Assembly: GCA_013288305.1 (NCBI GenBank)
Contig: JABDCD010000008.1
Coordinates: 1-40,083, forward strand
Source of the DNA: Alphaproteobacteria bacterium
GTDB taxonomy: Bacteria; Pseudomonadota; Alphaproteobacteria; Rickettsiales; SXRF01
Length of the DNA: 40,083 nucleotides
Direction: 5' to 3'
Under the pieces are notes generated by a model, which was not told where the DNA came from, did no database searches, and saw nothing but the letters and a program-made list of their open reading frames with translations. Shown one piece after another: positions 1 through 40,083 of the stretch. The translations under genes were made by a program, and so were the position numbers. The first letter of the stretch is position 1; the number at the start of each line of letters is the position of its first letter.

Positions 1-122
1 CGTGCGGCCTGCTGCACCACCGGCGCTTCCACCGGCGCCTGCGACAGGCGACTCTTCACCGATAAAGCAGTGAACGCCGCAATGATTCCGGCAATCAGCA
101 ACAACAGCGTACGTCTCGACAT
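1..122 (-). CDS. cpaB: Flp pilus assembly protein CpaB-like, N-terminus only
   Basis: Reading leftward from an ATG at 122-120 gives about 40 codons that run off the window edge: a short basic start (MSRR), a hydrophobic segment (TLLLLIAGIIAAFTAL), then SRLSQAPVEAP and a Pro/Val/Gln-rich stretch. This layout of one N-terminal membrane anchor followed by a short Pro-rich linker is typical of CpaB/RcpC, the periplasmic component of the tight-adherence (Flp) pilus assembly machine. A second in-frame ATG sits two codons upstream (128-126). A GGAG is 4 bases before the upstream ATG and 10 before the one chosen here. It is divergent from rsh. Only the anchor is visible, so another membrane-anchored protein is possible. 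Confidence 0.5.
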   Translation of the reverse strand, partial: MSRRTLLLLIAGIIAAFTALSVKSRLSQAPVEAPVVQQAA

Positions 123-283
123 GAGCATACTTCTCCAAGTTAAAACCATGATAAGGGGTGTATGCTTAAGAAACCGTTAAATAATATCGGCTAAAAGCGC
201 CAGCAATTCAGCCGGTTATTGGGGTAAAAGCTAAATGAAATTTAACTAAATGCCGTGCGATGTTCCATGTTAAAACATTCTTG

Positions 284-307
284 GTTGCTCGTTGCCCGTT
301 GCTTGCC
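284..307. repeat. single-arm heptamer array upstream of rsh
   Basis: Three consecutive 7-base words (GTTGCTC, GTTGCCC, GTTGCTT) followed by GCC. The period matches the other heptamer elements in this window. A possible degenerate opposite arm (GAGCAAT, AAACGAT, AAATAGC) ends at the rsh start codon, but it matches poorly. The rest of the 129-386 gap is AT-rich and should hold the divergent promoters for cpaB and rsh; I could not pick a convincing one. Confidence 0.4.
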
Positions 308-386
308 TTTAGTAGATAATAAACCATATAGCTATAGAGGGATTTTGGATGCCTTCATAAACCATGAGCAATAAACGATAAATAGC

Positions 387-2546
387 ATGATCCGCCAATA
401 CGAACTGGTTGAAAAAATCAAGTCCTACGATCCCGATGCCGACGAGGACATGCTCAACCGCGCCTATGTCTTCGCCATGAAAGCGCACGGCGCGCAGAAA
501 CGCGCCTCCGGCGATCCCTATTTCTCGCACCCGGTGGAAGTTGCTTATAAGCTCACGCAATACAAGCTCGACACCGCCTCCATTGTCACCGCCCTGCTGC
601 ACGATACCGTCGAGGATACCGAGGTGACGCTCGACGACATCGAAGCCAGCTTCGGCAAGGAAATCCGCAACCTCGTCGATGGCGTAACCAAATTGTCGCG
701 TCTCGAAGGCAAGTCGGAAAACCTGAACCAGGCGGAGAATTTCCGCAAGCTGCTCATCGCCATGAGCGAGGATCTGCGCGTGCTGCTGGTCAAGCTCGCC
801 GACCGCTTGCACAACATGGAAACGCTGAAATTCATCAAGTCGCCGGAAAAACGCCAGCGCATCGCCCGCGAAACGGTGGAGATTTACGCCGCGCTGGCCG
901 AGCGCATCGGCATGAGGAATTTGAAGGACGAATTGCAGGATTTAGCCTTTGCTGAGCTTTATCCGGAAGCGCGCGAATCGGTCATCAAGCGGCTTAATTT
1001 CCTGCGCGAACAGGGCGCCGCCGAGCTGGAAAAAACGGTTTCCGTCATCCGCCAGAAACTGGCCGAAGCCGGGTTGCCCGCCGCGCAAATCTATGGCCGC
1101 GAGAAAAAGCCGTTTTCGATCTGGAAGAAAATGGAAAGCAAGAACATGGAGTTCGAGCAACTCTCCGACATCTGCGGCTTGCGCATCGTCGTCGCCAATA
1201 TTGCCGAGTGCTATCAGGCGCTGGGTGTCATCCACGCCGAATGGCACACCATCCCCGGCCGCTTCAAAGATTATATTTCAACGCCTAAATCCAACGGCTA
1301 CCAGTCGCTGCACACCGCCGTGCTCGGGCCCGGCCAGCAGCGCGTCGAAATCCAGATACGCACGCAGGAGATGGACGAAATCGCCGAATACGGCCTGGCC
1401 GCACACTGGGCTTATAAACAGGCAAGCCACGCCATCAAGGACGGCAAGCAATTCCGCTGGATACGCGAGTTGCTCGACATTCTCGAAAAATCGTCCAACC
1501 CGGAAGAATTTCTGGAGAATACCAAACTGGAGATGTACCACGACCAGGTCTTCTGTTTCACACCCAAGGGTGATATCCTCGCCTTCCCGCGCGGCGCGAC
1601 GCCGGTGGACTTTGCCTATGCCGTGCATTCCGGCGTCGGCGACACCTGCGTCGGCGCGAAAATAAACGGCCGCATCGTGCCGCTGCGCACCAAGCTCAAA
1701 AACGGCGACCAGGTCGACATCATCACCAGCAAAACGCAAACGCCCAGCCCCAGCTGGGAGCGCTTCGTCGTCACCGGCAAGGCGAAAAGCGAAGTGCGCA
1801 AATACGTGCGCACGTCCCAGCGCAACGAATATGTCAATCTCGGCCGTGCCATCCTCGCCAAAACCTTCAAACAGGAAGGCGAGGAATTCGTCGAGTCGAT
1901 GGTCGAGCCGCACCTGCCGACATTCAACAAAAAAACGGTGGAAGATGTCCTGGCCGAAGTCGGCGAGGGATTGATTTCGCGCCAGCAGGTAATGGAGGTG
2001 GTGCTCGGCCAGAAAAAACCGGTACAGGCCAGCGGCAGCGGTTTACTATCGAGTCTGTCCAAGCCGTTCCGCAAGAAAAAAGAAAGCGGCACCAGCGCGC
2101 CGATGCCGATCAAGGGGCTGATCCCCGGCATGGCCATTCACTTCGCCGGCTGCTGCCACCCCATCCCCGGCGACCGCATCGTCGGCATCGTCACCACCGG
2201 CAAGGGCATCACCATCCATACCATGGATTGCGAGACGCTGGAGAATTATTCCGACGCGCCGGAGCGCTGGATCGACGTCGCCTGGGAACGCGACCAGAGC
2301 GACGCCACGCATGTCGGCCGCATCCACGCCCATGTCAGCCACGAACCGGCGGCGCTGGCCACCGTCACCCAGGTCATCGCCAAGGAAATGGGCAACATCA
2401 GCAATTTCAAAATCATCAACCGCTCGATCGATTTCTTCGAGATTTTAATCGACATCCAGGTGCGCGACCTGAAACATCTCAACAACATCATCGCCAACCT
2501 GCGCGCCAAGGAAGTGGTGCAGAGCGTGGAAAGGTGGCAGACGTAA
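387..2546 (+). CDS. rsh: bifunctional (p)ppGpp synthetase/hydrolase, Rel/SpoT family
   Basis: This cytosolic enzyme makes and degrades the stringent-response alarmone (p)ppGpp. All expected domains are present in 719 residues, the normal length for the family. The N-terminal HD hydrolase domain has H48 and the HD pair in LLHDTVEDTEV near residue 72. The synthetase domain (about 238-345) contains GREKKPFSIWKKM, RFKDYISTPKSNGYQSLHT and EIQIRT. A TGS domain starts at VFCFTPKGDILAFPRGATPV (about 388-450), followed by a helical/Cys-containing region (HFAGCCHPIPGD) and a C-terminal ACT domain (about 645-719). The RFKD motif at about 292 is the RxKD form of bifunctional Rel enzymes, not the ExDD form of RelA. 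No clear Shine-Dalgarno precedes the ATG. In many alphaproteobacteria rsh lies close to pdxJ-acpS; here two other genes intervene. Confidence 0.96.
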   Translation: MIRQYELVEKIKSYDPDADEDMLNRAYVFAMKAHGAQKRASGDPYFSHPVEVAYKLTQYKLDTASIVTALLHDTVEDTEVTLDDIEASFGKEIRNLVDGVTKLSRLEGKSENLNQAENFRKLLIAMSEDLRVLLVKLADRLHNMETLKFIKSPEKRQRIARETVEIYAALAERIGMRNLKDELQDLAFAELYPEARESVIKRLNFLREQGAAELEKTVSVIRQKLAEAGLPAAQIYGREKKPFSIWKKMESKNMEFEQLSDICGLRIVVANIAECYQALGVIHAEWHTIPGRFKDYISTPKSNGYQSLHTAVLGPGQQRVEIQIRTQEMDEIAEYGLAAHWAYKQASHAIKDGKQFRWIRELLDILEKSSNPEEFLENTKLEMYHDQVFCFTPKGDILAFPRGATPVDFAYAVHSGVGDTCVGAKINGRIVPLRTKLKNGDQVDIITSKTQTPSPSWERFVVTGKAKSEVRKYVRTSQRNEYVNLGRAILAKTFKQEGEEFVESMVEPHLPTFNKKTVEDVLAEVGEGLISRQQVMEVVLGQKKPVQASGSGLLSSLSKPFRKKKESGTSAPMPIKGLIPGMAIHFAGCCHPIPGDRIVGIVTTGKGITIHTMDCETLENYSDAPERWIDVAWERDQSDATHVGRIHAHVSHEPAALATVTQVIAKEMGNISNFKIINRSIDFFEILIDIQVRDLKHLNNIIANLRAKEVVQSVERWQT

Positions 2547-2548
2547 TG

Positions 2549-2670
2549 CGTCATTGCGAGGCGAAGCCGAAGCAACCTAGCGTGCCGCGTCTGCGGCGCA
2601 ATAGATTCTATACCGCGCCCACGGCGCTTAAACTGGATTGCCGCGTCGCCTTCGGCTCCTCGCAACGACG
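2549..2670. repeat. interspersed palindromic element (CGTCATTGCGAGG type)
   Basis: The 122-bp segment begins CGTCATTGCGAGGCGAAGCC. Its other end, read on the opposite strand, begins CGTCGTTGCGAGGAGCCGAA. The outer arms can therefore pair imperfectly over about 30 bases, around a middle that contains CCGCGTCTGCGGCG. It starts three bases after the rsh stop codon and may act as the rsh 3' end. Sequences of this general TCATTGCGAGGxxGAAG form are known as dispersed palindromes in several alphaproteobacterial genomes (recalled, not searched). Only one copy is in this window. Confidence 0.7.
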
Positions 2671-2703
2671 AATTTAGACAATTGTCACAAATCCTTCATA
2701 AAA

Positions 2704-2737
2704 GGTTAATCAAACTGTCACAATTCTCCTGTAAGAT
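2704..2737 (+). promoter_or_regulatory. Pho-box-like promoter of the 2811 gene
   Basis: Seven-base units at an 11-base period are visible: TTGTCAC (2682), CCTTCAT (2693), GGTTAAT (2704), CTGTCAC (2715), separated by AT-rich 4-mers (aaat, aaaa, caaa). The last unit ends exactly 10 bases before a -10-like TAAGAT (2732-2737), and no normal -35 is present. That spacing is what PhoB-activated promoters show. The individual units are imperfect, so the assignment is inference. Confidence 0.45.
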
Positions 2738-2810
2738 GGATTTATGGAGCCGGTTAAAAGGTTCTGCGTTACATAAAATCATTAATATCTAATAACTTAG
2801 GAGATTATTT

Positions 2811-3332
2811 ATGACAAGTTTTTCAAAAATAGCCACTTTCGCCTGTCTGGCGGGGTTGATGGCCATAGCCTGTAGTATGCCTGCGATGGCGCAAGGCTAT
2901 CCTGCGGGTCTTATTGTTGGCGGAGGTCTCCAAACAACCCTTGGGGTATTACCCGGACAACCAGGATACAAGCCTAACCCAAATTACGATAATAACGCGT
3001 GTACCGCGGGATGTAATGGTAGTGGTACAACCGTAGATGGAAAACCAGGAATTCATTGTCAGATATTTGGCATAGTGGGAGACGACATTTTTGATGCCAC
3101 GGATCTCGGTGTTTTTCCGTTTACAGGTACGGCGCCTGTCCTGGCAGCAGCACAAAAAGCTTGTGACTTGGGTTGTACGTCCGTAATGGCAAACGGCACT
3201 GTTGGTGCTAATAAGCCAGGCGCTGGCACTAATATTCCAACGTTGATTACGTGCAAACCAAAACCTGTCACTGGTACGCTAATAACACCAGGAGATGGTA
3301 CGCTAATAAGACCAACAAAACCAAAGCAGTAA
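2811..3332 (+). CDS. secreted Cys-containing protein of unknown function
   Basis: I do not recognise the family. The 173-residue product starts with a clear Sec signal peptide (MTSFSKIATFACLAGLMAIA, cleavage probably after PAMA-Q at about 28). The mature part is rich in Gly, Pro, Thr and Asn and has about five Cys (for example NNACTAGCNG, KACDLGCTS and ITCKP), suggesting disulphide bonds in the periplasm or outside the cell. The C-terminus has a short duplication, TGTLITPGDGTLIRPTKP. AGGAG lies 8 bases before the ATG. It is a single-gene unit, with its own promoter region upstream and a strong intrinsic terminator just downstream. It is more AT-rich than the flanking core genes, which suggests later acquisition. 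The Pho-box-like promoter would make it a phosphate-starvation gene if confirmed. Confidence 0.75.
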   Translation: MTSFSKIATFACLAGLMAIACSMPAMAQGYPAGLIVGGGLQTTLGVLPGQPGYKPNPNYDNNACTAGCNGSGTTVDGKPGIHCQIFGIVGDDIFDATDLGVFPFTGTAPVLAAAQKACDLGCTSVMANGTVGANKPGAGTNIPTLITCKPKPVTGTLITPGDGTLIRPTKPKQ

Positions 3333-3357
3333 TATACTGATATCTGAGTATCCATAA

Positions 3358-3387
3358 CAGCAGGCCTTAATGGCCTGCTGTTTTTTT
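3358..3387 (+). terminator. intrinsic terminator of the 2811 gene
   Basis: CAGCAGGCC, a 5-base loop, GGCCTGCTG, then seven T residues. The 9-bp stem is perfect. It lies inside the longest version of the next ORF (start at 3370), which argues for that gene's later start at 3457. Confidence 0.9.
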
Positions 3388-3456
3388 ATGGGCAACCTCT
3401 ATCTGCCCACTATCAATCCAAAATCAAACCGTATAAATTACCGGCGGTTGAACCGC

Positions 3457-5130
3457 ATGAACATCGCCGCTATCCTCACGACGCACAATTCCGCCGCAAC
3501 GCTTGAGCGCGTACTGCGCCATTTAGCCAATAACGCCATCCGGGTCTATGCCATCGATCACGGCTCGACGGACGCCACGCCTTCCATCCTAGCCACCCAT
3601 GTGGGCAAGCCCATTGCAGAAATCATCCAAAAGCCTTTTGACGGGATTTTCCGGTTACGGCAGCAACTGCAATGGAAAAGCGACATTATCCAACGCATAA
3701 ACGCCGATTGGATCATCCATATCGATGCCGACGAAATCCTTGAATCGCCGCGGGAAGGGGAAAGCCTGCGCGGCATGATCGAAAGGATGAATGCGACGCA
3801 TTACGATGTGATCGACTGCGATGAATTCGTCTTCGTCCCTGAAAACGAGCAGGCGGATTATCGCAGCGCTGATTTTGTAACCACCATGCGGCATTATTAT
3901 TATTTCGCGCCGCCGGGGCGGGCACTCCACCGCGCCTTCCGCCGCAGCAGCGGCGCCCCGGAATGGGCGCATACGGGCGGCCACCGGCTGGGTTTAGCCA
4001 ACCGGAAGCTCGCGCCTGAGAAAATCCGGATGCGCCATTATATCGGGCTTTCCATGGATGCGCTGCGGGCGCAATATCTGTCCCGCGTATTCGCTGTCGA
4101 TGAATTGCGAAAAGGCTGGCATCATAATCGCGTGGCGACGACCGCAGATTTTATCATTCCTCCTCCGCCGGCCCGGCTGTTCAATCTGGATGAAGACGGC
4201 TGGCGGACGGATATGCCAGAAACAAAGCATCTTATTTTCAATCAACCGCAGCCTTATATCCCCCCTGCTCCCATAGCTTCGATTGCCAACAGGCCGGCGA
4301 TGCCGTTTATCGTCGGCGTCGGCAGGTCTGGAACGACGTTGCTCAGGCTCTTGATGGATGCGCATCCCGACCTCGCCATAACGCCGGAAACGCATTGGCT
4401 TTCGGATGCGATTACGGCTATCGGATCCATAAAGCAACTGCGTCATGTCATTATTGGTAATACCTATTGGAAAGACATAGGAATCTCCGATAAGGAATTG
4501 GACGCCATTCTTGAAAAGCATAATGGAGAAAAGCCATTTGATACTCTGAGGGCAATCTACCAGCATTATGGGAAGCGTTTCGGCAAATCCCGGGTCGGCG
4601 ACAAAACGCCCATTCATGGATTGATCATGCATAAAATCGCTCATGCTTTTCCCGAAGCGCATTTCATACATATTATCCGGGACGGGAGAGATGTCGCCGT
4701 AAGCTACCGCGATATGTGGTTCGGGCCGGGAAAAGACGCTAAAACGGCGGCAAAATTTTGGCTATGGCGAATCCGCGAAATGCGCCAGCAAGCGCAATTC
4801 CTGCCCCATTATATGGAGGTTCGTTACGAGCAGCTTGTTACCGAGCCGGAAACGGTTTTGCGCACGATTGGCGAGTTTATCCAGCTACCCTTTCACCGTA
4901 ATCAACTGCGCGCTCATGAGCATGCAGATTCAAGGCTTGCAGAGTTTGGCAATATACAGCATGGGGGCGCTGTTATTTCAACCGAACGGCGCAAGGCTAT
5001 CTTCGCCGAGACCCTTAATCCGCCCAACGATTCGCGCATCGGCCGCTGGCGCACGGAAATGACCAAAAAAGAAATGGCTGATTTCGAATCCATTGCCGGA
5101 AATATGCTTGCCGAATTGGGATATCTTTGA
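3457..5130 (+). CDS. glycosyltransferase family 2 - sulfotransferase fusion protein
   Basis: The first part (about 1-230) is a GT-A fold: [20 protein letters not shown] matches the nucleotide-binding start, DHGSTDATP follows, and [10 protein letters not shown] (DxD-type metal site near 90) is present. The second part (about 280-557) is a sulfotransferase: [20 protein letters not shown] is the 5'-phosphosulfate loop of PAPS-dependent enzymes, and [19 protein letters not shown] at about 405-420 is the 3'-phosphate motif. A protein that may both add and sulfate a sugar is plausible for surface polysaccharide or glycolipid, but no acceptor can be inferred. The longer ORF from 3370 starts inside the upstream terminator, so I chose M30, where the glycosyltransferase homology begins. 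It sits between rsh and pdxJ without other polysaccharide genes. Confidence 0.85.
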
Positions 5131-5144
5131 GGTATAGTAAGCTC

Positions 5145-5897
5145 ATGTATCTCCGCCTCGGCATCAATATAGACCATGTCGCCACGCTGCGCAACGCGCG
5201 CGGGGGCGAGCATCCCTGCCCGGTGCGCGCTGCGCTGCTGGCGATGGAGGCGGGGGCGGACGGGATTACGGCGCATCTGCGCGAAGACCGCCGGCACATC
5301 CGCGACCGCGACATCGAACGCCTCAAAAACGAAGTGAACCTGCCGCTGAATCTGGAAATGGCGATGACCGGGAAGATGCTCGCCATCGCGCTGAAAGTAA
5401 AGCCGCACGCCGTCTGCCTCGTACCCGAAAAACGCGAGGAGTTGACTACCGAAGGCGGCCTCGACGCGGCGCGTTTCGAGAAATCATTAAAACCCTTCGT
5501 GCAGAAATTACAAAACAATGGCAGCCGCGTCTCGCTGTTTATCGATCCGCACCCGGAACAAATCGATGCCGCGCAGCGCATCGGCGCGCGGGCGGTGGAG
5601 TTGCACACAGGGGGCTACGCGCAGTTGGCAGTTGGCAGTTGGCAGTTGGCAGAAACCAACAATCCATTATTAACTGCCAACCGCCAACTGCTAACTGCTG
5701 CGAAGCTTGCTTCGCAGCACGGCCTCGAAGTCCACGCCGGCCACGGCCTGAATTACGACAATGTCGGCCCCATCGCCGCCATCCCGGAAATCGTCGAGCT
5801 GAACATCGGGCATTTTTTAGTAGGCGAAGCGGTGTTCGTGGGGCTGGCGGAAGCCATACAAAAAATGCGCCGCCTCATGGACGAGGCACGGCCATGA
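5145..5897 (+). CDS. pdxJ: pyridoxine 5'-phosphate synthase
   Basis: PdxJ condenses 1-deoxyxylulose 5-phosphate with 3-amino-2-oxopropyl phosphate in the last ring-forming step of DXP-dependent vitamin B6 synthesis. Family motifs are intact: [16 protein letters not shown] at the start, [14 protein letters not shown] near 40-52, [16 protein letters not shown] near 152-159, [11 protein letters not shown] near 197-207 and [13 protein letters not shown]. The track start at 5127 is a TTG on the previous stop; ATG 5145 gives the usual N-terminus. Residues of about 160-185 ([20 protein letters not shown] and neighbours) are not family sequence but the translation of a heptamer-repeat element. The protein is roughly 8 residues longer there than I recall for E. 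coli PdxJ. The frame is kept and all motifs on both sides survive, so it is probably functional. The stop overlaps acpS by ATGA. Confidence 0.95.
5622..5700. repeat. heptamer-array inverted element inside pdxJ
   Basis: Four perfect tandem copies of CAGTTGG (5622-5649), a 23-base AT-rich centre, then ACTGCCA, ACCGCCA, ACTGCTA and ACTGCTG as an imperfect reverse-complement arm. The whole 79 bp is open in the pdxJ frame. It is followed directly by a separate perfect hairpin (TGCTGCGAAGC, TT, GCTTCGCAGCA; 5696-5719), which encodes native-looking PdxJ sequence (AAKLAS). Confidence 0.92.
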
Positions 5898-6307
5898 TCC
5901 TGGGCACCGGCAGCGACATGATCGACATCCGCCGCATCGAGAAATCGTTGCAACGCTTCGGCGCGCGTTTTGAAAATCGCGTCTTCACCGAAGGCGAACG
6001 AAAAAAAGCGCATAGCCGCAAAAAGGCAGGCGAAAAAATCGTCGCCGCCACCTATGCCAAGCGCTTCGCCGCCAAGGAAGCCTGCGCCAAGGCGCTCGGC
6101 ACCGGCCTGCGCAGCAGCGTTTTCTGGCGCGACATGGAAGTCGTGAGCACCATGAGCGGCGCACCGGCCATGCGCCTTTCCGGCGGCGCATTGCGCAAGC
6201 TGCAATCCATGACGCCCCAAGGCATGAAAGCCGCCATCCACGTCACGCTGACCGACGAATATCCCTTCGCGCACGCCCAGGTCATCATCAGCGCCGAAGC
6301 GTCATGA
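5894..6307 (+). CDS. acpS: holo-[acyl-carrier-protein] synthase
   Basis: AcpS transfers 4'-phosphopantetheine from CoA to apo-acyl carrier protein, activating it for fatty acid synthesis. The 137-residue product carries both family signatures: the N-terminal [20 protein letters not shown] with the metal-binding Asp, and [16 protein letters not shown] with the catalytic/metal-binding Glu. The ATG overlaps the pdxJ stop (ATGA), so I rejected the longer ORF starting at 5639, which lies inside pdxJ in another frame. Its own stop overlaps hemD in the same way. The pair pdxJ-acpS is conserved in alphaproteobacteria, usually followed by lepB-rnc; here hemD follows instead. Confidence 0.95.
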
Positions 6308-7050
6308 CCGGCGAAACCTTGCTCATCACCCGCGCCAAAGGCGATGAAGCATCGCTGGCCGCGGCGCTGCAGGCGCAAGGCTATCGCATCATCCACGAGC
6401 CGCTCGCGGAAATTTTCCTGCGCCATAACGAGCGCCAGGCGTTGCATAACGCCCTGCTCAGCGAACCCGACGCCGTCATCGCCACCAGCCGCCACGGCAT
6501 CCATGCGCTGGCGCTGCTGTCCGATGTGCGCGACACTTATTTATGGTGCGTCGGCGAGGCGACGGCGCGGGCGGCGCATTCGCTGGGCTTTACGCGGGTG
6601 GGCGTCGGCGGGGGAAATGTCGCCACCTTGATCGAAACCATCGCGCACGGCTACGATGCGGGTTCGCGTTTTCTCTATATCTCCGGCGCGGAGGTGCGCG
6701 TCGACCTGCCAGCTTCGCTCGCTACGCACGGCATGGAAACAGAGCGTCTCGTGCTCTATGAAACCATCGCGGCGGAGCGGCTTTCCGATACGCTGGCCGA
6801 GCAACTGCGCCGCAAGCAGCTGGACGGCGTGACGTTTTTTTCGCGCAGCGCCGCGCAGCTCTTCACCGCCCTCCTCGCCCAGGCCGCGCTACCGCAGGCG
6901 GCGGCGAACCTCCACGTTTTCTGCGTCAGCGCTGCCGTCGCCGAGCCGCTGGGCGCCGCGTGGAAGGGCATCCACGTCTCCCGCGAACCAACGCTTGCAT
7001 CCGTGGTGGAGTGCGTGGATAATGTTTTCTCGTATGGAAGACGAAATTAA
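6304..7050 (+). CDS. hemD: uroporphyrinogen-III synthase
   Basis: HemD cyclises hydroxymethylbilane to uroporphyrinogen III in heme synthesis. HemD proteins diverge strongly in sequence. Visible support is the start [20 protein letters not shown], the [13 protein letters not shown] and [11 protein letters not shown] segments of the first lobe and hinge, and the second-lobe signatures [17 protein letters not shown] and [17 protein letters not shown]. At 248 residues it has the normal two-lobe length. It is coupled to acpS by an ATGA overlap, and the next gene starts within its last ten codons. Position directly before a mitofilin-like gene and hemY is the usual alphaproteobacterial arrangement and strengthens the call. 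Confidence 0.9.
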
Positions 7051-7954
7051 AAATACGCCTCCACAAATTCCCGCGCCGAACGCTTTTGCCTTTTTGCGCC
7101 GGCCGCTGTTTATTTTCGGCGCGCTGTTTCTCGCCTGGATTTTTCTCGGGCAATCCGTTCCGCATATGCTGCCGCGCCCTGTCGAGCCGATGGTTTCCCC
7201 CACCCCGCCGGAAGCCGCGCCAGAAAAAGATGCCCAAATCACCGAACTGAAAACCCGCATCGACGAGCTGGAAGCCAAAGTCAAAACCCTCGCCGAAAAA
7301 CCCGCCGATAGCGCGACTGCGGAAAAAATCGACGCGCTCCAGGCCAGGGTCGATGCGCTGCAGCAGGCGCACGCCTCGGAAGCCGGCGACACTGCGCATC
7401 TGCGCGAATCGCTTTCCGCCATGAAAACGCAGATGGCGGAAATCCAAACGCAGGCGCTGCACAAGCTGGCGTTGCTGGCCGCCTTCGCACCGCTCAAGGA
7501 TACCATCATGCGCGGCGAGCCGTTCGCCGAACCGCTGCGCCAGATGAACGAATTGGCTAAGGACGATGCCGACATCCAGCCCTTGCTGGCGCAACTGGCA
7601 CCTTATGCCGCCACAGGCACGGCCACGCTTTCGGAACTGCAAAACCAATTTGAGGCCGCGATTGCGCAAGCCCTTGCGCCCGGAACGTCCAATGTGCTGG
7701 CGCGTCATCTGCAATCACTGGTGCGCGTCCGCAAAGTCGGCGACCAGCAGGGCAATGACGACGAAGCCATCGTCGCCCGCGCTGAAGCCCGGCTGGAACG
7801 CGGCGAAGTCGAAGGCAGCCTGAACGAACTGGCCGCGCTGTCGCCCCCGGCCGCCGCCGTCTTCGCCGCCTGGAGCGACAAGGCGCGCGGCACCCTGCGC
7901 ATCCGCGATACGCTGGCCGCCGTGCCGCCGATGCTGATGAAAGTCGCAGAATGA
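7022..7954 (+). CDS. mitofilin/Mic60-like inner membrane protein (COG4223 type)
   Basis: A short cytoplasmic N-terminus is followed by one membrane helix (about residues 28-46, PLFIFGALFLAWIFLGQSV). Next come a Pro-rich linker, a coiled coil (about 70-145, with KTRIDELEAKVKTLAEKP and IDALQARVDALQQAH), and a helical C-terminal domain ending in DTLAAVPPMLMKVAE. This is the architecture and genomic position (between hemD and hemY) of the alphaproteobacterial homologue of the mitochondrial cristae protein Mic60/mitofilin, which shapes inner-membrane invaginations and contacts the outer membrane. I chose ATG 7022, with GGAG ten bases upstream. ATG 7034 is an alternative and the track start at 6995 lies well inside hemD. 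It overlaps hemY by ATGA. Confidence 0.82.
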   Translation: MFSRMEDEIKNTPPQIPAPNAFAFLRRPLFIFGALFLAWIFLGQSVPHMLPRPVEPMVSPTPPEAAPEKDAQITELKTRIDELEAKVKTLAEKPADSATAEKIDALQARVDALQQAHASEAGDTAHLRESLSAMKTQMAEIQTQALHKLALLAAFAPLKDTIMRGEPFAEPLRQMNELAKDDADIQPLLAQLAPYAATGTATLSELQNQFEAAIAQALAPGTSNVLARHLQSLVRVRKVGDQQGNDDEAIVARAEARLERGEVEGSLNELAALSPPAAAVFAAWSDKARGTLRIRDTLAAVPPMLMKVAE

Positions 7955-9042
7955 TCAACCTGCTCCTGCTCTTGCTGTTCATCACCTGCCTGGGCATCGT
8001 CGCCGCATGGATGGCCGAGAATCCCGGCAGCGTGACCATCCACTGGTTCGATTACCGCATCGACACCAGCTTCGCCTTCCTGCTGGCGGCGGCTCTGACC
8101 GCGGCTATCGTTGTCACCTGCAGCACCCTTATCATCCGCCGCCTGACGCTGTGGCCGAAGCAGGCGTCGCAGGCGCGGCGGCTCAAATATCAGCGCCTCG
8201 GTCTTACCGAACTCACCTACGGCGTCGCGGCGCTGGCCTCCGGCGACATCGCCGACGCCGAAAGCCACACGAAACACGCGCGCAAATTGCTGGGCGGCGC
8301 GCCGCTGGTGCTGTTACTCTCCGCGCAAATAGCCCGCAGCCGCGGCGATGACGACGCCACGCGCACCCTGCTCGAACAGATGCTGGCGCATGAGGAAACC
8401 GAATATCTGGCGGCACGGTCGCTCAGCGAAGCCGCGAGCAAGCAACAGATCTTCCCCAAGGCGCTGGCGCTGGCGCAGCGAGCGGAGGCGATCAATCCCA
8501 AGGCCGGTACCGCCGTCATTAGCCTGCATACGCGTCTCGGCCAGTGGCAGGAGGCCATGCTTGCCATCGACAAGGCAATGCGCAAAGGACTGCTCACGCG
8601 CGCCCAGCGACGGCGTTACCAGGGCATCGTGCATATCGAGGAAGGCATACAATTGCTGGCAAACCATTCGCCGGCGGCGCCGGCCGTCGCCCGCCAGGCT
8701 TTGAAAGAATTGCCCGGATTCGTTCCCGCCATCGTACTTGCCGCCCGCGCCTTTGCCGCCGACGGGCAGAACGATAAAGCCCTCCAGCTCATCCTGCGCA
8801 GCTGGAAAAAATCGCCGCACCAGCAACTGGCCGGGCAGTTCCACCTCCTCCTCGTCCAGGAACCGTTGGACCGGCAGAAAAAACTGGCCGGCCGGTTTAT
8901 CGCCATGCATTCCAAACTGCCGCCCGCCGCCATATGGACCTGTTCCGCCTGCGGCTATATATCAAAAACCTGGGAAGCGCATTGCCCCGCCTGCGGGGGG
9001 TTTGACACGGTGGAAGATCAGGGGATAGTGGTTAGGGTATAG
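7951..9042 (+). CDS. hemY: HemY-like inner membrane TPR protein with C-terminal zinc ribbon
   Basis: There are two N-terminal membrane helices (about 1-20 and 43-63), with the conserved AENPGSVTIHWFDYRIDTS between them. A soluble helical TPR region (about 80-320) follows, with repeats such as FPKALALAQRAEAINPKAG and LGQWQEAMLAIDKAM. At the end is a zinc ribbon, WTCSACGYISKTWEAHCPAC, as in alphaproteobacterial HemY proteins. HemY of this type (not protoporphyrinogen oxidase) is linked to heme biosynthesis by context; its molecular role is unsettled. The C-terminus is odd: the last codons (QGIVVRV and stop) are supplied by a 37-bp perfect inverted repeat that also encodes the same seven residues at the end of the convergent lipoprotein gene. 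Confidence 0.88.
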   Translation: MINLLLLLLFITCLGIVAAWMAENPGSVTIHWFDYRIDTSFAFLLAAALTAAIVVTCSTLIIRRLTLWPKQASQARRLKYQRLGLTELTYGVAALASGDIADAESHTKHARKLLGGAPLVLLLSAQIARSRGDDDATRTLLEQMLAHEETEYLAARSLSEAASKQQIFPKALALAQRAEAINPKAGTAVISLHTRLGQWQEAMLAIDKAMRKGLLTRAQRRRYQGIVHIEEGIQLLANHSPAAPAVARQALKELPGFVPAIVLAARAFAADGQNDKALQLILRSWKKSPHQQLAGQFHLLLVQEPLDRQKKLAGRFIAMHSKLPPAAIWTCSACGYISKTWEAHCPACGGFDTVEDQGIVVRV

Positions 9043-9109
9043 GGGTTAGTGAAGAATAGAAAATGTCCCACACTTCACTAACCCCTATACCCTAACCACT
9101 ATCCCCTGA
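9018..9109. repeat. perfect 37-bp inverted repeat of heptamer words between convergent genes
   Basis: Arm 9018-9054 (TCAGGGGATAGTGGTTAGGG...) and arm 9073-9109 are exact reverse complements, separated by 18 bases. The words have a 7-base period (GGGGATA, GTGGTTA, GGGTATA, GGGGTTA). Each arm provides the last codons and TAG stop of one of the two converging genes, so hemY and the 9085 gene both end in QGIVVRV. The stem should also work as a bidirectional transcription stop. Confidence 0.95.
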
Positions 9110-9732
9110 AGTTGAGGCGCCAAAGCCGGGTCAGGCAACTGCTCATGCGTAGCATCGGAAGCGGCAGCAGCGGCGGCGGCGGGCGTTGCCGGTTCGTCGG
9201 TGGGTTTTTCCGCATCTTTGGGCTGCGTCGGCATATCGGCGAATACCGGCTTCGATCCGGCGACGCGGTTGGCGGGTAAACGGCTCGGATCCAGCGCACG
9301 GGACGCCAGCGGCTGCATCACCGCCAGTGGCGGCGGCTCGGCAGTAAGCGGCTGGTAGCCGGCCAGGCGTCCCTCCCAACCCGGCATCGGCCGCCGATAG
9401 CAGAGAATATCCTGGTAGGCATGGTAGCAATACGACGCAGCGATCGGCAGCGGCGGTTTGGGAGATGAAGGCCTCATCCAGTCCGCCATATGATCGACCA
9501 TGCCGTATGTCCGTTCTTTGGTGGCACTCGCAAAGTTACCGGCATGACCGGCCGCTTCGTTTACGCCCGCGCCCACTGCCGCCGCTGTATCACTGGCCGC
9601 GGCCTTTGCCTCTTGATAACCGGCACTGGCTCCATTGGAAACACTGTCGGCGGTGTCATTGACCGTCGTACAGCCTGCCAATAGCGCTATTCCGCCGATT
9701 ATCGCTGCATGAATAAACGTCTCGCGTCCCAT
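9085..9732 (-). CDS. putative lipoprotein of unknown function
   Basis: The start at 9732 (MGRETFIHAAIIGGIALLAG-C) gives a type II signal peptide with lipobox LLAGC, Cys at residue 21. The product (215 residues) is then Ala/Ser-rich with a long amphipathic stretch (QEAKAAASDTAAAVGAGVNE). A middle part has several aromatic and Cys residues (SYCYHAYQDILCYRRPMPGW), and the tail is disordered and Pro/Ala-rich. The middle motif is the most family-like part, but I do not recognise it. The 390-aa ORF in the track is this gene plus an antisense run through the acetyltransferase. The final seven residues come from the inverted-repeat element shared with hemY. Confidence 0.75.
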   Translation of the reverse strand: MGRETFIHAAIIGGIALLAGCTTVNDTADSVSNGASAGYQEAKAAASDTAAAVGAGVNEAAGHAGNFASATKERTYGMVDHMADWMRPSSPKPPLPIAASYCYHAYQDILCYRRPMPGWEGRLAGYQPLTAEPPPLAVMQPLASRALDPSRLPANRVAGSKPVFADMPTQPKDAEKPTDEPATPAAAAAAASDATHEQLPDPALAPQLQGIVVRV

Positions 9733-9779
9733 ACATCCCATTCCAGAAAAATTTCCCCGGGGAACTAAAGAAGCAAACC

Positions 9780-10391
9780 TCATGCCAAAGCCCGGCAAGC
9801 GGCGATGAACTCCTCTACGCGGTTGCTCTGCAGCAGGGGAATAAGCGCAATAATATCGGTGCGCGGCAACGTCCACCAGGCGGTTTCCAGCAGCGCCGCA
9901 ATCACCGGTTCGGGAAAGCGCTTGCGCATTTCGCGCGCCGGGTTGCCTGCCACGATGGCATAGGGCGCCACATCGGACGTCACCACCGCGTGGGTGCCGA
10001 TGACAGCGCCGTGCCCGATGGTCACATTGGACAGCACCAGCGACATGCTGCCGAACCACACATCGGCACCGATAGTGACATCGCCGCGCGTTGACGACAT
10101 ACCGTCCATAGCGGGCGCTTCCGGCCATAGCTCCGGCAATCCCGAAAAAGGATAGGTCGTCACCCAGTCGGTGCGGTGGTTGCCGCCGAGAAATATGCTG
10201 ACATCGTCGGCAAAGGAACAATAGGGGCCGATGCGCAATGTCGCGTCTTCGCCCCACCAGCGGATAATAGGTGCGCCGTAGGAATGATCGCCAACCTCAA
10301 AACCATGCTCTTCGACATAATGCTTCAGATGCAGATGTGTGCGGTTATGCGGGTTGGCTAGTTTGCGCAGGCGTTTTTTAAGATGGGACAT
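9780..10391 (-). CDS. CatB/Vat-type hexapeptide O-acetyltransferase
   Basis: This is an acetyl-CoA-dependent acyltransferase of the xenobiotic acetyltransferase group in the left-handed beta-helix superfamily. The 203 residues contain LRIGPYCSFADDVSIFLGGNHRTDW, whose GNHRTD carries the catalytic His. Hexapeptide turns follow (VTIGADVWFGSMSLVLSNVTIGHGAVIGTHAVVTSDVAPYAIVAGNPA), ending in the conserved AIVAGNPAREMRKRF and a C-terminal helix. Antibiotic-modifying CatB/Vat enzymes share this pattern, but so do many sugar acetyltransferases, so resistance should not be assumed. The start codon overlaps the gatB stop (TGATG), implying translational coupling at the end of the gat operon. Confidence 0.85.
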   Translation of the reverse strand: MSHLKKRLRKLANPHNRTHLHLKHYVEEHGFEVGDHSYGAPIIRWWGEDATLRIGPYCSFADDVSIFLGGNHRTDWVTTYPFSGLPELWPEAPAMDGMSSTRGDVTIGADVWFGSMSLVLSNVTIGHGAVIGTHAVVTSDVAPYAIVAGNPAREMRKRFPEPVIAALLETAWWTLPRTDIIALIPLLQSNRVEEFIAACRALA

Positions 10392-11845
10392 CAGCCGGCC
10401 AGTTTCTTCTTCAGCAATTCGTTGACCGCCGCCGGATTGGCTTTGCCGCCGCTCATCTTCATCACCTGGCCGACGAAAAAGCCGAAGAGTTTATCCTTGC
10501 CGGAGCGATATTCCGCCACTTTATCGGCGTTGGCGGCCATGACTTCGGTGATGACTTTTTCGATGGCGCCGCTGTCGGTGACTTGGCGAAGGCCTTTTTC
10601 TTCGACGATAGCCGCGGCGTCTTTTCCGCTTTCAATCATGAAATCCAGCACGTCTTTGGCGATTTTTCCGGAGACGGTATTATCCTCGATCAGCGCCAGC
10701 AGCCCGCCGAATTTTTCCGCGCTGATCGGCGAATTTTCAATGTCCACGCCCAATTTATTTAAGCGCCCGAACAACTCGCCGGTCATCCAATTGGCGGCAA
10801 GTTTCGCATCGTGCTTGGCCGCCAGTTTTTCATAATAAGCCGCATTTTCCTGCTCGGCCACAATCACACCTGCGTCATAGGCTGACAACCCGAACGTTTC
10901 CATGTAGCGCTGTTTTTTCTGGTCGGGCAGTTCCGGCAATGTTTTTTTGATGGCGTCGATGAAATCTTGCGTCAGCTCCAGTGGCAGCAGATCGGGATCG
11001 GGGAAATAACGGTAATCCATGGCGTCTTCCTTGCTGCGCATGGTGCGCGTCTCACCCTTGGAGGAGTCGAACAGCCGCGTTTCCTGGTCGATTTTGCCGC
11101 CGCTTTCGAGGATTTCCACCTGCCGCATCGCCTCGAACTCGATGGCCTTGTGCAGGAAGCGTACCGAGTTGACGTTTTTTATTTCGCAGCGCGTGCCGAG
11201 CGCGCCGCCGGGCTTCCTCACCGACACGTTGGCGTCGCAGCGCATGTTGCCTTTTTCCATGTCGCCGTCGCAACTCCCGATATAGCGCACGATGGCACGC
11301 AGTTTTTTGAGATACGCCGCCGCCTCGTCCGCCGAGGACATTTCCGGCTCCGAAACGATCTCCATCAGTGTCACCCCGGCGCGGTTCAAATCGATATAGG
11401 TATGTTTCGGATTATATTCATGCAGCGATTTCCCGGCATCCTGCTCCAGGTGAATCCGCGTCACGCCGACTTTTTTGATCGACCCGTCCGGCATGTCGAG
11501 CAACACCTCGCCCTTGCCGACGATGGGATCGAGAAACTGCGAAATCTGGTAGCCCTGCGGCAGGTCGGGATAGAAATAATTCTTGCGGTCGAACACGCTT
11601 TTCCTATTGATTTTCGCGCCGATGGCCAGCCCCGTGCGCACCGCCTGCTCGATCGCCATTTCATTGATGACCGGGAGCATCCCCGGCATCCCGGCATCGA
11701 TGAACGATACATTCGTATTGGGCTCGTTGCCGAACTGCGTGCTGGCGCCAGAGAATAATTTCGACTGCGCCGTCACCTGGGCATGAACTTCAAGCCCGAT
11801 GACGATTTCCCAATCGCCTGAGTTGCCGCGGATGAGGTTAGCCAT
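10391..11845 (-). CDS. gatB: Asp/Glu-tRNA(Asn/Gln) amidotransferase subunit B
   Basis: GatB is the kinase and tRNA-binding subunit of GatCAB, which converts misacylated Glu-tRNA(Gln) and Asp-tRNA(Asn) to the correct amide forms. The 484-residue product has the family signatures: [20 protein letters not shown] at the N-terminus, [27 protein letters not shown]-type [33 protein letters not shown] and [13 protein letters not shown]. The C-terminal YqeY-like domain ends near [21 protein letters not shown] chose MANLIRG at 11845 over the track start at 11860. It overlaps the upstream Nudix-like gene by 8 bases. Confidence 0.96.
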
Positions 11846-12668
11846 GATTTCTTGCCCCACGGGGTAAGGATGATTCCAGACGATATATGGGAGTTCCTAT
11901 GTCCGGAAAATCCAAACCGGTTTTCTCTTTTTCCTCTTCGAACAGCCGTACGACTTTATGGTACGCTTTATAATGCGGCCAATAAGTAAAATGTTCCGAC
12001 GGGAATTGTTTATTATCTTTGATAGCGGTAAATGGCACGAACTCCAGGCCGGTAGTTTCGCCATGCGTAGCGGTCACCGCCGCGCTATTATATTCCGGAT
12101 TCATACTGCACAGCTTGATATGCGCTTTAAGCCTTGCCATTTCTTCATCCGATAATTTATAGGCATAGCCGGTATAGTGCACCGAAGAGTGCGTATCAAA
12201 TTCGTGGTCGGCCACAATCAGCCGGTATTTGGCGCCATCAGGCTCAAAAACAGGATGGTTTTCATGATCGCGTAATTCTTCCAGCCCTTCCCTCTTCACC
12301 CCTTCATAAGAACGCTCTTCCCGTTTTACATATCCTCCCACCGCACCCTTCTTTTTATCCTTACGGTAATGCAAAAGCGCTTCGATCTGACCGGTTTCCT
12401 CATCCCTGCCCCAATATACGCAGAAAGCGCCGGCGGTAAAAATCGGCCCCATACCCAACTGGTAGCCCAATTTTTCACTCCATTTTTGTGGCCGCCCAAG
12501 CAATAGGGGAGCTATCTTCTTCTCGATCATGCGTTTTCTGAGCGCACGCGCAGCCATGCGGTCTTCTTCAGCCAGCGTATCCAGCGGCGGGAATACCTCC
12601 CGCAACAGATCCTGCACCTTATAAAGCGCTTGCTGTTGTTCATCGGTAAGAATCGGGAATGAAGTCAT
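11838..12668 (-). CDS. divergent Nudix-superfamily protein
   Basis: The 276 residues contain a segment matching the Nudix box spacing (G-x5-E-x7-RE-x2-EE): [20 protein letters not shown] at about 112-131. It follows strands typical of the fold ([25 protein letters not shown]), with GAVGG in place of the usual PGG region. Two box positions differ: the hydrophobic residue after RE is Gly, and the final Gly is Arg. The REGLEE metal-binding acidic core is intact, so hydrolysis of a nucleoside-diphosphate-linked substrate is possible; the substrate is unknown. The N-terminal 70 residues are helical and unrecognised. It lies inside the gat operon, coupled by ATGA to the small ORF upstream and overlapping gatB downstream. 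It is more AT-rich than gatA and gatB, suggesting insertion into an older operon. Confidence 0.65.
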
Positions 12669-12778
12669 ACCGCCCTCCCCGCAAATCCAATCGCCTGCTC
12701 AATGGCGATGGGCAATCCCGCGAGGAAGGAAGAAGTAAAGTCGCCTTTGTTGCCGTGGATGAGGTTCATATTCATCAT
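12665..12778 (-). CDS. 37-residue coupled small ORF resembling the gatB N-terminus
   Basis: This ORF is too short for the track. It starts at ATG 12778, overlapping the stop of the 115-aa gene, and ends on a TGA overlapping the Nudix gene start, so it fills the gap exactly with ATGA junctions at both ends. GGTGGA precedes the start. The product begins MMNMNLIHGNKGDFTSSFLA and ends in a hydrophobic/amphipathic [17 protein letters not shown]. Its start closely matches the first codons of gatB ([11 protein letters not shown]); about 24 of 28 bases agree over AACCTCATCC-CGGCAAC--AGGCGA-T. It is either a real small protein or a remnant of a partial gatB duplication made when the accessory genes entered the operon. 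Confidence 0.45.
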   Translation of the reverse strand: MMNMNLIHGNKGDFTSSFLAGLPIAIEQAIGFAGRAV

Positions 12779-13122
12779 AATCCACCAAATTCAATGGCGC
12801 GTTCGCTGGAGAGCCGCGCGCTGCGGAATTTTCCTGTCGCCACAATGGATTGCAATTGCTCTTGCGTTACATCAACTGTGATGGAGCCGCCTTGGCAAAG
12901 TTTCACCGGAATTTGACCCAAAGCTTCTTTTGCCCTTTTTTCGAGTTCGCCATTTCTGCCGATACCCAGAATAAACATAGGCTTTCCTTGTGGCATAGCT
13001 GGCTTTATGCCAGCCATTGCATCTGCATATCCCTCAATAGCAAGCATCACCGACATCGGCTTTTTTTCTGAATCCGGCTGTGCAAGCCATGTTTTGACTT
13101 GATCGGACAAAACTATTTCCAT
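12775..13122 (-). CDS. conserved-looking hypothetical protein in the gat operon
   Basis: I do not recognise this 115-residue soluble protein. It has mixed alpha/beta composition (MEIVLSDQVKTWLAQPDSEK, AIEGYADAMAGIKPAMPQGK, MFILGIGRNGELEKRAKEAL), no signal peptide and no membrane segment. The GIGRNGELEKRAKEAL stretch looks like a strand-turn-helix and could contact a ligand, but no motif supports a function. It begins 3 bases after the gatA stop and is coupled to the small ORF downstream, so it is almost certainly co-transcribed with gatA. Confidence 0.6.
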   Translation of the reverse strand: MEIVLSDQVKTWLAQPDSEKKPMSVMLAIEGYADAMAGIKPAMPQGKPMFILGIGRNGELEKRAKEALGQIPVKLCQGGSITVDVTQEQLQSIVATGKFRSARLSSERAIEFGGL

Positions 13123-13124
13123 AA

Positions 13125-14660
13125 CTAGACTCCTAATGGGATTGTTTTAAAATTTATTGCCTGCTCCAGCCCATAGGCCACGTTCAGCACCGTTTCCTCG
13201 TCGAAGGCTTTGCCTATCAATTGCAATCCGAGCGGCAAACCATCCTTGTTCAGAGCACCCGGAATGGAGATACCGGGCAGTCCGGCAAGCGACGTCGGCA
13301 CGGTGAAGACGTCATTCAGATACATGGTGATCGGATCGATATTTTTCTCGCCGATGGCAAACGCGGCGGACGGCGCCGTCGGCGTCAGGATGGCATCGAC
13401 TTTCTCGAACGCCTTCCTGAAATCCTCAGCGATCAGCCAGCGTACGCGCTGCGCCTTTTTGTAATAGGCATCGTAATAGCCTGCCGAGAGCACATAGGTG
13501 CCGATCAGGATGCGCTTTTTGACTTCCTGGCCGAAGCCCGCCGCCCGCGTTTTTTCATACATCGCGGTGAGCGAATCGCCCGCATCGCCCGCGCGCAGGC
13601 CGAAGCGTATTCCGTCGTAACGCGCAAGATTACTGGAGCATTCCGCCGGCGCAACGATATAATAAGCGGGCAACGCATATTTGGTATGCGGCAGCGAGAT
13701 GTCGACGATTTCGGCGCCCGCTTCCCGCAATAATGTTGCGCCGCGATCCCACATGGCGAGGATTTCCGCATCCATGCCGTCTACACGATATTCTTTCGGG
13801 ATGCCGATTTTTTTGCCTTTGACGTTGCCGGAAAGCGCCGCGGCGAAATCGGGCACGGCCAGCTTCATGCTGGTCGAATCTTTCGCATCGTGGCCGCACA
13901 TGACGGAAAGCATAATCGCGCAGTCGCGGACGTTGCGTGCAATCGGCCCGGCCTGGTCGAGCGAGCTGGCAAACGCCACGATGCCCCAGCGCGAGCAACG
14001 TCCATAAGTCGGCTTGATGCCGACGATGCCGCAGAACGACGCCGGCTGGCGGATCGAGCCGCCGGTGTCGGTGCCGAGCGCCACCGGGCAGAGATTAGCC
14101 GCTACCGCCGCCGCCGAGCCGCCGGAGCTTCCTCCGGGAACGAGTGCTGAGTTGGGAGTGCTGAGTGCTGAGTTATCATTTTCTCCTTTACTCTGCACTC
14201 TGCACTCTGCACTCTGCACTTTTTGCCAAGGTGACACCACCAGCCCGTAATAACTGGTCAAATTCGCCGAGCCCATGGCGAACTCATCCATATTAAGCTT
14301 GCCGAGCATCACCCCGCCCGCATCCCAGATTTTCTGCGTCACCGTCGATTCATACGGCGGCTTAAACCCGTCGAGAATATGCGATGCCGCGGTGGTCAGC
14401 ACGTCCTTCGTGCAGAATAAATCCTTGACGCCGACCGGAATGCCCTCGATCAGGCCGCCCTGCCCTTTGGCCAGCTTCGCATCCGACGCCGCGGCCATGT
14501 CCAGCGCCTTGTCGCGCGTAATGGTGATGAAGGCGTTATAATGCGCGTTGGTTTTTTCAATCTCCGCCAGATGCGCCTCGGCCAGATCCACGGCGGAGAA
14601 CTTCCTGGCGCGGAGGCCTTCGCGCATGGCGGCTAAAGATAGTGTGGTGACTCCAGTCAT
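13125..14660 (-). CDS. gatA: Asp/Glu-tRNA(Asn/Gln) amidotransferase subunit A
   Basis: GatA is the amidase subunit of GatCAB; it releases ammonia from glutamine for the amidation carried out with GatB. The amidase-signature triad is intact: Lys79 in [10 protein letters not shown], the cis-Ser in [14 protein letters not shown] (about 178) and the nucleophile in [12 protein letters not shown] (about 202). The protein is 511 residues, longer than the usual 480-490. The excess is an in-frame run of about 26 residues (148-173, [20 protein letters not shown] and on) just before the PGGSSGG signature, where other GatA proteins have only a few residues (NPWD-x3-VPGGSSGG). That run is encoded by a heptamer element. 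Both flanks are conserved, so the enzyme is probably active with a surface loop added. The start overlaps the upstream gene by ATGA. Confidence 0.95.
14142..14222. repeat. heptamer-array inverted element inside gatA
   Basis: One arm is built from GTGCTGA-type words (GTGCTGA, GTTGGGA, GTGCTGA, GTGCTGA). The centre is AT-rich. The other arm is ACTCTGC repeated four times. Read in the gatA direction, both arms are stop-free words (GTGCAGA and TCAGCAC), so the 81-bp element adds about 26 codons without breaking the frame. Confidence 0.92.
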
Positions 14661-15502
14661 ATAAATACCCTGCCAGCAGCAACCGAGACTTTTGCGGACC
14701 GTATTTCCGCCAATGTTTGGACATCTTTTAAATATCTCTCCAGCGCAGACTTTGCACTCCAGCGAAAATCTTTCTGCATATTTTCTAATATTAGGCGATC
14801 ATTACCTGTGGCTAAACCAAACATCTGGGTCAGGTTCTGATCAAATTGTACCAGCGCATCTTTAATAGTGTTGTCACCGCTTACGGCAGCATCCAGCATG
14901 TCACAGTCCACTATAAACTGGTTCGCTTTCAACATGCCGGTTCTGATGTTGTGGGCAAATGCCGAATTGTTGGCAAGCCGATTGATATTATTTACAAATC
15001 CAACGTACTGAGAATAACGCTGCGTTCCGGTTAGTTTTATCAGTTCAGCTACGTTTCTTTGCCAGAAGGACGTAAGCTCCGTAGCGGCTTCCTCAAGAGC
15101 ACGTTCGCAAACAATCTGCTGCAGATTTTCAGCATAGTGCCTATAAAAATCTTCAAGAAACTGTCGGCAATCGCTACTATTCTGGCCATCAAATTTTTGC
15201 CTGTTTTCGCTGCCGCTGAATACTATAAGCGTCCTCAACTGTTCTGAAGTCATGTTATCGATATGCGTCTCCCAGTTAGCAGGTTTTGGCCGCATTTTAG
15301 GAAGACTAACGACTGTCAGCAGCATATCGTAAGCTTGCCGCCATTTTTTGTAAGGAGCTTCCCACTCATTCTTATTATGTGATTTCTTGCAAAAAGTATC
15401 CAGGGTATGCAGATCGCCGGCCGCTCTTCCTACCCCGGGACTATAATCGGCATAAAGACCGTCGGCGATTTCCTGATAAATGGTTGGCAAATGGGGCAGC
15501 AT
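14657..15502 (-). CDS. unknown helical protein between gatC and gatA
   Basis: I do not recognise this family. Starting at [20 protein letters not shown] (15502) gives 281 residues. The track start at 15544 lies inside gatC, and an AGGA with good spacing precedes 15502. The protein is soluble, predominantly helical by composition, with many Asn, Gln and Leu, four Cys, and no signal peptide. The C-terminal half resembles a long helical bundle ([36 protein letters not shown]). It is clearly more AT-rich than gatC and gatA. It is inserted between them with a 7-base gap upstream and an ATGA overlap downstream, so it has been fitted neatly into the operon. Confidence 0.65.
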
Positions 15503-15509
15503 AATTATC

Positions 15510-15797
15510 CTACTCCATCGCCTTCGGCACGACGAAACACCCATAGTCGCTCGCGGGGGCGTTTTTCAGTACCGCTTCCTGCTGCGCGCCATCGGTGACT
15601 TTATCCTCGCGCCGGGGTAGTTTAACATCGGACACCGAGGTCATCTGGGGCACGCCGTCGGTATTGACCTCGTTCAACTGCTCAAACCATTGCAGCGCGC
15701 CGGAGATTTCGCGCGCGAAATGCACCTTTTCCGCTTCCGTCACTTCGATGCGCGCCAAGCGCGCGATTTTGGCGACCGTTTGTGTATCAAGTGCCAT
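15510..15797 (-). CDS. gatC: Asp/Glu-tRNA(Asn/Gln) amidotransferase subunit C
   Basis: GatC is the small stabilising subunit that wraps around GatA and GatB. The 95-residue product shows the family pattern: MALDTQTVAKIARLARIEVT at the start (helix with K-ARLARI), EISGALQWFEQLNEVNTDGV in the middle, and VLKNAPASDYGCFVVPKAME at the end, matching the usual NAP----G-F-VPKV tail. The start at 15797 is preceded by GGAAGGA. The longer track ORF (15851) runs back through a hairpin repeat and is rejected. It is the first gene of the interleaved gat operon. Confidence 0.93.
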   Translation of the reverse strand: MALDTQTVAKIARLARIEVTEAEKVHFAREISGALQWFEQLNEVNTDGVPQMTSVSDVKLPRREDKVTDGAQQEAVLKNAPASDYGCFVVPKAME

Positions 15798-15811
15798 AAA
15801 AATCCTTCCTT

Positions 15812-15950
15812 CCCCGCACTTGTTGCGGGGTCCGGTTTTTCCTTTACCCAACAGCGAAGCTCGGTTTTAATAGAGATTATTAACAATGACAAGTCGATAG
15901 TCGCTATGTCCCATGTCCGCCCAAAACCAGACCCCGCAACAAGTGCGGGG
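15812..15950. repeat. opposed pair of CCCCGCACTTGTTGCGGGG hairpins
   Basis: Copy 15812-15830 and the reverse-complement copy 15932-15950 flank the gatC/ruvX divergent promoter region. Each copy is itself a hairpin (CCCCGCA, 5-base loop, TGCGGGG) and the two can also pair with each other over about 20 bases. The second copy ends five bases before the ruvX start codon, so the ruvX leader and possibly its ribosome binding (GCGGGG) come from the repeat. A third, slightly degenerate copy lies upstream of rpsB. Confidence 0.88.
15864..15892 (-). promoter_or_regulatory. sigma70-type promoter for the gatC operon
   Basis: On the minus strand, TTGTCA (15892-15887), a 17-base spacer, then TAAAAC (15869-15864), about 67 bases upstream of the gatC start. 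The spacing is ideal; the -10 is imperfect. Confidence 0.5.
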
Positions 15951-15955
15951 TAAAA

Positions 15956-16417
15956 ATGCTCATCCCCTCCCCCGCTGAATTTGCCCAAGCCTTGCCCACG
16001 CACTCGCGCCTGCTCGGCCTCGATGTCGGCTCCAAGACCATCGGGCTGGCTCTGTCCGACATAGGGCGCAGCATCGCCTCGCCGCTTTTGACTATCGAGC
16101 GAACGAAATTGGCCAAAGACATTGAAACGCTGCAAAAAATAATCGCCGTGCACAATGTCGGCGGCTTGGTCATCGGCTATCCGGTCAACATGGACGGAAG
16201 CCTCGGCCCGCGAACGCAATCGACGCGCACCTTCGCCTCCAGCCTGGGCAAGCACATCGCCTTGCCGATGCTGCTATGGGATGAACGCATGAGCACGCTG
16301 GCCGTTGAACGTGCCATGCTGGAGGCCGACCTGTCGCGGGCGCGGCGCGCGCAACTGGTGGACAAACTGGCGGCAAGCTATATGCTGCAGGGGTTCCTCG
16401 ACAGCATAAAAACATAG
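15956..16417 (+). CDS. ruvX: Holliday-junction-resolvase-like RNase H-fold protein (YqgF/RuvX)
   Basis: YqgF/RuvX proteins are RNase H-fold nucleases involved in processing the 5' end of pre-16S rRNA and possibly recombination. The 153-residue product has the expected signatures: LGLDVGSKTIGLALSD with the first catalytic Asp, GGLVIGYPVNMDGSLGPRTQ in the middle, LLWDERMSTLAVERAML with the conserved DER-ST, and DKLAASYMLQGFLD at the end. The start codon follows a CCCCGCA-type hairpin with only five bases between. The stop is two bases from plsY, so the two are co-translated or at least co-transcribed, leading into dprA and topA. Confidence 0.93.
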   Translation: MLIPSPAEFAQALPTHSRLLGLDVGSKTIGLALSDIGRSIASPLLTIERTKLAKDIETLQKIIAVHNVGGLVIGYPVNMDGSLGPRTQSTRTFASSLGKHIALPMLLWDERMSTLAVERAMLEADLSRARRAQLVDKLAASYMLQGFLDSIKT

Positions 16418-16419
16418 CC

Positions 16420-17034
16420 ATGAATCTGCTTTTCGCCCTATTGTCGGCCTACCTCCTCGGCTCCATCCCCTTCGGCCTTATTATTACGCGGCTGGCCGGA
16501 TTGGGCGATGTGCGTAATATAGGCTCCGGCAATATCGGCGCCACCAATGTGCTGCGCACCGGCCATAAAGCGCTGGCCGCGCTAACCTTGTTGTTGGACA
16601 TGGCAAAAGGTTACGCCGCAGTCTTACTAGCGGAATATGCCGCTAACGATGCCGTACTGCTGGCACCGCTGGCTGTTGTAATCGGCCATTGCTACCCCGT
16701 GTGGCTCAAATTCAAAGGCGGAAAAGGCGTTGCTGTTTTTCTAGGCAGCATGTTGGGCTTTTTTTGGCCTATCGGTATTGCTTATTTGGCCGTTTGGCTT
16801 ATCGTCTTTGCTATGAGCCGCTTATCCTCTTTATCCGCGCTGGTCAGCCTATGGGCTGTTCCTATAATGTTTACCGGTTATGCTCATTGGTTCCACCCAA
16901 ATGAAGATAATTTGGCTGGTTCGCTTATAATTTGGGTGACAGTCATTATTCCCAACTTATTAATTACTTGCCGCCATAAAGACAATATTCGGCGCTTGCT
17001 TTTCGGTACTGAACCTCAATTTTATAAGCGGTAA
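16420..17034 (+). CDS. plsY: acyl-phosphate:glycerol-3-phosphate acyltransferase
   Basis: PlsY is an inner-membrane enzyme that acylates glycerol 3-phosphate using acyl-phosphate, the first step of phospholipid synthesis with PlsX. The 204 residues carry the family motifs: LLGSIPFGLIITRLAGLGDV, NIGSGNIGATNVLRTGHKAL (Gly/Asn-rich phosphate site), the HCYPVWLKFKGGKGVA motif, and the terminal HKDNIRRLLFGTEPQF. Several membrane helices are evident (LLFALLSAYLLGSIPFG, SMLGFFWPIGIAYLAVWLIV, SLIIWVTVIIPNLLI). It is in the same transcription unit as ruvX upstream and dprA downstream. Confidence 0.95.
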   Translation: MNLLFALLSAYLLGSIPFGLIITRLAGLGDVRNIGSGNIGATNVLRTGHKALAALTLLLDMAKGYAAVLLAEYAANDAVLLAPLAVVIGHCYPVWLKFKGGKGVAVFLGSMLGFFWPIGIAYLAVWLIVFAMSRLSSLSALVSLWAVPIMFTGYAHWFHPNEDNLAGSLIIWVTVIIPNLLITCRHKDNIRRLLFGTEPQFYKR

Positions 17035-17039
17035 ATGCC

Positions 17040-18203
17040 ATGAATTTTTCCAGTTTTGCCATGCACTATCCCAGCCTGGCCGAGGAAAATCCGCTCGACG
17101 TGCTGCGGCTGATTCGCACGCCCAATGTCGGACCGGTGACGTTTTTCCAGCTGATCCGGCGTTTCGGTTCGGCAGCGGAAGCGCTGGCTGCGCTGCCGGA
17201 ACTCAGCATTCGCGGCGGGCGTCGGCAGGCGCTCACGGCTTCCCCGAAAGAAACGGCATTAAAAGAAATGGAAGCCGTCGAGAAATTCAGTGCGCGCATG
17301 ATACTTTACGGCGCGCCGGATTATCCCAAACTCCTGCACGCCATTTCCGATCCGCCGCCGCTGATTACCATCCTCGGCCACGCGCATCTATGGCAGAAGG
17401 ACATCGTCGCCATGGTCGGCGCGCGCAACGCCTCGGCCAACGGCTGCCAGTTCGCTTCTCGCCTGGCTAAGGAATTGGGCAGCAGCGGATTGATCGTTGC
17501 CTCCGGCCTCGCGCGCGGTATCGACACGTTCGTACATAAAGGTGCGCTCGCCACCGGCACCATCGCCGTCATCGCCGGTGGTATCGACAATATTTATCCG
17601 CCGGAAAACGAAACGCTCTATCAGCAAATCCGCAACACCGGCGCCATCGTCAGCGAGCAGCCGTTTGGCATGTTGCCCTATAGCGGCGCGTTTCCGGGCA
17701 GGAACCGCATCATCGCCGGAATAAGTTTGGGAACGGTGGTCGTCGAAGCCTCGCCCAAATCCGGCTCGCTGATCACGGCGCGTTTCGCCATGGAAAATAA
17801 CCGTGAGGTCTTCGCCGTGCCCGGCTCACCGCTCGACCCGCGCAGCAAAGGCTGCAACCATTTAATCAAGCAGGGCGCGAATATGGTGGAAAGCAGCGCC
17901 GACATCATTCAGGGCATCGCCCATCTTCGCAATACTAAGTTGGAGGAGAATCCGCCTATGGCCTATCAGCCTGGCCGTCCCGCCGCCGCACCGAGCGACG
18001 CCGAGATGGATGAAACCCGCCGCCTCGTCCTCGAAAAACTGGGGACGACGCCGGTTTCGGTTGACGAACTCATCGAACAATGCCATATCCCGGCGTCCGC
18101 GTTGCTTACCATCCTGCTTGAACTGGAACTGGCGGGAAGGCTTAAAAGAAGCGCGGGGAATAAAGTATATTTACTGGAAGTGAAGGAAGAAGAAATTGCA
18201 TAA
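17040..18203 (+). CDS. dprA: DNA-processing protein DprA
   Basis: DprA binds incoming single-stranded DNA during natural transformation and loads RecA. After an N-terminal helix-hairpin-helix/SAM-like region (LRLIRTPNVGPVTFFQLIRR), the Rossmann core has all signatures: IVAMVGARNASANGCQFA, GLIVASGLARGIDTFVHKGA, VIAGGIDNIYPPENETLY, PYSGAFPGRNRIIAGISLGT and SGSLITARFAMENNREVFAV. The C-terminal winged-helix domain (about 315-380, LVLEKLGTTPVSVDELIEQC) is present, making it full length at 387 residues. DprA is widespread in bacteria not known to be competent, so competence is not implied. The topA TTG start overlaps its last codons. Confidence 0.96.
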   Translation: MNFSSFAMHYPSLAEENPLDVLRLIRTPNVGPVTFFQLIRRFGSAAEALAALPELSIRGGRRQALTASPKETALKEMEAVEKFSARMILYGAPDYPKLLHAISDPPPLITILGHAHLWQKDIVAMVGARNASANGCQFASRLAKELGSSGLIVASGLARGIDTFVHKGALATGTIAVIAGGIDNIYPPENETLYQQIRNTGAIVSEQPFGMLPYSGAFPGRNRIIAGISLGTVVVEASPKSGSLITARFAMENNREVFAVPGSPLDPRSKGCNHLIKQGANMVESSADIIQGIAHLRNTKLEENPPMAYQPGRPAAAPSDAEMDETRRLVLEKLGTTPVSVDELIEQCHIPASALLTILLELELAGRLKRSAGNKVYLLEVKEEEIA

Positions 18204-20715
18204 CCTCGTCGTCGTAGAATCGCCCTCCAAGGCCAAGACCATCAATAAATACCTGGGCAAGGATTATACCGTGCTGGCCAGTTTCGGCCATGTGCGCGAT
18301 CTGCCGGCCAAGGACGGATCGGTGAATCCCGACGACGATTTTGCCATGATTTACGAGGTCGATGCCGACGCCAAGAAGCATCTCTCCCCCATCGCCAAAG
18401 CCGCCAGGGATGCCGACGCGCTCTACCTCGCCACCGACCCCGACCGCGAGGGCGAAGCCATTTCCTGGCACGTGCTGGAAGCGCTCAAAGCCTCGCGCGC
18501 CATCCATAAAAACTTGGCGGTGTACCGCGTCACCTTCGACGAAATCACCAAGAAAGCGGTGCTCGAAGCCTTCGCCCATCCGCGCGACATCGACATGAAC
18601 CTGGTCAACGCGCAGCAGGCGCGCCGCGCGCTCGATTATCTCGTCGGGTTCACCCTGTCGCCGGTGCTGTGGCGCAAGCTCCCCGGTAGCAAATCGGCCG
18701 GACGCGTGCAGTCCGTGGCGCTCAGACTCATCTGCGAGCGTGACGAGGAAATCGAGCAGTTCATCAGCCGCGAATATTGGGACATCAAAGCCGCGCTGAT
18801 TTCCGAAAGCGGCAGCACGATTTTATCGCGCCTGATCGAATATAAAGGCGAGAAGCTCGAAAAATTTTCGATCACCGACGACAAGAAAGCGAACGAAATC
18901 GCCGAGGCGCTTCGCCACAAGCACTATAAAGTCGCCAGGCTCGAACCCAAGGAAGTCCGCCGCCATCCCGCCCCACCCTTCACCACGTCGACGTTGCAAC
19001 AGGAAGCAGCGCGCAAATGCGGCTTCGGCGCCAAGAAAACCATGCAGCTGGCGCAGAAACTTTATGAAGAAGGCATCATCACTTACATGCGCACCGACGG
19101 CGTGACCGTGTCGCAGGATGCCATCGCGGCAACGCGCGAGTATATTTCCGGTACTTTCGGCGCGCCCTATATGCCCTCCGCCCCGCGCCATTACAAAACC
19201 AAATCGAAGAACGCGCAGGAAGCGCACGAGGCCATCCGCCCGACCGACATTACGCGCGCGCCTGGGTCCATGCAGCTTGAGCACGACCAGGCGCGTTTGT
19301 ACGAACTGATCTGGAAACGCATGGTCGCCAGCCAGATGGAAAGCGCGCTGTACGACCAGTTGATCGTGGACATCGCCGCCACCGACGGGCAAGCCACGCT
19401 ACGCGCCAGCGGCTCGGTCGTTCGCTTCGACGGATTTTTAAAATTATACATCGAAGGCAGCGACGACGAAAAAGACGAGGAAGGCGAAGCCAAGCTGCCC
19501 GCGTTGAAACAGGACGAGGCGATGACGGCAAAAGAAATCACGCCCGAGCAACATTTCACCGAGCCGCCGCCGCGCTATTCGGAAGCCAGCCTGGTCAAGA
19601 AGCTGGAGGAGTTGGGCATCGGGCGGCCGTCGACCTATGCCTCGATTATTTCCGTATTGCAGGATCGCGGCTATGTGAAGCTCGACAAAAAACGCTTCAT
19701 CGCCGAGTCGCTGGGGCGGCTGGTCAATGCGTTCCTGGTCAGCTTTTTTACGCAATATGTGCAATATGATTTCACCGCCGATTTAGAAACAAAACTGGAT
19801 GACGTCTCGGCGGGCGAGCGCAATTGGAAAGAAATTCTGCGCGATTTCTGGAAAGATTTCATCGCCAAAATCGAGGAAAGCCGCGAACTGAAAGTCTCGC
19901 AAGTCCTCGAAGCGCTCGATACGTTGCTCGCCTCCTACGCCTTCGGCACGCGCAAGGACGGCAAGGATCCGCGCCAATGCCCGGCCTGCAAAACCGGCCG
20001 CTTAGGCCTCAAAATCGGCCGCTTCGGTCCCTACATCGCGTGCTCGAATTATCCCGAATGCACCCACAAGGAACAAATCGGCGATCACATTCCCGTCGGC
20101 ACCGACGCCGAGGGCAACGAATTCAAGCTGCCGAAAAACCTGGGCAAAGACCCGGCCAGTGGCGAGGAAGTGAGCCTGCGCAAAGGCCCGTACGGCGTCT
20201 ATGTCCAACTGGGCGAAAGCAAAACACCCAAGCGCACCAGCCTGTTCAAATCGATGCGCCCGGAAAACATCACGCTCGACATCGCGCTGCAATTATTGGC
20301 GCTCCCGCGCACGCTGGGCGCGCATCCCGACACCGGCAAACCCATCGTCGTCAATAATGGCAAGTTCGGGCCGTATCTGCTGCATGACGGAAAATTCACC
20401 ACCCTGCCCGCCGCCGAAGACCCGCTCACCATCGGCATCAACCGCGCCGTCGAAGTCCTCGCCACCGCGCCCAAAAAAGGGGAGCGCGCCGGGGCGACGC
20501 CGATCCGCATCCTGGGCAAGCATCCCGATGACGGGGCCGACGTCGCACTGATGAAAGGCCAGTACGGGCCTTACGCCAAACACGGCAAAATCAACGCCAC
20601 CCTGCCCAAGGGCGCTGATCTCGATACATTCACATTGGAAGAAGCATTGCCGCTACTGGCCGCCCGCGCCGAAGCGGGGCCGAGGAAAAAATTCAGCCGC
20701 AAAAAATCCGCTTGA
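18196..20715 (+). CDS. topA: DNA topoisomerase I (type IA)
   Basis: TopA relaxes negative supercoils through a 5'-phosphotyrosine intermediate. The 839-residue protein starts with the Toprim domain (LVVVESPSKAKTINKYLG; DPDREGEAISWHVLEALKA near 81). The active-site Tyr is at about 297 in YMRTDGVTVS. KSKNAQEAHEAIRPTDI and LEELGIGRPSTYASIISVLQ are standard family blocks. The C-terminus has one Cys4 zinc ribbon (CPACKTGRLGLKIGRFGPYI and the following CSNYPEC) and further ribbon-derived repeats lacking Cys (KFGPYLLHDGK, QYGPYAKHGKI), ending in a basic tail. The start is a TTG at 18196 with AAGGAAG upstream; there is no ATG near the conserved N-terminus. Confidence 0.97.
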   Translation: MHNLVVVESPSKAKTINKYLGKDYTVLASFGHVRDLPAKDGSVNPDDDFAMIYEVDADAKKHLSPIAKAARDADALYLATDPDREGEAISWHVLEALKASRAIHKNLAVYRVTFDEITKKAVLEAFAHPRDIDMNLVNAQQARRALDYLVGFTLSPVLWRKLPGSKSAGRVQSVALRLICERDEEIEQFISREYWDIKAALISESGSTILSRLIEYKGEKLEKFSITDDKKANEIAEALRHKHYKVARLEPKEVRRHPAPPFTTSTLQQEAARKCGFGAKKTMQLAQKLYEEGIITYMRTDGVTVSQDAIAATREYISGTFGAPYMPSAPRHYKTKSKNAQEAHEAIRPTDITRAPGSMQLEHDQARLYELIWKRMVASQMESALYDQLIVDIAATDGQATLRASGSVVRFDGFLKLYIEGSDDEKDEEGEAKLPALKQDEAMTAKEITPEQHFTEPPPRYSEASLVKKLEELGIGRPSTYASIISVLQDRGYVKLDKKRFIAESLGRLVNAFLVSFFTQYVQYDFTADLETKLDDVSAGERNWKEILRDFWKDFIAKIEESRELKVSQVLEALDTLLASYAFGTRKDGKDPRQCPACKTGRLGLKIGRFGPYIACSNYPECTHKEQIGDHIPVGTDAEGNEFKLPKNLGKDPASGEEVSLRKGPYGVYVQLGESKTPKRTSLFKSMRPENITLDIALQLLALPRTLGAHPDTGKPIVVNNGKFGPYLLHDGKFTTLPAAEDPLTIGINRAVEVLATAPKKGERAGATPIRILGKHPDDGADVALMKGQYGPYAKHGKINATLPKGADLDTFTLEEALPLLAARAEAGPRKKFSRKKSA

Positions 20716-20740
20716 ATTAAATAGTTTATTTTAATATATT
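20712..20740 (+). promoter_or_regulatory. sigma70-type promoter overlapping the topA stop
   Basis: TTGAAT (20712-20717), 17-base AT-only-like spacer, TATATT (20735-20740), 35 bases upstream of the TPR gene start. The spacing is ideal and the two hexamers are close to consensus. Confidence 0.65.
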
Positions 20741-20774
20741 ATTTACTTATTATTAAAATAACGCAGGCGATTTT

Positions 20775-21659
20775 ATGAAAAATAAAACTACGGCCAATTC
20801 TCCTCTTTCAAGGGAAGAAGCATTTGCAAAAATAATGTCCTTGTACCACGCAGGGGAATACAGACAAATCAATAGTACGGCAAAAAAATTACCGCCAAGG
20901 GGTGCTGATATTGATTTGACCGATCTCCACAATGAGATGCGGGGCATTATTAAAGAAAACCGATACGAACAAGCATTCAGCGCTGCCAAAATAGTGTATC
21001 TGTTTTCTACTCCACAGGAACGCATTGCCCTAATGGAAGAGATAATTGACATGCTTTGCAACCAGCATGAAGCAAAGCGTGCAGAACGCTGGATAGAATC
21101 ATTGACGGCATTGCCAGCCACCGAAAACCATGAACGCTCCTATTTATCAACGCATGGTCTCTATCTTTTAGCGGAAAAAAGCGATCTAGAAGAAATGATA
21201 GAAACGCAAGATCGCGAGGAACTCGGTGAGGACATAAAACGCATCCAACGCTTTCGCCTTACCAAAAGATTGCCGCAGGCCTTGGCGCTTGGAAGGCAGT
21301 TGCTTAAAACACATCCCACGAATAATTTCCTATGTATTGAGTTAGCGTCAGCCTACCGGGACAGGGGTGATATACCTGCCGCCATTACGCTCTTGGAAGG
21401 GGTATTGCAACGCAATCCCAACGATTGGCACGCACTCCATAAACTGGGATATATTTTTTACGAACAAGAGCGGTATGCGAACGCTTTGGCTATGGCTGAT
21501 CGATGGCTTGCCATCCCCGAACAGAAAAACGACCTGACTGCATTAAAATTGAAAGGCATGGCCACTAGCAAAACCGGTAATTTCGATAAGGCGGATGCGA
21601 TATTCTCTCACATCGATGGGCTAAGGAAAAATCCACCTCCTACGCGTAGCCTTACATAA
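20775..21659 (+). CDS. TPR-repeat protein of unknown function
   Basis: The 294-residue soluble protein has helix-turn-helix TPR units in its C-terminal half: IAAAITLLEGVLQRNPNDWH-like PAAITLLEGVLQRNPNDWHA, ALHKLGYIFYEQERYANALA, and LKGMATSKTGNFDKADAIFS. The N-terminal half is also helical with weaker repeats (SLYHAGEYRQINSTAKKLP, IKENRYEQAFSAAKIVYLF). There is no signal peptide or catalytic motif; TPR proteins are usually scaffolds, so the partner is unknown. It has its own promoter and is AT-rich compared with topA, suggesting an acquired gene. A weak ribosome site (CAGGCGA) precedes the ATG. Confidence 0.75.
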   Translation: MKNKTTANSPLSREEAFAKIMSLYHAGEYRQINSTAKKLPPRGADIDLTDLHNEMRGIIKENRYEQAFSAAKIVYLFSTPQERIALMEEIIDMLCNQHEAKRAERWIESLTALPATENHERSYLSTHGLYLLAEKSDLEEMIETQDREELGEDIKRIQRFRLTKRLPQALALGRQLLKTHPTNNFLCIELASAYRDRGDIPAAITLLEGVLQRNPNDWHALHKLGYIFYEQERYANALAMADRWLAIPEQKNDLTALKLKGMATSKTGNFDKADAIFSHIDGLRKNPPPTRSLT

Positions 21660-21730
21660 CCAGTAACAGGCTGGACAACGGCAACGAATTATAGCATTAT
21701 AACCATCGTATCGTATGCTATAAAGTTTCC

Positions 21731-22027
21731 ATGCCCAAAGCCCGCATCACCCGCCCCGATAAAACCGCCATGCAATCGGGCAAGGCGGGAATGAAGCACT
21801 GGCTGCTCGAATTCGCGCCCGACAAGCCCTATTTCATCGATAATCTCATGGGCTGGACCGGCATGACCGACATGCCCCAGGAAATCCATCTCTATTTCCC
21901 GACCAAGGAAGCCGCCATTGCCTACGCCAAGGCAAAACGTATCCCCTATGACGTCTATGTCCCCAATAAGCGCCGCCCGGTGCGCAAGGCTTATGCCGAT
22001 AACTTTAGATACGAGAAAAGGGGTTAG
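21731..22027 (+). CDS. NADH dehydrogenase accessory subunit, NDUFS4 (18 kDa) homologue
   Basis: The 98-residue product matches the ETC complex I NDUFS4 family of alphaproteobacteria and mitochondria: ARITRPDKTAMQSGKAGMKH at the N-terminus, WLLEFAP, NLMGWTGMTDMPQEIHLYFP, TKEAAIAYAKAKRIPYDVYV and KAYADNFRYEK. In complex I this subunit stabilises the NADH-oxidising module. The normal family end, as I recall it, is a short NF----R--PWTH tail. Here it stops at NFRYEKRG, and the last Gly and TAG are the first bases of a GGGGTTA heptamer element, so the tail appears to have been replaced. A TATAAA lies only six bases upstream of the ATG with no Shine-Dalgarno, consistent with a leaderless mRNA. Confidence 0.85.
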   Translation: MPKARITRPDKTAMQSGKAGMKHWLLEFAPDKPYFIDNLMGWTGMTDMPQEIHLYFPTKEAAIAYAKAKRIPYDVYVPNKRRPVRKAYADNFRYEKRG

Positions 22028-22096
22028 GGGTTAGAGCATAGAAAATCATTAAATACAATATCTTCACTATATCCTATACCCTAACCCCCTATACCC
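22019..22096. repeat. heptamer-array inverted element at the end of the NDUFS4 homologue
   Basis: One arm reads GGGGTTA, GGGGTTA, GAGCATA. The centre is AT-rich and contains ATAGAAAAT. The second arm is TATATCC, TATACCC, TAACCCCC, TATACCC. The words and the shared ATAGAAAAT...CTTCACTA centre mark it as the same subfamily as the element at 9018-9109, although the arms here are imperfect. Confidence 0.85.
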
Positions 22097-22103
22097 TCGA
22101 CCT

Positions 22104-22137
22104 CTGTCACAATTCCGTAACATAGCTGTGCTATAGT
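22104..22137 (+). promoter_or_regulatory. Pho-box-like promoter of the DUF2610-like gene
   Basis: CTGTCAC (22104-22110), AATT, CCGTAAC (22115-22121), then 10 bases and a -10 TATAGT preceded by TGC (extended -10). This is the same layout as the promoter at 2704-2737, and the two share the string CTGTCACAATTC. Confidence 0.5.
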
Positions 22138-22172
22138 ATTAATATGGTTTTAATATCTATGGAGTTCCGGTC

Positions 22173-22460
22173 ATGAAGCGCTTCACCGTCCCCTGCGATT
22201 TCAACGGCGTTAAATACCCGTTCCACGTCTATGTCGGCGAGCCGCATCCGGCGCGCCATCCGCTGCAGCATCAGGCGTGGTGGCTGTCGACCATCCGCGG
22301 CGGCACCATCCCGCAGGAAGTGATGGACAGCTTCGAGCGCCTGCACAAGATCGCCATCGAGAACAACGTCTCGTTCGAGGATCTGTGCGTCTACGCGCTG
22401 GGTACCGCCGCCGCCGAGGGCGGGCAGCAGATACAGATGCAAAACAACAACGCCGCATGA
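22173..22460 (+). CDS. DUF2610-like protein
   Basis: The 95-residue product opens with MKRFTVPCDFNGVKYPFHVY, followed by VGEPHPARHPLQHQAWWLS, RGGTIPQEVMDSFERLHKIA and NNVSFEDLCVYALG. This pattern matches my recollection of DUF2610, a small protein of unknown function conserved in alphaproteobacteria including Rickettsiales. It is soluble, with a beta-strand first half and a helical second half and a Gln/Asn-rich tail (GGQQIQMQNNN). GGAG lies eight bases before the ATG. It is the first gene after the Pho-box-like promoter and is followed within about 10 bases by the next unit. Confidence 0.65.
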   Translation: MKRFTVPCDFNGVKYPFHVYVGEPHPARHPLQHQAWWLSTIRGGTIPQEVMDSFERLHKIAIENNVSFEDLCVYALGTAAAEGGQQIQMQNNNAA

Positions 22461-22614
22461 GATTTTCCTATGGCAGAAGGCGACAGAGAAAGGCACGGCA
22501 ACCGCGGGGGACGCAGGCACGGCGGCGGGGCGTCGCAACTCGACATCGAGGAGCGGCACGATAACCTTCCACCGATACAGCAACGCCTCAGAGCGGCCGA
22601 CTTGCGGGAAAAGT

Positions 22615-23295
22615 ATGGCGATGCCCCCCCCAGCTGCCCCGGACGACAGGGAAATCCTGCCCGGCGCCGGAAAATTCATTCCACTGGCGGAATATTCCTG
22701 GGAAGCGCACGCCGAACTGGTCAAAGACATCAGGAACGGCCTGCGTTTCGATCCGCCGACGCATCTCTTCGACCACATCATTGCGAAAAAACTGGGCAAC
22801 CGCGCCCTGTACGATCCGTCGCAGCCCGCCTATGCGAAATACGAAGGGCTGCGCACCAATCTCGAAGTCCTGCGCAATTACTTGAACGCGCACATGGACG
22901 CGCCGCGTATCGCCACCATCGCCGAAGCGCTGGGCGATGTGCTGGCCAACGACAAATGGTGGAAGCGCCCGTTCACGCGCTGGCTCAGCGTCGATGTCGC
23001 GGGCGTCGAAGGCGTGGGTGCCGGCGAGATGTATAAATACCTGCTCGAGGTTCAGCACAAACCCGCGCTGCTACAGCCCATCCGCGCCGCCCTCAATGCG
23101 CTGATCGGCATTCCCGACCGCCATTGGCGATTGCCGCCGCTGGAGGCGACGCCGTTCAGCCAGGCTAACCTCGCCTCGCCGCCGCCGGAATATCGATCCC
23201 CCGCGTTCGAGTTGTCCTTGCCGCTGCCGCAGAAAAATTTTGCCGAAACCTATCTCAGTGAAAACCGCGGCAAAGCCGCAGCCCTCGCCCTTTAG
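22615..23295 (+). CDS. unknown protein, probably frameshifted at a C8 tract
   Basis: The open frame from ATG 22615 (GCGGGAAAAG upstream) gives 226 residues of unrecognised soluble protein: FIPLAEYSWEAHAELVKDIR, YDPSQPAYAKYEGLRTNLEV, KWWKRPFTRWLSVDVAGVEG and a Pro-rich tail. A different frame starting at ATG 22470 reads a coherent hydrophilic N-terminus (MAEGDRERHGNRGGRRHGGG ... LREKYGDAPP) up to a run of eight C (22624-22631). Removing one C would join the two into a protein of about 275 residues running smoothly through KYGDAPP-AAPDDREILPG. The real gene may thus start at 22470 and be broken, phase-variable or mis-sequenced here. The stop is five bases from the next gene. Confidence 0.6.
   Translation: MAMPPPAAPDDREILPGAGKFIPLAEYSWEAHAELVKDIRNGLRFDPPTHLFDHIIAKKLGNRALYDPSQPAYAKYEGLRTNLEVLRNYLNAHMDAPRIATIAEALGDVLANDKWWKRPFTRWLSVDVAGVEGVGAGEMYKYLLEVQHKPALLQPIRAALNALIGIPDRHWRLPPLEATPFSQANLASPPPEYRSPAFELSLPLPQKNFAETYLSENRGKAAALAL
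22624..22631 (+). other. C8 homopolymer at the frame junction
   Basis: Eight consecutive C bases separate the 22470 frame from the 22615 frame. One base fewer restores a single reading frame of about 275 codons. It could be a phase-variation tract, a true frameshift or a sequencing error. Confidence 0.6.
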
Positions 23296-23300
23296 TCCCT

Positions 23301-24740
23301 ATGGAAAACGATCCGGCACAGTTCATCGCCATAGCCCAGGACATGGAATCCGCCATGCGCCAGTTGGAACTGGCCGACATCGAGGAACCCGCGCCGCAGG
23401 AATCGCCGGACGAGGAACGCAAAATCCTGCGCTGGCTCGGCAACCTTCCCTCCGCCACGATGCCGCTGGAAGACTGGCTCGAGGCCGCACCGCCGCCGGA
23501 AGCGCTGGCGCGGGCGACCAGCCTGTCGCAGCTGATCCAGCTTTTCATCCGCAAGCTGAAGCGCGCGCGCAAAAAAAATCCTAAAATCCTGCACGAAGAC
23601 GCCGCCATCGAGGACGCCGCCCATGCCGCCGCCGCCATGACGCAGGCCGTGGCCGAACATGCGCTGTTCGCGCTGCCGGACAATCACCCCAGGATTAAAT
23701 CGCTCGAAGCGTCCATCGCTGGGCTGCCGCCGCAGGCCGAGATGCGCCAGTCGCAATCGGTGAAGCGCCTGGTCGAGACGCTGGAGACCGGCTTCGAACG
23801 TGTCTCCGGTAAAAACATCAGCGGCAAATCCCCCCCCGAAAAACTGGCCGAGATGAGCAGGCGCATCGAGGTCACGGCGCGTAAGCTGCGCTCGATAGAC
23901 AGCCTGGAGCCGCCCGCCCGCGAGGAATCGGTCGAGCTGGCGCGCGAAATCCTGCGCCGCCTGAAAAACCTCGGCTTCAGCGACAAGCCGGTGAAGGAAA
24001 TGATCGACGCCGGGCGCCCCGAAGACAAGGCGGCGCTGGCGCAGAAGATCGAGGAAATGGCCGACATGTACAAAAACCTGGTGCAGGAAGCGGCGCAGAT
24101 CAACCCGAATATCCTGCAGGACAAGCGCATCAAGGACGCCAGCGACGCCGTCAGCACTTTCTCCCATGCCGTCCAGCTGATGGCCGCCAAGGAAATGCCG
24201 ACCAGCGCCGCCGCCACGCAACAGATTTCCGCCGCCGAGGGCAAGCAGCTGGACGATCTGCACCAGCGTATGGCCGAGCGGCTGGAGAGCATCGAGCGCG
24301 GCCTCAACGCCGCCAAGGAATTACTCGATCAGCAGCAGGAGCAACAGCAGGACGATCTGGCGCAGGAGGCAGCGGAAGCAGCGGCGCAACACGCCGACCA
24401 CGCGCATCGCCGCAAGAAAAAACGCAAAAAGCGCGGCGGTGGTTCGGCGACCGGCGCCGGCAAAAAACAAGCCAAGCACATCGCCACGTCCGATGCCAAA
24501 GTGGCCAAGGAATCCGCCATGGTGCATCTCGTGCACGGGCTCAACGCCGAGGCGCTGGCCGCCGTCAAACAACTGGGCGGTTCATTGCTGGGCATCAGCA
24601 ACCAGGCAAAGGAGATCGGGGCATCGCTGGCCAACGTCTCATCCACCGACAAAATCGCCCCCGACGACAAAACCGTTAGCCAGCGCGTCATCGAAACCGA
24701 ACTGCAAAAAGGCCCGCGTAATCAGGGGCCGGGGGTTTAG
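23301..24740 (+). CDS. large helical/coiled-coil protein with an internal repeat, unknown function
   Basis: The 479-residue soluble protein is not recognised. It is almost entirely helical. An internal duplication is visible: NPKILHEDAAIEDAAHAAAA (about 94) aligns with NPNILQDKRIKDASDAVSTF (about 271), each continuing into a Met/Gln/Ala helix (TQAVAEHAL and SHAVQLMAA) and each preceded by a Lys/Met-rich helix. A Gln-rich coiled coil (LLDQQQEQQQDDLAQEAAEA) is followed by a strongly basic HRRKKKRKKRGGGSATGAG segment (about 372-390) that could bind nucleic acid, and then a C-terminal helical domain. It follows the 22615 gene by five bases and is probably in the same operon. A twin-hairpin element lies immediately downstream. 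Confidence 0.7.
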   Translation: MENDPAQFIAIAQDMESAMRQLELADIEEPAPQESPDEERKILRWLGNLPSATMPLEDWLEAAPPPEALARATSLSQLIQLFIRKLKRARKKNPKILHEDAAIEDAAHAAAAMTQAVAEHALFALPDNHPRIKSLEASIAGLPPQAEMRQSQSVKRLVETLETGFERVSGKNISGKSPPEKLAEMSRRIEVTARKLRSIDSLEPPAREESVELAREILRRLKNLGFSDKPVKEMIDAGRPEDKAALAQKIEEMADMYKNLVQEAAQINPNILQDKRIKDASDAVSTFSHAVQLMAAKEMPTSAAATQQISAAEGKQLDDLHQRMAERLESIERGLNAAKELLDQQQEQQQDDLAQEAAEAAAQHADHAHRRKKKRKKRGGGSATGAGKKQAKHIATSDAKVAKESAMVHLVHGLNAEALAAVKQLGGSLLGISNQAKEIGASLANVSSTDKIAPDDKTVSQRVIETELQKGPRNQGPGV

Positions 24741-24745
24741 CTACA

Positions 24746-24831
24746 AATCCTGTGGGCTGCGAAGCAGCAGCACAGGATCTTTCTATCCATTTGCACGAGA
24801 TCCTGCGCTCGCGTTTGCGCGCCGCAGGATT
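24746..24831. repeat. twin-hairpin element, copy 1
   Basis: First hairpin AATCCTGTG...CACAGGAT (24746-24779), linker CTTTCTATCCATTTGCACGA, second hairpin GATCCTGCG...CGCAGGATT (to 24831). Copy 2 at 38338-38427 has the same layout and nearly the same linker. It sits between convergent genes and ends five bases before the gltP stop codon, so it is likely to serve as a bidirectional terminator. Confidence 0.9.
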
Positions 24832-24835
24832 ATGC

Positions 24836-26122
24836 CTACCGCTCCATATCCTTATAAAGTCCCCTATCAAACGTCCCTTCCGACTTATCGACCAGCAGCG
24901 TAATCACCGAATCGCCGGTGATGTTGACCGTCGTGCGCAGCATGTCGAGGATGCGATCGACGCCGGCGATCAGGGCGATGCCGTCGAGCGGCAGGCCGAC
25001 CGAGGTCAGCACCATGCCCATCATGATGAGCGACCCGCCGGGAATGCCCGCCGCGCCGATGGAGCCCAGCGTCGCCGTCAGCACGAGGACGAGCATATGG
25101 TGCGTGTCGATGGGAATATTATAGGCCTGCGAGAAAAACAGCGCGCAGATGCCCAGGTAAATCGCCGTGCCATCCATGTTGATCGAGGCCCCCAGCGGCA
25201 GCACGAACGAGGTGGAACTTTTGGACACGCCGATACTCTCATTGACCACACGCATGGCGGTCGACAGTGTCGCCTTGCTGCTGCTGGTGGAAAACGCCAA
25301 CAGCTGCGGCTCGACCATCTTGCGGTAGAACGGAAACGGCGACATGCGCCCGAACACGACGATCATGATGCCAAACAATATATATTGCGTCGCCAGCGCG
25401 CCGACCACCGTGCCGACCAGCTTGAGCAGCGCCATCAATATATCCATGCCCTGCGTGCCGACCACCCATGACGTCAGCGCGAACACGCCGTAGGGCGAAA
25501 AGCGGATAATGGTTTCGATCAGGCGGAATACCAGCATCGCCGCCTGCCGGAACAGATCGCCCAGCATCTGCGTCTTGGCACCCAGCCCATTGAGCACGAC
25601 GCCGACGAAAATGGCGAAGACCACCACTTGCAGAATTTGATCATCGGCCATCGCTTTCACGACATTTTCCGGCACCATGTTCACCAGCATCTGCACCATG
25701 CTGAAATCCTGCGCCGCCGCTGCCGGGGCCGCCGCCGCGACATGCGCCTTGAGCGACGACAGATCGACGCCGACGCCGGGATGAAATACCGTGCCGAACG
25801 CCAGGCCGATACACACGGCAAAGGCGCCGGTCATCAGGAAGGCGCCGACGGCTTTGAGCCCGATGCGCTTGAACGCTTCGGCGTTGGTCATGCTGATGAT
25901 GCCGGAAATCAGCGAGAAGAAAATCAGCGGCACCACCACCATCTTGATCAGCTTGATGAACACCGTGCCCACCGGCTTGACATACTCGGTCAGCAGCGTC
26001 TTGCCGTCGATGCCCAGCGGATTATTGGCCGTCATCGGCCCGACGGCGAACCCGAAAGCGATGCCGAGCAACAACCCGAGCAATACGCGGAACCACAATT
26101 TTCCTAACAACGCTTTGGCCAT
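24836..26122 (-). CDS. dicarboxylate/amino acid:cation symporter (GltP/DctA family)
   Basis: This is an inner-membrane secondary transporter that takes up acidic amino acids or C4-dicarboxylates with H+ or Na+. The 428-residue product has the family signatures in order: YVKPVGTVFIKLIKMVVVPL, AFSTSSSKATLSTAM (the Ser-rich re-entrant loop), FVLPLGASINMDGTAIYLGI (NMDGT motif), SIGAAGIPGGSLIMM (second hairpin loop) and IAGVDRILDMLRTTVNITGD. Eight or so membrane helices are evident. An Ala-rich insert (LKAHVAAAAPAAAAQDFS) lies in the periplasmic loop after helix 4. AGGAGG precedes the start. The exact substrate (glutamate, aspartate, succinate) cannot be told from sequence. The TAXI gene ends 58 bases upstream in the same direction. 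Confidence 0.93.
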   Translation of the reverse strand: MAKALLGKLWFRVLLGLLLGIAFGFAVGPMTANNPLGIDGKTLLTEYVKPVGTVFIKLIKMVVVPLIFFSLISGIISMTNAEAFKRIGLKAVGAFLMTGAFAVCIGLAFGTVFHPGVGVDLSSLKAHVAAAAPAAAAQDFSMVQMLVNMVPENVVKAMADDQILQVVVFAIFVGVVLNGLGAKTQMLGDLFRQAAMLVFRLIETIIRFSPYGVFALTSWVVGTQGMDILMALLKLVGTVVGALATQYILFGIMIVVFGRMSPFPFYRKMVEPQLLAFSTSSSKATLSTAMRVVNESIGVSKSSTSFVLPLGASINMDGTAIYLGICALFFSQAYNIPIDTHHMLVLVLTATLGSIGAAGIPGGSLIMMGMVLTSVGLPLDGIALIAGVDRILDMLRTTVNITGDSVITLLVDKSEGTFDRGLYKDMER

Positions 26123-26180
26123 GTGCCTCCTGATATGGGGAAATTGAAAAGACAGTGGTGTTTACAGTAAAAGAGGGGGC

Positions 26181-27143
26181 TTAGTCAACCCACCCCTTCT
26201 CCTTATAATATTTGAACGCGCCGGGATGGGTGGGAATGGCGGCGGCGTTGCGCGCCATGCGGTTGGCGTCGAGGGTGGCGAACACCGGGTGGAGGGTTTT
26301 GAAATTATCGAGATTGTCGAACACCGCCTTCACGATCTGGTAGACGATTCCGTCATCGAGGTCGGCCGAGGCGACCAGCACCGCGCGCACGCCGAAGGTC
26401 TTGACGTCCTTGGGATTGCCGGCATACATGCCGCCGGGAATCGCCGCATGGGAATAAAACGGATGCTCGGCGATGAGCTTGTCGATCACCGGCCCGCTGA
26501 CATCGACCAGCCGCGTCGGGCACTGGCTGGTGATCTGCTGGATGGCGCCGTTGGGATGGCCGCCGGCATAAATCAGCGCGTCGATCTTGCCGCTGCACAG
26601 CGCCTGCGCCTGGTCGCTGGATTTAAGGTCGGCGACATTGGCGAAGGTCTTGCTGTTCCAGCCCTTGCGCTCCATCAATTCTTCCATGGTCGCCCGCGGG
26701 CCGGAGCCGGGCGCACCCATATAAACGCGCTTGCCCTTTAAATCATCGAAGGTTTTGATCCCCGCATCCTTGCGCGCCACCACCGTGAACGGCTCGGCAT
26801 GGAGCGAGAAGACGACGCGCAGGTTTTTATCCGCTCCGACATCGGAAAATATTTCGCTGCCGGTATAGGCGTAATAGAGCAGGTCGGATTGCACGACGCC
26901 GAGGTCGAGGTCGCCCTTGCGGATGGCTTCGAGATTATTGATCGATCCGCCGGTAGATTCGACGGTGCAGCGGATGCCGTGCTCCTTGCGCCCGCGATTG
27001 ACCAGCCGGCAGATCGCCCCGCCCGCCGGATAATACACGCCGGTGACGCCCGCCGTGCCGATGGTGACGATCTTCTCGGCGGCCTGGGCAGCAGAAGTCG
27101 CCAGCGATAGCGCGGCAAAAACAAATAGTATTCTGGTAAACAT
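26181..27143 (-). CDS. TAXI-family TRAP transporter solute-binding protein
   Basis: This is a periplasmic binding protein. An N-terminal signal peptide (MFTRILFVFAALSLATSAAQA-A) precedes the mature domain starting EKIVTIGTAGVTGVYYPAGG, the TAXI signature in which T-x-x-x-G-x-Y-x-x-G contacts the ligand. CTVESTGGSINNLEAIRKGD, LGVVQSDLLYYAYTG and KRVYMGAPGSGPRATMEELM are further family blocks. TAXI proteins normally work with a fused TRAP membrane protein; none is present here. Instead a GltP-type symporter is next downstream, so the pair may share an acidic substrate or the binding protein may have a sensing role. No Shine-Dalgarno is visible before the ATG, and a heptamer array lies about 20 bases upstream. 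Confidence 0.9.
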   Translation of the reverse strand: MFTRILFVFAALSLATSAAQAAEKIVTIGTAGVTGVYYPAGGAICRLVNRGRKEHGIRCTVESTGGSINNLEAIRKGDLDLGVVQSDLLYYAYTGSEIFSDVGADKNLRVVFSLHAEPFTVVARKDAGIKTFDDLKGKRVYMGAPGSGPRATMEELMERKGWNSKTFANVADLKSSDQAQALCSGKIDALIYAGGHPNGAIQQITSQCPTRLVDVSGPVIDKLIAEHPFYSHAAIPGGMYAGNPKDVKTFGVRAVLVASADLDDGIVYQIVKAVFDNLDNFKTLHPVFATLDANRMARNAAAIPTHPGAFKYYKEKGWVD

Positions 27144-27165
27144 GCGTAATTAGGGTGCTTTTTTT

Positions 27166-27200
27166 ACTGCCAACTGTCAACTGGTAACTGTCAACTAACT
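27166..27200. repeat. single-arm heptamer array after the diguanylate cyclase gene
   Basis: ACTGCCA, ACTGTCA, ACTGGTA, ACTGTCA, ACTAACT: five tandem 7-base words, the same word family as the pdxJ element (ACTGCCA is the complement of TGGCAGT). It overlaps the stop codon of the GGDEF gene and fills the gap to the TAXI gene. No opposite arm is present. Confidence 0.8.
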
Positions 27201-27893
27201 CCCCGCCTTCGCCCGTCTCTTATCGACATACATCGACATGTCGGCGGAGGCCAGGGCGGCTTCGGCGTCGTCGCCGCTTTTGATGGAGTAATAGCCGTAG
27301 GCGGTGGTGACGTAGAGGTGCGTGCCGTTGAAAACGAACGGGGTTTTCTGCAGCTTTTCGACGATTTTGGCGCCGCGCAGCTTGGCGGCTTCTTCGCTGG
27401 CGTAATACATGATGACGGCGAATTCATCGCCGCCGATGCGCGCCAGGAAATCCGATTCGCGCATGGTGGTCGATAATATCTGCGAGATATGGCGGATGGC
27501 GAGGTCGCCCGCCGAATGGCCGTACTGGTCGTTGATTTCCTTGAAATCGTTGATGTCGAAATAAAGGATGGTAGAGGGATGGCCATAGCGCTCATGCATG
27601 GTGATCGCCCACGACATGCGGCGCATGAAGGCGCGGCGGTTGGGAATCGGCGCGACGCAATCGACGTCAACCAGCCGCTCGATTTCGGCCAGGCTTTCCT
27701 TGGTGCGCGACAAATCGCGGCTGACGTCGTCGAGCTTTTCCAGCAGCGCCGACACCGCCAGATTGACCGACGGCGTCATCTCTTGCTCGGGAATGCCCAG
27801 CATGGCCAGCCGCTCGGCGATTTTCGCCTGCGGGCCCGGTTTTTTATCGGTTGTCCCAGCCTTGGACACTTCCTTCACTGCGTCTGGCGCCAT
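27195..27893 (-). CDS. diguanylate cyclase (GGDEF domain)
   Basis: This enzyme makes the second messenger c-di-GMP from two GTP. The 232-residue protein (start MAPDAVKEV at 27893, AGGAG five bases upstream) has an N-terminal helical segment (about 25-75, VSALLEKLDDVSRDLSRTKE, probably a dimerising coiled coil) and a C-terminal GGDEF domain. PIPNRRAFMRRM, ILYFDINDFKEINDQYGHSA (metal-binding Asp, substrate Asn and Asp) and ARIGGDEFAVIMYY are intact. RESD lies exactly five residues before GGDEF, so the inhibitory I-site (RxxD) is present. There is no membrane segment or sensor domain; it is cytoplasmic. The stop codon falls in a heptamer repeat. Confidence 0.92.
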   Translation of the reverse strand: MAPDAVKEVSKAGTTDKKPGPQAKIAERLAMLGIPEQEMTPSVNLAVSALLEKLDDVSRDLSRTKESLAEIERLVDVDCVAPIPNRRAFMRRMSWAITMHERYGHPSTILYFDINDFKEINDQYGHSAGDLAIRHISQILSTTMRESDFLARIGGDEFAVIMYYASEEAAKLRGAKIVEKLQKTPFVFNGTHLYVTTAYGYYSIKSGDDAEAALASADMSMYVDKRRAKAGS

Positions 27894-28016
27894 AACTCTC
27901 CTTAAAATCAACACTAGCTATAGCATTAAATGATTCTAAACAAAAGCATATTATTTAGCGCATTCATTGACTTTTCGGGCGGATATTGTAGGTTCTGCCC
28001 AACTTGTGAGGAAATT

Positions 28017-28502
28017 ATGAGCAAAAAAATCGCTCCCGTCGCCATCATCATGGGCAGCACGTCCGACTGGGAGACCATGCGGCACGCCGCAAATATGCTG
28101 GATAGTTTGAAAATTTCCTATGACAAGCGCGTCGTCTCCGCTCACCGCACGCCGGATCGGCTCTACGAATTCGCCAGAACCGCGCGCAAAAAAGGCGTTA
28201 AGATCATCATCGCCGGGGCCGGCGGCGCGGCGCATCTGCCCGGCATGACCGCGTCGATGACCACCCTCCCCGTCCTCGGCGTCCCCGTCGAAAGCAAAAC
28301 GCTGGCCGGCATCGACAGCCTGCTTTCCATCGTCCAGATGCCCTGCGGCATCCCGGTGGGAACGCTCGCCATCGGCAAGGCCGGCGCCGCCAACGCCGGG
28401 CTGCTGGCCGCGTCGATACTGGCGCTTCAGGATGAAAAACTGGCTGGCCGGCTGCAGAAATGGCGCCAAAAGCAAACGGCGGGCGTAGCCAAAAAACCAT
28501 GA
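28017..28502 (+). CDS. purE: N5-carboxyaminoimidazole ribonucleotide mutase
   Basis: Class I PurE rearranges N5-CAIR to CAIR in purine synthesis, working with PurK. The 161-residue product carries [35 protein letters not shown] and [20 protein letters not shown] with the catalytic Ser and His. [20 protein letters not shown] and [20 protein letters not shown] follow. ATG 28017 has GAGG six bases upstream; the longer track start at 27930 adds unrelated residues. The stop overlaps purK by ATGA, the usual purE-purK coupling. Confidence 0.96.
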
Positions 28503-29551
28503 TTCCCCCCGCTTCCACCATCGGCATTTTAGGCGGCGGGCAGTTAGGCCGGATGCTGGCCATCGCCGCAGCCAAGCTGGGCTATCACGCCCATATCTAT
28601 TGCCCGGAAAAAGACTGCCCGGCCGCCGAAGTCGCCAAATTCACCACCGTCGCCGCTTACGATGACCGCACGGCGCTTAAGGCATTTGCCAAGTCCGTCG
28701 ATGTCATCACCTACGAATTCGAGAATATCCCGGTCGCGGCGCTGGGAGCGATTGCCGGTAAAATAAAGCCGGATATTTCCATATTGGAATTATGCCAGCA
28801 TCGTGTGCTGGAGAAACAAGCCGTCAATAGATTGGGCATCGCCACCGCGCCGTTCGTGCCGGTGCATTCCAAAAAAGAATTGCTCGCCGCAGCAAAATCG
28901 CTGGGCCTGCCCGCCGTGCTGAAAACCGCCAGAATGGGCTATGATGGAAAGGGGCAAACTACATTAAAGAGTCTATCCATGATCGAAACGGCCTGGAAGG
29001 GGATAAATGCAGCGGAGGCAATCCTCGAATCCTTCATCACCTTCCGCATGGAAATCTCAGTGATTGTAGCCCGCGATGCGAAGGGCACCATGGCATGTTA
29101 CTGCCCGGTGCAAAACATCCATAAGAACCACATATTATCCGAAACCATCGCCCCTGCGTCTATTTCACCGTCGCTGGCCAAAAAAGCGGAAAAAATCGCC
29201 CGCGCCATTGCCGAAGGCTTAAGCCTGGTCGGCATCATGGCGGTGGAAATGTTTGTAACTCAGGATGATAAACTCCTCGTTAACGAGCTGGCGCCCCGCC
29301 CGCACAACTCCGGTCACTGGACCATCGACGCCTGCGTCACCTCGCAATTCGAGCAAACCATCCGCGCTGTCTGTGGCCTGCCTCTGGGATCGACCAGACG
29401 TTTGTGCAATGCAAGAATGATTAATTTAATTGGCGATGATATAAAGGATTGGCAGCGCTACACCGCCATGCCCAATGCCAAATTACATTTATATGGGAAA
29501 AAAGAATCCCGGGCAGGACGAAAAATGGGGCATGTGACGTTTATATATTAG
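28499..29551 (+). CDS. purK: N5-carboxyaminoimidazole ribonucleotide synthase
   Basis: PurK is an ATP-grasp enzyme that carboxylates AIR using bicarbonate. From [20 protein letters not shown] (residues 1-20), the 350-residue protein shows the dinucleotide-like GGGQLG loop, [36 protein letters not shown], the ATP-grasp core ([20 protein letters not shown]), and the metal/ATP site [20 protein letters not shown], followed by [17 protein letters not shown]. The end ([17 protein letters not shown]) matches the conserved R-GRKMGH tail. It is coupled to purE by ATGA. Confidence 0.96.
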
Positions 29552-29580
29552 TTGATTTTAATAATTAATTATAGTTTAAT
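29552..29580 (+). promoter_or_regulatory. sigma70-type promoter after purK
   Basis: TTGATT (29552-29557), 17-base AT-rich spacer, TTTAAT (29575-29580), immediately after the purK stop and 35 bases upstream of the next gene. Confidence 0.5.
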
Positions 29581-29615
29581 AATCAAAGTTTAAAATTTAG
29601 AAGAGGAAGAAAACA

Positions 29616-30251
29616 ATGCGCAACCCATCGGGATGGCAAGGGAAAACCGGAGACTCAAAAAAAATGCTTAAAAAGCTTATTCAGAGAGTGCAGGAAAGCG
29701 GAATTGGACAGAAGTCCAACTTCAATGATACTCATCGGATGCGGGCTGCTAAACCGTCAACAAAACCGGAACCTTTTCCACGCAGTGATCAGGAAGTGGC
29801 GTTATTAGAAAGATTGGCCTCAAGTCTTTCTTCTGAAAGGAGAAAATATTCGCCAACACTAATAGCGTTGCAAGACAATGCACTTCAAGAAGTACTTAAA
29901 GAAGAAGGAATTGCATTATCCGTCCCTGATTTTGAATTGATTATTACTAACTTTCAAACCCAGGTGGTCAAAAATTACCGCGCCGCACAGGAAGCGTGGG
30001 AAGATAATAAAAAGGGTAATTACGCCAAGAATCTTGCAATGGCGTTTGGCGGGCTTAAAACCGTTATCCTGAGATTGCAGGATATACATAAAAAATTAAC
30101 GCCATGGATTGATACACATCAAAAGGATAATCTCGCACCGGGAATGATAGCGATTGAAAGTATCTTCCGGGATATGAATACACTCTTAACAGAGATGAAA
30201 CAGCTCGATAAGGCGAAACCGGGTACCAGCGCAGCGCCACCTTTAAAATAG
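29616..30251 (+). CDS. unknown soluble helical protein
   Basis: I do not recognise this 211-residue protein. It has a basic, disordered N-terminus (MRNPSGWQGKTGDSKKMLKK and a Pro/Lys-rich stretch to about 55). A helical body follows (LLERLASSLSSERRKYSPTL, FQTQVVKNYRAAQEAWEDNK, FGGLKTVILRLQDIHKKLTP) and then a short Pro/Ala tail. There are no Cys, no signal peptide and no membrane helices. GAGGAAG precedes the ATG and a candidate promoter lies just upstream. It is AT-rich compared with purK and fumC on either side, so it may be an acquired gene placed between two core genes. Confidence 0.65.
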   Translation: MRNPSGWQGKTGDSKKMLKKLIQRVQESGIGQKSNFNDTHRMRAAKPSTKPEPFPRSDQEVALLERLASSLSSERRKYSPTLIALQDNALQEVLKEEGIALSVPDFELIITNFQTQVVKNYRAAQEAWEDNKKGNYAKNLAMAFGGLKTVILRLQDIHKKLTPWIDTHQKDNLAPGMIAIESIFRDMNTLLTEMKQLDKAKPGTSAAPPLK

Positions 30252-30285
30252 GGCAGTTGCCGAAAAATGATGCTCACGACAATTT

Positions 30286-30344
30286 CAGGTGACAGGCGAC
30301 AGGCGACAGGTTACAGATTCTGACATCTGACCTCTGTCACCTGA
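30286..30344. repeat. heptamer-array inverted element before fumC
   Basis: GTGACAG, GCGACAG, GCGACAG, GTTACAG (7-base period), an AT-rich centre, then CTGTCAC and CTGA. The outer 11 bases TCAGGTGACAG and CTGTCACCTGA pair perfectly. It ends five bases before the fumC start codon and leaves no room for a normal Shine-Dalgarno. Confidence 0.85.
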
Positions 30345-30349
30345 TACCT

Positions 30350-31737
<1,388 letters not shown>

Positions 31738-31741
<4 letters not shown>

Positions 31742-33945
31742 TGCACTGAACTCGTTGGCGGCTCGGCTTCGCGGAGGAGTTTCTTCATCTCTTCCTGCTC
31801 GGCATGGCTTATAGAGGGGCGAGTCGCTGTATCGGAGTAAGCACCACGCCTGGCTATATTATAGGGATTTTCCAACGATGCGCCGTCGCCGCCTCTCGCT
31901 TTGGCCGGTCTTCCGCTGAAAGTGCGTTCTTGCCAGCTAAGCTCCGATTTTCTTTTATCCTCTTCCATCTGTGATTCGGTTTCCTCGAATATGTCGGGCT
32001 TGGCGCGGTCGAGCGTGTTCCGCCGCTCGCCTTCCGCCTCGCGCGCGGGATCGGCCAGCTTCCGGCCCCATACGGTGCGCCATACTTCACCCGCGCCTGC
32101 CGTGAATTCACCCAGGTTGAGGCTGGTTGCACCATCGATCATGCGCTCGGACGCCATATCCATCTTGCCGGTATCCCATTTCAGCGACGCTTCTCCCTTG
32201 GCCATCATGTAAGGCGTGTAGGACATGGAAGCGCGCGCGAAAGGGTGAGTGAAGCGTTTGAAACTTTCCTTGCCGAAAGGCGAGTCTTTATCGTCTTTAA
32301 ATCCCAGAAAATTTTTAATGCCCACACCGAACTGGCCTAAATTCTGATCCAATTTTTTAGATAATGGGGTCAATCGCTTGGCAGCCTGATGCTGAGCCTC
32401 GCCAAGCCAGTCAGAGCCTTGGCCCAGTAAAGTGGTTCCCGTATGGTACGGATGAAATTTAGGCCCGGCCTGCACCGCCTCCTCAAGTTTGGTAGGGTCA
32501 AGATGGGTGGCGGGATTGGAGCTGTTGAGCATCGCAGGTTTTCCATCCACCGTTATCGTGCTTAAACGACGTGGCAACCTGGTACGTTCAAAGGGATTGC
32601 CATTATTATTGCGAACCATAAACGCCGGATCGTAGCGCGAGAAAGCGACCTCTTCATCACGCCTCATGTGTCCGTGAATAATGTCGTTGGCATAGACGGC
32701 GTCACGGCCATTTTTCTTCGCATGCGTCATCACGCCAAGATCGCGATTGATGAACAGGCCGCGATGCTTGCCCTGGGTTGAGCGGGTAATCCAGAAGAAC
32801 GGCACGGCCGGCGTCATGGTAATCACCCCTTTCACCACGCTGCGCGCCACCCATTTTCCTATATCCGCCACCGAACCCAGCACGCCCCTTTTGGGATCGG
32901 GATCGGCGGCGCCATACAGATGGTCGGGCTTGCCGGCAAGGATATGCGCCATATGGTCGTACCATTCACGGTACATCAGCGTGCCGATGTTATAGGCGGT
33001 GAAACGCCCTTGCAAATCGGCCATGCCTTCCAGATTGTAATTGCCGATAACCCGGCCTTCTTTATTGACCTTAAAGCTACCGCCATTAAGCTGGCGGTCA
33101 AAATCGTATTTGAAGCCGGGGCTTACCTTGTCGATCAGCGAACGCTGGCCTTTCATGTAATAGGCGTAAGGGATGGCCACCGCCCAGTCCTCGCCACCGC
33201 GGAGACTTACATATTCCCATAGTTTTTTACCTATGCCTTTAATGGTTTCAGGCAATTTCACATGGCCTTTTTCGTCTCTCCACTCTTTCTTGACGCTGGG
33301 ATCGAAGAAGCCGATGATATCGCGGCCAAAGGCATCGCCGACGCTGGCGCAGAAGAAATCGAAGGTAATATTGACCGCCTCATCGCCCAGGGTGCGCCCC
33401 CAGTTGTTACCCACGCGTTTGTATTGCGTGTCGCGGAAGAGCACGGCTTTTTCGCCGAACGCCAGTTTGATGGGTTTACCGACCACGCTGTCGATGATCT
33501 TGGCGATGGTTTTAAGCGGGTTGCCCCTATAGCCGTCTTTGGCTACGGCAAACGGAAGTTGCTCCCCTAGTGATCTTTTAAGAAAATATCCATGCCCCCC
33601 CTGGGTGCCACCATGCATCCATTTACTGGTCAGCATTCCGCCGGCGGTAAAAAACGCCGCACCCAAAAGGCCGCGTGAAAAGGTGCGGATGGCCAGGCGC
33701 TTCCCCCGATCCTCCATCCATGGATGGCCGTGCGCGGCGTTTTGCCCGGCTTCTTCCCATGCCTTGGCCGTTAAGGCGGAAGCAGCCGCAGTTTGGGGGC
33801 CATAGGCGCCGAGCGCGGCCTGGTTGAAATCCTGGGCGGAGACGGCATCGGGCACAGCCACTCCTTGCGCAGGCTGCGGGGACGTTTGAGCGTCCGGCGC
33901 TGCGGGATTGTCTTTTTTATCTTTGTCAATCAAATAATTAACCAT
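31738..33945 (-). CDS. large protein of unknown function
   Basis: I do not recognise this family. I chose [20 protein letters not shown] at 33945 (735 residues); the track start at 34005 is a TTG without support. The product starts with a disordered Pro/Ala/Gln region. A Gly-rich, partly hydrophobic segment follows ([20 protein letters not shown], about 92-112) and then a long mixed alpha/beta body: [60 protein letters not shown], and a semi-hydrophobic [20 protein letters not shown]. The tail is charged and disordered ([20 protein letters not shown]). There is no signal peptide. It is divergent from another unknown large gene (34212) that has a similar Gly-rich hydrophobic stretch and a disordered tail; the two may work together. 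Its stop shares TTAA with the fumC stop. Confidence 0.7.
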
Positions 33946-34211
33946 AATTTCTTGTTCGGTTGCCGTCGTTATCCTTCCGTAAAAACCTATGTCTCCACTA
34001 TCCAATATATCATGATTGTTCAGGAGTTTTTGTGAATCTTTTGTGACAGATCCCTTAAAAAAACGGTGAGTGAGGAAATCCGCCGGGAATTGTTGCAGTT
34101 TTGTGAAGATTGCATGGGAAGCGTCCTCCCTGCTTGAGGTGAAAAAACCGGCGTGATATTCTAAGGGTGGATTAAACCGTATCTTGACCGCAGGAAATAT
34201 GGCTCAGAAAT
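33946..34211. promoter_or_regulatory. divergent intergenic region between the two large unknown genes
   Basis: This AT-rich region should hold both promoters. On the minus strand CTGTCAC, AAAA, GATTCAC, AAAA (34022-34047) resembles the Pho-box units seen at 2704 and 22104, with TATATT further downstream at a longer distance than expected. On the plus strand the last 26 bases contain a duplication, AAATATGGCT twice (34196 and 34209), giving a better-placed upstream ATG (34199, after AGGA) that opens an 8-codon ORF overlapping the 34212 start. Confidence 0.35.
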
Positions 34212-35684
34212 ATGGCTATTTATAAAAATACCAACGCCGCCTCCCCGCTTTCCGGCGTCGAATTTTCGCCGGTTTCCGACGGCAATTTCAGCTTTTTTCA
34301 TGTCGGCACGGCGGACAATAAAGAATCTGTAAAGCAATGGCTTATATCGCCTGAGCTGGGACAGGAGATCGTCGCCGAAACGGTGGTGGACGGTAAGCCC
34401 GTCTTCGTCACGCACGGCGACAAAACCAAAGATGAAGTGATGAAGCTGCTGGAAGCGCGAGGGGAGAGGCTGGAATTACAAAAGCGTAAAAAAACCTTCT
34501 CGGATATAGCGTGGCCGGTAAGAGGCGCGCTTGGCTTTAGCGGCCAGACTCTTCAATTAGGATCGAGTTTTCTTACTAAAAAAGGATTTGCCTGGGACAC
34601 CGGCATGTTCGCCAGCCTGAACCTCGTCGCCAACGCCATGGCCATGATGTTCGGCGCGCAGCGGCGGCCGGACGATCATAAGCTGCGCTCCATCAAAACC
34701 GATATCAATGAGACACTGGACGATTATGTTCCCGCCGATGCGCTTCCCTCCATCGATGAAAAACGCGCCCCATTGCGCGAGGAACCGGCAGCGCCGAAGT
34801 CCACTTGGCAAAAATCAAAAGAATGGCTGCGCGATAATTCGGTCTTGGTCGGCGAAGTAGGATTACGTTTTGCAGCAGGGCTTGCCGTCGCTTTTCCGGT
34901 AAACAAACTATCCAAGGGATGGTCGGCGCTGAAAACCCAAGGCTTGAAAAAAGCCTATTACACAACGCGCAACGACGCAATAATCACGCATTATGCAGGT
35001 TTAGGCAGCCTTGCCGGAAAAGCGGTGGCGTTATTTTCCGAAGCCGAAGATCCTTATGATCCGAAGCCGGACGGTTTGATCGGCAAGATACGCAAGAAAA
35101 TTTTGTTCCGTCTAGGCGGATGGATGGAAGCGGTCGCTTTCAGCGCGCAGGCCTATGATAATTTCACCAATAAGGGAGATACGAAAAAGATTCGCTTCAT
35201 GGGTAAGGATTCTCCTAATTACATTGCCGGCACGGGCTCTAGCCTGTTCGCAACAGGCTATGTCGTGCGTAACTGGGCGAAGTTCGGCGTTAAGGAAATG
35301 GATATAGAAGAAATGTTTTCCCATGCTGTCGACGGCCTCGCCCTATTGCCGCCTAAAGAATTATCACAACGCATGGCCGAAGTCGCCGCCGATATTACTG
35401 ATCATTTCAAGAATGGCCGCTTGAGCTACGGCGAGGCTTTCGGGCAGCTAAAGGATCGCCTATACCGCGATCATCACATCGCGCTGGACAATCTCGGCAC
35501 CGAGCCGCAGGAGCGCATCGCTAAAATGAACGGGCAGGCCGACCCCCCTCCGGCGCAGGCCGCAGCGAAATTCACGCCTGCCGATCGTCCCCGCAATCCC
35601 CTGGAGCGCGTGGTCATTCCTGCCGCCAGCCATGCCGAGAAAAGCGTCCGGGTGGATGAGCCGCAGTTGTCGCTGGGCGCCTAA
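34212..35684 (+). CDS. large protein of unknown function, divergent partner of 31738
   Basis: This 490-residue protein is not recognised. The N-terminal 85 residues look like a compact alpha/beta domain (FSPVSDGNFSFFHVGTADNK, VVDGKPVFVTHGDKTKDEVM). Several Gly/Ala-rich semi-hydrophobic helices follow (WPVRGALGFSGQTLQLGSSF, FASLNLVANAMAMMFGAQRR, VGLRFAAGLAVAFPVNKLSK, YAGLGSLAGKAVALFSEAED, GTGSSLFATGYVVRNWAKFG). An acidic helical region (MFSHAVDGLALLPPKELSQR) and a disordered Pro-rich tail complete it. The semi-hydrophobic helices are amphipathic rather than classic transmembrane segments, suggesting membrane association or insertion. There is no signal peptide. The start has a weak ribosome site and overlaps an 8-codon upstream ORF. 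Confidence 0.7.
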   Translation: MAIYKNTNAASPLSGVEFSPVSDGNFSFFHVGTADNKESVKQWLISPELGQEIVAETVVDGKPVFVTHGDKTKDEVMKLLEARGERLELQKRKKTFSDIAWPVRGALGFSGQTLQLGSSFLTKKGFAWDTGMFASLNLVANAMAMMFGAQRRPDDHKLRSIKTDINETLDDYVPADALPSIDEKRAPLREEPAAPKSTWQKSKEWLRDNSVLVGEVGLRFAAGLAVAFPVNKLSKGWSALKTQGLKKAYYTTRNDAIITHYAGLGSLAGKAVALFSEAEDPYDPKPDGLIGKIRKKILFRLGGWMEAVAFSAQAYDNFTNKGDTKKIRFMGKDSPNYIAGTGSSLFATGYVVRNWAKFGVKEMDIEEMFSHAVDGLALLPPKELSQRMAEVAADITDHFKNGRLSYGEAFGQLKDRLYRDHHIALDNLGTEPQERIAKMNGQADPPPAQAAAKFTPADRPRNPLERVVIPAASHAEKSVRVDEPQLSLGA

Positions 35685-35696
35685 TTGAAAAGCCTA

Positions 35697-35725
35697 TTGT
35701 CAAACGGTGGGATTCATCCTATACA
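35697..35725 (+). promoter_or_regulatory. sigma70-type promoter of the 35823 gene
   Basis: TTGTCA (35697-35702), 17-base spacer, TATACA (35720-35725), giving a leader of about 90 bases that contains a small hairpin (CAGGA, GATG, TCCTG near 35757). Confidence 0.6.
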
Positions 35726-35822
35726 GTTACCTCACGTGCGAATTCTAAGGAACCACAGGAGATGTCCTGCGGATGTGAATTTGTGCTTGTCAATGATAAC
35801 TCTAACCATAAGGACCAACTCC

Positions 35823-36146
35823 ATGAAAAAGATCGTAACGATTTCCCTAGCCGTTGCCGCACTGGCTCTGCCCGCCGTTGCCAACGCTCAGACCCCGGCC
35901 CCTGCTACTACGCCTACGACGACTGGCGCTCCCGCTACCGGCACTTCGGCTGCGATGTCGGCTACAACGAAAGTTGAACTTAGTGCCAACAAGGATGGTT
36001 ACACTTGGGCCCAAGTAGGTGCAGATTCCGTGAAAGTCACCAAGAATGGCACTGACTGGGTAGCTGCTCCGGATGGCACCTGGACCAGCAAAGATGGCAA
36101 GACAACCATCACCACTAAGGGTGGCAAAGAAGTGAAAAAGATGTAA
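35823..36146 (+). CDS. small secreted Thr/Ala/Lys-rich protein
   Basis: From ATG 35823 (AAGGA eight bases upstream) the 107-residue product has a Sec signal peptide (MKKIVTISLAVAALALPAVA-NAQ, cleavage after about 22). A Thr/Ala/Pro-rich low-complexity linker (about 24-48) and a small basic domain follow: VELSANKDGYTWAQVGADSV, VTKNGTDWVAAPDGTWTSKD and a Lys/Gly/Thr-rich end. The last part has a beta-hairpin-like pattern with repeated TW/DW-G-T elements. I do not recognise the family. It forms its own unit between a good promoter and a strong intrinsic terminator, so it may be well expressed. The longer ORF from 35685 runs through the promoter and is rejected. Confidence 0.75.
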   Translation: MKKIVTISLAVAALALPAVANAQTPAPATTPTTTGAPATGTSAAMSATTKVELSANKDGYTWAQVGADSVKVTKNGTDWVAAPDGTWTSKDGKTTITTKGGKEVKKM

Positions 36147-36168
36147 TCGACATCTTTGCCAACTGCCA

Positions 36169-36200
36169 AAAGGGCGGCTTTCAAGCCGCCCTTTTTCTTT
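36169..36200 (+). terminator. intrinsic terminator after the 35823 gene
   Basis: AAAGGGCGGCTT, loop TC, AAGCCGCCCTTT then a T-rich tail (TTCTTT). The stem is at least 11 bp and perfect. Confidence 0.92.
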
Positions 36201-36211
36201 GCAAAAACCTC

Positions 36212-36240
36212 TTGAAACCCCCGCGCTTTGGGTGTAAAAG
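36212..36240 (+). promoter_or_regulatory. sigma70-type promoter of rpsB-tsf
   Basis: TTGAAA (36212-36217), 17-base GC-rich spacer, TAAAAG (36235-36240). It directly follows the terminator and gives a leader of about 130 bases before rpsB. Confidence 0.6.
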
Positions 36241-36316
36241 GCTTCTCCCTTCATGAGAAGGGATTATTTCACAGGCGGAATTCGGTTGGAAAACGGTGTT
36301 TTCCCGCCATCCGGTG

Positions 36317-36335
36317 CCCCGCACTTGTTGCGGAG
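36317..36335 (+). repeat. CCCCGCACTTGTTGCGGAG hairpin, third copy
   Basis: It matches the pair at 15812-15950 except for one base near the 3' end of the stem (GGAG instead of GGGG). It lies in the rpsB leader, where a stem could influence translation or autoregulation by S2. Confidence 0.75.
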
Positions 36336-36378
36336 TACACAATTCCGCCGAGGTTCAACCGGAAAAAGGAAGTTACTT

Positions 36379-37326
36379 ATGGCATTACCCGCATTCAACA
36401 TGCGCGAGCTGATCGAAGCCGGCGTGCATTTCGGACATAAAACCAAACGCTGGAACCCGCGCATGGCGCCGTTTATTTACGGCGTCCGCAGCGACATCCA
36501 CATCATCGACCTCGGCAAAACCGTGCCCATGCTGCACGCCGCGCTTTCCACCGTGCGCGACACCGTGGCCAAAAACGGCCGCATCTTATTCGTCGGCACC
36601 AAGCGCCAGGCCACCGACCCCATCGCCGAAGCGGCCAAGCGCTGCGGCCAGTATTACATCAACCGCCGCTGGCTGGGCGGCTTGCTCACCAACTGGAACA
36701 CCATCCAGGTCTCGATCAAAACCCTGCGCAAGCTCGAAGAACAGCTTGCCGGCCCCAATGCCGGCTTCACCAAAAAAGAACTGCTCTCCATGCGCCGCCA
36801 CCGCGACAAGCTGGAAGCAAGCTTGGGCGGTATCAAGGACATGGGCGGCCGCCCTGACCTGCTCTTCATCATCGACACCAACAAGGAAGAACTGGCAGTG
36901 AAAGAAGCGCAGAAGCTGGGCATCCCCATCGTCGCCATCATCGACAGCAACTGCACGGTGGACGGCATCACCTACCCCATCCCCGGCAACGATGATTCGA
37001 CGCGCGCCATTCACTTATATTGCCGCCTCATCTCCGACGCCGTGATCGACGGCATCCAACAGAGCATGGCCAAAACCGGCCAGGACCTGGGCGCGCGCGA
37101 AGACGTGAGCGAGCTAGTGGCCGTTGACATCGCCGCCGCTGGCGAACAAGCGGCTGCCGAGGCGGAATCCGCCGAAGCCAAGGCGAAAGAAGCCAAAAGC
37201 GAAGAAGATGCCCGTCGCAACAAAGGCGGCCGCAATAACCGCCGCGGCGGCGCCGCTAAGAAGCCGCCGACGGTGCAGGTAAAAAAAGGCCCGCCGGGGA
37301 AGATTGCCAAAAAATCGGAAGAATAG
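36379..37326 (+). CDS. rpsB: 30S ribosomal protein S2
   Basis: S2 is a late-assembling small-subunit protein that holds S1 on the ribosome. From [20 protein letters not shown] the 315-residue product carries the family signatures ([120 protein letters not shown]). The C-terminus carries an extension of about 65 residues, first Ala/Glu-rich and then strongly basic ([20 protein letters not shown]), longer than in E. coli but common in alphaproteobacteria. AAGGAAG precedes the start; the longer track ORF is rejected. Its TAG stop overlaps the first bases of a heptamer element. Confidence 0.97.
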
Positions 37327-37385
37327 TGCTGAGTGCACAGTGCTGAGTTAATTTTCTCAGCACTGTGCACTCTAAACTCGGCACT
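37325..37385. repeat. heptamer-array inverted element between rpsB and tsf
   Basis: GTGCTGA, GTGCACA, GTGCTGA, AT-rich centre (GTTAATTTTC), TCAGCAC, TGTGCAC, TCTAAAC, TCGGCAC. Arms CAGTGCTGAG and CTCAGCACTG (37338-37347 and 37356-37365) pair perfectly. It separates rpsB from the tsf ribosome site and may attenuate or insulate the two reading frames. Confidence 0.92.
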
Positions 37386-37412
37386 TCTAGAATGCACAAA
37401 GGATACAATTTT

Positions 37413-38339
37413 ATGACCCAAGTAACCGCCGACCAAATCAAAAGCTTGCGCGAAACCACCGGCGCGGGGATGCTTGACTGCCGCAAGGCGCTGACCGAAT
37501 CCGCCGGTAACATGGATAACGCCATCGACTGGCTGCGCAAAAAAGGTATCGCCGGAGCAGCCAAGAAATCCGGCCGCATCGCCGCCGAGGGCGTCGTTGC
37601 CATCGCCGTCGAGGGACTTAAGGGCGCCATCGTCGAACTCAACTCCGAAACCGATTTCGTCGCGCGCAACGAGCAGTTCCAGAAATTGGCAGGCACCATT
37701 GCGGAAACCGCCGTGCGCCACAGCATCGGCGATGTCGAAGAACTGAAAAACACCAGCACCAGCTACGGCAAAACCGTCGCCGAAGGCATCACCTATATGA
37801 TCGCCACCATCGGCGAGAACATCAACCTGCGTCGCGCCGCCATCCTCGGCGTCACGCACGGCATCGTCGCCAGCTACATCCATAATGCCGTCGCGCCCGG
37901 CATGGGCAAGATCGGCATCCTGGTCGGCATCGAATCGACCGGCGACCTCACCAAAGTCGAAGCCTTCGGCAAGCAAATCGCCATGCACATCGCCGCCGCC
38001 CGCCCGGAAGCCTTGTCCACCGCCGACCTCAGCGCCGATAAACTCGCCCGCGAACGCGCCGTTTACCGCGAGCAGGCCGCCGCCTCCGGCAAGCCGCCCG
38101 AAGTCGTCGAAAAAATGGTCGAAGGCCGCGTGCGCAAATATTACGAGGAAGTCGTGCTGCTCGAACAGCTCTTCGTCATCGACGGCAAAACCAAAATCTT
38201 AAGCGCCGTAGCCAACGCCGCCAAAGACATCGGCGCCCCGGTCAAAATCACCGGCTTCATCAGCTACCGCCTCGGCGAAGGCATCGAGAAAGCTCAGAGC
38301 GATTTCGCGGCGGAAGTAAAGGCGGCGGCGGGGGCTTAA
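37413..38339 (+). CDS. tsf: translation elongation factor Ts
   Basis: EF-Ts is the nucleotide exchange factor that recycles EF-Tu-GDP. From MTQVTADQIKSLRETTGAGM the 308-residue product has the N-terminal UBA-like domain with CRKALTESAGNMDNAIDWLR, then KSGRIAAEGVVAIAVEG, the VELNSETDFVARNEQF signature (TDFV contacts EF-Tu), and the core subdomains with MHIAAARPEAL. The end (SYRLGEGIEKAQSDFAAEVK) matches the family. AAAGGAT lies eight bases before the ATG; the ORF start at 37365 lies in the repeat and is rejected. The stop codon overlaps the first two bases of the twin-hairpin element. Confidence 0.97.
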   Translation: MTQVTADQIKSLRETTGAGMLDCRKALTESAGNMDNAIDWLRKKGIAGAAKKSGRIAAEGVVAIAVEGLKGAIVELNSETDFVARNEQFQKLAGTIAETAVRHSIGDVEELKNTSTSYGKTVAEGITYMIATIGENINLRRAAILGVTHGIVASYIHNAVAPGMGKIGILVGIESTGDLTKVEAFGKQIAMHIAAARPEALSTADLSADKLARERAVYREQAAASGKPPEVVEKMVEGRVRKYYEEVVLLEQLFVIDGKTKILSAVANAAKDIGAPVKITGFISYRLGEGIEKAQSDFAAEVKAAAGA

Positions 38340-38427
38340 TCCTGTGGCCAGCCGAAGGCTGGAGCACAGGATCTCTCTATCCCATTTGCACGGGATCCTG
38401 CGCCTCCGCTTCGCTACGCGCAGGATT
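38338..38427. repeat. twin-hairpin element, copy 2
   Basis: AATCCTGTGGCCAGCC...GCACAGGAT, linker CTCTCTATCCCATTTGCACG, GGATCCTGCGC...GCGCAGGATT. The layout and linker match copy 1 (24746-24831), while the hairpin tips differ. It begins inside the tsf TAA and runs into the last codons of the convergent rsmD, so it supplies the RsmD residues K-S-C-A and stop. Confidence 0.9.
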
Positions 38428-38980
38428 TAATCAACTCCACCACCGCCCGCCCATACCTCCGCTGGTCTATGACCGAAAATCCCTCTGGCAGTTCGATGAT
38501 TTCCTTGGCGTCATGTTCGGCGACGATGAGCGCATCCTCGCCGATCCAGCCACCTTCCTGCAATTTTTTCAAGGTCGGCGCGATGAGCTTGCTGAAATAG
38601 GGCGGGTCGAGGAAAATCAGCGAATAATTTTTCCGCGCGCGCGATAATTTCGTCGCGTCGATGAGCAGGAAATCGGCATGTTCCAATTCGCCGAAGCGTT
38701 CGACATTGTGCCGCACCGTGGCCATCGCCTCACGCGCCTGGTCGACGAACGTCACCTCGGCAGCCCCGCGCGACAACGCCTCCAGCCCGAACGCCCCAGT
38801 GCCGCAGAACACATCGAGCACGCGCTGCCCCTCAAACGTATGGCCGTTCAGGCCATGCTTGCTATGCGCCAGGATATTGAAAATGGCCTCGCGCGCGAAA
38901 TCCGACGTCGGGCGGATGGCGTCCGCCTCCTTGCCCAGCTCGATGCGTCGGCCTCTGTGTTTTCCGGAGATGATGCGCAT
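38414..38980 (-). CDS. rsmD: 16S rRNA (guanine966-N2)-methyltransferase
   Basis: RsmD methylates G966 of 16S rRNA using S-adenosylmethionine. The 188-residue product begins MRIISGKHRGRRIELGKEAD, with the conserved RPTSDFAREAIFNIL block. The SAM-binding VLDVFCGTGAFGLEALSRGA, VDQAREAM, and the catalytic LIFLDPPYFSKL (NPPY-type DPPY) are all present. The last four residues and the stop codon (KSCA*) lie in the end of the twin-hairpin repeat, a minor C-terminal replacement. The start is followed upstream by another repeat (38985-39061), which separates it from the rluB-type remnant read in the same direction. Confidence 0.95.
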   Translation of the reverse strand: MRIISGKHRGRRIELGKEADAIRPTSDFAREAIFNILAHSKHGLNGHTFEGQRVLDVFCGTGAFGLEALSRGAAEVTFVDQAREAMATVRHNVERFGELEHADFLLIDATKLSRARKNYSLIFLDPPYFSKLIAPTLKKLQEGGWIGEDALIVAEHDAKEIIELPEGFSVIDQRRYGRAVVELIKSCA

Positions 38981-38984
38981 GGGC

Positions 38985-39061
38985 GGTAATTGGAATTTTG
39001 GTAACTGGTAATTGGAATATGTTTATATTCTAATTACCGAGATTCCAATTACTAATTACCG
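38985..39061. repeat. heptamer-array inverted element between rsmD and the rluB remnant
   Basis: GGTAATT, GGAATTTT, GGTAACT, GGTAATT, GGAATAT, centre GTTTATATTCT, AATTACC, GAGATTCC, AATTACT, AATTACC. The period is 7 with occasional 8. On the minus strand it provides the final Gly-Asn and TAG of the pseudouridine synthase. Confidence 0.88.
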
Positions 39062-39777
39062 ATAAACGACCTCAACACCTTCCCGCTCACCTCCTTCACC
39101 TCACCCTTACCCAGGCTTCCCAGCTGAAACGGCCCGTAGGAGAGCCTCATCAGGCGGCTGACCTTGCAGCCGAAATGCTCGAAGATGTTGCGGATTTCAC
39201 GGTTTTTGCCTTCCGTGAGCGCCACCGTCAGCCAGCTATTATTGCCCTTCTGGCTATCGAGCGCTACTTCGACGCTGCCATAATTCATGCCGTCGATGGT
39301 CACGCCTTTTTTCATTTCGGCGAGCATGGACGGCGTGATGCCGCCATAGGCGCGCACGCGGTAGCGCCGTATCCAGCCGGTCGACGGCAATTCCAATTTG
39401 CGCGCGAGGCCGCCGTCATTGGTGAGCAATAAAAGCCCTTCCTAATTGAGGTCGAGACGCCCGATGGAAATCACCCGCCCCAGCGCCTTGGGCAGCGCCG
39501 CAAACACCGTCGCGCGTCCCTGCGGATCCTTATGCGTCACCACCAGCCCGGCCGGTTTATGATAAAGCCACAGCCGCGCGCCCTCGCTTTCGCCGAGCAA
39601 TTTGCCATCGACCTTGACCGCGTCTTTTTCACTGACATTGAAGGCAGGAGTGATAATTTTCTTGCCGTTGACCTGCACCCGTCCAGCGGTTATCCACCCC
39701 TCCGCCTCACGGCGCGAGCAAAGGCCCGCACGGGCGATGCGCTTGGCGAGGCGTTCTGTGCCAGAAGCATCCGTCAT
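39052..39777 (-). pseudogene. rluB: 23S rRNA pseudouridine synthase (RluB/RsuA family) interrupted by an amber codon
   Basis: The 242-codon frame from 39777 encodes an S4 RNA-binding domain (RLAKRIARAGLCSRREAEGW, AGRVQVNGKKI), WLYHKPAGLVVTHKDPQGRA and the catalytic GRLDLN. It then hits TAG (39444-39442) and continues in the same frame with EGLLLLTNDGGLARKLELPS, YRVRAYG and LTEGKNREIRNIFEHFGCKV. In intact proteins the motif is GRLDLN-[T/S]-EGLLLLTND, so one sense codon has become TAG; TCG to TAG would be a single change. There is no frameshift and both halves are otherwise well conserved, so the mutation is recent or the base is an error. Re-initiation at a nearby TTG is possible but would separate the catalytic Asp from the rest. 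The C-terminus ends in a heptamer repeat. Confidence 0.85.
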
Positions 39778-40083
39778 CTGCCATTTCTGCCATTTGTACC
39801 GGGATTAGGCGGTCTTCGAGATGTAGAAAATGGATTCGAATCTTCTTTAAGAGCCTCCGGAGGATCCTCCGGAGAAGCAGCCATAATGCTGTCAAATATA
39901 GATTGATGTTTGAACTTGAATGCAACGACTGCCTCATTCGCATAAGGTCCTTGCTCTTTTACATATTTCTCTATGGTATCCACTAATTCTTGCAATCGTC
40001 GCATAGAAAATACTCTATCGTTAGCTAAAAAATAAAAAGCCCCGCGTATCGACTTTACCGCCTCCCATTGAGCATTGTTACGT
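39774..40083 (-). CDS. unknown protein, 5' part outside the window
   Basis: The track lists 76 residues from ATG 40004, but the frame is open beyond it to the window edge and reads coherently (NNAQWEAVKSIRGAFYFLAN, DRVFSMRRLQELVDTIEKYV), so the gene most likely starts outside. The visible 102 codons are helical and charged, with a disordered Pro-rich C-terminus (SPEDPPEALKEDSNPFSTSR). I do not recognise it. The stop overlaps the start of the rluB-type gene (ATGA), so both belong to one operon. It is AT-rich relative to its neighbours. Confidence 0.6.
   Translation of the reverse strand, partial: RNNAQWEAVKSIRGAFYFLANDRVFSMRRLQELVDTIEKYVKEQGPYANEAVVAFKFKHQSIFDSIMAASPEDPPEALKEDSNPFSTSRRPPNPGTNGRNGR

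What the first reader, a model, noticed from the sequence alone, without database searches (positions are those of the whole stretch)
284..39061. A dispersed family of heptamer-word elements whose sequence varies but whose architecture is constant
At least ten sites (284, 5622, 9018, 14142, 22019, 27166, 30286, 30833, 37325, 38985) consist of 3-9 tandem 7-base words, usually as two opposed arms about an AT-rich centre of 10-27 bases. The word changes from locus to locus (CAGTTGG, GTGCTGA, GGGGTTA, GCGACAG, GGTAATT, GTTGCYY), yet the 7-base period and the inverted layout hold. That is not how ordinary REP or transposon-derived repeats behave, since those share sequence. It suggests a process that builds or spreads arrays of a fixed word length, for example slipped copying with template switching, or a dedicated element. 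Heptanucleotide STRR arrays are known in cyanobacteria and in-frame palindromes in Rickettsia; whether this family is related to either, or new, I cannot tell.
Basis: partly seen in the sequence, partly recalled or inferred. Interest (0 to 1): 0.88.

Follow-up and report, generated by a model that had tools for sequence, protein, structure and literature searches.

The report
Hairpins built from seven-letter DNA words
An uncultured alphaproteobacterium carries about ninety DNA hairpins per million bases, built only from repeated 7- or 8-base words drawn from a small vocabulary also found in cyanobacteria; they sit in gene gaps and, in frame, inside essential genes, which suggests an unrecognised copying process that bacteria tolerate.

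Summary
I scanned 787 kb of the window's own genome (an uncultured alphaproteobacterium). Of 123 strong inverted repeats (18 in a shuffle), 62 are clearly periodic: 50 at 7 bp, 12 at 8 bp, none at other periods from 4 to 12. A looser set has 73 hairpins; 70 have the G-rich arm 5'. The vocabulary is limited and shared: 62 same-word pairs against 5.6 expected. Main words (GAGTGCT, GGGATTG, CAGTTGG, GTCATGG) recur in relatives; two of them recur on cyanobacterial plasmids and match the 7-nt motifs of the Nostoc trnL intron P6b stem. Forty-seven hairpins lie in gene junctions. Twenty-six lie inside genes that stay open (GatA, PdxJ, LeuRS, PolA, AcsA, UbiD, MnmA). In-gene sense arms use stop-free words (GAGTGCA instead of GAGTGCT). 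Orthologous sites can be empty, hold another word, another word length, or an unrelated palindrome. There are no target duplications and no shared loops. Array-bearing relatives lack Y1 transposases, and mostly lack reverse transcriptases. I read this as a new variant of the cyanobacterial heptanucleotide repeats with Rickettsia-like in-frame placement, most likely made by slippage and template switching and filtered by selection. Why 7 or 8 is unexplained.

The parts
284..307 (+). single array of ~3 words GTTGCYC upstream of the RelA/SpoT gene (387-2546 +); no opposing arm found
   Evidence: TRF and lag-7 score 9; gene by Pfam
5621..5699 (+). hairpin, word CAGTTGG/CCAACTG, inside pdxJ (5127-5897 +), in frame; replaces a variable helix, net +8 aa
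   Evidence: RNA fold -51.9 kcal/mol, z -8.8
9018..9109 (+). hairpin of GGGRWTA/GTGGTTA words, 37/37 paired arms, overlapping the 3' end of the hemY-like gene (7951-9042 +)
   Evidence: -72.8 kcal/mol
14142..14220 (-). hairpin in gatA (13125-14660 -), in frame, in the linker before [10 protein letters not shown]; sense arm uses GAGTGCA, opposite arm the complement of GAGTGCT
22019..22097 (+). degenerate hairpin, words AGGGGTT / CTATACC, intergenic
   Evidence: TRF, IR score 10, fold z -3.5
27166..27196 (-). single array, word CAGTTGN, in the spacer between minus-strand genes 26181-27143 and 27195-27914
30285..30344 (+). hairpin, word CAGGCGA/TCTGACA, spacer just upstream of fumC (30350-31741 +); not seen upstream of fumC in three readable relatives
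30833..30862 (+). word-like run GCACTCA inside fumC, no indel relative to homologues; possibly ordinary coding sequence
37325..37390 (+). hairpin, word AGTGCTG, filling the rpsB-tsf spacer from the rpsB stop codon; relative L061 has an 8-bp-word hairpin (GATGACTG) in the same spacer
38985..39060 (+). hairpin, word GGTAATT, in the spacer between minus-strand genes 38414-38980 and 39052-39429
   Evidence: IR score 13, fold z -6.6

Best explanation
These are dispersed, non-autonomous word-array hairpins of the same kind as cyanobacterial heptanucleotide repeats. Proposed life cycle: (1) an array of a 7- or 8-bp word grows by slippage; (2) a fold-back template switch during replication copies it as an opposing arm and later re-matches the arms; (3) words spread to other loci by short ectopic copying anchored at word-like native sequence, often overwriting rather than inserting; (4) selection removes harmful copies, leaving those in gene spacers and in variable protein linkers where the words are in frame and stop-free. 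Shown here: the 7/8 restriction, arm matching, polarity, shared vocabulary, lack of loop homology and target duplication, in-frame placement, stop avoidance, and same-site word differences. Inferred: steps 1-3. Not explained: why 7 or 8, and why G-first.
For: Period restricted to 7 or 8. Of 84 arrays, 62 have an opposing arm nearby with score >=12; arms match their own partner (mean 14.2) far better than other loci's flanks (6.3). Window 9018 arms pair 37/37 although the words vary. Loops are no more alike than shuffled loops (8.2 vs 7.6). Flank direct repeats are no longer than in swapped pairs (3.68 vs 3.65). Same-word pairs 62 vs 5.6. In LeuRS the two arms sit 33 aa apart on variable spots with little net length change; PdxJ and AtpG arrays replace variable stretches. 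In GatA and UbiD the array runs into native word-like codons. In-gene sense arms: GAGTGC followed by A in 10 of 13 words, against T in 13 of 13 on the antisense arm. Template switching is reported to create and maintain perfect hairpin stems (PMC8794818).
Against: No mutation was observed directly; the boundary microhomology rests on two or three sites. Generic slippage and template switching do not predict a fixed unit of 7/8, a shared vocabulary across phyla, or a G-first polarity. AcsA shows a clean 31-aa insert, as a mobile element would. The species that carry arrays are patchy within the order, which could mean a patchy trans-acting factor.
Confidence: 0.5

Rival explanations
1. A dedicated mobile element: a trans-acting enzyme (RAYT-like Y1 transposase, reverse transcriptase or unknown) recognises or writes 7/8-bp word hairpins and inserts them.
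For: Shared vocabulary across genera and phyla; clean insert in AcsA; patchy distribution in the order; fixed word length and G-first polarity.
Against: PF01797 not found in G000, G004, G005, G007-G011 and PF00078 not found in G000, G001, G007, G009, G011, although G004, G007, G009 and G011 carry word arrays. No flank duplication, no shared loop. G000 is only 55% complete.
Confidence: 0.25
2. Functional hairpins: attenuators, terminators, mRNA stabilisers or protein-binding sites, selected at each locus.
For: Very stable folds. 38 of 43 junction elements with both neighbours known sit between co-directional genes, against 65% of spacers >=60 bp. The rpsB-tsf spacer holds some hairpin in several relatives. 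A regulatory role was proposed for TAACTGA repeats (PMC4679880).
Against: Orthologous sites are often empty. A third lie inside diverse enzyme genes. No common downstream function.
Confidence: 0.13
3. The words entered this lineage by horizontal transfer from cyanobacteria (or the reverse) and then amplified.
For: GGGATTG hairpin: 12 of 13 plasmid matches are cyanobacterial; AGTGCTG: 6 of 11.
Against: Many words occur in the order that were not found on plasmids. The sampled cyanobacterial plasmid arrays are mostly direct, not inverted. No flanking cyanobacterial genes were seen.
Confidence: 0.08
4. Chance, ordinary coding periodicity or assembly artefact.
For: fumC 30833 may be native coding sequence.
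Against: Shuffles and other lags give near zero; the same hairpin types are found in independently assembled relatives.
Confidence: 0.02

Closest known systems
Heptanucleotide stem of the Nostoc trnL(UAA) group I intron P6b (Class I TDNGATT, Class II NNTGAGT; PMC4476775)
   Same: 7-nt words as both arms of a hairpin; the two motifs correspond to the GGGATT and GAGTGCT words here; one class replaces the other at one site while the stem design persists.
   Different: Known at one RNA locus in cyanobacteria; here genome-wide in an alphaproteobacterium, with many words, 8-bp words, and in protein genes.
Cyanobacterial STRR / heptameric simple repeats, GGGNATC repeats of Xanthomonas and Nostoc (PMC4692102), TAACTGA repeats of Beggiatoaceae (PMC4679880)
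   Same: Tandem 7-bp words, overlapping vocabulary, patchy across phyla, many intergenic copies.
   Different: Those are described mainly as direct arrays of one or few words; here opposed arms are the rule and many words coexist.
Rickettsia palindromic elements (as reviewed in PMC10969869, PMC3733652)
   Same: Palindromes in intergenic sites and, in frame, in many unrelated enzyme genes.
   Different: RPEs are ~100-150 bp families with conserved sequence and peptide per family; these share only words and layout.
REP/BIME-RAYT and MITE elements
   Same: Short dispersed hairpins in spacers.
   Different: No conserved whole-element sequence, no target duplication, and no Y1 transposase found in array-bearing relatives.
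Coding palindromes of Nematomorpha mitochondria (PMC6649704)
   Same: Inverted repeats tolerated inside conserved protein genes.
   Different: There both arms encode conserved native protein and have no word periodicity.

Membership tests
Heptanucleotide (STRR-type) repeats | tandem units of 7 bp | tested here: met
   50 of 62 clearly periodic hairpins have period 7; 12 have period 8
Heptanucleotide (STRR-type) repeats | shares the word vocabulary known from cyanobacteria | tested here: met
   AGTGCTG and GGGATTG hairpins match mainly cyanobacterial plasmids; P6b motifs (PMC4476775). CAGTTGG and GTCATGG queries did not
Heptanucleotide (STRR-type) repeats | copy number varies between strains in 7-bp steps | not testable with these tools
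   no strain-level genomes held; nearest relatives differ by ~17% in GatA
Rickettsia palindromic elements | in-frame insertion in protein genes, absent in relatives | tested here: met
   GatA, AcsA, UbiD, MnmA against empty relatives
Rickettsia palindromic elements | conserved sequence and peptide across copies of a family | tested here: not met
   only words are shared; loops unrelated
REP/RAYT | Y1 tyrosine transposase (PF01797) in the genome | tested here: not met
   none in G000 or in array-bearing G004, G007, G009, G011; G000 is incomplete
REP/RAYT | conserved GTAG/CGTC tag and element sequence | not tested
   no systematic tag search run
MITE | target-site duplication | tested here: not met
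   flank common substring 3.68 vs 3.65 swapped
Functional intrinsic terminators | hairpin followed by a T run | not tested
   catalogue not scored for T tails

The most novel reading that the evidence does not exclude
A dedicated, sequence-tolerant copying system that writes words of fixed length (7 or 8) as G-first opposed arrays, active in scattered bacterial phyla including cyanobacteria and this alphaproteobacterial order, with its enzyme not yet identified.
Probability: 0.2. Interest if true: 0.92.

Novelty: new variant of a known kind. Interest (0 to 1): 0.74.

Why it matters
Heptamer repeats have been noted in bacteria for decades without an explanation of the length or of their spread. 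A genome with ~73 catalogued hairpins in 787 kb, strict 7/8 periods, polarity, and natural empty-site and word-swap comparisons makes the question testable. It also shows a second bacterial lineage, besides Rickettsia, in which palindromes are tolerated in frame inside core enzymes, with stop-free words chosen on the translated arm.

Tried and rejected
Rfam: no family matched; ARAGORN: no tRNA. RAYT and reverse transcriptase as mobilisers: not supported. Target-site duplications: none. Loop homology as a sign of whole-element copying: none. BLAST with pure tandem words returned nothing, probably because of the low-complexity filter, so it says nothing either way. Plasmid searches with the CAGTTGG and GTCATGG hairpins gave 2 weak hits and none. 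Single-linkage word clusters: 13 against 25 in the null, but the largest cluster equals the null, so exact same-word pairs were used instead. The reversed-pattern control is not a clean null, because GGGNTTA is itself close to a word used here. FumC 30833 was set aside as ambiguous.

Full report
WHAT IS THERE. The window is a whole contig (C8) of a 1.04-Mb, 52-contig, 55%-complete genome of an uncultured alphaproteobacterium; its genes are typical core genes. RNA folds of seven window hairpins have z-scores from -3.5 to -11.7.

GENOME SCALE. In 787 kb of the same genome, lag-7 self-match segments (score >=12) number 70 and lag-8 segments 20, against 3-4 for most other lags that are neither multiples of 3 nor harmonics and for Markov-3 shuffles; that floor comes from runs of N. 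Without N runs, 84 arrays remain. Independently of period, 123 inverted repeats score >=12, against 18 in a shuffle. Of these, 62 have a clear period: 50 at 7, 12 at 8, none at 4-6 or 9-12; the shuffle gives one. A looser catalogue has 73 hairpins, with 70 having more G than C in the 5' arm. Since the reverse complement of such a hairpin again starts with its G-rich arm, this is a real polarity of the design. Medians: arm 24, loop 23, total 72 nt; the loop is 63% AT, A-rich then T-rich.

VOCABULARY. Exact same-word pairs among the 61 period-7 hairpins number 62, against a mean of 5.6 and maximum of 16 in 2000 composition-preserving shuffles. Main words: AGTGCTG, ATGGGTC, AGTTGGC, AGGGATT. The same families occur in relatives: GAGTGTT, GTCATGA and 8-bp GATGACTG-like words. 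Of 72,556 plasmids, the GGGATT hairpin matches 13, of which 12 are cyanobacterial; the AGTGCTG hairpin matches 11, of which 6 are cyanobacterial. One Nostoc plasmid has an AGTGCTG hairpin; other sampled plasmid arrays are direct.

ARMS. An array's own neighbourhood holds a far better reverse-complement match than other loci's neighbourhoods (14.2 vs 6.3; >=20 in 18% vs 1.3%). Some arms mirror a varied series of words perfectly (window 9018: 37/37; L147 17924: 30/30), so arms are copied from each other. In others each arm is uniform but the arms differ at one word position (GatA, LeuRS), so arms also homogenise alone or are held apart by selection. Loops are not homologous between loci and flanks carry no duplication. 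These points argue against movement of intact units.

PLACEMENT. With my own hexamer-based gene caller (84% coding), 47 hairpins lie at gene junctions, commonly beginning a few bases after a stop codon and ending shortly before the next start, and 26 lie inside open genes. The in-gene set includes PdxJ, GatA, PrmC, LipB, PurU, UbiD, MutY, LeuRS, AtpG, PolA, AcsA, MnmA and TrmB (names from sequence, partly confirmed). The caller requires open frames, so openness alone proves little. The independent signs are homologues and word choice. AcsA has a 31-aa insert between adjacent residues of solved acetyl-CoA synthetases. GatA and UbiD arrays sit in linkers that are shorter in empty relatives. In sense arms inside genes GAGTGC is followed by A (no stop) in 10 of 13 words, while the paired antisense arm has T (TGA) in 13 of 13; stops per 100 nt in the 5' arm are 3.2 (sense) against 5.8 (antisense) and about 7 in spacers. 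The words are clustered in few elements, so I give no p-value. In MnmA the one unit that would put TGA in frame reads TGG.

SAME SITE, DIFFERENT OCCUPANT. UbiD: the window's genome and G004 carry CAGTT-type arrays, G015 a GAGTGTGG array; G001, G008 and G011 are empty. GatA: this genome and G015 carry arrays; 14 other relatives with readable sites do not. rpsB-tsf spacer: 7-bp AGTGCTG here, 8-bp GATGACTG in L061, a short CAGTTGT/AGTGGTC hairpin in L067, unrelated hairpins elsewhere. AcsA and MnmA: G001 has at the same linkers an unrelated GC-rich palindrome related to window 15812-15950. These linkers are permissive spots for palindromes in general. LeuRS, FumC, PdxJ and AtpG show replacement with little or modest net length change.

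MECHANISM. I favour slippage plus fold-back template switching plus short ectopic copying, filtered by selection. The first two are established mutational routes (PMC8794818 for hairpin creation and maintenance); their application here is inference. Y1 transposase (PF01797) and reverse transcriptase (PF00078) are missing from this incomplete genome and from several nearly complete array-bearing relatives, though G004 has one reverse-transcriptase match. The fixed length, G-first polarity and cross-phylum vocabulary are not explained by generic slippage and leave room for an unknown dedicated system.

DISTRIBUTION. In 131 genomes of the order, 24 have GGGATT arrays, strongly in a few scattered families; GAGTGCT arrays are in 8 of 55 relatives. 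In 1.12 Mb of more distant Alphaproteobacteria the scan found no such hairpins.

NOVELTY. Olsson and Rikkinen (PMC4476775) described the closest case, 7-nt words forming one intron stem in Nostoc with repeated replacement of one word class by another. MacGregor (PMC4679880) and Rehm and colleagues (PMC4692102) described direct heptamer arrays; the latter states that no detailed literature on heptameric repeats existed. The genome-wide opposed layout, mixed 7/8 lengths, polarity and in-frame, stop-avoiding placement together were not found in the papers searched; the search was limited to an open-access library.

Noticed in passing
window 15812-15950: A different palindromic repeat (CCCCGCACTTGTTGCGGGG...CCCCGCAACAAGTGCGGGG); related copies occur at L155 10113, L163 14018 and L177 2666, and in relative G001 related palindromes lie in frame inside AcsA and MnmA at the linkers that hold word hairpins here.
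   Followed up: partly
L143 9438-9546, L169 12861-12969, L175 18666-18777, L162 10787-10848: A further dispersed inverted repeat, TGTCATTCCCGCG(A/T)AGGCGGGAATCCA type, in the same genome.
   Followed up: no
L157 15142-15171 and L175 15633-15662: Two AGCA tetranucleotide arrays of the same length (30 nt) in similar flanks.
   Followed up: no
L177 6758-6907: A 69-bp perfect palindrome around a run of N, probably a scaffolding artefact.
   Followed up: no
G061 and G098 (same order, other families): Very high counts of GGGATT-type arrays; good candidates for a whole-genome study of this repeat type.
   Followed up: no
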